DNA of 64,000 nucleotides from Acholoe squamosa (Eukaryota > Annelida > Polychaeta > Phyllodocida > Polynoidae). The position numbers and the translations under genes were made by a program. The notes under the pieces were generated by a model, which saw only the letters and a list, made by a program, of their open reading frames with translations, did not search any database and was not told where the DNA came from. Positions 1-64,000 of the stretch are shown here, one piece after another. The first letter of the stretch is position 1; each line of letters opens with the position of its first letter. The stretch is taken from the NCBI GenBank assembly GCA_949317995.1, contig OX439041.1, forward strand, positions 12,288,001 through 12,352,000. Direction: 5' to 3'.

Positions 1-3000
1 GCGCTGACCTCATTTGGTTGATTTAGGGTGTCATTTTCTGCATTGGCCCCTGTGGGTTGATCGAGAGTTTCATTTTCTTCTTTAGCCACAGTCGGTTGGT
101 TGAGGGTACCCTGCTCTTCTTCTTTGATCTCATTGGATTGAGTTAAGCTGTTCATTTTATCACTTTCCTCTGTGGGTTGATTTGAGCTATTTTTTTCATC
201 ACTTGCCTCTAAGGGTTGGGTTTGACTGTCGTTTCCATCACCGGCCTCCGTCAGTTGATTTAGGCATTCATTTTGTGATTGGGCCTCATTGGGTTGGTGT
301 AGATTGTCATCTTCGTCCTTAACTTCTGTGGTTTGCGTTAAGATATCATCTTCCACACCGGCCTTGCTCAGCAGACTAAGTTTGCGGATGTCTGCTTCAA
401 GGTGGTTCATTATAATCACCTCTTCAGGTTTCAAGGGTGGGTTTGGCTTATCTTCCTCCTCTATGTCTGGGCCAGGATTGGACGCGATATTGCCTTGTGC
501 TTGAACCATTGTTGGTTGGCTGGCGCTGCCCTCATATTCAGGGCCAATGGTAGGCTGTTTGGGGCTCTCCTGTTCTGCATGGGTGACCACTGGCTGGGTT
601 ACACTATCTGACAGGCTATCCTCTTGGATGTCTACTGAGGGTTGGATCACATCATGCTCTTCTGAACGTGCAATCACCGGTTCGCTTACACTTCCCTCTT
701 CTTGGACCTTGACAGTTTCCTTGCTATCTTCATCTTCTGCCCTGGTCTCAGCTGGCTCGTTTTGTAAAGCTACTTCTGTCTGGACTTCCACAGGGCGGTC
801 CTGGGTATCACTCTCTGTTTGGGTGTCCACGGGTTGGTTATCACTATCACTTTCTTCTTTGGTATCGTCTGCGCCAGGACTTGGCATCACATTTTCTTCA
901 TCAGACACATTTGTTTCCTGACTGAGACTCTCCTCCTCAATTTTAGCTTCAGGGTTGCTCGCAGCATTTTCTTCCTCATTTGTTTTGAGCAGATTACTTT
1001 GGATGATGTTTTCTGCATAGTCTGCTGCGATTTGTTGAAGACCGTCTGTTTCTTCATTTGTTGATTGGTCTTCTGTTTTGGCCTCCTTAGGTTGCTTGAG
1101 GCTAGCTGGTCTCCCTCTTTTCTTTTTGGTTTGTTTTCCACTATCCTTTTCTGCAAGGATCTTCTTGATCTGTTTTACATCTACTTTTACAAGGGACTTC
1201 TTAGATTTCTGTTGGTTTTCCTTTTCTGTTTTGGCCTTCTTGGTCTTGGGGCTGTCCTCTGCATGACCCTGCATAGCCCTCTTCTGGCCACCCTTTCTGG
1301 AACTCGCTCTGGGGTGGCTTTCCATGTGTCGTTCTAGGTTCAGAGGCCGGCAAAACTCCTTGCTGCAGACAGGACAAGTGTACAGCGGATTGTCTTTGTG
1401 TATCGTCCTCATGTGTCGGTTGAGACTCGATACCTGGATGAACACTTTGTCACACTGACCACATTTGTGCAGCGTTTCTCCACTGTGTGCCTTCATGTGT
1501 TTATCTATGCGGATAAACCTCTGGCTGCATATGGGACACTTGTGTGGTAGTTTACCTGTGTGGGTCGTCATGTGTGTTACCAGTCTCGCTTCCTGGATGA
1601 ACGACTTATCGCATTCACTACACTGGTAGGGACGCTCTCCTGTCTGTTTTGGTGTCTTCTCGGACTCTTTTCCTGTGTCAGAAAGCTCTTCAGAATCTGT
1701 AGCCACCTTTGAAAGCCTTTTCCTTGGACTGCTACTTGAAGACTTAGGGCGGCTTTTCCCCTCATGCATCCAGAGTACATGCTTGTTCAGCTCCTTTCCC
1801 AGATAAAATGCTTTGTCACAAATTTTACATTTGTGAGGCTTTTCGCCAGTGTGGGTTTGCATGACGTGGCGCTTTCTGTCCTCCACTCGACGGAACGCTT
1901 TGTTGCACATCATACATTTATAGGGTTTCTGTCCCGAATGGCTCACCATATGTCTGGTTAAACTTGGACCCGCAGTGAACACCTCTCCACACTTAGTACA
2001 CTCAAATGGACTTTTTGGAGTCTGAGCCTTCTTCTGTTTTTTCTTTTCTGATTTCTCAGTGTGGTTTTCCAACTGTCGCTTAAAAGACGGTGTTCTAGCG
2101 AGAGGATTGGTGTCAACAGGCTGCTCCTCTATTTTTTCTGATTCGTGAGTTAATAGGTGACGATCAAAGACTGCCTTCATCACAAATGTCTTGTTACAGT
2201 CTGTACACGTGTAGGGCCTTCCTGATGTGTTTGGTGTTTTTGTCTTCGATTCTGCTTTCTTCAGAATTTTGGTCTTCAACTGGCGTTTGATGGTTGGTTT
2301 TCGACCAACATCCTTTCTCACTGCTGGCTTTTCTGGTTTGTGACTCATTCTTATGTGTCGGTTCAGGACTGACTTCATAACAAATACCCGATCACACTGT
2401 GAGCACTCGTAACGTTTCCTTTCGGCCGGACTCTTTAACTGTGTTTTCATACCACCTTTCCGGCCTTTGTTTGAAAATGGACGCTTGAAAGATGCTGATG
2501 CAGCAATGCGCTTGCTGCCTAGTGTACGTTTGTGTGGTTTTGTGTCGTGAGTCATGAGGTGTCGTTCCAAAACTGACTTCACAACAAACGCTTTGTCACA
2601 CTGCGGACATTTATGTGGCCCACGTCCTGGTCGGGTCATCATTTTATCAGCTGCTTCCATTGAGCGAGTGATCTTGCGTACAACTGTAGTTGACTTCTTG
2701 GCAGGCGTCTTATCAGAAGATTTACCAGAGGAAATAGCCTTCTGAGCTTTCTCTCCCTTGTGTTGCTCTGACGTCTCGAACCTCTTGCTGCCAACAGAGC
2801 ATTTGTATGCTGCGTCTTCTTTCTGAGGTGACTCGTACAACTTGTGAAGCTTCCTGCCCGTGTGAAACATCATGTGCCTGACCAAGCGTGACTCAAGGGT
2901 AAACGCCTGTTCACATTGGGTGCATTTGTGAGGCCGCTCTCGCGGGTGAGATAACATGTGCCGCTTTAAAGTCTCTATGCGGCCAAAGCTCTTGCTGCAC

Positions 3001-3692
3001 TGAGTGCATTTGTGGGGTTTATCTCCTGTGTGGGTCGCTGTGTGAGTGGTCAGGGCCGATTGCTCGGGAAACAACTGATCACATTGATTACATTTAAATG
3101 AGCCGTCTTCGACTTCACCTTTTGTCTTGCGCGGCTTTTTCCCAGAGTGAGTAACCATCATGTGATTGACTAAGTTTGATGCCATAGTGAATGTCTTTTC
3201 ACAGTTTGGACATTTGTATGATCGACCGATTGCTGATTTTCTTCCGGCTTGAGCCTTCATCTGCGTTCTTCTTCCAGCAGGTGGAGTCTGGGTCACTGCA
3301 CGTCCCTTGGAAGGCGTTTGTCTCTCGATCAGCTTGCTGTCCTCAGTGGATTTATCTGACTTTTCCTTATGAGTCAACAGGTGTCGATCCAAAACTGACT
3401 TCACAACAAATGCCTCATTGCAGTAAATACATTTATGCGGTCTTCCGCCAGGGCGCGTTTTCATCTTGGAGGGCGTTTCTGGTGTGGCAGTATCCATGTT
3501 ATCAGCTGACTCTGACTGCTGGTTGGACATTCTCTCGCAGTGGACAGAACTTTGTGGAGTGTCGCCTTTATGCGTCTTCATGTGTAAATCAATGCGTATA
3601 AATTTCTCACTGCACACGGGACACTGATGGCACTTTCCCTCCTTCTGTGTACTCGCTTCCACATCAGATTTTCTGCCTCTTTTAGGATTCAT
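1..3692 (-). CDS. C2H2 zinc-finger protein, single exon, 3' end outside window
   Basis: One open frame runs from an ATG at 3692-3690 to the window edge: 1,230 codons with no stop. It encodes about 14 canonical C2H2 fingers (C-X2-C-X12-H-X3-5-H, with linkers such as HTGEKPHKC) plus two shortened fingers, CPVCSEKF..DLHMKTH near the N-terminus and CPICSQRF..DKHMKAH, with only 9 residues between the second Cys and first His. After the fingers come a basic stretch with an AT-hook (KKKRGRPA), then a long acidic tail of imperfect repeats around LNQPTEA. Fingers plus AT-hook indicate a nuclear DNA-binding protein, probably a transcription factor or chromatin protein. Fingers are scattered in pairs or singly with basic spacers rather than in one block. 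I cannot assign an orthologue. The stop codon and 3' UTR lie to the left of the window. Confidence 0.9.
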   Translation of the reverse strand, partial: MNPKRGRKSDVEASTQKEGKCHQCPVCSEKFIRIDLHMKTHKGDTPQSSVHCERMSNQQSESADNMDTATPETPSKMKTRPGGRPHKCIYCNEAFVVKSVLDRHLLTHKEKSDKSTEDSKLIERQTPSKGRAVTQTPPAGRRTQMKAQAGRKSAIGRSYKCPNCEKTFTMASNLVNHMMVTHSGKKPRKTKGEVEDGSFKCNQCDQLFPEQSALTTHTATHTGDKPHKCTQCSKSFGRIETLKRHMLSHPRERPHKCTQCEQAFTLESRLVRHMMFHTGRKLHKLYESPQKEDAAYKCSVGSKRFETSEQHKGEKAQKAISSGKSSDKTPAKKSTTVVRKITRSMEAADKMMTRPGRGPHKCPQCDKAFVVKSVLERHLMTHDTKPHKRTLGSKRIAASASFKRPFSNKGRKGGMKTQLKSPAERKRYECSQCDRVFVMKSVLNRHIRMSHKPEKPAVRKDVGRKPTIKRQLKTKILKKAESKTKTPNTSGRPYTCTDCNKTFVMKAVFDRHLLTHESEKIEEQPVDTNPLARTPSFKRQLENHTEKSEKKKQKKAQTPKSPFECTKCGEVFTAGPSLTRHMVSHSGQKPYKCMMCNKAFRRVEDRKRHVMQTHTGEKPHKCKICDKAFYLGKELNKHVLWMHEGKSRPKSSSSSPRKRLSKVATDSEELSDTGKESEKTPKQTGERPYQCSECDKSFIQEARLVTHMTTHTGKLPHKCPICSQRFIRIDKHMKAHSGETLHKCGQCDKVFIQVSSLNRHMRTIHKDNPLYTCPVCSKEFCRPLNLERHMESHPRASSRKGGQKRAMQGHAEDSPKTKKAKTEKENQQKSKKSLVKVDVKQIKKILAEKDSGKQTKKKRGRPASLKQPKEAKTEDQSTNEETDGLQQIAADYAENIIQSNLLKTNEEENAASNPEAKIEEESLSQETNVSDEENVMPSPGADDTKEESDSDNQPVDTQTESDTQDRPVEVQTEVALQNEPAETRAEDEDSKETVKVQEEGSVSEPVIARSEEHDVIQPSVDIQEDSLSDSVTQPVVTHAEQESPKQPTIGPEYEGSASQPTMVQAQGNIASNPGPDIEEEDKPNPPLKPEEVIIMNHLEADIRKLSLLSKAGVEDDILTQTTEVKDEDDNLHQPNEAQSQNECLNQLTEAGDGNDSQTQPLEASDEKNSSNQPTEESDKMNSLTQSNEIKEEEQGTLNQPTVAKEENETLDQPTGANAENDTLNQPNEVS

Positions 3693-4390
3693 TTTCTTAC
3701 GCCAGTGAGCTGAATTTTTCTTCAGCACTGTTGATAAACCTTGAGGTCGATGTCATCACTGATAGTGATGTATGTGCACATGAGCTTGTGTCTGTGCTTC
3801 TATTTTCCTTCTCGCAATGCCCGACTGTCACCTTTCAAAATACAAACAAAAGACAATGATTAGATACTTGATCAGTACTAAGTAGGGCTTTGATGTTGTT
3901 TCAAGACAAATCTATTTCTGTAAAGAGTGTACAGTCCATATTTTTACAACAAATGTGGAACTTTTTGATATCCATTGTTATTTTGAAATGCCTGAATAAG
4001 CCTTATATGGGTACAGGCATGGGACTGGCTTTAGAAGAAATTAAATTCCTCTTCCGGGTGGAATTTGAAAGCAATTTTATGGGATGAGACCTCTCAAACA
4101 TCTAAGACCCTCACCCCCCCATTAATGCTGAAGAAGCCCATGCCTGTGGGTATAAAGTATTGATTAATACTTTAGTTCACTTCTCTTCTTTAAATGTAGG
4201 GGCATAAGGGAGTGGTTAAATTTTCACAAAGAGGGTGGGGCTGGGCGCATAATCGATGTATATAAAAGAGGTGTCAGTAGAGAAAATTTGGGCTGCTTAG
4301 GTTGGGTAAGGGCAGAAGAGAAACAAATTGGCCCCTGTTGTGGAATAGATTACTGACACAATAGCCTGGTTAGGTCTACAAAGTGTTGTA
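3693..4390. other. 5' flank of the zinc-finger gene
   Basis: No coding region is supported. The first 150 bases next to the ATG are probably 5' UTR and promoter of the minus-strand zinc-finger gene. I see no convincing TATA box. A TATATAAAAG-like run at about 4258-4266 is too far away to assign. Confidence 0.4.
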
Positions 4391-5130
4391 AGTGAGTGAG
4401 TGTTTGTTTAGTTTTACGTCCGGGGGCCATCAAGGAACTCAGACATTCAATTGTTCTTGGACATTTTAGTCCTTTCTTTTCTTTTTTGGACAGGTATTTA
4501 TATGCTGCTTGCTCGACACAGCAGTGACCGAATCTATGAATGACCGAATCTATGAGATGAATGACCGAATCTATGAGGGTTGAGGGGGAAAACCGCTACC
4601 GGGGCTTCATTTCCCCTACTCTTTTCGAAGGATAGCAAGTGTTCTTTTATTTGCCTGGTCCCATAGGCAGGGCCAGACAAACCACGGCTTTTGATAACTC
4701 AGACATGGTTCACTGAGGGGTAATCCCATGGAAAAGACAAGCATGTAAGCCTGGGCCCACGCATATGGACACCAGCTGCCCACATGCTCACCCCAGGACA
4801 TAAGAAACCCCAACTTTGTCGCCTTTTACAAATCTGGTATGCCCACAGTTAGTATGGAAGGAGATTTCTCCTTGTGGACTCCCAATGAAGTTATTCTGCT
4901 TCTTCATGCCCTCACATGAAGGTCCCCACTCCACAGGGGGAGCGAGCGATTAAGTGAGCAATTAATATGTCTAAGGTACTCAGTCATTTTAAGGTCAAAT
5001 TCACAATGAGAAAAATAAATTAATGGTACACAATTTCACAGGTGAATGTGTCGTTGCAGGTGCATATGTGCAACAAACACAAAGAGAGGGAATAAAAGAT
5101 TTTAGACCCTTTCAGGGAAGCACAAAAGTT
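4391..5130 (+). repeat. SINE-like dispersed repeat, diverged copy
   Basis: It starts with a GTGAGTGAG tract followed by TTTAGTTTTACGTCC. The part at about 4985-5130 (TTTCACAG..AATGTGTCG..GTGCATATGTGCA..TAGACCCTTT) is a diverged relative of the copies at 34,601-34,782 and 62,435-62,612. The opening tract resembles SINEs widespread in molluscs. The limits of this older copy are uncertain. Confidence 0.5.
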
Positions 5131-7668
5131 TTGGCCTAGGGTCGGATTACTTTTGTAATTCACTTATATTGAAAATTGCTGTACCCTTTTAAAGTTGTTT
5201 TTTTTCATTTTTTTTTCTTTTTTGTTTGTATGTGCAACAAAATATCTGATTTTTTCCCCGATAAAACTTTTTAGGGTAGGGGCAGAAAAAAATAGGGTAC
5301 CAGGACTAGGTAGTCTTACTTGAACATAGTTTTTAACTGCATGTGTGGGGGAAACTAAATACAACGTTTGATCCCTCCTGAGGCAAAAAAGCCTGCATGT
5401 TTATATACTACGGTATATAGACTTTATTAGTTCAGAGAGTGGCTTCATAATTAGCCATGCCCCGGCATAGAGGGAGCGGGATGAACACAATAATTCTTAA
5501 CACTCTTAAGGTGGGGGGGGGGGGGGGCGTAAAAAATGTCACACCTAATGTCACCCATGTTGATAAATAAATGGTTATCATAAAACTTAACATTTCTTCT
5601 ATTGTTTTTTGTTGCTCTGGCATATCGGGACATGACAGCATTGGCCTGTCACCATCAAACTTTTGATTTTAGTACTTAAGGTAGGGGTCATTTTTTTTTA
5701 AAACAGGCCCTGTTGTTAAAAAAGGACCACTCCCTGACCCCCCCCCCCCCCCCAAGGGCTGAAAATCATGTGCGAATGCCCCCTTTTAACCTATAATAAC
5801 AGGTGAAATTATTTTGACCCCCCTGGTCAAGGGGTCGAAAAAATCCTGAACCCCCCTTCAAACTCACCAGCCCCCCCCCCCGTGAAAAATTATCACTCCC
5901 TAAGTTAAGAGTTTACTGATTACAAAATGTTTTGAAAATGCACTCAATCTCTTGTTCACTGCATAGGGAGACCAAGTCACGTCACGTGAGCGCTCCTTCT
6001 ATCCCATTCTGTGCTGCATGCTTAAAGAGTGGCCCAGTGAGTGGGGGAATTATTTTGGCCTTCAATAACTTTGGAACGAATGGGAGGTGAGCCTAAAAAT
6101 TTCATATATGGTGGGCCTTCAGATCAATTGAAATATTGGTCATTTTAGTTCCAATCAGAAATTATTTTACGACATGGTTTATCGCGAGACAGACTCCCTA
6201 TTGCTGACATGGTAATAGCTTTAATTTGATACTGGTACCAAATATGCCCATGTTTTTCTATTTTACCATGTTTTTGACTAAAAATCTGTATAAAAAAAAG
6301 GTACACAAAACACAATTCTATGATAGATTTTTTTATGCAGAAAGATCTATCAAAATTCTGGTATCTCCTAAATCACAAAAATTAAGTCTCCAATAGTCAT
6401 TCACTAATATATGCTACACTATTATACCGAATAACCTGTCAAGACATAATTTGTGAGAGTCTCAGCCTCTGGCCATAGCCTACGCCCTGGGCCTGGCTTC
6501 CCGGTACAAGACTCAACAGACTACCGGTAGTCGGTGCTCATCTTCCTTCGAGACCTCTGTTTATTAATATTTAATGACAGTTAATCTGTGCGGCTTATAC
6601 AGAGAAGCAGCATGTCAACCAAGTTTCCTCATAGAAAGGGGCGCACTGAATCGGTGACCTATTAAATCCCGCCGTCCGAATATAGTAGACAGACATCGTG
6701 CATATATTCAGGTGTGTGGGCTTGACGCCATTACGCATTTACTTAGTACCGGTAGCCTAGACACCAATCTCATCAGGCCCTTCCCATTTTCCTGCGTTGA
6801 CAGTTAACATATATTCCGGAATCATATTTCTATGCAACCATCACAATCCGTCACTAAGTTAATTGTGAATAATATCTTTCAAATTTCTTCTTACACAAGA
6901 CCTCGCGGCCATGTAGACCCTTTTCCCTCCATTATTATCCTACCGGTAGATCTAGTAGTACCGGTAGCCGCGTACAGCTACTACCGGTACTGACTTTCTG
7001 ACAAGTAAAATCAGGGATAATCAGAAGCCGCGGCCTTCAAAATTTGTTGTTTGTATTGAGAAAAGGCTTATCTAGATGTAGTCACATATTTATAGTGTCT
7101 GTCAATGACGAAGGAGGCCTTTAGAAGGGAAAACTCACCGTTATTTTGGGAATTTCACAAGCATGTGTTTTGATTTTGGACGTACGGGAAGTGGAGAGAA
7201 AATGGTAACAGTTGTAGCCGACAGATGGCGCGCTGTTAGTGCACGGAGTTCTCACTAGAGGGCAGTAACAATTGGCGCGCGGGGTTTAATTCACACGACC
7301 TCCTCCACTCGATGCAGTACTGGTGAGTAACTCGCCAGCAGTGCATTGGTGCATCATGACTCTCCTTCGAGAGCGTATTATAAATCATATAGGAACGGCA
7401 TAGTGAATGAACTTGGAGATGGATTGGATGGTTGTATTGTGGTGGCTGGGAGGGGGTAGAGTGTACACCGATCTTTATTATACCCCCCATACGATACTGT
7501 ATAGCAAATGTACAGGATCGCCGTACGCCTACCATGGGGGCATACGGGCCAAATATGCAGAGCAGGGGGCATACGGATAGAGGAGGGGGCATACGGAAAA
7601 GACCATGGGGCATATGGAAAAGTAGTGCCAAAACACAATTAACCCTACTCCTGATATAAGCTAGCACT
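5131..7668. other. Intergenic DNA, no gene seen
   Basis: No supported coding region. The stretch holds homopolymer G or C runs (about 5513-5527, 5741-5753, 5871-5881) and a cluster of ACCGGT palindromes between about 6520 and 6990. The short open frames here have no recognisable content. Confidence 0.6.
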
Positions 7669-8437
7669 ACAAAATATAGTTCCCCTCATTATTTAGGTCT
7701 CACATAGGGAAATCCCGGGTTCACTCAGTGCATCCTTACTGCAGAAGATCTCCGCGCTGAATACTACATGAGTTCTGGGTGGATAAAGTAGTTAGCTGTG
7801 CCCCGGAGGTATTGAGCAAAAAATCCCACGTATATCTTTAGGGGCAACCTCAATTTACGACATATAAAAAAAAACCTGCGCATCGACCACGAAAATCTGG
7901 AATGCTGGCCATAAATGTACAGACACCTGCATAAAACCTGCGCATCGATCATGAAAATCTGGAATGCTGGCCATAAAGAATACTACATGAGTTCTAGGTG
8001 GATAAAATAGTTAGCAGTAAAAATTCATAACTGGTCCTGAGTAGATCTAGGTATTATAAATTCATATGATATAAAATAAAACATGATTATTGCAGTGATG
8101 TCCATTCATTTTTGGGCTTGTTTGGATTGGGTCTGAACTGAATTTATTCACTGCAAAAAATGCCAATTATGCAGGTGTCTGTACATTTATGGCCAGCATT
8201 CCAGATTTTCGTGATCGATGCGCAGGTTTTTTTTTATATGTCTTAAATCGTGGTTGCCCCTAAAGATATACGTGGGATTTTTTGCTCAATACCTCCGGGG
8301 CACAGCTAACTAATTTATCCACCCAGAACTCATGTAGTATTCAGTGCGGAGATCTTCTGCAGTAAGGATGCACTGAGTGACCCCGGGATTTCCCTATGTG
8401 AGACCTAAATAATGAGGGGAACTATATTTTCTACCAT
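7669..8437. repeat. Large inverted repeat (foldback element)
   Basis: The left arm (about 7671-7936) and right arm (about 8169-8434) are near-identical reverse complements of about 265 bp. Both carry ATATAGTTCCCCTCATTATT at the outer end and CAGGTGTCTGTACATTTATG, or its complement, at the inner end. The roughly 230-bp spacer contains a second partial copy of the arm (about 7936-8016). The structure fits a foldback transposon or MITE. No transposase is present. Confidence 0.8.
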
Positions 8438-8551
8438 CCATGAATCCATGAGATAAGGCCCGAGATTTGCAACCGGAGAACAGTCTATGCAGACAAATTG
8501 CAGCTAGAAAATCGTCATTTTTATTTTTTTTGTGGGGGGGGTATAATAAAG

Positions 8552-8715
8552 CACAAACATAACTTTTGATTTGTCTGGTTCCGTTGTATGCTTCACTCGC
8601 GTATGAATATTGGGCAGCGTAGGCACGCGTGCTACGCACTTGTGCCTACGCTGCCCAATATTCATACGCTCGTGAAGCATACGGCGGCCCAGACGCATCA
8701 AACGTTATGTTTGTG
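8552..8715. repeat. 164-bp near-perfect palindrome
   Basis: Arms of about 78 bp surround a short centre near 8633. The core ATTGGGCAGCGTAGGCAC is mirrored by GTGCCTACGCTGCCCAAT, and the outer ends CACAAACATAAC and GTTATGTTTGTG also pair. RNA or single-stranded DNA from this region would form one long hairpin. It is probably a small foldback element. Confidence 0.8.
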
Positions 8716-9184
8716 TTTAGTACAGACTGTAGCAACATGTCATGCAGGCACCCTGCCCCCCCCCCTTTTTTTTTTTTGGCAGTTTCCCCTTTTACAAACG
8801 TAGGCTCTAGTGGCCATTGCCAAAACAGAAAATAAAAGGGTCAAAGAGGACGCAATCAAATATATGCCAGCCAACCATCCCGGATAGCGGGTCTACCAAG
8901 GTTTTGATGTTATATCTTTTTTTCTCGCTATTTAAAATTTTTTTTTTTTTTGCCTATTTCTTCCGGCCAGCATTCTACCCTAAATTTGGCAGCTTTTTTC
9001 ATTTAATTCCCGAATGTAGAGGCATCCCCCTCCCCTTTGGGTTAGAAAATGCATCTCACAGAAGTCTATCTAAAAGGTCAAATCCAAAACGTCCCCACCC
9101 CCTGTAATGTCTCATGCAGGTGCCCCCAAGAGGTGGCCATTGCGGCCCGGATGATGATTGCCATCTCTGATCATGCAAAATGGA
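8716..9184. other. Intergenic DNA upstream of the LTR element
   Basis: No gene is seen. It contains C and T homopolymer runs (8757-8779, 8938-8951) and two related CATGCAGG-rich stretches near 8740 and 9111. Confidence 0.5.
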
Positions 9185-9188
9185 GCAC
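9185..9188 (+). repeat. Target-site duplication GCAC, left
   Basis: GCAC lies directly before the 5' LTR and is repeated directly after the 3' LTR (26372-26375). A 4-bp duplication is usual for Ty3/gypsy and retroviral integrases. Confidence 0.85.
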
Positions 9189-9866
9189 TGTCAGTAGACC
9201 GTTATAGGTATTGTACTTATCATATTTATTTTTCACCTTTGACTCTACCATGTAACCCAGTGTCCGAGTCTACCCACAAGCCAAGCCATACCCATAGACC
9301 AAAGGCTGGCGGTGTCAACTGCACTCAGTGACCCCGCCTCCTCCCACTGGAGGATACGCCGTCAATCACAAGCAGCCCACTGCATGCTGGAAATTCCTAG
9401 CAGACAATGTTTAGAAACAACTCCTCCTGCTGGAGGACATGCCCATTGATCATGAGCAGCTCACAGCATACCGGGAGTTCCCAGCAGCTATATTTAGAAC
9501 CACACTGAACTCTGTGAACCCCAGTGCTATGTTTGGGATCCCCCCTACATACCTGCACTGGAGTTCCCCAGTTACTATATTTAGCTCACCTGATACTATT
9601 TTTAGGATGAGCTGGGTGAGCAGCTCCTACTACAAATACCTGTGGAGGGAGCAGCTCATTCATCTTTCCACCTTCATACTTCATACCTCACACACTCACG
9701 TGAGATCAAGGCCTTTGGCTCAAGGGCTAGGCTTGGACACTGTTGGGCACCTTTATACTGTATCACCATCTATACCTCGTGGACTTCTATGAATAAAGTG
9801 GATATCAAACTGGATTCCTGATTCGTCTGTATTCATCCTTATTCATCATTTACGGACTCGTTGACA
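9189..9866 (+). repeat. 5' LTR
   Basis: 678 bp, TG...CA, with the terminal inverted repeat TGTCA/TGACA. A TATA-like TTTATA (9752-9757) lies about 40 bp before the polyadenylation signal AATAAA (9792-9797), so R probably starts near 9780. The U3 part holds an imperfect tandem duplication of about 82 bp (9338-9419 and 9421-9501). It differs from the 3' LTR at two places (CCGAG/CTGAG near 9264 and CATTC/CACTC near 9660). Confidence 0.95.
9439..9792 (+). other. 117-codon open frame inside the LTR
   Basis: An ATG-initiated frame of 117 codons lies inside U3 and is repeated in the 3' LTR (25944-26297), with one amino-acid difference (I/T). It has no recognisable domain. Since the two LTRs were identical at insertion, conservation between them is no evidence for coding. 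It may be chance; LTR-encoded proteins exist in some retroviruses. Confidence 0.2.
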
Positions 9867-9867
9867 A

Positions 9868-9885
9868 TGGTGGAAAACCCTCACG
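9868..9885 (+). other. Candidate primer-binding site
   Basis: It begins with TGG one base after the 5' LTR (TGGTGGAAAACCC...), as expected for pairing with the CCA end of a tRNA. I cannot name the tRNA from the sequence alone. Confidence 0.55.
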
Positions 9886-9917
9886 TATCATCCCACAGTT
9901 ACCACCTCTCATGAGCC

Positions 9918-12900
9918 ATGGACAACAGTGAGACCCTACCAAAGGAGCCAGCCCCACAACGTATCCCTACATCTCCAAACAGAGATCAGCAAGAAGCCAC
10001 CAGTACACAGTACACCACCCCGATAGACTCCTCGCCAGACGCGCTCCAGCTGGACCCAGTGCTGCCAGCCCATAGACGCACACATAAACAAACACCTGTA
10101 AGTTCAAATACCTTACCCTTTTCATCTACTATAGTAGACACCAACACAGGTGCACCCACCAGTACACCAGCAGGAGCCCCACCACCAGGTTTAAACCTCA
10201 CCCTACCTGGTTATTCACCCTCAGAATCACCACCTCTGAGATTAGGTGGTCTTCAAAGTACCACATACAGCACGCCTGAAAATCAATCACCAGGTTACCT
10301 CCACCTAGACAGCCATCTAGAGGAAAGATCCAATAGCCTGCAGGAAGCCCTGGAAGCTGCTGGCCGATCACCCTCACCCAGTAGTGATTCTGACCCACAG
10401 GGCGCACCTGACCTAAGTTGGGACAACCTTACTGTACCGGACATCCAAGCCCACCCATCAGTAGCAGACAATTACTGGAGGAGCAGGCTAGACTCAGCAA
10501 TCCACAGGTGGAGAGAAAACAGACTCAACACAGGACGTGCACAACAGATACCAACCGGAGCTACACCGAGCTACCAGTGTGGTGAGAGTCCCTCTGTTTT
10601 TCTAGACAGAATAAACCGTATTCTAGAAGAGCAGTGGCAAGAAAACTCCAATCCCACCAATCTGCTAAGGCCGCACCAAAACCCACAGCCTGATAGCAAC
10701 CCACCTGGAGGAAACCCTAGGCCTTACTACTCCTACTCTACCTCTGAAGAAGACAAGGCGACACCTCCAGCACCAAATTCATCCCTGAGCACGCCTCCAA
10801 GAGCCAGATCCTTTGAAAGGCCATACCCCACCCATAGACCCAGGAGAAGAGTGCAATCATCCTCCCCTCAAAGGCCAAATACACCTGTATTTTACAGACT
10901 TCAAAGAAGCTTGGACTCTGCAGCTAGAAGAGGCGACCTTGTGGCCACTACTCCCATACTACACAGAAACAGTCACTTCCCCGCCCATTTACAAACAGAA
11001 TCCACCTCTGAAGAAGACACAGAAGTAACCTTCCCCCACCTGCACAGAGCACCTGCCTACCCAAACATGGCCACTGCAGCTCCACCTCCAGAATACAACC
11101 AGGATGACATGACGAGGAACATAGTCAGAGAATGCACCCAGGCAGTCAATGACTCCCTCTCCAACCTATTAACAGGACAAATGAACTTATTGTCCGCTGA
11201 AATGAAAAGGATTGGAGACGACTCCTCCTGCCAACTGTCAAGAATAAATGACAGGTTGAATGACATGGACACTTGGAAATCGCACCTGGAGAATGACATT
11301 GGCCAAATACAAAGAAGAGCAGCTCAGGACAACGCTGATGTACTGAGAAGGTCTGAAATAGCGTCAGCCAATCTGTCTGACAGAATCAACAGAAATATTG
11401 ATGGAATGAGATCTGAAATATTCAGGGCCATTGATAGGACAAGAACACCTACCAGCCAAGGCCAAAACAGCCTTTTCTCACCCACCAACACTAGGCTACC
11501 CCCTTCAGGCCAACCTTCACAGGTTATGAGCACCTCTACCAGAATGCCGACATCTGTACCGGTGGGATACAGGCTCAGCCCCCCAAGCCTTTTCCAAAAT
11601 ACAACCCGAATGATAGCGACAGGTGCCACGCCCACCCAACAAGGCGCGACACATGCAGGTCTTGGTAGTTCAGCCACAACCCACCAGATGGCGCCCTCTA
11701 CCACTCGTCCATCACCGGTAGCCGCCACATCACTTTCAGGCAGTGTTTACAACCATGTATACATACCCCACCAGGCACACACGCCCTACAACAACCCTAT
11801 ACCAATGTATGGTTTGTTTACAAACACTCCACCTGCCCAAGCAGCTGCCCACCAGCCTGCAGCTCAGTCCACACCAATGATACCAAATCTAGGACAATCC
11901 AATTTCTCCGCTCCTACTGGATACAGAAGTTTTGAACCTGAGCGACTCACATCTGCTCAATTAAGCTGTTTTAACAAGCCAGAACCCTTTGACAAACCCT
12001 CGCCCTACAGGTCTGCAGCCAGATTCCTGGCAGAATTCAAATTCTATATAAGAAATGCATACCCCCGCAGTCCAACAATGCTTGCATCCTGTATGTATAC
12101 CTTTTTAAAGGGCAGAGCAGCACAATGGTTTTTCACAAACATTTTTGACAAACCAATCATGTATGACACTGAGGCAGTCTATACCGCCTTCCTCAGCAGA
12201 TTCAACCAGCCTGACCCTGCCACAATAATCAAAGGATATAGAAACAGAAAGCAGCAACCCAAAGAGACTGTGGAGGAATACATAGCAGATATGACCTTAT
12301 TGCTATCCAACAGCAACCTGGATGAATCTGTACAAGTGGACTATCTCATAAATGGCCTCAAAGATGAAATAAAAAATGTTGTACTTTCAGACAGCCCCAA
12401 AAGCATTAGGGAAGCCGAGACTGCAGCATTAAAACAAGAATTGGTCATGGAAGCAGCCAAAGCAGCCCATGCCTCAAACCAATCTTTAGACTTGTGCGCC
12501 ATGAACTATAATAACTACAATGGGCAAAGGAACAACAACAATAACAGATCCAGGAAGGACCAGTACAATAACAACAGTTATAACAACAAGCCCCCTGGAA
12601 ATGGCAATAATAAGCAGTATGACGACAAACCTAAGTCAGGATACAACCAAAATCAACAAGGTTATAACAACTCCAGATCCGGCTCAAACAGCAGATCAAG
12701 CTCCAAAAACAGATATCAGTCGCCAGGCAGGAGCAAATCTCAGGAAGGAAACAAAAGCAGGTCCAAATCCAGCGACACAAGAAATAACTTTGTTTTCATC
12801 CCTGTTGCCTCCACCCCCACCAACACCCGCCAGGTGTCCTTCCAGAAACTACTGGTCCCAGCAGATTTCCCAATCCCTGATGATTGGACCCAGCAACAAA

Positions 12901-13019
12901 AGAAATCCAGGGACCCAACACCAGGCAGAAATGACAACAAAAAGACAGGAGACAACCATCCTGACAACCAACCTCCTGATTCTGGACAAGGAGAACACTA
13001 CAATGACAATATTGAATAG
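9918..13019 (+). CDS. gag: Gag polyprotein
   Basis: It is 1,033 aa, with its ATG in a strong context (GCCATGG). An out-of-frame ATG at 9911 opens a 6-codon uORF ending inside gag. Residues 1-390 are Pro/Ser-rich and low in complexity, with repeated TSEED motifs. Residues about 400-510 look like a coiled coil. Residues about 684-845 match the retrotransposon Gag capsid-type domain, with landmarks FDKPSPYRSAARFLAEF, GRAAQWFF and ETVEEYIADM. The C-terminus (about 865-980) is Asn-, Arg- and Ser-rich and basic. It has no CCHC zinc knuckle, so nucleic-acid binding is probably done by this basic tail. Gag would form the particle shell and package RNA. It ends in UAG, after which the same frame stays open into pol. 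Confidence 0.93.
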   Translation: MDNSETLPKEPAPQRIPTSPNRDQQEATSTQYTTPIDSSPDALQLDPVLPAHRRTHKQTPVSSNTLPFSSTIVDTNTGAPTSTPAGAPPPGLNLTLPGYSPSESPPLRLGGLQSTTYSTPENQSPGYLHLDSHLEERSNSLQEALEAAGRSPSPSSDSDPQGAPDLSWDNLTVPDIQAHPSVADNYWRSRLDSAIHRWRENRLNTGRAQQIPTGATPSYQCGESPSVFLDRINRILEEQWQENSNPTNLLRPHQNPQPDSNPPGGNPRPYYSYSTSEEDKATPPAPNSSLSTPPRARSFERPYPTHRPRRRVQSSSPQRPNTPVFYRLQRSLDSAARRGDLVATTPILHRNSHFPAHLQTESTSEEDTEVTFPHLHRAPAYPNMATAAPPPEYNQDDMTRNIVRECTQAVNDSLSNLLTGQMNLLSAEMKRIGDDSSCQLSRINDRLNDMDTWKSHLENDIGQIQRRAAQDNADVLRRSEIASANLSDRINRNIDGMRSEIFRAIDRTRTPTSQGQNSLFSPTNTRLPPSGQPSQVMSTSTRMPTSVPVGYRLSPPSLFQNTTRMIATGATPTQQGATHAGLGSSATTHQMAPSTTRPSPVAATSLSGSVYNHVYIPHQAHTPYNNPIPMYGLFTNTPPAQAAAHQPAAQSTPMIPNLGQSNFSAPTGYRSFEPERLTSAQLSCFNKPEPFDKPSPYRSAARFLAEFKFYIRNAYPRSPTMLASCMYTFLKGRAAQWFFTNIFDKPIMYDTEAVYTAFLSRFNQPDPATIIKGYRNRKQQPKETVEEYIADMTLLLSNSNLDESVQVDYLINGLKDEIKNVVLSDSPKSIREAETAALKQELVMEAAKAAHASNQSLDLCAMNYNNYNGQRNNNNNRSRKDQYNNNSYNNKPPGNGNNKQYDDKPKSGYNQNQQGYNNSRSGSNSRSSSKNRYQSPGRSKSQEGNKSRSKSSDTRNNFVFIPVASTPTNTRQVSFQKLLVPADFPIPDDWTQQQKKSRDPTPGRNDNKKTGDNHPDNQPPDSGQGEHYNDNIE

Positions 13020-13060
13020 GACACAGGGGAGGGCCACCATGCATCTTACAGCCCCGCCCC
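13017..13060 (+). promoter_or_regulatory. Candidate stop-codon readthrough signal between gag and pol
   Basis: The gag stop TAG (13017-13019) is followed by G, a 6-nt spacer, then GGGG (13026-13029) and GGGC (13031-13034). These can pair with CCCC (13057-13060) and GCCC (13051-13054). Gammaretroviruses use a UAG followed by a structured RNA to make Gag-Pol by readthrough. Here gag and pol share one frame and pol is open directly from the stop. The pairing is visible; its function is inferred. Confidence 0.6.
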
Positions 13061-16000
13061 CACCTTGGACAACAGAATTGGAACGTCCCCCACATGCCAT
13101 ATTTCACACATGAATGATGGAGCAGAATTAAATTCAGCAGAACAACAGAACCACGACCCCCAGCCTGTGAATTGTGACGAAGACTCCTCATCAGACAGTG
13201 AGGACCTCTATGAGAACCAGAACAAGAGAATTTCCACCCTCCAATTAAAAGTCGAGACCAGTAAGTATGGGCAGCAAGGTAAGACCTCTTACATTAATAC
13301 TGAATTGACTAAAGGCGCAGTTAATGTTGATATCAATGGCAGTTCTTACAGAGCCCTTATAGACTCTGGAGCCTCCCTTTCCTTTATCAGCCAGAAAATG
13401 GCAAACAAAATCATATCAACCCCCAATTTCAGACATGGTAGGAGATCTCGCATGGTTATCCTACTAGCTGATAAATCCTCAGTTCAGGTCAACAACTCAA
13501 TCACCATAACCTTCCTAATCAATAACACAGAGTTTAAAACAAGACTACATGTTGTTCCAAAGCTAAATCACCCCATAATTCTTGGCGTAAATTTTATGAC
13601 CAAATATAGGGCCAAAATTTCCTTTGGGACCAAGTCCCCTTCACCACACTTCATTAGAGCAGCCAAAGGCCTAACCATGCCACCAAATTCCGAATCCACA
13701 TTCAATGCAATCGTCATAGGACCTGATTCCTTAATAGGTAAAACAGGCATCACAGAAAATGTTGACACGACATTACCGGTACTAATGAAACACGCCCTTG
13801 TTGAACCAAGGTCAACAAGAAAAATCATACCGGTAACAGTGGCCAACCCAAATGATTTTTCCATCAATATCAAAAAGCACATGAACCTAGGCATTTTTGC
13901 ACTTAACAATCTAAACAAAGCCATTCCCATTGGAAAACTGAACAGCCAACACTCCCTCAACAGCATAATCTCCGACAAAGACATGCTCCCCATCAATTGT
14001 GGAGATGATCCCCTAGATCAGCTACCCAAAGGGGACGACCCTCTAAAATATACAATATGTGACAAGCTCACTGAGGCCCAAAAACAACAAATCAAAAACA
14101 TTGTTGAATCAAATAGAGAGGCTTTTGTATTAAATGAAAGTGCTATAGGATTAAATGTTGAAAATGAGGTCAAATTAGAATTAATCCCTGATTTCAAACC
14201 CTGCAACAGACCATCCTACAGAATGTCACCCAAGAAAGAGATTTTTCAAAGAGAGCTGTTAGATAAACATTTACAGCAAGGTGTCATTGAAGAATGCACC
14301 AAACCCTGTGAGTGGAACTCCCCAGCTTTCTTAGTACCCAAACCCCAGGGAGACAGGTCTGTGGCCTCAGGATGGAGAATAGTCGTGGATTATAGATGGG
14401 TTAACCAAAACCTAAAATCTTTTTCCTACTCCTTCCCCAGAGCAGACGACCTCATGCAACAAGTTGGCAGAACAGGTGCTAAATATTTTTCCAAATTGGA
14501 TGTATACAGCGCCTACCATCAAATTCCTCTAGCTAAAGAATCAAGGCCTTTAACAACTTTCTCCGCCAATGGCACAAGATATATGGCCAAAGTATTACCC
14601 ATGGGTTTAAAAACTTCTGGTTTGTCATTCATGAATGTAATGGAACAATTGCTCATGAAGTGCAAATACAGAAATGCAGTAGCCTATGTGGATGATGTGG
14701 CCATATACAGCCCCACATGGGAAAGGTACCTGCAAGACCTAGATGAAGTGCTAAAACTTTTCATCAAAGGAAACATCAAATTAAAGTCAGAAAAATGTGA
14801 ATTTGGCACCACCAAAATGGAATTCTTAGGTTTTACCTTAGATCAACACGGCATCTCACCTTCCCCAGACAAAATCTCACCGGTTAAAACCTTCCCAGCA
14901 CCTAAAAACATCCACGACCTTAGGTGTTTCAATGGAATGGCACAATTCTATAAGAGATTCATTAGAGGTTTTGCCCATATAATGAAGCCCTTATATGAAG
15001 CCACAAAGGGTACCTTCAAATGGACCACTCAATGCCAAACAGCCTTTGAAAAAATCAAAGCATCAATTTGCACTGAGGCAATCCTAAAATTCCCAGACTA
15101 TAACAAACCCTTTATCATCTTCACAGACTCCAGCAATTTCAGCTTAGGAGCAGTTATTACACAGGTAGATGAACATGGTTTTTATAGACCCATTGAATTC
15201 TCTGGGAGAGGTCTAACACCTCAGGAAACCAGATATGGAATAACTGACAAAGAGCTACTTGGGATAATCTTCGCTGTCAAAAAGTTCCACCATTATGTGG
15301 ACGGCACTCACTTCAAAGTATATTCAGATCACACTGCCCTAGTCTCCCTCTTCAACAAAAAGGAGAATATCACCAATGGGAGATTGGCAAGATGGATAGA
15401 TACTGTTATGTCCTATGATTTTGAAGTGAAATACCTACAAGGTAGAGCCAATTTAGTGGCAGATTGCCTGTCCAGAAGAAAATATCCCCCTGGCTCTGAT
15501 GATCCAATACCAATTAGATCACAAGGAAAAATTATCCTCCCACCAAAGAGGGTACAATTTTCAGATATATCCATGACAAAGGTTTTCAGATCAGACGACC
15601 CAATCCCCAATAATCCCATCTGTTTGGGACCTCCTAGATCAATATTAAAAGGAGGCAAAATTTGGGGAAGCACAAATAAACCACCAAAAGGCGTCATAGC
15701 AAGAAAGGGCACCCCAGAAAGGCAGCAAGGTGTGAATCCTGACCTGTGTGTACTCACTCGAGCACAGTCCCAGACCCAGGATGACACACCTCCAGCAGCC
15801 AGCCAATCAGCGCCCAGTAAAAAGACCCGCCCACTCAAGCCTAAGTGCAGCAGTCCTCGCCCCAGAGGCAGGCCCGCCAAATCTAGGTCACCTAGGGTCT
15901 CCATCAAAGCTGCAAACGCCAAGAGAGCTAAGCTCTCCCGCCGTGTGCTACCTCTAGCTGAAAGGGCAATTCAGGAAATCTGTAAACACCAATCCCTAAC

Positions 16001-17504
16001 ACCTTCTAGAGAAACACTGATTAAAAGCCAAAAAGAAGACCTTTTTGCATCCTCCATGGCAAACTACATCGAAAAAGGTAGCCTGCCACACGACTCAGGA
16101 TTAATGAATCAAATACTACGTAACCACGACCAATTCATCTTACTGGATGAAGTCCTCTTTAGAATTACTGATACCAACTTGGGCAAAACCTTAGAGCCCA
16201 CACTGCAAATTGTAATTCCAGAAAAGTGGACAGACTCTTTAGTGGAAGCAACCCATTGCTCTCCCCTAGGTGGACACCTAGGTCCAGTCAAAACCTATAC
16301 AGCCATAAGGGCTAGGTATTACTGGAGATCAATGTTTAAAGAAGTTTTTGACTTCTGCGGTACTTGCCACACATGCCTGACCACCAAAAAGAGACCCAAA
16401 AACCTGAAAACTCCAATGAAACTACGTGACCCAGTACTCACAGCATACTCTCATGTCACCATGGACACAATAGGCCCTTTTTCCAAGGCCGCTGATGGCT
16501 CTCACTACATACATGTGGTGACCGACCATGCCACCAGGCATGTAACTGCCTGGACAAGTGAAGAAAATACGGCTGCAATTGTAGCACTTGGTTTCTTCCA
16601 AAGAGTCATATGTATCCATGGCACTCCCTCAGTACTGAACACAGATAATGCCCAGCAATACGTCTCAAAATTATTCAAATATTTCTGCGAAAAGTTCGGC
16701 ATTAAACATGTGACAGGAAGTGCACATTGGTCTAGGTCTCAAGGTCTCTGTGAGCGCCAACATCAAACCATAGAATCATCCCTCAGAGCCTTTGTATCAA
16801 AATCACAAAAACACTGGTCAACCTTCCTGCAAGCTGTAGTCTTCAGTATTAATAATACTATAAGCAGCGCCTTAGGCTACTCACCAAATTTGTTAGTCTT
16901 TGGCAAGCAGACACACCTACCAACTGAAGCAGCTTTGTCCCTGATTAAAGCTGAAAAAGACTCAAGCACCAGGGAGAAAATTATGACCAGCCTACTACAG
17001 TTTAGGGATGATATTCAAATGAAAGCTGCAGAAAACATGATCTCTGCTCACAAAAAGATGAAAGCCAGACATGACACTTCAGCAGAACTCAGCTCATATA
17101 ACACAGGCCAATTGGTATATTTACATATACCCACCCTACTAGTCAAAAGTACATCAAAAAAGTTGCAACCCACATACTCAGGCCCCTACATCATAATGAG
17201 GATGACTTCACCAGTTACAGCTATTCTAAAGAGGCTACAAGATGGAAAAGTACTGAAGAAATCAGTACATGTATCAAGGCTGAGGAGACCAATCACAAGA
17301 GCTAGCGCCAAAGCCATCATAAAAAGGCTACAATCAGGGCCCACAAGCTCACTTCACGACCCCGACCAAGACGACCCCTCCAATGTGAGTCTCACCACTC
17401 ACAAAACAAAGAAAAAGAGAGGAAGGCCAGCCAAAAAGGGAATAATCTCCTTCAGCCCCATGCCCTCCAGAAAATCAAGAAAAATTTCTAAGCGTCCATT
17501 ATAG
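13020..17504 (+). CDS. pol: Pol polyprotein: protease, reverse transcriptase, RNase H, integrase
   Basis: The frame is continuous with gag. No ATG occurs before 13110, which supports readthrough rather than independent initiation. Numbering from 13065: protease motif LIDSGAS at about 98-104; RT about 385-600 with LDVYSAYHQ and YVDD at 541-544; RNase H about 680-800 (FTDSS, YSDHTAL); a Pro/Arg-rich spacer with an AT-hook-like PRGRPAK; integrase zinc-binding H-H-C-C region about 1062-1110; catalytic D1134, D1194 and E1230 with exactly 35 residues between the last two; a GPY/F-like module about 1370-1405 (SGPYIIMRM). A second AT-hook, KKKRGRPAKK, lies near the C-terminus. The enzymes process the polyprotein, copy RNA to DNA and insert it. 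No disabling changes are visible. Confidence 0.95.
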   Translation, partial: DTGEGHHASYSPAPTLDNRIGTSPTCHISHMNDGAELNSAEQQNHDPQPVNCDEDSSSDSEDLYENQNKRISTLQLKVETSKYGQQGKTSYINTELTKGAVNVDINGSSYRALIDSGASLSFISQKMANKIISTPNFRHGRRSRMVILLADKSSVQVNNSITITFLINNTEFKTRLHVVPKLNHPIILGVNFMTKYRAKISFGTKSPSPHFIRAAKGLTMPPNSESTFNAIVIGPDSLIGKTGITENVDTTLPVLMKHALVEPRSTRKIIPVTVANPNDFSINIKKHMNLGIFALNNLNKAIPIGKLNSQHSLNSIISDKDMLPINCGDDPLDQLPKGDDPLKYTICDKLTEAQKQQIKNIVESNREAFVLNESAIGLNVENEVKLELIPDFKPCNRPSYRMSPKKEIFQRELLDKHLQQGVIEECTKPCEWNSPAFLVPKPQGDRSVASGWRIVVDYRWVNQNLKSFSYSFPRADDLMQQVGRTGAKYFSKLDVYSAYHQIPLAKESRPLTTFSANGTRYMAKVLPMGLKTSGLSFMNVMEQLLMKCKYRNAVAYVDDVAIYSPTWERYLQDLDEVLKLFIKGNIKLKSEKCEFGTTKMEFLGFTLDQHGISPSPDKISPVKTFPAPKNIHDLRCFNGMAQFYKRFIRGFAHIMKPLYEATKGTFKWTTQCQTAFEKIKASICTEAILKFPDYNKPFIIFTDSSNFSLGAVITQVDEHGFYRPIEFSGRGLTPQETRYGITDKELLGIIFAVKKFHHYVDGTHFKVYSDHTALVSLFNKKENITNGRLARWIDTVMSYDFEVKYLQGRANLVADCLSRRKYPPGSDDPIPIRSQGKIILPPKRVQFSDISMTKVFRSDDPIPNNPICLGPPRSILKGGKIWGSTNKPPKGVIARKGTPERQQGVNPDLCVLTRAQSQTQDDTPPAASQSAPSKKTRPLKPKCSSPRPRGRPAKSRSPRVSIKAANAKRAKLSRRVLPLAERAIQEICKHQSLTPSRETLIKSQKEDLFASSMANYIEKGSLPHDSGLMNQILRNHDQFILLDEVLFRITDTNLGKTLEPTLQIVIPEKWTDSLVEATHCSPLGGHLGPVKTYTAIRARYYWRSMFKEVFDFCGTCHTCLTTKKRPKNLKTPMKLRDPVLTAYSHVTMDTIGPFSKAADGSHYIHVVTDHATRHVTAWTSEENTAAIVALGFFQRVICIHGTPSVLNTDNAQQYVSKLFKYFCEKFGIKHVTGSAHWSRSQGLCERQHQTIESSLRAFVSKSQKHWSTFLQAVVFSINNTISSALGYSPNLLVFGKQTHLPTEAALSLIKAEKDSSTREKIMTSLLQFRDDIQMKAAENMISAHKKMKARHDTSAELSSYNTGQLVYLHIPTLLVKSTSKKLQPTYSGPYIIMRMTSPVTAILKRLQDGKVLKKSVHVSRLRRPITRASAKAIIKRLQSGPTSSLHDPDQDDPSNVSLTTHKTKKKRGRPAKKGIISFSPMPSRKSRKISKRPL

Positions 17505-18291
17505 ATCATAAGACGTTGTGTCAAACACCAAGCACCCATATAAACGACCCTCTTTTAATCCCCACAGGCGCCACGCGCCCCAACCAAATTAATCAACCAT
17601 TAATACACCAACCACTTAAACACACTGACAGCAACAGTCACAGACCAACGCCCAAACCATTTATACTAACAGCCATAAAAATTCCTATGCATCCAAAATC
17701 AACACCACCTTGATTAACTGTATATACACACACCTACCCTTTCTAAGTGGAACGCCAAACACTGGCAAATGGATTATCAAATAATTAGGTTAGGTTACAC
17801 ACGCCACATACCGACCGCCCAAGGCAGCGCTGTATCCTCGGTTTGTGTATAAACTTCAATACACACATGCGACGGCTTGTTACCACTTCAAGACCACTAT
17901 TTCCAATGATAAACCTATTGTAGGAAGATGGACCTCTGACACCCACACCCCATGTTTACACCGCTGTCTCTGCCAACCCTTAAGTGCCGTGGTGGCGCAT
18001 ATACAAATCAATAACACACTGCCCTCAAGGTTTTTAAAAGCCACAGGGACGCCATAGCAACCATATCACCTTGGCCAGGGATAAAACACCCCCCGCCAAG
18101 CTTCCCAATATGCTATCTTTAGACAATATCTCACCACCAACCAATCCAGGCCAGGATAACCCTAATTTGCATATGGAACCGTACAACCCCACTTGCATCC
18201 ACCAATAATATTTGGCCTACGCCTCTTTCAGGGCAAGACATACCACCTATGGGAAATCTCAGACTGAGAAGTAGCCTAACTCAGTCTCAGG
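17505..18291 (+). other. Non-coding stretch between pol and the leader exon
   Basis: No supported ORF; the short frames here are unremarkable. It is A/C-rich on the plus strand like the rest of the element. At its right end an 8-bp inverted repeat (AGACTGAG 18261-18268, CTCAGTCT 18280-18287) sits just before the TATA-like box. Confidence 0.5.
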
Positions 18292-18322
18292 TTTATAAGC
18301 GCTTGCCCACCCACATCTGATC
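18261..18322 (+). promoter_or_regulatory. Candidate internal promoter
   Basis: A TATA-like box TTTATAAG (18292-18299) is followed by a plausible start region about 25-30 bp downstream and by a strong-Kozak ATG at 18388. An inverted repeat AGACTGAG/CTCAGTCT flanks the upstream side. Internal promoters are known in foamy viruses. Here it is inferred from motifs only. Confidence 0.35.
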
Positions 18323-18387
18323 ACAACACAACCCACAACCAATACCACCACACCTTAAGCACGGCAACAAGTGTCTGGGAAGGGACC

Positions 18388-18416
18388 ATGGCAGACCCAT
18401 CATGCAACCAGCCCAG
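18388..18416 (+). CDS. Candidate leader coding exon for env and accessory ORF
   Basis: An ATG in an excellent context (GGGACCATGG) opens 9 codons plus 2 nt and ends at a good donor, CCCAG|GTAGGA (GT at 18417). The exon leaves phase 2. The acceptor before the 178-aa ORF (AG at 18700-18701) and the acceptor inside the start of env (AG at 19393-19394) both supply the single missing base in frame. A common leader exon with alternative splicing would explain why env lacks its own ATG. RNA evidence would settle it. Confidence 0.5.
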
Positions 18417-18690
18417 GTAGGATTATCTTATGGGTCTATTTTAGCATTTAGGATTTTTAACAGTCGTTCTAGCATTGTACATGATAGTACTTTTATTATC
18501 ATGGTGCCCAGGTACCCCTATTAACCAATGGCGGTGTGAGCCTTAAGTGTGTGTAAAATGTGGAAGAACTTCTCCACTATCCTATAATTTTTAACATTGA
18601 TAATCCAATTTACTAAACCTCTTCAGCCAAGCAAATTCCCCACCTTACCTCTCCCCCCATTCACAGCCCACTTAGACCCTTTTTCCTTTT

Positions 18691-19227
18691 ATGACTTACA
18701 GCCTGGACCCACCGGCAAATAAGCACGGCCCAAATGCTACATGGACCATACACAGCCTCCTTGGACCACATGGGATCAGGAGTGATCTCATGGATCCTTT
18801 TGAAATTAGGAGCATAATCATGGAACAGCAACACCTCATCACCTTCCTCGCCCAGGAAGATATTAAACATTACCTCAGCAGCCCTGTGCTAAGACAGGAG
18901 CTGGACATGAGCAATCACTCCATAGCAGCAACCATAAAAGCCTTCATGGTCGCTGTAGCTGGGGATAATCCCCGCCGGCCTCCATGGGGCAGGTTTAACC
19001 ATAGATCTGCATCATACATAGCACTCTTATGTGCTCGCACACTTCTAGCGTCAGAACAGCCCCTCAGGGACTTACCCCGCCAATACTCCAGAATTGGACG
19101 CGAACTGGCCATAAGGAATACAGCCAGCCTGGTATTCCAGTTTGCTGTTTTCGAGATAAACAGATTCCATGCTCAAGCTCGTGTGCCGCCCCTGACGGTG
19201 ACAACAGGCACCAGTCCATCTGCATAA
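18691..19227 (+). CDS. Accessory ORF, 178 aa, unknown
   Basis: This intact ORF lies between pol and env. It has an in-frame ATG at 18691, but a polypyrimidine tract and acceptor (TTTTTCC...TTACAG, AG at 18700-18701) also allow splicing from the leader exon in the same frame. The protein looks mostly helical, with no signal peptide or clear membrane segment. Visible landmarks are an LITFLAQEDIKHYLSSPVLRQ stretch (about 49-69), PPWGRFNHRSASYIALLCARTL (about 96-117) and a C-terminal SLVFQFAVFEINRF. I do not recognise the family. In position it matches accessory genes of complex retroviruses. Confidence 0.55.
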   Translation: MTYSLDPPANKHGPNATWTIHSLLGPHGIRSDLMDPFEIRSIIMEQQHLITFLAQEDIKHYLSSPVLRQELDMSNHSIAATIKAFMVAVAGDNPRRPPWGRFNHRSASYIALLCARTLLASEQPLRDLPRQYSRIGRELAIRNTASLVFQFAVFEINRFHAQARVPPLTVTTGTSPSA

Positions 19228-19332
19228 AACCTTTCATGTGACAACAACCCTACCACCCACAGAATCCCCGACCTTTGTAAATACTTGACCACACTAACAT
19301 CCCATTTGTGACTAAGCTATTGCTATTTTTAA
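19228..19332 (+). other. Spacer before env acceptor
   Basis: A short A/T/C-rich segment; together with 19333-19394 it would be the end of the intron that leads to env. The T-rich tract at 19370-19392 is a good polypyrimidine tract. Confidence 0.45.
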
Positions 19333-22104
19333 GTGAACCCCACCATCAAATTTCAAAAATCCTCAAAATTTCTCAATTTTTCTCATTTTTCTAGAGCAGC
19401 AGCCATCCTAGCAGTCTGTATATTTTTACATCTGCTCCTCGGCTGCACCTCAACATCAAATACCAATCTGAACACCATCTTCAGACCCAACTATGGCGCA
19501 CTGTTTACCAAGTTACCCCAAACATTACTAGCCAACTACATGGACTATCCATTGACCTTCAGCCTCAACTTGACCTTTGACCAGAACTTAAGTCAGCCAG
19601 AACTGCTCAGCCCACTCATCGCCACTGATGCACCCCAATACATTAAGCACACAGCCCATGCCCTAGATAACATGATACAAAGCCTATTCTCCAAGTCAAA
19701 AACAACACTAGAAACCTTGTCAAAATTAATTTCCCCATCAAACGTCAGACAAGCCAGAAACGCCCCAGGCCAAGTCATTGGTGACATTTTAAGAGCTTCA
19801 ATAGGCCTCGGTACTCAACCAGAAATTGATATTTTGAATTCTGAAATGTCTGACCTGGATAAAAAGTTAGCCACCAAAATGCACGTGGTAGAATTAGCCA
19901 CACATTTCTTGTTAAATATTTCGGAATTTAATTACAATTCTGTCAACATCTTCTCAAAATTCCAAAACGACACTGATGATGCTCTATCTTTCATTTCCGG
20001 AAAATTAGAGCACTTAAATTCAAACATCTCATCAATATTATTAAAATTAGAACTCCAATCCAGACAAGACACTTTCTACTCCATGTTATTCACAGCAGCA
20101 AATTCACAAATAGAATCTTTAATTGACCTCCAAAGCGACTTGGAAAATCTGCTTTTAACCATTAATAATCTACTTGAAGGCACCCTACCCCAGTCCATCA
20201 TCACAAAAGACGACCTCAGTTTAGGTTTAAACAATTTATCCAGCCTCCTGCACGAGGCACATCACGGCATTATTTTAGAAGGCCTACCCATAAGTTATTA
20301 TTATAAGCGCCGAGTACATGTGCACTGGAACCATAACTCGAGCCTACTAATAACCATACCAGTACCCATAACCAGAGGGGGAAGCACCTTTTCTATATTT
20401 AGGATAGAAACCTTCCCCGTGCCTTTCGACACCTCCGACACTAAGTCAGTAGGTCACACCCAGGTGGAGCCACTTCCCGGCTACTTGGCCATGTCCAGGA
20501 CCCACTCACACTACATACAGTTTACACAAGCTGACCTGGATATGTGTGACCTCGGCCACCTTATCAGCTGTAACCTACCCCTACCTCTGTTGTCGGCCAC
20601 ACACCCCACATGCACTCTATCCCTATTTTTAGACCTACCAGAGGCGATGCACCATACCTGCAGTTTTAAAGCACACATGGCAGCACCCACACCAAATCTT
20701 ATCCAACCCCTATCTCACAGCACCTTCCTATTAATAACCGACCATCCCACTTCCATGCTCCAATGCACAGATTCAGGCCAAGTCAAAATTAAAAATAGAG
20801 CATACTCAGTCATCTCAGTCCCATGTCTGTGCTCCATTAAAAATGCTGGCATGATTTTAACCAATTCTGATTTATCTTGCACCCAAAATTTCACGCTGGA
20901 GCCCATATCAAAGGCCTATTTCAACTTACCACTATGGCGACACTTTGGTCAACCTCCAGCCAATGTTTCCGGCATCACCATGGCAACCACATCCCAGACC
21001 CTTCACTTGCCCAATTTTGAAAAATTAAAACACCTACATAATCAAAAAATAGCACCACTTTTTCAAGACACCCTAACCCTTAAAAAGGCCGCACAGGGAC
21101 TTAAAGACCAATCAGCCCTCCTATCCACTAACTCCCTGATGCATCTAGGATATCACCTCCAGTTCTCACCCTGGATACATTTGGTATCACCCCTCCTGGC
21201 ACTACTTTGCTGCGCATTAACCCTTAAGAACCATCTTCGTGTCAATCAATTGGCGCGCTTTATCACACTAGTCTCAGCAACCCGAACACCCAAGATGGCT
21301 AATGCGGAGAGTTGGGATCGTTTTAAAGATCTGATACGCCAGGCTAACAAAAACTGGCCAGCTCCACAAACGACCCCAAACACAGATCTAGATTTTGTAC
21401 AGTCGCCTGACCGCTACCAGAACATGTTCACCTGGATTTTGATAGCAACCCTCCTATACATCACATGGAGTACCGCCAAGAGGTGCCTGCGACACTGGCC
21501 CTACTGCAAACAGGACAGCCACAGGACACCTTCAATTGTGGCCAAGATTCATGCTAACGGTCAAACCTTTGATTTCACCGTTGGCAAGATGATCTATGGA
21601 CAAAATCTCTGGGCCCCCACCATCACAGCCCCTAAGGTCTCCCCAGCTCGCCTTACGGCACCCCTGGGCAGACACCTGGATCTCCATTGGAAGTCTGACA
21701 TCAGGACAATAATCGGGGGACAAGTCCGACAGATCCCGCTGCAGCGCTATCCTCCGGTACCACTTCTATGGAGGATACCGCTGTACAGAATCTTAAAAGG
21801 AGCTCACCACATGACAGTGGTCATCTCCTCAGAAGGACAACCCGATTTTCAACTTGCCTCTAGTGACACTGACCCCGCCATACAACTACCTTGTGAGTCC
21901 TGGCCGGCTGATCGCCATGACTCCCCGGCTGAGCTCACAAAGTACACCCCACTCCGGCATCAGCCAAAGAAAGACAAATACATGTACAGGCAACCGGAGA
22001 TGATGCTCACACCACCCTCAACATCAACCAGCGGTAAGTTTCCATCAGAAACCTCTTTGATCCTCATGTGGGGATCAATTAACCGCCGGCCATCCCCCAT
22101 ATAA
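19333..22104 (+). CDS. env: Envelope-like fusion glycoprotein (F-type), spliced
   Basis: The open frame has 923 codons but no ATG before the signal peptide; it opens with GTG directly after a TAA. An acceptor preceded by a T-rich tract (AG at 19393-19394) lies just upstream of the codons for the hydrophobic AAAILAVCIFLHLLLG segment, so an upstream exon must provide the start. A basic cleavage-like site RQAR (139-142) precedes a Gly/Ala-rich, weakly hydrophobic stretch and a heptad-rich region with many N-glycosylation sites. A helical segment near 255-310 has the spacing seen in baculovirus F and errantivirus envelopes. Hydrophobic segments lie at about 613-633 and 698-714, followed by an unusually long C-terminal region of about 205 residues. 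The role would be membrane fusion. Family assignment rests on layout, not alignment. Confidence 0.75.
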   Translation: MNPTIKFQKSSKFLNFSHFSRAAAILAVCIFLHLLLGCTSTSNTNLNTIFRPNYGALFTKLPQTLLANYMDYPLTFSLNLTFDQNLSQPELLSPLIATDAPQYIKHTAHALDNMIQSLFSKSKTTLETLSKLISPSNVRQARNAPGQVIGDILRASIGLGTQPEIDILNSEMSDLDKKLATKMHVVELATHFLLNISEFNYNSVNIFSKFQNDTDDALSFISGKLEHLNSNISSILLKLELQSRQDTFYSMLFTAANSQIESLIDLQSDLENLLLTINNLLEGTLPQSIITKDDLSLGLNNLSSLLHEAHHGIILEGLPISYYYKRRVHVHWNHNSSLLITIPVPITRGGSTFSIFRIETFPVPFDTSDTKSVGHTQVEPLPGYLAMSRTHSHYIQFTQADLDMCDLGHLISCNLPLPLLSATHPTCTLSLFLDLPEAMHHTCSFKAHMAAPTPNLIQPLSHSTFLLITDHPTSMLQCTDSGQVKIKNRAYSVISVPCLCSIKNAGMILTNSDLSCTQNFTLEPISKAYFNLPLWRHFGQPPANVSGITMATTSQTLHLPNFEKLKHLHNQKIAPLFQDTLTLKKAAQGLKDQSALLSTNSLMHLGYHLQFSPWIHLVSPLLALLCCALTLKNHLRVNQLARFITLVSATRTPKMANAESWDRFKDLIRQANKNWPAPQTTPNTDLDFVQSPDRYQNMFTWILIATLLYITWSTAKRCLRHWPYCKQDSHRTPSIVAKIHANGQTFDFTVGKMIYGQNLWAPTITAPKVSPARLTAPLGRHLDLHWKSDIRTIIGGQVRQIPLQRYPPVPLLWRIPLYRILKGAHHMTVVISSEGQPDFQLASSDTDPAIQLPCESWPADRHDSPAELTKYTPLRHQPKKDKYMYRQPEMMLTPPSTSTSGKFPSETSLILMWGSINRRPSPI
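22034..22039 (+). other. Candidate splice donor near the end of env
   Basis: GTAAGT follows AGCG in the env frame, leaving phase 1. A strong acceptor (CTGTTTTTCAATACAG, AG at 23936-23937) lies 1.9 kb downstream and its exon would continue in an open frame to a stop at about 24065. The env C-terminus could therefore exist in two versions. This is inferred from consensus and phase. Confidence 0.4.
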
Positions 22105-23582
22105 CCTGGTAATGGACTCTCCCGGTCGCCCAATCCACCGGATAGCCCCATCTAACACCTTCATGTGGGGATCATACCCATCCTTAATAGCTCTAAAACC
22201 GACACCACCCACAATTAAAACCATTTTAACATCTCCAGTACCATAGCACAGTTTCGACCCACAACAACACGGTTATTTCGACTCACTGTGAAGGCCCACT
22301 GCACGATGAGACGTCGCCATCTTGTTTCTGACGTCGCGTCTGGTTCCCCGCCAAACGCTGCGTCAGAACGCCGGCGCTGCGTCTCACCACTGCCGTCGGC
22401 CTCCCCAACGTCAGATCTCTTTCATTTTTCCCACGTTGGCATGACAACTTAACGTCAGTCAGGACACCCGCAATCAATATCTGCGTCAAAACAATAACAT
22501 AAGCACGTGTTAGCAATATCACTAGACTTGTTTTCGACCCAAGTTAACAATAACAACCCGCATGAGAATTGAAAGCCCGCCCTTGCCAATTCAGAAGCCC
22601 AGAACAAACAACATAACTTCTAACTGGTGGTGGACTTTCAAATATATTATTGGAATAAAATCACAGCAAATCAGGCTCATGGCACATATGGTTATCACAG
22701 TTTTTCATCATATAATCACAGCATCAAATCACATCTCCGCATTAGGCCTGCCACCTTCCACAGCTAGTCCTTTTTCCTTTCTGTTTTCTTAAGCCGTCCT
22801 CATCTTTCACTTTTTCGGCACAGACACGCCACACCAAATCGCTCTCGCGTCTACCTCTGCAAAAAGCAATCCAAAACCCCCACTGTAAAAACCCACAATT
22901 CTAACAAATTCCAATTCCGATTCAAAATTCAAAAACAAGATTCAAATCTGTGAATAAAATTTTCAAACACATTCAGGCTAGCAACCGACTTAATCAAAAT
23001 TACACGTACCGGCCAAGTCATCAGAATACGACACAGGGCCCACTGGCCCCTCCCTCTGGGCCATCGGGTGGCCCATGGACCCGGTGACAAAGTACCGGTA
23101 CCTCCCCGATATGGACCCACACCAGGACAATCCTGAAACAAACCAAAAACACGGCGTCAGACCACCGGCACCACACCCAAATACACAAAACCACCCAAAA
23201 ATCGAAATCTTGTATCAGCACTTACCCGAATGTGCCCACCAGCACCAACAGCAGGAAGAGCATTCCTGAAGGCATCACCACGAGCTGCGCTCGCACAATC
23301 ATGGTTTCTCCGTGGTTTTTCGAGCCGCAAGTAAATCCAAAGTTATAGCTCTCCTTGCCGGTCATAAGTCGCTTTCTGATCCCAAAATAGCTCCTGCTCC
23401 CTTTATAGCAAGACCCACCGCGGGAGCATAAAGTTAATTTTCGGACCCTATTTTTCGAAAAGCGCACCACCAAAACTCAAAATTTCATCACACCAAACCC
23501 ACCTTAGGATCCAAAATCACCTAATCCAAAGTTGAGACATCCCTTACACATAACCGACTGAGACCATAGCAAGTCTACACCA
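22105..23582 (+). other. 3' region of the element after env
   Basis: No convincing long ORF; a 76-codon frame at 22562-22792 has no features. Between 22309 and 22490 there are several CGTCA/TGACG half-sites. An acceptor-like CACTTTTTCGGCACAG ends at 22823. A/C-rich composition continues, so this belongs to the element and is not host flank. Confidence 0.5.
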
Positions 23583-23588
23583 TTGACC

Positions 23589-24065
23589 ATGCCGTTTGAC
23601 CATGCCCTTACACGAACGCTGGACAAACGCCAGCTCAGTGGCGCCAGCCAATGTTTATCGCTTGAACTAAATAAGAAAAGATCGGAAAAGATCCCCATGC
23701 AGTGGCGCTACCCGTGCCGCGCAGCAGAACTAACCTGGACCCTGGATATTCCAGTTTCCCGCTCACATTTGGCCATGAGTCTACACCGGCCCAGTGACAC
23801 TGCACATCAATATGCACTGCCTAATTCACTGCCTTACCTGTCAATTTGGTATTTTTGTTGGTCGCCTTGTGATCCATGCACTATGATCGACCCTAAAACT
23901 AAAAATCCCCCCTCTCTTGTTCTGTTTTTCAATACAGAGGCCAACGACCTAATCGAGGAGGCGGAGACCGTATTGACGGGCCAGCAGGAGTTTCCAGCAG
24001 CAGGCCAGGCACGCCCATTCCCACCGGCCTGCCCCATTGGAGCACACGAGTCTGCTCTCCAATAG
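23589..24065 (+). CDS. Hypothetical 3' ORF 1 or env 3' exon
   Basis: Open frame of about 158 codons from the ATG at 23589. The whole ORF has no recognised domain. Its last part, from 23938 onward, lies directly after a strong acceptor and is acidic (ANDLIEEAETV). That part may be the real coding piece, as a 3' exon joined to an upstream donor. Weak evidence for the full ORF, better for the tail as an exon. Confidence 0.3.
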   Translation: MPFDHALTRTLDKRQLSGASQCLSLELNKKRSEKIPMQWRYPCRAAELTWTLDIPVSRSHLAMSLHRPSDTAHQYALPNSLPYLSIWYFCWSPCDPCTMIDPKTKNPPSLVLFFNTEANDLIEEAETVLTGQQEFPAAGQARPFPPACPIGAHESALQ

Positions 24066-24112
24066 GGCCACCTACTAGATTCGCCACCCTGAGAACAAAT
24101 TGTCCCCACCTA

Positions 24113-24499
24113 ATGTACAGCTACAGCTGCCCATGCAGTATCAACAAAGACAATAGACCAGAAACCTTCAAAACAATTGGCTCGACCCAGGTCTGGAGAC
24201 CCCTACCCAAAATTAACCAAGCTTCATCTGAGGAGGATAGTGACTCTAGCACCTCCCTCTCAGCAGAACCAATAGACATGGACCCTGCATACAGTTCCGA
24301 TCTGAATTTACAGCCTGACTCAGGCAAGCCTAGCAGAATGCACTTCAGCAAAATCGTAAACTTTGTCCCCAACACCAAAAAATCGAAATCCAGGAGAAGA
24401 CCCTCACTAGGTCGCTCCCTCAACCCAAACGTCTTTAACCACCAAGACCCACCACCAAAGGGTCTTGCAAACCAAAGCCGCCATAGAAGGAGAAAATAA
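24113..24499 (+). CDS. Hypothetical 3' ORF 2, acidic-basic, 128 aa
   Basis: ATG at 24113. It has a Ser/Asp/Glu-rich stretch (SSEEDSDSSTS, about 39-49) that echoes the TSEED motifs of Gag, then two strongly basic clusters (KKSKSRRR about 87-94; SRHRRRK at the end) that could be nuclear-localisation or RNA-binding signals. A small basic protein encoded 3' of env recalls Rev/Rex-like regulators, but I see no homology and do not claim that function. Confidence 0.35.
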   Translation: MYSYSCPCSINKDNRPETFKTIGSTQVWRPLPKINQASSEEDSDSSTSLSAEPIDMDPAYSSDLNLQPDSGKPSRMHFSKIVNFVPNTKKSKSRRRPSLGRSLNPNVFNHQDPPPKGLANQSRHRRRK

Positions 24500-25693
24500 T
24501 TTCAATAACCATCCCTTATTTATTTCATTTATTTTTGGAACTGTCTTTAAAATTATGGACTAAAAGTGTAGAGACACACTTCACTCACCGACCGCCCATG
24601 GACACTATGAACACTGACTCAGTCAGCCTAGTCAACTGATTTTTAAAGCCAGTTTTTCTTGTTGTATAGGGCTATGATACATAACCATGAAAACACGCTG
24701 CATTTTTACATTTATTTTCCTTTATAAGAACATTATGAAGAACACAAGCCAGGCAGCAGGTTTTTGTGATCTTAAGATGCCATAAAGTTCTTTTTCTTTT
24801 TCACACTGTACCTTTTCAAACCCAACCATGTCAAATATTTATGGGTTTTAGTTAGTTTATATTTTTTCTAAAAATTTTACAAGGAACCCCTGGCAACCAG
24901 TATCTTTGCAGGATCAACTGAGATCCAAACTAAATATCAGCCAGAGCCTCCATTTACTTTTGTATTAACCTCGTCCTTTTTCAGCAAATGATAACCCCAG
25001 GTAGACTGAAGGCTAAACATGCTAAATTTTCCATTGACTAAGACAAACCTTCTACAAAATTAACAGAAACTTCTACAGATAAATAAAAGACCAAAAATCC
25101 AAAATTTTTTTTTTTTTTTTTTTAGAAAATTCCTTAAACATATCACCTAAAAGCCTTCAGACTCCCTAAGCCTTACCAGTATTATAAGGAATGATTGATC
25201 GACTTGCCAGTCATCAATTACCTTACCTCTGTTTTTATTTATTATATTGTATTGTATATTGGCTCAAGACCTAAATAATAAGTGCCTACCGGTACTGAAA
25301 CAAACTTCAGTATTAACGTGTCTACCTCAAGGTCTGCCTTAAAGCCAATAACTGCATGTTTTAGGATAGTTTTTATTCCTCTATCCTTGTGTGAACTTTA
25401 GTACTAGATAAATAATCCAGCCCTTGTATGCTACCACGACCTGAACTTTTCACATTCTTCTTGTCAAAATTACAAACAACACCTCTTTGGCACAGTTTCG
25501 TTTTGTACTGTTTATAAATTATTCATGTTCAATCAAAAACCAATATTAAATATCTCCTTAATACTGTAGACTTTCAACTTAAATGATAAGATGTAATACC
25601 TATTATTACACACCAAACATATTGTCAGTAGACCTTTTCTCACGAACTTCCTCCTTAAAACCTCGCGTGGAATCGAGTAGGAATGTGGGGATT
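24500..25693 (+). other. 3' untranslated part of the element
   Basis: A/T-rich sequence without ORFs, reaching the 3' LTR. A poly-T run lies at 25107-25124. The few purines just before the LTR (GGAATGTGGGGATT, 25680-25693) are a weak candidate polypurine tract. Confidence 0.5.
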
Positions 25694-26371
25694 TGTCAGT
25701 AGACCGTTATAGGTATTGTACTTATCATATTTATTTTTCACCTTTGACTCTACCATGTAACCCAGTGTCTGAGTCTACCCACAAGCCAAGCCATACCCAT
25801 AGACCAAAGGCTGGCGGTGTCAACTGCACTCAGTGACCCCGCCTCCTCCCACTGGAGGATACGCCGTCAATCACAAGCAGCCCACTGCATGCTGGAAATT
25901 CCTAGCAGACAATGTTTAGAAACAACTCCTCCTGCTGGAGGACATGCCCATTGATCATGAGCAGCTCACAGCATACCGGGAGTTCCCAGCAGCTATATTT
26001 AGAACCACACTGAACTCTGTGAACCCCAGTGCTATGTTTGGGATCCCCCCTACATACCTGCACTGGAGTTCCCCAGTTACTATATTTAGCTCACCTGATA
26101 CTATTTTTAGGATGAGCTGGGTGAGCAGCTCCTACTACAAATACCTGTGGAGGGAGCAGCTCACTCATCTTTCCACCTTCATACTTCATACCTCACACAC
26201 TCACGTGAGATCAAGGCCTTTGGCTCAAGGGCTAGGCTTGGACACTGTTGGGCACCTTTATACTGTATCACCATCTATACCTCGTGGACTTCTATGAATA
26301 AAGTGGATATCAAACTGGATTCCTGATTCGTCTGTATTCATCCTTATTCATCATTTACGGACTCGTTGACA
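25694..26371 (+). repeat. 3' LTR
   Basis: 678 bp, identical to the 5' LTR except for two substitutions. It carries the same AATAAA signal (26297-26302) and U3 tandem duplication, and is followed by GCAC (26372-26375), the right target duplication. Confidence 0.95.
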
Positions 26372-26375
26372 GCAC

Positions 26376-26715
26376 TTTCAAAATGTCAAAGGTTTAGAGC
26401 ATAGCCCCCGTGTTCTGACACCCTAGAATGTCATCCCAATATTGAAGTCAATGATCATCATTTTTTTTTTCATGAAGTTTAATTATTCACAATCATATGA
26501 ACTCCTGCTGCAACACTGTTTCCGACATAGATTTTGCTTTAAAAACATTAAGCAAATCATTAACCACTTTGAAAGCAGCATGTTACTTTAATGCATCATG
26601 CCCTTTTCTTATGACATAGTTATGCAGCTCTTGCGATTTTTTCTTCGCCAGGACTGCATTCATTCATCACATGGACAGAGTGCATTAAACCATCTTTAGG
26701 GGTTAATTTACTTTA
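26376..26715. other. Host flank right of the LTR element
   Basis: A/T-rich, with no gene seen. Confidence 0.5.
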
Positions 26716-27015
26716 GGCCAAACCAAAAAAATAAGTTGGTCTACGGATTTGGGTTTTGAAAAAATGGTGCAAGCAAGCGAAATTTTTATTTATTTTTTTT
26801 TAAAGAATATTTTTTGACGTCCAATGGATTCCTTGCTGGAAAAGTGAGGCGAGCGAAAATTTTTTATTTTAAATTTTTTTTGGACAAAGATCACAAAGAG
26901 AAAACTTGTAGAAAGTGAAGCAAGCGAAATCCATAGACAAGATTTTTTTCAAAGAAAAAAAAAAAAAAATTGGAGAGGGAAATCCGTAGACCAACTTATT
27001 TTTTTTGGTGTGGCC
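26716..27015. mobile_element. 300-bp MITE, PIF/Harbinger-like
   Basis: The ends GGCCAAACCAAAAAAATAAG and CTTATTTTTTTTGGTGTGGCC are inverted repeats of about 35 bp (including GTTGGTCTACGGATTT and AAATCCGTAGACCAAC). TTA flanks both sides (26713-26715, 27016-27018). A 3-bp TWA duplication and GGCC ends fit Tourist-like MITEs. Confidence 0.75.
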
Positions 27016-27058
27016 TTAACAGAACAATTCAATAAGAATATTTTCCATTCATTACTAT

Positions 27059-27260
27059 TACCGTAAAACCTCGCCCATAAGCAGCCTCTGAGAAAATGAT
27101 ATCATAAGCCGATTTTTAGGCTTAATTTGATCTGTTTCTCTTTAATCTATTGTAAGAAAATCCCTATCATAAGCCAGGGGAAGTGTTCAAGTAAATGCTA
27201 TGACCGAACTTTAGTCAAAATTCGAAAATGAAATTGGCTTATGGGAGGTGTTTTACAGTG
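27059..27260. mobile_element. MITE with CCGTAAAACCTCGCCCATAAGC ends
   Basis: Its left end and right end (GCTTATGGGAGGTGTTTTACAG) are inverted repeats about 200 bp apart. It is related in sequence and layout to the TACCGTAA family below. Confidence 0.6.
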
Positions 27261-27564
27261 TCAACATGTTGCAAATATTATTAAATAATACATGTATACA
27301 AATGATTAAATCAAGAATTCATTGTATCTCCCCAGCTATTTTGGGTTTATAGATAGATTACGACATAATGCGACCAGTCATTCAGAGTATAGTCAACAAG
27401 TAAAAACATGAGCAAGACCCATGAAACTCTAACATAATGACAAGAATAATGTACAAAATTGACACCACCAGAACACTCAAATGACTAATTTAACTATGAC
27501 TCTCATTTACACTAATGGAAACTATTAAATCTAATTAAGTCTGAATGGGTGGAAAGTACAGTAA

Positions 27565-27765
27565 TACCGTAAATTCCCTCGTATAAGCTGCACCCTGAGT
27601 TTGTGGAGAAGCCATAAACTGCATATAGGTCTTGACAATTGGCAGTTCTAGACTGCTCTATAGTGAAAAAACACCCTTGTATAAGCCACATCCTGACTTT
27701 GGGAACCTCCTCTAAGCTGCAAAAACATCTAGTCCGCCGGGGCTTATAGGAGAGAACTTACAGTA
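27565..27765. mobile_element. TACCGTAA-family MITE, diverged copy
   Basis: It begins TACCGTAAATTCCCTCGTATAAG and ends CTTATAGGAGAGAACTTACAGTA, so the ends are inverted repeats flanked by TA. Confidence 0.6.
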
Positions 27766-27881
27766 GTTTAGAACTAAGATAAATCTTGGTGTTTATGCCA
27801 CGGTGTATGAGTTGTGGGTTATACTCTACATGCAGCTTATAAAAGTGCATAGAACCTTTAAAGTGGATGTGCGACTTAAAC

Positions 27882-28122
27882 TACCGTAATCTCTCGCGTA
27901 GAAGACGCGGTGTGCATATAAGACGCACCCCAAACTCAGCAAAGGCTGGTTCGCGTATAAGATGCACCTCTTAGGGGTGATTTTTGTAAGGTTAGTACAT
28001 TTCTATAATAAATATACCTTGCGTATAAGACGCACCCCCTTCTTGTGGAAATCCTATAAGACGCACCTGGCCTTTGTTTGGCGCGGTTACAAGACGCGTC
28101 CATTACGCGGGTGATTACGGTA
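27882..28122. mobile_element. TACCGTAA-family MITE
   Basis: It begins TACCGTAATCTCTCGCG and ends CGCGGGTGATTACGGTA. The interior repeats the motif ATAAGACGCACC. It is 241 bp, close to the 237-bp copies elsewhere in the window. Confidence 0.75.
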
Positions 28123-28440
28123 CTGTAAATTCCCGCGTTTAAAGCATATCCCGCATGTAAACCACAGCCTAACAGGATATAAGCCGCACCTGGGGCCTAA
28201 ACATTGATAGTTTAGTACTGCACTGTGCTAAAGTACTAAATACCCGCGCATCCATTCTTCGGTCTTATTCTATAAGCTGCACCTGGCCTTGCTGCACTGG
28301 AATTTATGGTTGAGTTTTCTTTATAGACCCAACTACTGACCATCAACTTTGAGCCTCCCGATGAAGCTTATAGGCTTCTGACAAAGTCACGGTTCCGCTT
28401 ACACATGGTTTCAGCTTTATACGGGAAGTTTTACAATATG
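28121..28440. mobile_element. TACCGTAA-family MITE, diverged, abutting the previous copy
   Basis: It starts at the TA that ends the neighbouring copy (TACTGTAAATTCCCGCG) and ends near CGGGAAGTTTTACAATA. The shared TA suggests insertion into the end of the other element. Confidence 0.5.
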
Positions 28441-29454
28441 GTTAATGTTAAAAGAAAACTTTAAAACCTATCCTGAGGAAAACGCAATTAACAAACAGGT
28501 AGAGCTTTTTTTTTTATAACTAAATCCCACTATGAAATAAATGCAGTGCAAGCAATTCATATACCAGTTAGATGTTGTTTCAGAATATTGAATCTCATGT
28601 ATAAACTTTTATACTCTGCAAAATTTCTCAAAGCCGGAAAGATTTCATGATGGTGGATTCAACAAGGGTAGCCCTGAGTAAGTATATATCAAAATGGCAT
28701 TTAACGACGACATTATGCTTCAAGTGTTCATACATCATGATGAACTGATGTGCTGTGCTCCAATTGGATGTATCAGCTATTTAGGCTCGCGCTAGGAATT
28801 TTTTTCCCTTTAGCCAGGCTGGCGAAAACCTTTTTTCGCCAGTTCCCGATACTATTAGCCTGTCCAATCTTTAAACATTTAAAGATACTAGAATGCTTTT
28901 CCTCTATGGACTTACCAGACCAATACATACAGAGCTGAACTGAGCTGGAATGTCTGGGCCTGCCTGTGCAGGTGAGTGGAGTGACTGAACTGAACTGTCT
29001 GGGCCTGCCTGCGCAGGCGAGTGGAGTGCAGGTGAAAGGAGAGTGACAGGTAGGGCACTGGGTCACACAGGTGGGAGGCCCCCTAGGTACCAATACCCCG
29101 AACAGGGTATGACCGCTGTTCGATACCATATATCAAGCTACCAAAGGGTTAACAACAGCTCCACCAGACCAGCCCCCTCATCACTGTAACTGCTAATAGG
29201 ACACCTTCAGCCTTTGGACATAAAGTTAAAAAGGAAATACAGATAACTAAAGACAAGGCAAATGTTTTGACTACAAAGCAGATTACACTTATAGGCTCCT
29301 CACTATAGTCTGTCTCTCATATGCTGAATGCAGAGAAAATATCAGTTCCGTATTTAGCATTACCTAACCAGTTTTAAGTCACTAGGCACTATAGTGTCCA
29401 GCTGTGCTGTACATAATGGATGTAAAGTAGTTTAGACTACCAATAGTTTGGATG

Positions 29455-30603
29455 TTAGTAATACATTGGTAGCAGATAATTACAGAGAATTCCCTTATGA
29501 TGAAGCCTTTGAGAATTGTCAAAAGCCTCAATTATGTGGCTGTCTTGAAATAGTGTAGCCAAGAGGGTGGGGATTTCATCCAGGTAGACATCCACAGCAT
29601 CACCATACTTCTCCCTTTCTTTCTCTGTATCTTTATTGTTGTGACCATGAAAGGATGTTTTACCTGCTTCTTCTTGGAACTCGGCTGCAAGCTTTGCTAA
29701 GTGAGGACCTTAGTGTGGCCTAAGTATAGCAAGGAGTCCAAAGGCATCTGCTAGGAAGCCAGTCAGCAGGATGAACCTATATGTAGCCATTTGCTTCCCC
29801 AAACCTGCTAGCAGGGCCTTGCCATCTGTCCCTGCCTTTTTCACCGATGCCATGCACCCTGTGTCGAATCTGACAGGCCATCTTGTAAAAAAGGCGTGCT
29901 TGATCTTCTTGGCCTTTTCCTCATGTAGCAACTTGCTGTTTTCAAATGTCCTACATAGTTTTGGAGAAAACTTCAACCTCTTGGCAAAACTGTTGGGAAT
30001 TGTGATATACTTCTGTATCACTCGTATATCTTTAGTGGCCTTCTCTGCAGCTAAGTGTAGTCTGTGATCTATACAATGGTTTGTCACTAAGAAAGGGGCG
30101 ATCTTCTTAAACTGTGTGACCACACCAGTTTTACAACCTTACATCACTGTTGCCCCATCAGTTGTAAGTCCTACCATATTCTCTGGGCCAAGATCTTTTT
30201 CTTTCAGCAGGTTTAGAATGCAACTGACTAGGTCATCTGAGCATGTTGCCTGTAGCTCTCTGACACCGAGAAAGTGAGTCACAGGAACCCCTTCCTTCAA
30301 ATACGTTACGTAGACAACTAAAACACTGCAATTGTAGACATCAGTTGCCTCATCTGCCTCAATAGAGAAATAACCTTTGGTAAATACATTAGTCTTACAT
30401 GTAAATAAATGCTGTTCTGTGTTATGTTGTAGCCATGTGAAGTCTTTGAACCAAAGAGGCATAATAGTCCTTTGAGATCCACTTGACATTTTCTTCTGTG
30501 TGGGTTTCACTTTCTTGGGAGAGGGTGGTGCATCTTTGATTCTGCCAGTCTCAGTCTGACTAGATTGCACAAAATAAGACTTCATACTAGGTATCTTTGA
30601 CAT
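29455..30603 (-). pseudogene. Broken hAT-family transposase-like gene
   Basis: One frame of 383 codons from ATG (30603) to TAA (29455-29457) carries in-frame TAA stops at 30139-30141 and 29710-29712. Readable motifs include FSIEADEATDVYN, GLTTDGATVM and TNHCIDHRLHLAAEKATKDI, typical of the RNase H-like core of hAT-derived proteins of the ZMYM/ZNF862/KIAA1586 type. The N-terminal zinc finger and C-terminal dimerisation part are missing or unreadable. No frameshift is needed to read across the stops, so decay is fairly recent. It sits inside the inverted ends 28782-31378. Confidence 0.8.
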
Positions 30604-31264
30604 CTTGCTGGAAAAGCACTATAAAACTAGATTCCGGAGAAATAAAGTCCTGTCCCTCCAGCTCTGTCTGTAGTAGGTGATACTCTGAACATAGAGTAGA
30701 CTGAGGCTAGCTCTTCTACGTTACTATGACCTAAGTCCCTAAGGTCAGCTCTATGTACTGATCAGCTCATTGCTTCATTCCCTGAACCAGTCGCCTATCG
30801 GGTCATTTTGGTGCTATTTGACTGACCCCAGTCTAAGATTAAATACTTCCAAATGATAACATGACGTTTTTAGATATGGCAGCTATCATAACTTGTAACT
30901 ATTATTCACTCTAACCCATGCTTGAAGTGATGTACCTTCAAAAGGCCCCTTTAATGAAATCTGTATTCTGTCCATGCAGTGTGTCTAATTATACATTTTA
31001 AGATTCAATTCTCAAAGGCCTATGCAAGTCTACATGTTACAAGTATAGGCCCACACTGACATGTATGTTATCAGGTTCAGGTTCATTTATCAACTGACCC
31101 CTAATGGCAATAACAGAACCGAGGGTGTGAGGAGTAGGGTGGTGGAGGAGGCTGTGTGAAGACAGAGACAGGGGCCATCTGGTCTCTGGTGACAGTATTA
31201 AAGGACGGCATATATGTAGACTGAACTAGCTTTCCAGGCACTGGGTTTTACTGCAGAACACAGT

Positions 31265-31270
31265 TTTATT
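31265..31270 (-). terminator. Candidate polyadenylation signal of the astrin-like gene
   Basis: AATAAA on the minus strand lies about 300 bp after the stop codon. It lies inside the right end of the hAT-like element, so the transposon may supply the signal. Confidence 0.4.
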
Positions 31271-31564
31271 TCTTTCGCCAGCCATAGATAACCAAGTGAA
31301 AATGTTGGTTAAAGTCTTACTCTTTTTTCGCCACTAGGACATTTTTATCGCCACAGGCGAATGGCTAGCGCGAGCCTAGATCTGTACCAATTTATATTTG
31401 GCAGACATGCAGCCATACAAATAACTAAAAGGCACAGCATTGGTGCATCATGCCACCTTTTCGTGAGTATGTCAACACAAAACGGTCGCATGAATTCAGC
31501 CCTGGCGACCAAATGGCATTAGCATACTGTCTGCCTTTAAAAGTTTTAGCAACAAGATTTCCAT

Positions 31565-31702
31565 CTATGAAGTTTGGGTGAGCACATCTGGGTTGTATTC
31601 TAAGAGCGTTGTTGTATTTTCCGTTGCAAACATCCCCAAGCGGTGTAGCCGATTCGCTTCTCTCCACGACTTGCGGATCTCCGACTCATGAATACATAGC
31701 AC
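31565..31702 (-). CDS. SPAG5: Astrin-like gene, last exon 17 (aa 1028-1072, stop)
   Basis: Acceptor TTTACTTTCAG. 45 codons and TAG. The helical start (ESEIRKSWREANRLHRLG) is followed by a short non-helical tail. Confidence 0.8.
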   Translation of the reverse strand: MLCIHESEIRKSWREANRLHRLGMFATENTTTLLEYNPDVLTQTS

Positions 31703-34700
31703 CTGAAAGTAAAGAGAAAATACCTTTGAACCGCTATTAATCATTAATACCAAATTGACTTTCATTTTCATTAAATCTCTTCTCACATAATTCTAGAGTT
31801 CACAATATTCATGTAAAATAGATACAAGGTGCTGCTTATATAGGAGGATTCATTTACCTCGCGTACAGTCTCGACAATCTGTTCCAGATTCTTCAGCTCC
31901 TGTTCAGCAGTCTTCCAGTTGTAGTTCAACTTGATTTTCTGCAAAGCATGATTTCATCAAGTGTAACACATATGATGTAACTTCTCTTATATTTGCAGAG
32001 ATGTCAGTCGGATATTGGCGAAACTCTGAAAATTATTTTGGGGCACTTCAAAAGGGGGTTATACCCTAATCAGAGTGACAAATCCCTTAAAAATAATCAC
32101 TTAGGGTTGGGTGTATCTTTAAGAAATATCAGAATTATAAAATATTTATTTTAATTTTCTTTTTATTATTTATGTAGTAAAATATCACCTTTGAACCTGT
32201 GAAATCTGATGTATTTGCTAAACGCACTTTCAACATTTACCATAATCTGCCATAATTTATACCCGAATATGAGGCCTACTGCGCCCTATAAAAACTCTCC
32301 AAAGAGCGAGTGCGCCTTTTACTAATCTAGGCGGTGTAAAATTACATAAGACTAGTATTAAATTGTTCAAAATCAAGCCCCAGTTGCACCTTATATCATC
32401 TCCTTCAACTAAGTGTGTGCCTTACACATGGAAAGATATAGTGCTTTTATTCTAATCAATGGATCTTCAAACTTGTGAAACCTATCGGTAATTTGACCCC
32501 AATAAGCTGCTCAGTTCATCACAGAAACGTTTATATATTTTGCAATTCTAAATAAAATTTAGGACATTTTAGGTGAGAGTGTATTTAATATGAAATATAC
32601 AGGCACCCACCTGATTCTTAAACCTCTCGATTGTTGCTGTTTGGGTTTCAATTGTTTCTTGGAGGCGAGGTACCTGGGGGAGAGGAGAAAGGATATTCAA
32701 TGTTCATTAAGATATTCTCATAGAAATGTCATTAAAACACCAACAACAATGAAAACAGCTCAACCATTTACCAGTCATGTGAACCCCTCACTCAGACATG
32801 GCTTTTTTGTCAGCATGATGCACGCACAAATGCAGTACTACAAATATGGAGTCGACTCTCCAGTATTGTCTTGGTGGATCATGCCAACTCTCTGCGAGTT
32901 ACATTCCAACCCCCCATAGGTATACCATGGTGCAAAGGAAAAGGAGTCCAAAGCTGTTATTTTCCTAGTTTTTGTCCACCAGAATGTGGCACTCTAATGA
33001 ATGAAAAATTTATACAGATATATTATCTTATTGATTCATACCTCAGCGCGGAGTGTGACAGCGTCCTTGACACGGTCGGTGAGTTCGTCTACCACACCAA
33101 ACAGTGCCTCCAGGGTCTGTGTCAGGTCATGTATCTGTGTGTGTAAGGGTGGTGCCTCCAGACTCTCCGCCTCTTCACGTGCTGCGGCTTCCTCCAGGTC
33201 CTCAATAGTGGGTAGAGGCAGGGTCGGGGAATTGACGCCGCTAACGGCTCGGAGGACTGAGGTGATGAACGACTTACGACCACCCCGTTTGGATTTCTCT
33301 GCTGCTGCTGCTACAGGATGGATTTCACTTCTACGGCAGGATATGGCACCTGACTGTGGTGCCTAGAATCGGAGAAGTGAATTATTCAATGATCAGGCAT
33401 GGGAATGGGTTTTACAGAAATTTTTGAGATGGTGCCTCAATCCAATCTATGGGAGGATAGCTTTCTAAAGTCATCCTCCTCCCCCCATATTGATGTTGAA
33501 AAAGACTCTCAGTGGATTTGTGCAAATTACAAGAACCCCTAATGCCATTCATCTTTCAAATTTCCGGAAATCCCATGCCTGAATGATTGATATTAATGCT
33601 ATCATGGATTTAAAACTGTCCTATTTGAAAAAAAAAAAAAAAAAAAAAGATTGAATGTCTGTTCCCTGACCTCTTGAAACCATGACAGTATAACTTTTAG
33701 ATCCCTGCTCTCTCTGCACACTTATTGAGTGGTTTTAGTGGTCAGTCTTATGCCCAATGCTAGATAGCGTACCTGTTCTGTGTCCGGAGTGCATTGTAAT
33801 TTACAGAAGTTGATCCTGTTACGTAGAAGAGACACCTTTTCTATGAGAGCGTCGAAGGCGCTGACGGTGGCCGTGTTTTCTGATTCCTGGTGTTCTAAGA
33901 CCATGTGGTGCTGTGCACGCGTGGCCTCCAGCTCATCTGCTGCTAACACTGTCTGCTCTCTGTGTGATAAACAACAGAGTTAACCCTTTAACAGCAGCTA
34001 ACGCAGGAGTGCATCATGTCAATTGGTTGGCATGATGCACCAATGAAGTGCTAGTGAGTCTGCTCACCAGCACATCATTGGAGCACCAGGCTGTGATCAA
34101 CTTGAGATAAAAGGCACAGCCAGCTTATAGGGATTAGGCAGGTTTTTAGATTTTAGATCAATGAGGGTTATTTCCCCCTGTACATTCAGGACAAAATCAT
34201 ACTGGTACGATTAATGCAGGGATGAAAGTCAGAGAGCATGAAAATCCCTGAAATGGTCCAATATTTGCCTCAAAAACCTGGGTTTCTATATGAATGTATA
34301 GGGCCCTGGAACGTCAAAATCCCTGAAATCAGGGAATTCCCTGAAGACTTTCATCCCTGTTAATGACACCTGTTATCACTGCTTATCTCACTACGGTAGT
34401 ATGAGATCAAGAATTGACATCATTGGTGCATCATGACGACCAACGGGCATGATGCACTCATCAGTAGCCCTTAACCCCTTAAACTTTTAAGGGCTGCTAG
34501 TAAGTCGTCATGATGCATGAATGCAGCCCTGGCAAGCAACTCGCCAGGGCTGCATTCATGCATCATGCCTACAGTCCCAGAGGGTCGGCATGATGTTGAG
34601 TGAATGAGTGAGTAATATATTTTTTACGCCATTTCGACAGCTAAGGTCATATTCATGGTGAGAACTACATTACGCAATTTCACAGAGGAATGTGTTGGTT

Positions 34701-37700
34701 CCCGTGCATATGTGCACCACACAAATCCGAGGGGATAGAAGAGGAGAAATAGACCCTTTTAAGTGGGCTAGGGAAGCCTGCAGCATGATGCTTCAATGAA
34801 ATGCTGTTGATGCATCATGCACTCCTTAGAAGTGCGAACCTTAAAAGGTTAAGATTGGGGTAAAAGGGTTTCTTACTTTAACTTGGTGTTTTCCTCCACT
34901 AACTCAGCGATATGTTGTTGACTAGTTGCGTCCTCTGCACGATGGACAGCGTGTTCAGCCGTCAGGAACTGTGAAATAAACTCAGATTAAGTTTTACGCC
35001 TGAGGCATTACTGTCCATTTTCACTGATTCCTTCGATGACCGAAGACTCTAAAGGCCATTAAGGGGCCTTCCACAATTCACGTGATGCAAAATTTGACCA
35101 TTTTTGACCCCCCCTCGTCATGTCCCCCCCCGGCAATTTTGCAATGCTGAGGGTATACGGAAAATTAATGCGGAACAGAGCTGCTAGGGAACCCCCATTC
35201 AAAAGTGGAGTGAAAATTTCTAGACGTCGGATCACATTGAAATCATGTTTTTCTTGATTTTTTTTTTATCCAGAATAATAAAATTGATCCTTATCTTGGC
35301 TGATCACATCTTTTTAGATGTGATCACATCGTATTTGATGTGCAATTATCACATTTGTACACATTTCCCAACCAAAACGTCTCCAAAAGGGCACTGGCGG
35401 CCATCTCGACGTCTATTTGACGTATAGTTTTACTATGGCAAAGCTACCCCTCTACTCCACTTTTGCCAATGGGTTCACGTCAGTCTCGAAATGCCCACCA
35501 TGGAGAGACGATACTCAAGTCTATGCCTGACCCCCCCTCCAGCATGACGTCATTTCTGGATGGCCCCTGATACATTAATGCACCATGCCCATTGGTTGTT
35601 ATGATGTATGAATGCAGCCCTGGCGAGACATTCACCAGGACCGAAGTAATGCATAATGTCAACCCTATGGCGTTGATACACTCCCGAATGCAAGGGTCGG
35701 CATGATGCTCAAACGAAGTGCTCATTGGTGCATCATGACGACCATTAGGGATGATGCACTCCAGCGCTAGCAGTCGTTAAAGGGTTAGTACATGTGTATA
35801 TTTTAAACATCAATCACCAAGTCAACTTGCACAAAATCCATAAAACTGGACAAACTAGAAAAGAAAAAAGCAACCAAAAACCATTGATATACTTCGATCT
35901 CCATTTCCATGTCTTGTTTCTGTTTGCAGAAATCTCCCTTAATGACCTACAAAATACATGTGTGGTACAATTAGTCCATGTTTGAGATTCACACTTCATT
36001 GGAGCATCATGCCGACCCCACAGGGTTGATGTATATATACTCCTGGAGGCTGGTCATGATGCTCCAATGAAGTCGGTGCATCATGACGACCAATGGGCAT
36101 GATGTATTATGCCATGGCTAATATCGACAACACTATAGATTAGTTCTACTTACGCCGTATTCAATGGGGGGATGGAATACGATCCTCGCATATTCGGTGG
36201 CGCCATTTTAAAATTTATACAGAGCTAATTAGTTTCGTATTTAGGTATGGTTCTTACAAGTTTTACGAAAAAAGAATGATTGAACTAGTTTAAATAATAT
36301 TATGTTATGACTTGTTTAAGGTATATCTAAGAAAGTGACCTGTTAAATATAGGACAGCATTTTGCAATGCAAATAACTCGAACTTTTAGGCCCCTTCTGA
36401 TACTAACATCATGTTTTCTCCGAGCATTATCACTGTCAATGGTTAAGCCTATGGAGAATGCATCCATTATCGCTCGTATGTTTCATTGGCGAATAACTCC
36501 TCTCTTTTGGCGAGTTAAGCATTGCAAAAAAGCAGCAGGTCTTGAATAAGGATCCATATTAACCAAACAAATGCATGAGACAGTGTAATTCTCCTCCATT
36601 TTGTTATAATCCAGCAGTTTCGATGGCACTGTGAGTCGATCGTCTCGCTGTCCGACATTTTGGATTTTGATGTTCTGTGCGCATGTACAACCCCTCCTTG
36701 CCGGAAGTAGCATTTTCGACGGAGAAATGATATATTCTATCGATTTAACTTGAAACTAATGGCTTTTTTAATATAATCCATACATCTTTGGCAATATCAA
36801 TCGAATTGAGTCGAAAATATCCTATCTTTTTACTGTTATAGCCCCACAAGTCGATCGTCTCGCTGTCCGCCATTTTGCATTTTGGTTCTATCTGCGCATG
36901 CCCGACCCAATATCCATCTGGATTTGGGTCAATTTGCACCACCACGGCTTTGTGATGCAAATTAACGACAGGGCGAACACGTAATTTTTTTTATCTTTTT
37001 AATAAAACATATCGATTCAAATGATATCCTTTTGCCATTCTTTATCATATTTCTATATTAAAACACTGAATAATTGGAAAAAAAAATTAATAATGACCAC
37101 TTTTATGACAATAGAGACACGCGCGCAGATCGAATGACGGCAAATTCATCAACATTCATCAATTATTTGCACCAATCCGGACCAAAAATGCGGGAAAATT
37201 TAGTTTTTTGCACCACCTATAGGATTTAACATAGGGCTAAAAGCGTCTTAGTTTTTCTCACTGTTACCGTAATCTCCCGCGCATAAGACGCATTGCGCGT
37301 ATAAGACGCACCCCAAACTCAGCACATGCATTTTCGCGTATAAGACGCACATTTTAATGCTGATATTTGTAAGATTAGTACTGTTCTATAGTAAAATTAC
37401 CCCTCGTATAAGACGCACCCTGAACTTCAGAAAATCCTATAAGACTCCCCTGCATTTTGTTTGGCGTAGAGGACGCGTCTTATACGCGGGAGTTTACGGT
37501 AGTAGGCACTGAATAGGTCTGTTTTTACCTTGACTCTTGTAACTCTTTTGAGTTAAAAAAGAAAATATTGCCCTGCACAAGGAACATTTAATTCGAAACT
37601 AAAAGCAGCGGCTAGCTCCGTATCATGTGACCTACTTCGTCGAGCAAGGTATCATGCCAGATCAAACAAAACCGAGACGCATTGAAAATAAGTAAATATG

Positions 37701-40700
37701 GTTGCGTTTCTTTATTTTAAAGCAAGTTTACCCCCTAGAGCCATGGCATAAATGCAAATGGGGTCGTTACGAGAAGCGCTGAGCTCTCAGACGGAGAGTT
37801 CAGCGATGAATATGATGCCAAATTATTCACTGGTCATGAACATTTGCTTATTTATTGCATCAGCGGCCCTTTAAGGGTTAATGTACTATAAAACTCTACA
37901 GATAAACTAAGGCTGACTTAGATCTGGAGACATCCAGCCCTGTATTGGGTCTTCCTGAACCCCTGGTCCACCTTTTGGCTTTGACAAATTCGGATCCAGC
38001 TTATAAATACAAAACTGGATTCTTCAGTCATTTTTTTTTCATCAGGTTGGAAGGGATTTACATAAGAGATATGTCCACAAATACTGGAGAATATAAAACC
38101 CTGTTGTAGAAACTAAGAATTTGGTGTAGACATTATACCTTGTGTTCTGCCTGGAGTGCCTCCAGGTCACGCTCCAGTTGTTCTGCACGTCGTGCCCCAG
38201 TGCGCAGCATGTTGAGACTGACTCGCTGCTGGTCGCACGTCTTCATGTACTGGTTCCTCTCCTGGGTCAGCTTGGACATGGCCTCCGTCTGAGAGCTCAG
38301 CGCTTCTCGTAACGACCCCAGTTCTTTGGTTAGAGTAGCGACCTCTGCCGTCCTTGCACGGAGCCTAGATGTAGGGAAACAGAGCTGATGGTGAATTTAT
38401 CATACTATGTGTACCTCGGATTAAACAAGATTTTGAGGCCTCCTGCGCCTCATAGAATCAGCACAAGGTAGGGTGGCCGGACGATTTTCAAAAAAAATGA
38501 TATTACAGACTAAAGTTCTATATCCAGAAATGTCAGTTCGATATTTGGCGAAACCATGAAAATTATTTTCGGGCACTTCAAAAGGGGGGTTATACCCTAA
38601 TCAGAGTGACTAATACCTTCATAATTATTCACTTAGGGTTGGGTGGATCTTTAAGAAATATCAGAATTATAAAATATTCATTTAAACTTTTTATTTTTTT
38701 TTTATTATTTCTGTAGTAAAATATCACCTTTGGACCTCTGAAATCAGAGAAAATCTGATCCCCTCATAGCCTTGATATTCGCATTTGGTATGTAGGGGTT
38801 GTTGCCATGATACTGCAATTACAGAACAGGCTACAACTGATTCTATATACCTCACCTCCCTAATATATCTGCCAGTTTTCGTATCATACATTGCTTTCCA
38901 TTCTCTCTTCAATGAGAAGTTAATGACTCAGTGCTGCCCCCTGTTATTATATATGGGCTTATATGTCCTCATTTCTAGTTGTTACTATACTCCTATGGCC
39001 ATTGTATGAACTAATATGGCTCTGGAAACCCTAAATCCGTTTTTTCCCATGTTATAATTGTTCTAATGACCCTCAACCTTAAAAGGGCTCTTTTCAAGCA
39101 GGTTTTTGGGACAAAAATAATTTTTTTCAGGTGATTATAAAATAAAATTGAAAGACGTGCATTGGCACAGAGGGCTCAGGGTGACTTTTCCCGCGTTTTT
39201 TGAAAGGCTTCCAAAGCATCTCACTTTTAGATGCTGTTTTCGAATCAAATAGAAACAAAGAGAGAAAAGTCCAGCCCGGAGGTAAACCTATGGAGGACTG
39301 GATTGGAGAAGATATTTTTATGAAATGACTTTTTTCTTTATTTAATTTTGTATGAACTCATGGATGGATTTTTGAATTTTTTTCTTTACTGTAACTAAAG
39401 ACTGATATATGGACTACTCATGTATGGTGATTTTATTTGTTTTCATGCTTTGTTTCTTGTAGACAATTGATATTGATAATTGTATAACTGACTTTTTTCC
39501 AATGCCACCACCTACCCGGCGGTAAAGACTCAGGGTGGTCCCTGAGCCAATAAGGTTATAGAAAAGTGGTGATTACTATAGAGTCAGATAAAGGAGGGGG
39601 AATCAGCCTGACCCTCCGGCCACCCTACACAAAGTCAGGCTGCGTCATATAGGCGCATAGAACAGAATTAAAAGGCCTAAAACAAATTTTAAAGTGCTAT
39701 TTCTGATGCATTATTCAGGGATGTAAGTCAGGAATGGGCGAAAATCAGGAAACCATACGTTTATTTGATATAAAAGCCATCTGCCCCCCCCCCAAAAAAA
39801 AACAAACAGCCCTCCTTACCACTCGTACAAGGAAAATAAATGTCATTCAAATATCTCAGAAATCAGGAAATCCTAAATCCTAAAGACATATTTATTTCAG
39901 GGTGAATTTTTTTCTACTTAAGCCAAGCTATTCATGTTACATATCAGTAAGCAGTACTCACCCCTCAGACGATGAGGTCACCTCATTCTTTTTAAGATCC
40001 AGAGTTGCCCGAATACTTTCCAACTCGACAAAGTGAATCTTCTCCCTTTCAAGTGACTTTGCGATCTCTTCCCTCAGCTACAAGAGGTGTTCAGATGTCA
40101 GCCAAGTTAAACTGAATCATATACAGATTCCTTTTCATTATTTTTTTATATTACGTTATTTTGCTAGGATATATGGTGCATTTCAAAAAATAAGTTTGTA
40201 ATACTGACGCTCAGTATTAGAAGTGACAAAGCAAATAAAAATATCTCTGAAATGCTTGAATGAAAGCCCCTAAATATATCGTTTGCACAGGAATGTATAA
40301 ATCTTGATTTACAATTCTAATGCCACCTTTACCTTGTTAGCCTCGTCCTCTCGGTCCTTAATCTGCTCTTTGAGCTGCTCCGTCTCGGCCTCTAATGATG
40401 TTACCTTGAGTCGCTGAGCCGCAGCCTGCTCCTCTATCTCTTGGTGCTGTGTGAACAAAGGACAAAGTGTTAAAGTTTCAACTCTTACACACCATTGTCA
40501 AAAGCAACTGTTTTATTCTACCTGTTACTGTACAAGGCAGTCATTAGGTAATTCTATTTTGGGAATCGACATTGGCTTTTAACGATTGCTGAAAGTATAT
40601 TTCAGAAATCCATCGATCCCCAGCCTATGAGGTTTGCTTATGGCCCTACCTAGCAATACAGGGCCGACCGTAACTTCTCCATTTTTGAAGAAAATATAGG

Positions 40701-43700
40701 TTTTTGGCTAAGCTTTTAGTGAATTTAGGCTTTCCCGAGTCATTGTGACCTGCCCCAGAGTCATCTCGACTGTTTTTTTGGCCAAACTGGATGGAGGTTC
40801 TCAGCCCCAGTTGTTCGTCCACATGACGTCCACCCGGGGTCCCTTAGATGTCTGCACACAGCCACACTGGGCTATACTCGGTGCGCAAGGATGCTCTCAT
40901 CATTGAACCTTTGTATTCATTTAGCATTTAACATATTCTTACATATATAGCCTTGTCACCGGTACCCAAAGACCCCCCCACCCCTTAAGCAGTGATGTAA
41001 TTGTCGGACTTTCCCTATGGTAGGCGGGGGTGGAATGCTCAATTGATGCAATATACCCTAAAGCTTGAGTAGTGATTGTCATGATTTAAATTTTTTTCCC
41101 CGACAAGACAAATAAATCAGTCGTTATTGGTTTGAGGTTCTCAGCCCCGGTTTTTCGTCCACATGACGTCCACCCGGGGTCCCTTAGATGTCTGCACACA
41201 GCCACACTAGGCTGTACTCGGTGCGCAAGGATGCTCTCATCATCGAACCTTTGTATTTTTGAGCTGGGATTTTGGCCGACCAGAGGTAAAAAAAAAGAAA
41301 AAGATTTTGACACAAAAAAATTCCAGCGCCCAGAGGCAGGAAAAAAAAATCCACATATAATGCCCCCCAAAAAAAATCACTTTTCGGGCAATCAAAGTCA
41401 CCTTTTGGCAATCAAATATAATTTTCTAAGGAAATTTAGGAAAGTTGGCCATTTGCCCATAACCAAGGACTTTTTAATTTTTTTCCCCGCAAGAATGTTG
41501 AAAAATCCCAGCGGCAAAAGGTGCACAAGGATGCCCTCATCATTGAACCTTTGAATAAAACCTGTAACGACTGCAGGGATGCTTTCATCACAACTGAACC
41601 TATATATTGACTGCACAACACTTCATTAACTTACTGAAAAACCCTGGTCATAAGCCGATTTTATTTTCCGATTTTAGACTAAAACCAGCTTCTAACCAAC
41701 TTATGTCAGTTTTTTTTTTTTTTAAATTATAATAGAATATAGAGAAAACTGAAAAAATTAGGCCCCAAAATCGACTTATAACATTTTCCCCAAATCCTAC
41801 CCCCGCCTTATGGATGGGGTTGTACAGTAATTCATTTATTCAATTAATACAAACCCTCCCCCCAAACAAGAATACCTTTGAACCAAGATGCATTGCAGTT
41901 GTTTCATATTGAAAACACCTATTTTTAGAGAAGACATATCCAACAAGGGGTCAATGTTTAGGAGATTATGTTAAGGATTCAATTGAAAATTTAGGATCTA
42001 AGATCTATGATCAAGAGGCCCGTGTTAAGGATGCAATTGAGAGGATTGAATTTAGGATCTGTCATCTATGATCAAGATATTAGGATTTCATATTTAAATT
42101 TGACGATCAATTCTGAGTTTAATATCAATTCTAAAAGCAGTTAAATTGCAGTGCGTTTCCCGGATTAGAAATTTATCCCATATTTTCGGCAAAGTAAACA
42201 CAGCAAAGCTGTAATGCCGTGCATATTCATATCATGTTCTAAGAAGTATAGAATTGATTTACAACATTTTTAATATGATCTTAGATCAAAATTTTCAGAA
42301 CAAATATTATTTTAATACGGAATATAAAAGCCCTTCATATGTTGTGTGTTTTGCAATTTATTAATCTATAACATACTTTCAGGAAAGTAAACACAGCAAT
42401 GCTGTAATGCCGTGCATATTCCTATTATGATCCAAGGAAAAAAGATCATTATATATGAACTCTATGGCCTTTGGAATGGACCTATACTTAAATATATGCT
42501 CTGATTGTGGTGCTTCCTCACTCTCCATGTAAAATCCTGTCCCATTGCTATAGTATGGAGTAAACCTATGCCTGGATTAAAATATGCAAATAAGGAATGT
42601 GTGTGAGGGTTGGGAGTAGTGTGGTGGTGGTATTGGTGGTGGTGGTGTCACAATGGTCACTAACATCCATCTGATAACTTTTGAAGATCAAAATTGACCA
42701 CATATGACCTGGATCCCTGTGATTCCTGAAACCAAGATGGCCGACACACAAGGAAAACAAAAGAATTAGGTAGTTGAGGTGTCCCAATGGTCACTAACAT
42801 CCATCTGATAACTTTTGAAGATCAAAATTGACCACATATGACCTGGATCCCTGTGTTTCCTAAAACCAAGATGGCCGACACACATGGAAAACAATAAAAT
42901 TGGGTAGTTGAGGTGTCCAAATGGTCACTAACATCCATCTGATATCTTTTGAAGATCAAAATTGACCACATATGACCTGGACCCCTGTGTTTCGGAAAAC
43001 CAAGATGGACGACACATATGGAAAACAATAGAATTAGGTAGTTGAGGTAACCCAATGACTACTAACATCCACCTCATAACTTTGAAAGATCAAAATTGAC
43101 CATATTTGAGCTGGATCCCTGTGTTTCCTAAAACCAAGATGGCAGACACACAAGGAAAACAATAGAATTAGGTAGTCGAGGTGTCCCAATGGCCACTAAC
43201 ATCCATCTGATATATTTTGAAGATTAAAATTGACCACATATGACCTAGATCCCTGTGTTTCCTAAAACCAAGATGGCCGACACACATGGAAAACAATAAA
43301 ATTGGGTAGTTGAGGTCTTCCAATGGTCACTAACATCCATCTGATAATTTTTGAAGATCAAAGTTGACCATATATGGCCTGGATCCCTGTGTTTTCTAAA
43401 ACAAAGATGGCTGACACATATTGAAAAAAATAGAATTAGGTAGTTGAGGTCTTTCAATGGTCACTAACATCCATCTGATAACTTTTGAAGATCAAAATTG
43501 ACCACATATGACCTGGACCCCTGTGTTTCGGAAAACCAAGATGGACGACACATATGGAAAACAATAGAATTAGGTAGTTGAGGTAACCCAATGACTACTA
43601 ACATCCACCTCATAACTTTGAAAGATCAAAATTGACCATATTTGAGCTGGATCCCTGTGTTTCCTAAAACCAAGATGGCAGACACACAAGGAAAACAATA

Positions 43701-46700
43701 GAATTAGGTAGTCGAGGTGTCCCAATGGCCACTAACATCCATCTGATATATTTTGAAGATTAAAATTGACCACATATGACCTAGATCCCTGTGTTTCCTA
43801 AAACCAAGATGGCCGACACACATGGAAAACAATAAAATTGGGTAGTTGAGGTCTTCCAATGGTCACTAACATCCATCTGATAATTTTTGAAGATCAAAGT
43901 TGACCATATATGGCCTGGATCCCTGTGTTTTCTAAAACAAAGATGGCTGACACATATTGAAAAAAATAGAATTAGGTAGTTGAGGTCTTTCAATGGTCAC
44001 TAACATCCATCTGATAACTTTTGAAGATCAAAATTGACCACATATGACCTGGATCCCTGTGTTTCCTAAAACAAAGATGGCCGACACACATGGAAAACAA
44101 TAAAATTGGGTAGTTGAGGTGTCCCAATGGTCACTAACATCCATCTATAACTTTTTTTTAAGATCAAAATTGACCACGTATGACCTGGATCCCTGTGTTT
44201 CCTAAAACAAAGATGGCCGACACACATGGAAAACAATAAAATTGGGTAGTTGAGGTCTCCCAATGGTCACTAACATCCATCTGATAATTTTTGAAGATCA
44301 AAGTTGACCATATATGGCCTGGATCCCTGTGTTTTCTAAAACAAAGATGGCTGACACATATTGAAAAAAATAGAATTAGGTAGTTGAGGTCTTTCAATGG
44401 TCACTAACATCCATCTGATAACTTTTGAAGATCAAAATTGACCACATATGACCTGGATCCCTGTGTTTCCTAAAACAAAGATGGCCGACACACATGGAAA
44501 ACAATAAAATTGGGTAGTTGAGGTGTCCCAATGGTCACTAACATCCATCTATAACTTTTTTTTTAAGATCAAAATTGACCATGTATGACCTGGATCCCTG
44601 TGTTTCCTAAAACAAAGATGGCCGACACACATGGAAAACAACAAAATTGGGTAGTTGAGGTCTCCCAATGGTCACTAACATCCATCTGATAACTTTTGAA
44701 GATCAAAATTGACCATGTATGACCTGGATCCCTGTGTTTCCTAAAACAAAGATGGCCGACACACATAGAAAACAACAAAATTGGGTAGTTGAGGTCTCCC
44801 AATGGTCACTAACATCCATCTGATAACTTTTGAAGATCAAAATTGACCACATATGACCTGGATCCCTGTGTTTCCGAAAACCAAGATGGCCGATACACAT
44901 GGAAAACAATAAAATTAGGTACTTGAGGTGTCCCAATGGTCACTAACATCCATCTGATAACTTTTGAAGATCGAAGTTGACCATATATGGCCTGGATCCC
45001 TGTTTCCTAAAACAAAGATGGCCGACATATATGGAGAACAATAAAATTAGCTAGTTGAGGTGTCCCAATGGTCACTAACATCCATCTGATAACTTTTGAA
45101 GATTAAAATTGACAATATATGAGCTGGATCCCTGTGTTTCCTAAAACAAAGATGGCCGACACACATGGAAAACAACTAGGAGGCGTGTATTTGATGGATT
45201 AAGGAAATCAGTTAAGCACGGCATAGCCGTGATGATTTATTTTGTCATGGTTAATTATAATGCTTAAAGTGTGCATCAATGTAGCAGGTCACCCATAAAG
45301 AGTTAATTGTGCATCAATGCATCATGCCATCCATAAAGGGTTAAGTGTGCACCAATGCATCATGCCATCACTAAAGGGTTAAGTGTAAATCAATGTATCA
45401 TGCCATCTATAAAGGGTTAAGTGTGCATCAATACATCCCTAAAGGGTTAAGTGTGCATCAATGCATCATGCTATCCATGAAGGGTTAAGTGTGCATCAAT
45501 GCATCATGCCATCTATAAAGGGTTAAGTGTGCATCAATGCATCATGCTATCCCTAACGGGGTTAAGTGTGCATCAATACATCATGCTATCCATAAAGGTC
45601 TAAGTGTGCACCAATGCATCATGATATCCATAAAGGGTTAAGTGTGCATCAATGCATCATGCAATCTACAAAGGGTTAAGTGTGCATCAATACATCCATA
45701 AAGGGTTAAGAGTGCATCGATGCATCATGCAATCTACAAACGGTTAAGTGTGCATCAATACATCTATAAAGGGTTAAGTGTGCATCAATGCATCATGCCA
45801 TTCATAAAGGGTTAAGTGTGCATCAATGCATCATGCCATCTATAAAGGGTTAAGTGTGAATCAATGCATCATGCTATCCATAAAGGTCTAAGTGTGCACC
45901 AATGCATCATGCCATCCATAAAGGTTTAATTGTGCATCAATGCATCATGCTATCCCTAAAGGTTAAGTGTGCATCAATGCATCATGCAATCTACAAAGGG
46001 TTAAGTGTGCATCAATACATCCATAAAGGGTTAAGAGTGCATTGATGCATCATGCAATCTACAAAGGGTTAAGTGTGCATCAATACATCTATAAAGGGTT
46101 AAGTGTGCATCAATGCATCATGCCATTCATAAAGGGTTAAGTGTGCATCAATGCATCATGCCATCTATAAAGGGTTAAGTGTGAATCAATGCATCATGCT
46201 ATCCATAAAGGTCTAAGTGTGCACCAATGCACCATGCCATCCATAAAGGTTTAATTGTGCATCAATGCATCATGCTATCCCTAAAGGTTAAGTGTGCATC
46301 AATGCATCATGCCATCTATAAAGGGTTAAGTGTGCATCAATACATCCCTAAGGGGTTAAGTGTGCATCAATGTATCATGCTATCCCTAAAGGCTTAAGTG
46401 TGCATCAATGTATCATGCCATCTATAAAGGGTTAAGTGTGCATCAATACATCCCTAAAAGGTCAAGTGTGCATCAATACATCATGCTATCCATAAAGGTC
46501 TAAGTGTGCATCAATGCATCATGCCATCCATAAAGGTTTAAATGTGCATCAATTCATCATGCCACTTAAAAATCCTAAAAAAGTGCATCATACTTATGTG
46601 TACATGTATACATAAATATACATGTAGGTGGCCTTTAGTGGGTTAATAGTCAGTGGTGCTGAGAAACGCACCACCAGCAGAAGAGAACCACATGGTGCTG

Positions 46701-49700
46701 GGGGAGGTGGTGCCAGGCAGGTATGGGGCCACCCCAGGAGCACAGCCACCACCACCATTCAGAGGTGGGGGGGGGGCTCTATATACTATATACCATGGCT
46801 CTGCCTGGTGTCCAGGGCTACCACCACTGTCCCCAGGATCTACAATAACAGGTCCACCAACACCACCACTGCCACCACTTCTATGCTTGACTGATTTGCA
46901 GATTTTAATCCAGGTATAGGCATACTCAATACTGTACCTATGACAGGATTATACATGGAGAGCGAGGAAGCACCACTATGAGAGCTTGTATTTAAGAATG
47001 GGTCCCCTCCTATAGCCGTTCATTCTTAAGAATGAACGGCAATTAGCACAAGGAGGTCCTCCTCGTGTACAAACAAAGCCTTATATGGTACTTACCTGTC
47101 TCTCCCACTCGCGGTGCTGTTTGAAGTGTTGAGTGACGAGTTCCATCTTTTCCTCCACTTCCCGTGCTCTAAGAGACACCAGGTCTGCCGCCTCCTCCTG
47201 GCAGGTTATTTACAACATATACACATCAGAATTTACTATGGAGGAACCAAGCATGAAAGGGCGGCTTTAAACAGAAGTTAATTATGCAGTCCCTCCCAAA
47301 CTTTTCTATTAAAGGTTTGACATTAAGGAACACATACCAGTATGCAGGGACGAAAGTCACAGAGCACGAAAATCCCTGAAATGGTTCAATATTTGCCCCA
47401 AAAACCTGGGTTTCTATATGAATGTATGGCCCTGGAAATTCAAAATCACTGAAATCAGGGAATTCCCTGAAGACTTTCATCCCTGGATGTAATTATAGAT
47501 TTTAGGGTCAGCGAAAATGTCAAGAGACCTCCCAGAATCAAACCTGGGCCTCTACACTTGAAGGAGAACATCTAACCACTTGACCGAGATCCCAACCTTC
47601 CAACTACTACTTGGTCTGTGTGATACATTATGGGGAGCATGGCGAAACCCACATGTATGAAACCATCCCTTCAAATTTGGAAAAATCTATAAGCCACATC
47701 CTTGGCTTGAAAGTTGCTGATTTCATGCAGTTCTAGTGTTAAAACTGTCTATACCCTGAGTGCAGGAAGACTCGATAAACCACACAACCCTTAGTGTGAA
47801 GTTGTAAGCAGTAAGTCTCATTGAATCATATTTACCTGAAGTTGTTGTGCTTTTAGTATTTCATCACCAAGTCCCGTGAAGGCGGCTACCCGTGCCTGGG
47901 CTAGGTTCAGCTCCTTACGTGCCCGCTCATAGTGAGGCTTGTAGTCAGTCGCTAAGTGCTCCGCCTTTATCTCCTCAACCTGCAAACAATGAAAGAAATA
48001 AGCAATGTCATTTTGGATTTTATCCTATTTTGTGTGCCCCTTAAATCTAGTGACTTTAGCAGCACGAAGTGAGGACCTTCTGCCCACAGCCAGAGCTACC
48101 TTGTTATTGTGGCAACCATGGCCGTATCCAACCGCCGTAGTTGTGTCTCATGGCAACCATTGTAAAAGTTTACTCGGTTGCTATGTCACACAGGAAATTG
48201 ATTGTGTTCATCACTTCCAGGTCAGGGGTCATCTTGCATGACCTGTGACCTCTCCTAATCCTTGATTGGGAAATCCCCCAGCATTGCTGTGGGGTGTGAC
48301 TCCAAGGTTTCGATCTTTGGATCTCATCAGGCTCTTAAATGGCGAACAAGGCTTGTGAATATTGTCACAATTTTATTCCTAAAATATATTAATTTTAGAA
48401 ATTGGCTAATTTTCAATTAAATGTTATTTAGTGGAAAATCAGAATATAGAGACAGTCGGTGTCAGTGAAAAACTTTGTTTAACGCTGACAACTGGGGTAC
48501 CAGTGGGTAATAAATTAGGAATTTCTCCATGTGTTTAAATATCCACCAAATCTAGTGACTTGTTTCAACAGTTTCTCAAATACCATAAATTCTCTCGTAT
48601 AAGCCGCAGCTAATAACAGAATCCAAATAAAAATTAGGCTTAAAGATATGCCTGAGTGCGGCTTATATAAGGGTATTTTTAGAGATGTAAGTTGGGTATT
48701 GAGAAAATCCCTGAAAATCTATTATTGTGACAATAGCCCCCACCCCCGCATCAGTAGACAAGGGGTCAATGGTTAGGAGATTATGTTAAGGATTCAATTG
48801 AAAATTTAGGATCTAAGATCTATGATCAAGAGGCCCGTGTTAAGGATGCAATTGAGAGGATTGAATTTAGGATCTGTCATCTATGATCAAGATATTAGGA
48901 TTTCATATTTAAATTTGACAATCAATTCTGAGTTTAATATCAATTCTAAAAGCAGTTAAATTGCAGTGCGTTTCCCGGATTAGAAATTTATCCCATATTT
49001 TCGGCAAAGTAAACACAGGAAAGCTGTAATGCCGTGCATATTCATATCATGTTCTAAGAAGTATAGAATTGATTTACAACATTTTTAATATGATCTTAGA
49101 TCAAAATTTCCAGAACAAATATTATTTTAATACGGAATATAAAAGCCCTTCATATGTTGTGTGTTTTGCAATTTATTAATCTATAACATACTTTCAGGAA
49201 AGTAAACACAGCAATGCTGTAATGCCGTGCATATTCCTATTATGATCCAAGGAAAAAAGATCATTATATATGAACTCTATGGCCTTTGGAATGGACCTAT
49301 ACTTAAATATATGCTCTGATTGTGGTGCTTCCTCGCTCTCCATGTAAAATCCTGTCCCATTGCTATAGTATGGAGTAAACCTATGCCTGGATTAAAATAT
49401 GCAAATAAGGAATGTGTGTGAGGGTTGGGAGTAGTGTGGTGGTGGTATTGGTGGTGGTGGTGTCACAATGGTCACTAACATCCATCTGATAACTTTTGAA
49501 GATCAAAATTGACCACATATGACCTGGATCCCTGTGATTCCTGAAACCAAGATGGCCGACACACAAGGAAAACAAAAGAATTAGGTAGTTGAGGTGTCCC
49601 AATGGTCACTAACATCCATCTGATAACTTTTGAAGATCAAAATTGACCACATATGACCTGGATCCCTGTGTTTCCTAAAACCAAGATGGCCGACACACAT

Positions 49701-52700
49701 GGAAAACAATAAAATTGGGTAGTTGAGGTGTCCAAATGGTCACTAACATCCATCTGATATCTTTTGAAGATCAAAATTGACCATATATGACCTAGACCCC
49801 TGTGTTTCCGAAAACCAAGATGGACGACACATATGGAAAACAATAGAATTAGGTAGTTGAGGTATCCCAATGACTACTAACATCCACCTCATAACTTTGA
49901 AAGATCAAAATTGACCATATTTGAGCTGGATCCCTGTGTTTTCTAAAACCAAGATGGCCGACACATATGAAAAACAATAGAATTAGGTAGTTGAGGTCTT
50001 TCAATGGTCACTAACATCCATCTCATAACTTTTGAAGATCAAAATTGACCACATATGACCTGGATCCCTGTGATCCTGAAACCAAGATGGCCGACACACA
50101 AGGAAAACAAAAGAATTAGGTAGTTGAGGTCTTCCAATGGTCACTAACATCCATCTGATAACTTTTGAAGATCGAAGTTGACCATATATGACCTGGACCC
50201 CTGTGTTTCCTAAAACAAAGATGGCCGACACATATGGAGAACAATAGAATTAGGTAGTTGAGGTCTTTCAATGGTCACTAACATCCATCTGATAACATTT
50301 GAAGATCGAAATTGACCACATATGACCTGGATCCCTGTGTTTCCTAAAACCAAGATGGCAGACACACAAGGAAAACAATAGAATTAGGGAGTTGAGGTGT
50401 CCCAATGGCCACTAACATCCATCTGATATCTTTTGAAGATCAAAATTGACCACATATGACCTAGATCCCTGTGTTTCCTAAAACCAAGATGGCCGACACA
50501 CATGGAAAACAATAAAATTGGGTAGTTGAGGTCTCCCAATGGTCACTAACATCCATCTGATAATTTTTGAAGATCAAAGTTGACCATATATGCCCTGGAT
50601 CCCTGTGTTTTCTAAAACAAAGATGGCTGACACATATTGAAAAAAATAGAATTAGGTAGTTGAGGTCTTTCAATGGTCACTAACATCCATCTGATAACTT
50701 TTGAAGATCAAAATTGACCACATATGACCTGGATCCCTGTGTTTCCTAAAACAAAGATGGCCGACACACATGGAAAACAATAAAATTGGGTAGTTGAGGT
50801 GTCCCAATGGTCACTAACATCCATCTATAACTTTTTTTTTAAGATCAAAATTGACCATGTATGACCTGGATCCCTGTGTTTCCTAAAACAAAGATGGCCG
50901 ACACACATGGAAAACAACAAAATTGGGTAGTTGAGGTCTCCCAATGGTCACTTACATCCATCTGATAACTTTTGAAGATCAAAATTGACCACATATGACC
51001 TGGATCCCTGTGTTTCCTAAAACAAAGATGGCCGACACACATGGAAAACAACAAAATTGGGTAGTTGAGGTGTCCCAATGGTCACTAACATCCATCTATA
51101 ACTTTTTTTTTAAGATCAAAATTGACCATGTATGACCTGGATCCCTGTGTTTCCTAAAACAAAGATGGCCGACACACATGGAAAACAACAAAATTGGGTA
51201 GTTGAGGTGTCCCAATGGTCACTAACATCCATCTGATAACTTTTGAAGATCAAAATTGACCACATATGACCTGGATCCCTGTGTTTCCGAAAACCAAGAT
51301 GGCCGATACACATGGAAAACAATAAAATTAGGTACTTGAGGTGTCCCAATGGTCACTAACATCCATCTGATAACTTTTGAAGATCGAAGTTGACCATATA
51401 TGGCCTGGATCCCTGTGTTTCCTAAAACAAAGATGGCCGACATATATGGAGAACAATAAAATTAGCTAGTTGAGGTGTCCCAATGGTCACTAACATCCAT
51501 CTGATAACTTTTGAAGATTAAAATTGACAATATATAAGTTGGATCCCTGTGTTTCCTAAAACAAAGATGGCCGACACACATGGAAAACAACTAGGAGGCG
51601 TGTATTTGATGGATTAAGGAAATCAGTTAAGCACGGCATAGCCGTGGTGATTTATTTTGTCATGGTTAATTATAATGCTTAAAGCAATGTAGCAGGTCAC
51701 CCATAAAGGGTTAATTGTGCATCAATGCATCATGCCATCCATAAAGGGTTAAGTGTGCACCAATGCATCATGCCATCCCTAAAGGGTTAAGTGTAAATCA
51801 ATGTATCATGCCATCTATAAAGGGTTAAGTGTGCATCAATGCATCATGCCATCCCGAAAGCGTTAAGTGTACATCAATGCATCATGCCACCCATGAAGGG
51901 TTAAATGTGCATCAATGCATCATGCAATCTATAAAGGGTTAAGTGTGCATCAATGCATCATGCCATCTCTCAAGGGTTAAGTGTGCATCAATGCATCATG
52001 CCATCTATAAAGGGTTAAGTGTGCACCAATACATCCCTAAAGGGTTAAGTGTGTATCAATGCATCATGCTATCCATGAAGGGTTAAGTGTGCATCAATGC
52101 ATCATGCAATCTATAAAGGGTTAAGTGTGCATCAATGCATCATGCTATCCCTAACGGGGTTAAGTGTGCATCAATACATCATGCTATCCATAAAGGTCTA
52201 AGTGTGCACCAATGCATCATGATATCCATAAAGGGTTAAGTGTGCATCAATGCATCATGCAATCTACAAAGGGTTAAGTGTGCATCAATACATCCATAAA
52301 GGGTTAAGAGTGCATCGATGCATCATGCAATCTACAAAGGGTTAAGTGTGCATCAATACATCTGTAAAGGGTTAAGTGTGCATCAATGCATCATGCCATT
52401 CATAAAGGGTTAAGTGTGCATCAATGCATCATGCCATCTATAAAGGGTTAAGTGTGAATCAATGCATCATGCTATCCATAAAGGTCTAAGTGTGCACCAA
52501 TGCATCATGCCATCCATAAAGGTTTAATTGTGCATCAATGCATCATGCTATCCCTAAAGGTTAAGTGTGCATCAATGCATCATGCAATCTACAAAGGGTT
52601 AAGTGTGCATTAATACATCCATAAAGGGTTAAGAGTGCATCAATGCATCATGCAATCTACAAAGGGTTAAGTGTGCATCAATACATCTATAAAGGGTTAA

Positions 52701-55700
52701 GTGTGCATCAATGCATCATGCCATTCATAAAGGGTTAAGTGTGCATCAATGCATCATGCCATCTATAAAGGATTAAGTGTGAATCAATGCATCATGCTAT
52801 CCATAAAGGTCAAAGTGTGCACCAATGCATCATGCCATCCATAAAGGTTTAATTGTGCATCAATGCATCATGCTATCCCTAAAGGTTAAGTGTGCATCAA
52901 TGCATCATGCCATCTATAAAGGGTTAAGTGTGCATCAATACATCCCTAAGGGGTTAAGTGTGCATCAATGTATCATGCTATCCCTAAAGGGTTAAGTGTG
53001 CATCAATGCATCATGCCATCTATAAAGGGTTAAGTGTGCATCAATACATCCCTAAGGGGTTAAGTGTGCATCAATACATCATGCTATCCATAAAGGTCTA
53101 AGTGTGCATCAATGCATCATGCCATCCATAAAGGTTTAAATGTGCATCAATTCATCATGCCACTTAAAACTCCTAAAAAAGTGCATCATACTTATGTGTA
53201 CATGTATACATAAATATACATGTAGGTGGCCTTTAGTGGGTTAATAGTCAGTGGTGCTGAGGAACGCACCACCAGCAGAAGAGAACCACATGGTGCTGGG
53301 GGAGGTGGTGCCAGGCAGGTATGGGGCCACCCCAGGAGCACAGCCACCACCACCATTCAGAGGTGGGTGGGGGGGGGCTCTATATACTATATACCATGGC
53401 TCTGCCTTGTGTCCAGGGCTACCACCACTGTCCCCAGAGTCTACAATAACAGGTCCACCAACACCACCACTGCCACCACTTCTATGCTTGACTGATTTGC
53501 AGATTTTAATCCAGGTATAGGCATACTCAATACTGTACCTATGAGAGGATTATACATGGAGAGTGAGGAAGCACCACTATGAGAGCTTGTATTTAAGAAT
53601 GGGTCCCCTCCTATAGCCGTTCATTCTTAAGAATGAACGGCAATAAAGGTGTGCATATAAAGCATATAATTGTATAAAATCCTTCCCCAGAAAGTGTGGT
53701 ACCATTGGTTTGGTGTACTCCCTCCCCCTGCTTCATCCTATCTGAGCCATTGTGTGTGGTGTGGAGTTGACAGTGTATATAGTTGTAGTGCTTGGAGGGA
53801 GTGGGGTGGGTTTCACATGGTACCTCTTAAGGGGATTCGCCAGAACACTACCCTCAGATAAGGTTACCAATGGCAAGTCACTATGTGGGGAAGCTGTATT
53901 CTAGTCTTACTGACTGAGTATTTTAGACCAATCAGAGAGCAGCCTGGTGTTCACTTCCCCTGTGAGGGCCTGCCCCTGCCAAGCCCTGCAACAGCTCACC
54001 CCTGGGCCAGTAAGTGTCTCTACTTACACAGTGGGCCTGGCTACTCCTTAGTGGAGCCACTGGCCGTAGGGCCTGTGTTGTGTAGAGGATTGGGGAAAGA
54101 ACACATACTGTATTTTACGCTTTAAAACAGTACAAAATTGCCAATTTTCAAGCCCTTGGCAAGGCTTATACATTTCTCTCAAACTCAGGGTGCAGCTTAT
54201 ATGAGGGTTCGGCTTATACAAGAGGTTCAGATTTTACGGTAGGCACAGGACTTGTTTAAGCACAGGACAGGTTATAAAATTTGAAATTCAGGCCATGTAT
54301 TATTGAATAGGTGTCCCTACGGAGTTGACCAAAAAATGGATCACATACCTCTCAATTGGAATGGTACTCCTTTGAAAGAGGGCCTTAACTCCTCCATATA
54401 TTAACTTACCTTATATTTTAGATGTAATCTTTACCCTATACGAAAGTTCTATAAAGGATATACAGTAGATGGCGTTAGTGTCGACCAAGCCAAATTGCTC
54501 CTGCTACAGGGGCGTGGTGAGTTCCTCTCTTACTCACTGCAGAGTGTACCGCAAGATTTGAAATGCTATAGAAGGTGTTTGTTTCATTTTCTCAATGCAA
54601 CATTTATGGGATATCTAGATACACTATTTCTCTCTGCATATCTCTGATTTCTAAGCTCTTGGAACCGTCTTCCAATTTCAAAACAGTATAATTATGAGAG
54701 GTGTTTCTGCCCCCTCAATAGGCCTATGGGGCTGCAGGGGCCGGTGGGTGAATAGCCCCTGTAGCCTAGGGGTCAACTAGGACGCCATCTAGTGTATCAA
54801 ACTGATAAAGCGATTGTATAGGAATATATTTTAGGTGTCCCATTTTTTGTAAGAACAAGGTCTCTGGTAAAAGCAAATAATGTAAACATCACTGCAATAT
54901 ATTCCTCACTAAATAAACGGAATATGTGCCTTTATTTAGTGTATGAATCTAAAAGCCAAGTGGGACACCTAAATTCTTCAGCATATAAACAATACAAAGG
55001 TTTAAATATGGAGAGGGACACTTAAAATCCTTTGCATAAAATTTATGTTTTATCTATGTTGGCAATATACTTCACCCTATAAAGGAGTTTGTTCTTTTTT
55101 TGGTGTCCCGAATGTTTTGCCTCTGTATTTTGGCATTATGCTTCACCTTACAAGGGGGTCTGTTTTTAGGTGTCCCTCCTCGTTCCTGAATGTTTTACCT
55201 CTGTATTTTGGCAATATGCTTCACCTTACAAGGGGGTCTGTTTTTAGGTGTCCCTCCTCGTTCCTGAATGTTTTGTCTCTGTATTTTGGTTGTATGCTTC
55301 ACCTTATAAAGTTTTTAGGTGTATTTTCCCATTCATGCATGTTTTATATCTGCATTTTGACTCCTTTATAAGGTGGAGCACATTACCATAATATACACAT
55401 AAACCATTCAGGAACAGGGCGGGACACCTAAAATGAGACTATATATAATAAGATAGAGCATATTGCCAAAATATAGTGATAAAGGATTCAGGAACGGGAG
55501 GGACACCTAAAAACAGACTCTATATAAGGTAAAGCCTAATGACAAAATACAATGATAAAGGATTCAGGGATGGGGAGTGACACCTAAAAACAGACTCCAT
55601 ATAAAGTAAAGCATATTGCCAAAATACAGTGACTTTGAATTGAATTCATCTTACAGCACGTATATACTGTATAGGTTCCATTCCAGCTAAGAGGTCATAA

Positions 55701-57448
55701 TTCCTCTTTTTAGCTCTCAGTGCTTTAACTCCCGTAGGGAGTCCAGACCTTGTCCGTAGGATACCCATAAGCGTAGAAGGCCGATTGTTTCAGGTCACTC
55801 AACCCTACCCAGCAAAACAGGGCCGACCTAATTATTTTCAGAAACAATTACCTGAAACAATTTATTTATTATGGCCTGATCTATGTTTGCACTGGTGCAG
55901 CCATATATCTTTGGAGCACAGAAAACAGCCGTATCTCTAGTACCTGTTGCTTTCTAAGCTGGTAGGCGGTGACGAGGTCCTTTCGCAGGTTGGCCATCTC
56001 TCCCTGTATGGTGGCTATACGCTGCTCGTGGGCTGCCTTGGTGTCTGCCATGGCCATGTTACGTTTCTCCAGCTCAGCCTTGAGGTTTGAGATCTGTGAC
56101 AGTAACTGAGACTGCTGCTCCATCAGCTCGTCCACATGTGTCGTAACCGACATCTGAAATATGGAGCGTTTTGTCAGAAAGGCAAGTCCTATTTAGCCCT
56201 TTAAAAGTCAATATTGCATTGCTGCATCATGTCCATTGTTCAACAAATGGTTCCCACAAAAATCGCAGATTGAAAATTCCCTGACTAAAAATAATCATTT
56301 TCCCTGACAAAATTATAGCACAGCAGAATATGAAAGATCAACGTTTACCAATAAATCTATACCAAAGGTATAATTTTGATGAGCAATTACAAATTTTACT
56401 ATAATCTATCAATAGTATATCTAAACCTTACTTAAAAAAAAAAAAGAAAAAAAAGATTGCAATCTTTGGAAATAATATTTGAATGCCCTTAGGGTAGACT
56501 TGTATAAAATCAAACACAATTGATGCATTTTGACAGATTTTCCCTGACTTTCCTGGCTCAGTCCAAAATTAAGTAATTGACTTTCCGTGACCACTTTATT
56601 TTCCCTGAACTGTGGGAACCCTGTCAACATGATCCATGAATTTAGTCCGGGTGAGAAACTCATCACGGGTACATGCAAGCATGATCAAACGGCCACTACC
56701 TGCTGATAGACTCCCGGTCTCAGTGGGTCAGAATGACTTGCATGGCAACAAATAGGATTGATGCACTAAAGAGTTAACTTTCAATCCATGTATGTAACTC
56801 CCTGATCATTAGCCAGCCCCCCCCCCCCCTCAAAATATCAACATAATTTGCTGCCAAGAGTTATTTGATTTTTTAAGATCGATTCTACGATGAACTGATT
56901 ACATCAAAAGCTATAATGTAGTTTTAGTTGTTTATATTGCTGTTTTCTTGTTTGTTCGTCTTTGCCAGAAACACAGAGTGACACTTGTAAATGGTTGCAG
57001 CTTGTACACTTGAGCTTTCGTATTGAGGAATTTACAGAGAACAGATCACTGGGGAGGTTACCTTTGCTAGTTTCTCTCGTCGTACCACCTCAGCCTCGAG
57101 GCGGCGTAGCTCCTCATCCCTCTGCTTGACCTGTCCTGACGTCATGGCAGCCTGACGTAACACCGACGTCTTCTCCTGCTGCAGTGCCTCCACCTGGGAG
57201 CGCAACAGGGTATTAGAAATAGCTGCCGATTCCAACTGTAGCGCCAAGTCCTCAACACCCAAACTACCAAAGTCTATCTCTGACGGCCTGCCACAGGAGA
57301 CGGAGAAAGTTACTTTAATTATCATTCAAAGATATTGAAAGTTCAATTCAAGAGTCAAAGATCAGGAAAATAAAATTCTTTGTCGTGGGTGAACCAATAC
57401 CGTTGTGATTTCCAATTCCTTTGTTATATTATTTACAGTGGGTTTACC

Positions 57449-57512
<64 letters not shown>

Positions 57513-60500
57513 GAGAGGGAGAGAGAGAGAGCATGGGCAGGAAAATTATTTGGGCAAAAAAAAAAGAAGACTGCAACATTATCAGAAACAGATGCCTTCC
57601 TCAGACATTGATTGAATTTAGACCAAAGCTTAAATCACTGATTAACATCTGAGACATGTAAGGTCCATGAAAGTCAGTATCACTTGTGCAAAAAGAATCC
57701 AATTTCATGGCAATCAGACAGTTTGTTCCGATGTTCAAAAGCTATATCACGACAGCTGAGGAGTAAAAACCCTACCTTGGTATAGCTCTGCGTTCTGGAG
57801 ATGTCGCTACACTGGCGTCAACAACTTGATGCGATTTAATTGGAGTCATACATGTTTGCTTAGTTTGAGTGCTTAGTGGACTTGTGCACTGCGCCATATC
57901 TTTACACCTTACCGGAGTCATCATTGTCTGACTGTCTGTACATTGGATAACTTCAGTGTTCGTTTCAATGCTCGTACTTTGAACAATTTCCGTGTTTGTC
58001 TCGATATCTACACCTTCAGCTTTGTAAGTGTTTGTCCCAAGGTCAGAACATTGTGGTGTTTCTGTATTGGTTTCCATATCAGTGCCACATACAGTCTCTG
58101 TATTTGTTCCCCCAGCTTGGGTCGACACTGGAGTCATGGCGACGGACACCGACATTGTCCGGCATGGAGTAATCATAGTCTCAACATGCGTGGACCGAGC
58201 TGGGGTCATTTCCGTGCCTTGACTATTTGATGTAACATTAGTTTTATCCTTAATTGGACTACATTGTGAGGAATCATGGATATCACCACGTTTGTTAGGA
58301 CTACTGAGGGTTTCACTGTCACCATAGTCCAGCTGTTTTGTGATGCTCCATTCTTCTACAAGCTCTACTGAACTGACGCTGTCAAACTGGGGTAGGAACC
58401 CTAATGATATATTCCGTCCTTGCGATTTAGACGAGAGCGACGACTGATCGTTTTCAGCCTGACTCCTGCCTAAAGAAGCGATACTTTGTTTTGACGTTTG
58501 TTGTAATACACTCCTGTTTGTGAAGAGTGGTGTCGGGGTTGGGTATGGTGAGCACCCACAGTCCACTGTGTCATTCGCTGAAGCATTTATCTCCGAAGGT
58601 ACCGGTATTTGCTGATACAAAAAAAAAAAGTCATTCATGACAAAGATAAAAGTGACCGAGCACAGTTGTTCAACCATTGTTTGATCTCGTACCTAGCAAC
58701 ACTGATAACAATTAGTATTATGGTTGTTATATAATGTACCCAAAAAGTTCTGTAGTGAACCTGAATATACCAGAGACTAGGGGAAACCTTACGCAGAGAA
58801 AAGGTTCTGGCTTTACCGGTAGGTAAGCTTATAGAATATTTTAAAGTTGGAGGGGGAGAGTGTCAACTTTTTTTTAAATTTATTTTCTTTTATCAAGTAA
58901 ATTTCAGCTTAATCATGATTTCAGGGGTTATGTGATAGGGGGTCAGCTTCAGAGGTAGACTGTACATACGTCTGCAAGAGTTATCATGTTGAGTTGGTGC
59001 TGGAGGCGTTGTATCTCGGCAGTTTTCTCCTCCAGGGCGTCATCATGTTTCTGTAACAAAGATACATCAATTACGTACTTTGTCACTGATATTCTGAGAT
59101 TTAGAGAGAGAGCATATTTTAGGTGTTGGGACTGTGAATTTGGGAGGACATGGTGGTTAGGCCTAAAAATGTCTCGGTTAGGTAATGTGGTGGAATCTGT
59201 TTGGTTTTTTTTTTTTATCATTTAAGAGAATTTTTATAAGGCTAATTGAAAATTGTCGCACCTTTTGACAAGCTGGATTTAAAAATTCTTTCCAGTTTTC
59301 TCCATACCAGAAAACAAAACCCCCTTTTTAAGGGAAATCCCACTCACACTTAAGATGCTATGGGATAATTTGTTATTCAAATGCCTCTAGACTTGTTAAA
59401 TATCCAAGTTTCAAAAGGTGTTATTGAACTAGGAAAACTTACTGATTTGCCATTCTGACGATTTACCTTCGAGGTAATCATGTCTAGGGTAAACGTCTTA
59501 ATCCTGATTCACAGGTAACTGATTATGAGGCACAATGTTGAATACTATTACGGGCGATTTATTTAATAAACTTCACCTTTTGCCTTTCTGCAAGGATCAC
59601 ATTGACCTTTTTGAAGATGAGTGAATTGAGCGGTATATCTCCGGCCTCGGTGAGGGCCCGCATGGCGCATGGTACTTGCACCTTCTGGCGGAGTGGCGTC
59701 TTTGCCTTCGGTGTAAAGAAGGGGGTGACTTGACTGTACTGGGCCCTCTTCATGAAGGTCGGGGTGGACGACTGGATGTTACCAACCTCTTGTAATGGGA
59801 GGCGGTTTGGTGTCCCCACTCCACCCTCCATCACCTGAAATTTACAACAAACACTTTACTGAGATGAAAGTTACTGAGCACAAAAATCCCTGAAATCATG
59901 GTCAATTAGGACCATGTAAATACAGGTCTTGTGTATGAATGTATATGTCTTGTGTATGAATGTATGCACTTTTGTGAATAACATGTCAAGTTTTCTAATA
60001 ATGTTTTCATGGACCTCCGCACAACTTCATTTTGACAGTCAACAAGTTCTAAAATCTATGACTAAGGTTACTGTAATCTCCTGTGTATAAGGCGCGTCTT
60101 ATACGGGGGGTTTTAGTTCTCATTGGATCCACAAGGGGGACACCAAGACCTTTCTTTTGATATCTTACATGCCCCCTTGGTCATAATAGCACAAAATGGG
60201 GCCCAGGAGGGTCCAAGGTGGCCCAAGCTACTCATAGGTTTTTGAATTTTGAAAATTCATTCAGTAGAACCAAAGTTACCGTAATCTCCCGCATATAAGA
60301 CGCCTCCTCTACGCCAAACAAAATGCTGGGGGATCTTATAGGATGTACTGAAATTGGGGGTGCGTCTTATACGAGGGGTAATTTTACTATAGAAATGTAC
60401 TGAATTTACAAAATTGAGCCCTAAGAGGTGGGTCTTATACATGAAAATGCTTCTGCTGAGTTTGGGGTGCGTCCTATACGCGCAATGCGTCTTCTACGCG

Positions 60501-61050
60501 GGAGAATACGGTATGAATTTTTCATTTTTTTGAATATTTTCCAAAACTCTAGGTGCGCCTTATACGCGGGCTGCGCCTTATACGCGGGAGATTACGGTAA
60601 GTACAGCAAGCCTCGACAAATCCCAGTGTCTAGTGCCTGGGACACAAAAATAAATTTCTCTGGCGTCAACTTTTTTCTTAAGTTGTGCGCGGTGGACATA
60701 ATTGCCAAACCAGGTCTAGACATCAAGTAAAAGTGCAGGCACACAATGGGTACAACTTTGTTTTGCCGTGGTGCTCAGTCATAGATGCCACTCACTGACC
60801 AACAAATACCAGGAAAATATTGGACTTTGGACCCATTTTCCCAGGAATCAAACACAACTCAATACAGAATTCTTGGATTCAAAACCAGGAATTCCTGCTA
60901 AGTCAGGAAAAGTGGCATCTCTGCCAGTGGACACACTTGTTTAATCTGATTTGTCAAGCCCTGCACATTATCCTGGCCATAGTATCACAATTTTTTTAAC
61001 CCTCCACACCATTCCAAAATTCTCACCTTGATGTTTTCTTTATTGTCCAT
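31565..61050 (-). CDS. SPAG5: Astrin/SPAG5-like spindle and kinetochore coiled-coil protein, 17 exons
   Basis: Seventeen exons join to a 3,219-nt reading frame (1,072 aa), with GT-AG sites and agreeing phases at all junctions. Residues 1-94 carry S/T-P sites with CDK1 consensus. Exon 4 (122-400) is unstructured, with repeats of the ETNTE type, four more TPxR/K sites and TQT motifs like those bound by dynein light chain LC8. From about residue 400 to the end it is mostly coiled coil. The C-terminus (AEQELKNLEQIVETVREVL...RLHRLG) and the KSF-ITSVLRAVS region before it align in order with what I know of vertebrate astrin, which is about 1,190 aa. Astrin binds SKAP/kinastrin at spindle poles and bi-oriented kinetochores. 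Additional phase-0 exons could have been missed in the long introns. Another mitotic coiled-coil family remains possible. Confidence 0.65.
31858..31938 (-). CDS. SPAG5: Astrin-like gene, exon 16 (aa 1001-1027)
   Basis: Acceptor ATGCTTTGCAG, donor GCGAG|GTAAAT. It encodes KTAEQELKNLEQIVETV, the most astrin-like stretch. Confidence 0.8.
31999..32211 (+). repeat. Dispersed repeat A, copy 1
   Basis: About 215 bp closely matching 38,525-38,750 (shared GCACTTCAAAAGGGG, TAATCAGAGTGAC, CTTAGGGTTGGGTG, AATATCAGAATTATAAAATA). Both copies lie in introns of the astrin-like gene and have the same orientation. Confidence 0.7.
32611..32673 (-). CDS. SPAG5: Astrin-like gene, exon 15 (aa 980-1000)
   Basis: Acceptor CTCTCCCCCAG, donor AATCAG|GTGGGT. 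21 codons. Confidence 0.75.
33042..33362 (-). CDS. SPAG5: Astrin-like gene, exon 14 (aa 873-979)
   Basis: Acceptor CTCCGATTCTAG, donor GCTGAG|GTATGA. A basic Ser-rich start (EKSKRGGRKSFITSVLRAVS) is followed by a Pro/Glu-rich linker and coiled coil. Its order and spacing resemble the segment before the last coiled coil of vertebrate astrin. Confidence 0.85.
33773..33959 (-). CDS. SPAG5: Astrin-like gene, exon 13 (aa 810-872)
   Basis: Acceptor TTTATCACACAG, donor GAACAG|GTACGC. It completes the split codon. Confidence 0.8.
34217..34359. mobile_element. 143-bp MITE with CAGGGATGAAAGTC ends
   Basis: Ends CAGGGATGAAAGTC and GACTTTCATCCCTG are inverted repeats, and TTAATG flanks both sides (34211-34216, 34360-34365). 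A related copy lies at 47,346-47,485. Confidence 0.75.
34601..34782 (+). mobile_element. SINE-like element, copy 2
   Basis: It starts GAGTGAATGAGTGAGTAATA and matches the copy at 62,435-62,612 along its length (CGCCATTTCGACAGCTAAGG, GTGCATATGTGCACCACACA, TTTTAAGTGGGCTAGGGAAG). Confidence 0.75.
34877..34968 (-). CDS. SPAG5: Astrin-like gene, exon 12 (aa 780-810)
   Basis: Acceptor TTTATTTCACAG, donor TTAAA|GTAAGA, leaving phase 2. Confidence 0.8.
35565..36110. repeat. Second intron region with GCATCATGCC-type motifs
   Basis: Repeated motifs such as GGTGCATCATGACGACCA and GGGCATGATG in both orientations, interrupted by unique sequence at about 35,800-35,990. Related to 34,005-34,860. Confidence 0.65.
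36111..37264. other. Intron sequence, nothing recognised
   Basis: A/T-rich, with no supported gene or clear repeat boundary. Two related stretches (GTCGATCGTCTCGCTGTCCG near 36,634 and 36,850) form a short direct repeat. Confidence 0.5.
37265..37501. mobile_element. TACCGTAA-family MITE, 237 bp
   Basis: Begins TACCGTAATCTCCCGCGCATAA and ends TTATACGCGGGAGTTTACGGTA. It has exactly the same length as the copies at 60,277 and 61,694. Confidence 0.85.
38139..38364 (-). CDS. SPAG5: Astrin-like gene, exon 11 (aa 704-779)
   Basis: Acceptor CTACATCTAG, donor CACAAG|GTATAA. A long continuous coiled coil. A fragment of this exon's sequence (GGGTCGTTACGAGAAGCGCT) recurs in the next intron near 37,762. 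Confidence 0.85.
38525..38750 (+). repeat. Dispersed repeat A, copy 2
   Basis: Matches 31,999-32,211 with scattered substitutions and small gaps. Confidence 0.7.
38751..39961. other. Intron 10, no gene seen
   Basis: A/T-rich intron sequence without supported coding potential. Confidence 0.5.
39962..40077 (-). CDS. SPAG5: Astrin-like gene, exon 10 (aa 666-704)
   Basis: Acceptor CCTCTTGTAG, donor GAGGG|GTGAGT, leaving phase 2. Confidence 0.8.
40333..40446 (-). CDS. SPAG5: Astrin-like gene, exon 9 (aa 628-665)
   Basis: Acceptor CCTTTGTTCACAG, donor AACAAG|GTAAAG. Coiled coil. Confidence 0.85.
40795..41254 (+). repeat. Direct repeat of about 120 bp, two copies
   Basis: 40,795-40,915 and 41,134-41,254 share GTTCTCAGCCCC through CATGACGTCCACCCGGGGTC to CATCATYGAACCTTTGTATT at more than 95%. 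A shorter third fragment lies at about 41,519-41,553. Confidence 0.75.
42640..45175 (+). repeat. 134-bp satellite array, copy 1, about 19 units
   Basis: The unit contains GGTCACTAACATCCATCTGA, GATCAAAATTGACC, TGACCTGGATCCCTGTG and AAGATGGCCGACACA. A four-unit block (about 536 bp) is repeated almost exactly (42,9xx-43,45x and 43,49x-43,99x), showing higher-order structure. Minus-strand frames of about 77 codons recur only because of the period and are not genes. Confidence 0.9.
45260..46590 (+). repeat. 38-bp satellite array, copy 1
   Basis: The consensus is AAAGGGTTAAGTGTGCATCA followed by ATGCATCATGCCATCTAT. Some units are 28 bp and lack GCATCATGC. A block of about 314 bp is repeated (from about 45,66x and about 45,98x). 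Confidence 0.9.
47015..47040. repeat. Perfect 26-bp palindrome at the cassette end, copy 1
   Basis: GCCGTTCATTCTT followed at once by its reverse complement. The same palindrome ends copy 2 (53616-53641). Confidence 0.9.
47096..47197 (-). CDS. SPAG5: Astrin-like gene, exon 8 (aa 594-627)
   Basis: Acceptor ATAACCTGCCAG, donor GACAG|GTAAGT. It ends only 52 bp from the palindromic end of satellite cassette 1. Confidence 0.8.
47346..47485. mobile_element. MITE with CAGGGACGAAAGTC ends
   Basis: A 140-bp relative of the 34,217-34,359 element. It has inverted ends but no clear target duplication. Confidence 0.65.
47836..47979 (-). CDS. SPAG5: Astrin-like gene, exon 7 (aa 546-593)
   Basis: Acceptor TTGTTTGCAG, donor CTTCAG|GTAAAT. 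It lies between the two satellite cassettes. Confidence 0.8.
49470..51590 (+). repeat. 134-bp satellite array, copy 2, about 16 units
   Basis: Same unit as 42,640-45,175. The four-unit duplication of copy 1 is absent, so arrays have changed length since the copies separated. Confidence 0.9.
51690..53190 (+). repeat. 38-bp satellite array, copy 2
   Basis: Same unit as 45,260-46,590, with extra units near its start (about 51,835-52,020). Confidence 0.9.
53649..54105 (+). repeat. Dispersed repeat B, copy without SINE
   Basis: About 455 bp related to 61,993-62,640 (shared GTGTGCATATAA, CAGATAAGGTTACCAATGGC, TTTTAGACCAATCAGAGAGC, CTACTCCTTAGTGGAG, TAGAGGATT). It represents the empty site of the SINE insertion in the other copy. 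Confidence 0.75.
54106..54241. mobile_element. TACCGTAA-family MITE, short copy
   Basis: Begins TACTGTATTTTACGC and ends TTCAGATTTTACGGTA, with internal TTATATGAGGG/CGGCTTATAC motifs. Confidence 0.6.
55051..55640. repeat. 78-bp tandem repeat followed by its inverted counterpart
   Basis: About 3.5 units of 78 bp on one strand (55,051-55,345; TTTTTAGGTGTCCCTCC) face about 3.5 diverged units in the opposite orientation (55,365-55,640; GGGACACCTAAAAACAGACT). The 108-codon open frame at 55045-55371 exists because 78 is a multiple of 3. Confidence 0.75.
55944..56153 (-). CDS. SPAG5: Astrin-like gene, exon 6 (aa 476-545)
   Basis: Acceptor CATATTTCAG, donor CAACAG|GTACTA. 70 codons of coiled coil (LLSQISNLKAELEKRNMA). 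Confidence 0.85.
57062..57287 (-). CDS. SPAG5: Astrin-like gene, exon 5 (aa 400-475)
   Basis: Acceptor CTCCTGTGGCAG, donor CAAAG|GTAACC. It completes the split codon from exon 4 and encodes coiled coil. Confidence 0.85.
57451..57531 (+). repeat. (GA)n microsatellite
   Basis: Interrupted GA dinucleotide run of about 80 bp in intron 4. Confidence 0.95.
57776..58611 (-). CDS. SPAG5: Astrin-like gene, exon 4 (aa 122-400), disordered TP/TNTE region
   Basis: The largest exon, with acceptor TTTTTGTATCAG and donor CCAAG|GTAGGG leaving phase 2. Low-complexity repeats of (E)TNTE alternate with MTPxR/K. Four full CDK consensus sites (TPAR, TPCR, TPVR, TPIK) and a STQT motif are visible. Confidence 0.85.
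58970..59050 (-). CDS. SPAG5: Astrin-like gene, exon 3 (aa 95-121)
   Basis: Acceptor TTTGTTACAG, donor GAC|GTATGT. It encodes a short coiled-coil heptad run (EEKTAEIQRLQHQLNMI). Confidence 0.75.
59577..59834 (-). CDS. SPAG5: Astrin-like gene, exon 2 (aa 9-94)
   Basis: Acceptor AAATTTCAG, donor AAAAG|GTGAAG, 86 codons. It contains the S/T-P-x-R sites TPNR and TPLR, likely CDK targets. Confidence 0.8.
60277..60513. mobile_element. TACCGTAA-family MITE, 237 bp, opposite orientation
   Basis: Begins TACCGTAATCTCCCGCATATAA and ends CTTCTACGCGGGAGAATACGGTA, inside intron 1. A further fragment follows at about 60,550-60,599. Confidence 0.8.
61027..61050 (-). CDS. SPAG5: Astrin-like gene, coding exon 1 (aa 1-8)
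   Basis: ATG plus seven codons (MDNKENIK), donor AAG|GTGAGA, phase 0. An acceptor-like TTCGAATACAG just upstream suggests a further non-coding 5' exon. Confidence 0.7.
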
Positions 61051-61693
61051 CGCACTCTACCATACGTCTCCTCCTCCGGGAGTCCTGTATTCGAAATGAG
61101 AAGGGAAATAATTAATATTGATGTAGACATTCAGGGATCAACAAATTCCTGTGCCTGTTGCACTAGAAAAATGCACAGGGCACAGATCTTTGAAAGTTGT
61201 ACCAAGGGGGCACAGAGAGCAACATGTTAAAAATGCAATCATGATATTTAAACAGTCACTTTACCATTGAATTGTTGATGAATACAAAAAAAGTTTCTCC
61301 TATTCACGACCGGATTAAGAAATAATGCCGAAATGTGTTTTCCTGGTGTACTGTTAATGGGAAGCCAATTTGAATTAGAGGGAGGAGAATTGACTATGAT
61401 TTGTTTGAATGTAAGAAGAGAGATTCCTTTAATGAAGACAATCTTTTATCCATTCAGTTGACAGATGGCAGAATCGTGCCATCACTAGCATTATGGAGCG
61501 ATAGGGTGCCCATGATGCAACCTTGTTGCACTGAGCAGAGATGTAAGTCGGGGATTGAGAAATTCCCTGAAAAGCTACTGTTGCGAAAATTAATCCCCCC
61601 CTTCAAAAATTGATATTTTTCAATGTATTCAATTTGTTTTAGAGGCTCTATGTAAAGAATCAGTTTCATTTCCATGTGGGGTATTGGCTGAAA

Positions 61694-61930
61694 TACCGTA
61701 AACTCCCGTGTATAAGACGCGCTGCGCGTATAAGACGCACCCCTAACTCAGCACATGCATTTTCGGGTATAAGATGCACATTTTAAGGCTGAAATTTGTA
61801 AGATTAGTACATTTCTAAAGTAAAATTACCCCTCGTATAAGACGCACCCCAAACTTCAGTAGATCCTATAAGAAGCACCAGGCATTTGTTTGGCGTAGAG
61901 GACGCGTCTTATACGCGGGAGTTTACGGTA
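61694..61930. mobile_element. TACCGTAA-family MITE, 237 bp
   Basis: Begins TACCGTAAACTCCCGTGTATAA and ends TATACGCGGGAGTTTACGGTA. Very similar to 37,265-37,501. Confidence 0.85.
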
Positions 61931-61992
61931 CTTAAAGATTTCGAGTACATGCCTGACATGTTCAATATTTAGGAGGGGCATCAGTAGATGTA

Positions 61993-62640
61993 CAGTGTGC
62001 ATATAATTGTATCCATACTCCCTCCCCTTATCAGCCTATATGGGCCAGTGTGTGTGATGTGGAGTTGAAACATTGGCAGTGTATAGTTGTAGTGTTTGGC
62101 GGGAGGAAGTGGGGTGGGTTTAATATGGCCCCTCTAAAGGGGATTTCCAAGACCACAACATTCAGATAAGGTTACCAATGGCAAGATACCATGTGGGGAC
62201 ACTGTATTCTAGTCTTCTGACTAAGCATTTTAGACCAATCAGAGAGCAGAATTCCATTCACTTCTCACTGAGCCGGTTCACCCCTGTGGTCCCCTGCCCA
62301 AAGCTTACCCCTGGCCTACCCCTGGACCAGTAAGTCCCTCTGCTTATATAAGGGGGCCAGCCTACTCCTTAGTGGAGTCACTGGCTGAAGCAGACAACTG
62401 AGGCCAGGGCCTGTGTGAAATAGAGGATTAGGGAGTGAGTGAGTAATAGAGGTTTAACGCCATTTCGACAGCTAAGGTCATATTCATGGTGACAACTACA
62501 TTACACAATTTTACATTAGAATGTGTCAGTGCCCGTGCATATGTGCACCACACACATCCAAGGGGATAGGAAAGAGGAGGTATAGACCCTTTTAAGTGGG
62601 CTAGGGAAGCCCTAGAGGATTAGGGAAAGAACACAAACTT
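61993..62640 (+). repeat. Dispersed repeat B, copy interrupted by a SINE
   Basis: Related to 53,649-54,105. Homology continues on both sides of the inserted 178-bp element (62,435-62,612). Confidence 0.75.
62435..62612 (+). mobile_element. SINE-like element with 14-bp target duplication
   Basis: Flanked by TAGAGGATTAGGGA on both sides (62,421-62,434 and 62,613-62,626). The paralogous site at about 54,083-54,096 has the target once and no insert. A target duplication of this length fits LINE-mediated retrotransposition. Confidence 0.85.
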
Positions 62641-62660
62641 CATTTAATTTGTATTATGAT

Positions 62661-63112
62661 TAGGAGTGTCATCGATACATACCATATCGATACGTCGCCA
62701 TTTACAAAACATCGATTATCGCATCGATAATACAATTATATCGATACAGTCTTTATTACCCCAAAAGTACAGATCTAGACCTTTCTAAAACTGTAAGAAT
62801 TTTGTAAAAATTCCTACTAGAACCAGAGTTATTGAACAAATTACCTGGTGATATGGAAAAAAAATCAAGTATAAAATATTTAAGGACTTCAAAAATTATT
62901 TTTCAATGCTTCACTTTTTTGCCGAAAAGAGGAAATATACAAGTGGCTCTAACATCTGTTCTAATTGGAGTATTTGAACAATTCTTTCACTGTTAGAACG
63001 TCCAGATCAAGGCCATTTTGGCCTATATCATGATAGTCGATATATTCAGGATATCAAGATAAAAATAGTGATAATCAAAATCGAAATAAATTGGATATCA
63101 GTGACACTCCTA
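62661..63112. mobile_element. Non-autonomous element with TAGGAGTGTCA ends, hAT-like
   Basis: Ends TAGGAGTGTCA and TGACACTCCTA are inverted repeats 452 bp apart. The interior is rich in ATCGATA and TATCGAT near the left end and TCGATAT near the right. The expected 8-bp target duplication is not clear. Confidence 0.6.
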
Positions 63113-63680
63113 TAATGAACATGAATACTCACATTGTCTACCGTGAGGGCTCATGATATCCCTGTTTTGACTAAATTTTAAAATTTTTGAAATCCCTATT
63201 TTCGCTGTGTTGCTCGTGTCAATTTTTTAGTGCCTCCCATGCCGCGTAGCGGCGGTACCGCGAAGCGGTAAGGGAGTGCGCTATCATGATTGCATTTGCC
63301 CCATATGATGAGGTCTCACAATACAAAATTACTGAATAGGGAAATTGATAATTGTGAAATCTTCTTTATGTCTGCTTTTATGAGACATGTCATCAAACAT
63401 GCTGGTATACCGACATTAACGGCGGGAGGCGTTTTTTTACGCGGTCACAACCGCATTTCTTGTTACCCATGTATAGGCCCTTTGATGGGATTCAACATTT
63501 TTTCAACCCCTTGACAGGGGACGAGTCATTAATTGCCAGGGGGGCCTGTTAGACAGGGGGGGGGGGGCATTTTGAAAAAGAGCCCTTTGGCAGGGGAAGG
63601 GGGGCAAAACCCAATAAACTAAATATGTGGAATTCAAATACCCATTGACATTGTGACACGTCATTCCATGTGTGTATCCG
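63113..63680. other. Flank, no gene seen
   Basis: No supported coding region. It contains a short GC-rich palindromic run at 63,241-63,270 (GCGTAGCGGC...GCGAAGCGGT). Confidence 0.5.
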
Positions 63681-63775
<95 letters not shown>

Positions 63776-63806
63776 GTTTATTATTATTATTATTATTATT
63801 ATTATT
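63681..63806 (+). repeat. (ATT)n microsatellite
   Basis: About 125 bp of ATT repeats with one interruption (TGTTT at about 63,775-63,779), followed by a poly-T and poly-G run. Confidence 0.95.
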
Positions 63807-64000
63807 TTTTATTTTTTTTTTTTTTTTGGGGGGGGGGTCATTTTGCAAAATCAGTCCTTAGTAGGGAGGGGGGTTCGCAATCAATTTTATCATAGTTGGG
63901 GGGGGGGAGGGTAAATATGCTCATTTGCCAAAATCCATCAAGACCCTAGACTGAGTATCGTCTCTACATGTGGGCATTCTGTCCGTGAGACATTCTGTCC

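What the first reader, a model, noticed from the sequence alone, without database searches (positions are those of the whole stretch)
9189..26371. Young, 17-kb env-bearing LTR retroelement with a complex-retrovirus layout
Element length, intact gag, pol and env-like ORFs, extra ORFs between pol and env and 3' of env, and several phase-compatible splice signals go beyond the usual gag-pol or gag-pol-env plan of Ty3/gypsy elements. LTRs differ at 2 of 678 positions, and the GCAC target duplication is intact, so insertion was recent.
Basis: partly seen in the sequence, partly recalled or inferred. Interest (0 to 1): 0.92.

Follow-up and report, generated by a model that had tools for sequence, protein, structure and literature searches.

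The report
Retrovirus-like element with hypervariable antisense gene
A very young 17-kb virus-like jumping element, present in many copies in this genome, carries on its opposite strand what looks like a small spliced gene that comes in many strikingly different versions, while most of the rest of the element is almost identical from copy to copy.

Summary
In detail: 17,183 bp, two 678-bp LTRs with 2 mismatches, TSD GCAC, gag, Ty3-type pol, env-like ORF, extra ORFs. Other copies share the layout. Among 15 post-pol regions the pol-env ORF is open in 15, the main env exon in 11, the 3' ORF in 14; pN/pS is 0.15-0.29. One listed ORF (23583-24065) is a chance ORF. A single 17-nt leader exon (ATG 9911) is phase-compatible with acceptors before all three downstream ORFs: a complex-retrovirus-like plan, predicted, without RNA proof.

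Windows from 22780 to 23380 differ by 35-39% between copies whose other windows mostly differ by under 3%. This cassette holds a predicted antisense gene: TATA box, three exons, a 62-63-residue single-pass membrane miniprotein. Alleles have dS 1.54 and dN/dS 0.19. Cassette and backbone similarity are uncorrelated over long segments (r 0.02-0.06), although ten other copies have identical LTR pairs. The exon-2 motif occurs 354 times in the genome, its control 0 times. Best reading: an element-borne, multi-allelic antisense gene, probably under diversity-maintaining selection. Function and host are unknown.

The parts
9189..9866 (+). 5' LTR, 678 bp, TG...CA, preceded by TSD GCAC 9185-9188
9867..9886 (+). 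primer-binding-site position (ATGGTGGAAAACCCTCACGT); tRNA not identified
   Evidence: position only
9911..9927 (+). predicted common leader exon: five codons from ATG plus 2 nt, donor GTGAGA at 9928; unspliced it is a 6-codon uORF overlapping the gag start
   Evidence: identical in 11 of 11 copies; phase-compatible with three acceptors
9918..13019 (+). gag, 1033 aa; Retrotrans_gag match just below the curated cut-off (23.7 v 24.1 bits), Ty3_capsid below it (21.6 v 29.1)
   Evidence: open in 10 of 11 copies
13020..17504 (+). pol frame: protease, RT, RNase H, H2C2, integrase
   Evidence: 32 of 33 scored genome loci without stop
18702..19227 (+). ORF3, about 180 aa, between pol and env; exon start at acceptor TTTTATGACTTACAG|C, own ATG at 18691; no family match
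   Evidence: open 15 of 15, pN/pS 0.15; 0.03-0.23 against six further copies; no hits
19395..22104 (+). main env-like exon: signal-peptide-like start, RxxR then fusion-peptide-like segment, two hydrophobic segments and a long tail
   Evidence: acceptor TTTTCTAG|A in 15 of 15, with indels upstream and none in the first codons downstream; pN/pS 0.16 (counted from 19333); relative P0001
22700..23370 (.). hypervariable cassette (bounds approximate), 8 allele classes among 15 copies by my grouping
23402..23407 (-). TATA box of the antisense gene, followed by conserved block 23389-23368
   Evidence: TATAAA 97-127 bp before the ATG in the 14 copies reported; TATA-like site also in 12 of 12 unusual sites; coordinates
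23226..23302 (-). antisense gene, exon 1 coding part (77 nt: MIVRA..MPSG.. plus hydrophobic segment), donor GT[AG]AGT
23010..23132 (-). antisense gene, exon 2: ..LLWVxxGxxPxxCHxVxGPxDGPEGGxSGPC.., stop 23023-23021, second donor GTACGT at 23009
   Evidence: genome motif count 354 v 0
22760..22856 (-). predicted exon 3 after acceptor TTTTTGCAG; no conserved frame, probably 3' UTR; 3' end unknown
23938..24499 (+). ORF6, about 190 aa, acidic stretch then arginine/lysine-rich stretches; acceptor TTTTTCAATACAG|A; no family match
   Evidence: open 14 of 15, pN/pS 0.29; no family
25680..25693 (+). polypurine tract GGAATGTGGGGATT
25694..26371 (+). 3' LTR, followed by TSD GCAC

Best explanation
This is a recently active, envelope-bearing Ty3-type endogenous retrovirus with a complex plan. 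Gag and Pol come from full-length RNA. Env, ORF3 and ORF6 are each made from RNAs in which one short leader exon (ATG 9911) is spliced to a downstream acceptor in the same phase. In addition the element carries an independent antisense gene with its own promoter, which can keep introns because they lie on the strand opposite to the genomic RNA. That gene makes a 62-63-residue membrane miniprotein, probably cytoplasmic N-terminus, one membrane span, and an outer loop closed by two invariant cysteines. The gene exists as many old allele classes that move between otherwise near-identical backbones, most simply by template switching of co-packaged RNAs across the conserved flanks. The classes persist because rare versions are favoured, for example by type-specific exclusion between elements or by escape from host recognition. 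Shown: element, copies, ORF conservation, hypervariability, coding pattern, lack of linkage to the distant backbone. Inferred: splicing, membrane topology, recombination route, kind of selection, function.
For: Extra sense ORFs: pN/pS 0.15 (ORF3), 0.16 (env), 0.29 (ORF6); shifted frames 1.2 or more for these three. Three acceptors in phase 2 with the leader exon; leader identical in 11 of 11. Antisense gene: found by script in 14 of 15 copies, L016 read by eye in the same output; in nine representative copies both introns have GT...AG ends; no gaps in the coding parts among eight of them; dS 1.54, dN 0.29, ratio 0.19, shifted frames 1.06 and 1.81. Genome: 354 sites of the degenerate exon-2 motif, control 0; 58 of 64 flank sites on C1-C4 carry it at 386-493 bp on the same strand; 15 of 18 scored pol loci on C1-C4 carry it antisense at 9.85-9.99 kb. 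Cassette identity against the long backbone segments r = 0.02, 0.04, 0.06, while four backbone segments correlate with each other at 0.60-0.77. Ten of ten other copies tested (of 14 fetched) have 0 of 678 LTR mismatches.
Against: No RNA or protein evidence. Exons 1-2 are hardly more similar at nucleotide level (63.5 and 64.9%) than intron 1 (62.5%); the case rests on codon pattern, gaps and splice sites. Exon 3 has no conserved frame; a strict polypyrimidine filter caught the second acceptor in only 3 of 9 copies, the rest were judged by eye on the alignment, and AATAAA or ATTAAA turned up within 2.5 kb in only 2 of 9. The evenness test for balancing selection is not significant on raw types (P 0.19) and reaches 0.006 only after my own grouping. 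The near flanks are not clean: 22105-22560 has r = 0.28 with the cassette, and 23460-23990 correlates poorly with everything (0.10-0.31 with backbone, 0.19 with cassette). L022 has lost the usual start codon. No homologue of the miniprotein was found. Copies were chosen by LTR match, so young copies are over-sampled. Pairwise pN/pS values are not independent.
Confidence: 0.68

Rival explanations
1. The cassette is a set of host genes, captured repeatedly from a diverse host gene family.
For: Independent promoter and introns on the antisense strand are what a captured host gene would look like.
Against: All 12 unusual motif sites that I fetched (1.1 kb each) lie between element flanks, and no free-standing host locus was seen; for 8 of the 12 the ORF3 region about 4 kb away is element DNA too. 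58 of 64 flank sites carry the motif. The nine representative alleles sit at the same place with homologous flanks. But only the 93 sites on C1-C4, of 354, were tested against the flank, and 35 of these lack the exact flank 28-mer.
Confidence: 0.12
2. No special selection: old element families in this genome exchange a recombination-hotspot segment with the young family, and the diversity is a by-product.
For: Older backbones (87-89% to the window copy) carry related alleles; recombination is evident.
Against: gag, pol, ORF3 and env in the fetched copies show no such divergent blocks; frequencies of the commonest motif types among the 100 listed of 354 sites are rather even.
Confidence: 0.25
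3. The antisense reading frame is an accident and the region is only a fast-evolving untranslated or regulatory segment.
For: No RNA evidence; exon and intron 1 nucleotide identities are alike.
Against: dN/dS 0.19 only in that frame of three, gap-free coding parts, conserved splice-site dinucleotides in 9 of 9 copies, invariant cysteines and EGG-x-SGPC motif, 354 v 0 motif count.
Confidence: 0.04
4. An ordinary env-bearing Ty3 element, member of the widespread metazoan envelope-carrying endogenous retroviruses, with nothing new.
For: Spliced env from a short exon upstream of gag is known in Drosophila ZAM and Beagle subclades (PMC12992720, passages read).
Against: Three phase-matched downstream ORFs plus a multi-allelic antisense spliced gene did not appear in the listings and abstracts of my searches (several listings were capped).
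Confidence: 0.1

Closest known systems
Errantiviruses / insect endogenous retroviruses with spliced env (ZAM, Beagle subclades; PMC12992720, passages read)
   Same: Ty3-type pol; [quoted passage not shown] signal peptide, RxxR, fusion-peptide-like segment, transmembrane segment.
   Different: 17 kb; two further ORFs that can use the same leader; antisense gene; env tail with a second hydrophobic segment; relation to F-type Env not confirmed by profile.
Plant LTR retrotransposons with antisense additional ORFs between pol and 3' LTR (Grande, RIRE2, Retand; PMC7264820 and PMC11963269, passages read)
   Same: Long pol-3' LTR region; antisense gene with its own promoter (Grande gene23).
   Different: Retand ORFs carry a TRP28 domain; the word intron occurs in neither text, and no allele classes were mentioned in the passages read; here a predicted spliced membrane miniprotein in an env-bearing element.
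HBZ and APH genes of human T-lymphotropic viruses (PMC10186651, passages read)
   Same: Spliced antisense gene near the 3' end of a complex retrovirus.
   Different: HBZ is expressed from the 3' LTR and is a nuclear bZIP protein; here an internal TATA box and a membrane miniprotein, hypervariable between copies.
Pol relatives P0002, P0003, P0005, P0006 (public contigs without names)
   Same: One clade with the window pol, SH-aLRT 100, 45-68% identity.

Membership tests
Ty3/Metaviridae LTR element | Domain order protease-RT-RNase H-integrase | tested here: met
Ty3/Metaviridae LTR element | LTRs with TG...CA and 4-6 bp target duplication | tested here: met
Troyka LTR elements | CG...CG termini and 3-bp target duplication | tested here: not met
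   TG...CA and 4 bp; definition from PMC12440569 (abstract and first of five parts read)
Errantivirus | env from a spliced RNA | tested here: inconclusive
   donor and acceptor conserved and in phase; no RNA
Errantivirus | F-type envelope homology | tested here: inconclusive
Errantivirus | RT/integrase groups with errantiviruses | not tested
   no named errantivirus reference in the tree
Complex retrovirus-like plan | Several extra genes expressed by alternative splicing from one leader | tested here: inconclusive
   coding constraint and phase met; transcripts not testable here
Retand-type antisense ORF | antisense ORF between pol and 3' LTR | tested here: met
   here a split (two-exon) reading frame
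Retand-type antisense ORF | TRP28 domain | tested here: not met
   no Pfam match in the two alleles scanned
HBZ-type antisense gene | antisense promoter in the 3' LTR | tested here: inconclusive
   an internal TATA box lies close to the ATG, predicted only; no start sites mapped

The most novel reading that the evidence does not exclude
An endogenous retrovirus carries a polymorphic recognition locus: many old, freely exchanged versions of an antisense-encoded surface miniprotein that let elements or infected cells tell like from unlike (type-specific exclusion), or that evade a host recognition system, kept diverse by an advantage of rarity, as in self-incompatibility or allorecognition loci but inside a mobile element.
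Probability: 0.27. Interest if true: 0.95.

Novelty: new variant of a known kind. Interest (0 to 1): 0.82.

Why it matters
The roles of antisense genes of retrotransposons are largely unknown (PMC7264820, passages read), and in the listings of my searches I saw no report of one that is spliced, membrane-bound and multi-allelic in an animal LTR element (listings capped). If diversity is maintained by selection, a mobile element holds a balanced, recombining polymorphism in hundreds of genomic copies, which makes type-specific interference between endogenous retroviruses, or host recognition of them, directly testable. It also gives an intron-bearing gene that survives retrotransposition because it lies antisense.

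Tried and rejected
ORF 23583-24065 as a gene: rejected, stops in 14 of 14 other copies. The 117-aa LTR ORF is open in 15 of 15, but LTRs hardly vary, so this says nothing. ORF3 reminded me of BH-type anti-apoptotic proteins (WGR motif, recalled): no PDB or Pfam match up to E = 10, dropped. Exon 3 as coding: frames do not agree. Host copies of the cassette: none among 12 unusual sites; in 7 of the 12 my strict exon-1 pattern did not match, a donor and a TATA-like site were seen in 12 of 12, and L053 (stop in exon 2) and L054 (exon 1 frame) are broken. Further copies: of 10 stretches, 2 held the cassette (both with the gene), 2 matched other parts of the element, 6 matched nothing; the listed LTR was probably a 5' or solo LTR there. 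Homologues of the miniprotein in the protein collection: none up to E = 10. env and ORF3 in viral contigs: none. Other element families in this genome: P0001 and P0006 found loci at 33-35% and 43% only, P0005 did not complete. Host identity: the mollusc-haemocyanin test (PF14830) did not complete; the host remains an unnamed eukaryote, probably an animal (inference from a gene rich in C2H2 zinc fingers and from genome form). Evenness test: weak. The segment called LTR includes trailing alignment columns and is not used. Script failed on a row name and was run again.
Full report
What was claimed and what is there. The window lies in an unnamed eukaryotic genome of 1.48 Gb in 63 contigs. The element spans 9189-26371. 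Its LTRs are 678 bp, begin TGTCAG, end TTGACA, differ at two positions, and are flanked by GCAC. gag and pol are open. pol carries aspartic protease, RT, RNase H, H2C2 and integrase matches, RT and RNase H at E = 5e-33 to 2e-29. A Ty3 Gag-Pol chain is the best match by sequence among solved structures. The protein search found 134 pol relatives and listed 120; the window pol and 108 of these 120 passed a coverage filter (P0004 did not). In their tree the window pol forms one clade with P0002, P0003, P0005 and P0006, SH-aLRT 100, on a stem of 0.54 changes per column. The env-like protein has one found relative, P0001, 33% identical over 80%. It shares an RxxR site, the following fusion-peptide-like segment, many cysteines, a first hydrophobic anchor and a second one about 75 residues further on (functional labels are recalled motifs). 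No Pfam envelope family matched.

Other copies. The LTR search scored 40 of 1501 candidates, all 99-100% identical. I fetched the post-pol part of 14 copies and the gag-pol part of 10 of them. These were selected by LTR match and so lean towards young copies. gag is open in 10 of 11 and pol lacks internal stops in 10 of 11, window included. With P0001 as query, 51 env loci were scored and 42 had no stop inside the match. With P0006, 33 pol loci were scored and 32 had none. In the ten copies with both ends fetched, the two LTRs are identical over 678 bp, so these insertions are very recent.

The extra sense ORFs. ORF3 is open in 15 of 15. The main env exon is open in 11 of 15 (L011, L014, L019 and L021 are broken), ORF6 in 14 of 15. 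pN/pS over all pairs is 0.15, 0.16 and 0.29, with 1.2 or more in the shifted frames. For parts of ORF6 the contrast is weaker: 0.25 against 2.25 and 0.83 from 24113, 0.37 against 0.91 and 11.7 for 23939-24112. ORF3 was also found in 8 of 8 further copies, whose DNA here is 87-97% identical to the window copy. It is intact in 6, with pN/pS 0.03-0.23 against the window copy. The ORF at 23583-24065 has stops in 14 of 14 other copies and pN/pS 0.80, so it is a chance ORF.

Splicing. The gag leader holds ATGAGCCATGGACAACA|GTGAGA, identical in 11 of 11 copies. The first ATG (9911) gives a six-codon frame that ends at once if unspliced; the second (9918) starts gag. The exon ends in phase 2. Acceptors with polypyrimidine tracts lie before 18702 (ORF3), 19395 (env) and 23938 (ORF6), all in phase 2 with this exon. 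Around these acceptors, indels fall upstream and not in the first codons downstream. Nearby AGs offer alternative env acceptors, one of which would suit the gag ATG (read by eye). [quoted passage not shown] Sharing it among three downstream genes is the complex-retrovirus-like feature. ORF6 has an acidic stretch and arginine/lysine-rich stretches, reminiscent of nuclear regulatory proteins of complex retroviruses (recalled, untested).

The hypervariable cassette. In 300-bp windows along the post-pol region the mean pairwise difference is 0.04-3.7%, except 11.5% at 22480, 38.9% at 22780, 35.0% at 23080, 9.0% at 23380, and the last window, which is inflated by flanking DNA. Lengths stay similar (1139-1182 nt for 22400-23550). 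Read on the minus strand, the copies show the same gene: a TATA box, an ATG, a 77-nt first coding exon, a donor GT[AG]AGT, a 93-102-nt intron, an acceptor TTCAG or TTTAG, a second exon ending in a stop, and a second donor 11-16 nt after the stop. The script caught 14 of 15; L016 was read by eye because one motif codon differs. In L022 the usual start codon is changed. In nine representative copies a second acceptor lies about 150 nt further on, though a strict filter saw it in only 3. Exon 3 has no common frame.

The product is 62-63 residues: M-I-[IV]..., MP[ST]G, a hydrophobic stretch, W-x3-G-x2-P, then C-x4-GP-x-D-x2-EGG-x-SGPC (G50 and P51 each vary once). dS is 1.54, dN 0.29, ratio 0.19; shifted frames give 1.06 and 1.81. 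The coding parts have no alignment gaps, introns and presumed UTRs have 5-25% (eight copies; boundaries there are off by two bases). At nucleotide level exons are hardly more similar than intron 1. Pfam has no match for two alleles and the protein collection has none for the eight-allele alignment.

Genome-wide. A 29-base degenerate pattern of exon 2 has 354 matches; its reversed control has none. A conserved flank 28-mer has 261 exact matches, control 0. On C1-C4, where both listings are complete, 58 of 64 flank matches carry the motif 386-493 bp away on the same strand; one of the six others is L009, which has the gene with a variant motif. Conversely 58 of 93 motif sites have the exact flank. 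Of 18 scored pol loci on C1-C4, 15 carry the motif antisense at 9.85-9.99 kb. I fetched 12 unusual or clustered sites as the likeliest host loci; all 12 lie between element flanks, tested over some 200-300 bp on either side. For 8 of the 12 the ORF3 region, about 4 kb away, is element DNA too.

Allele exchange. Pairwise identity of the cassette is uncorrelated with that of 17380-19300 (r = 0.02), env (0.04) and 24000-25690 (0.06), and weakly correlated with the near flanks (0.28 left, 0.19 right). The segments 17380-19300, env, 22105-22560 and 24000-25690 correlate with each other at 0.60-0.77; the right near flank 23460-23990 correlates with them at only 0.10-0.31, so exchange seems to reach into it. 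The window copy and L009 share a cassette at 98.0% with env at 96.2%; L018 and L021 have env at 99.5% with cassettes at 65.3%. The 100 listed of 354 motif sites fall into 25 types, none above 12. An Ewens-Watterson test is not significant on these (P 0.19) and gives 0.006 after grouping near-identical types by hand; I treat it as a hint only.

Interpretation. A single master copy cannot explain ten insertions with identical LTR pairs that between them carry diverged cassettes. Several source elements with different cassettes have been active in the recent past. Recombination between RNAs packaged together would shuffle the cassettes because the flanks are conserved. Exchange alone does not explain why only this segment is old, hence the proposal of diversity-maintaining selection. 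What the miniprotein does is unknown; a surface loop held by two cysteines with variable positions among invariant ones would suit recognition.

Known kinds. [quoted passage not shown] Spliced antisense genes are known in HTLV (PMC10186651, passages read). Troyka is excluded by termini and TSD (PMC12440569, abstract and first of five parts read). Searches showed no report, in listings and abstracts, of a multi-allelic spliced antisense gene in an animal LTR element; some listings were capped (12 of 415) and the library lacks many subscription papers.

Noticed in passing
window 3-3752, minus strand: Open frame of 1250 aa, running to the window edge, with many C2H2 zinc-finger motifs (seen by eye); 39-bp tandem repeats lie near the edge. 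Host gene near the element.
   Followed up: no
window 42644-46564 and 49459-53162: Two blocks with the same order: a 134-bp satellite (about 19 and 16 copies) followed by a 38-bp array (about 36 and 40 copies), as if duplicated.
   Followed up: no
G000 C15:49184713-49218385: Three LTRs on one strand about 16.5 kb apart: probably a tandem of two elements sharing an LTR; the cassettes of L021 and L022 are 99.8% identical.
   Followed up: partly
G000 C3:85.43-85.74 Mb: Four element copies in 300 kb with related cassette alleles; for two of them the ORF3 region was compared and is 87-88% identical to the window copy.
   Followed up: partly
window 21300-22104: After the first hydrophobic anchor, env continues for about 280 residues with a second hydrophobic segment; the arrangement is shared with P0001. 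Function unknown.
   Followed up: no
window 8581-8687: 52-bp inverted repeat, 88% complementary, 3 bp loop, just upstream of the element.
   Followed up: no
window 55106-55306 and 55359-55632: Two neighbouring 77-78-bp tandem arrays that appear to be partly reverse complements of each other (by eye).
   Followed up: no
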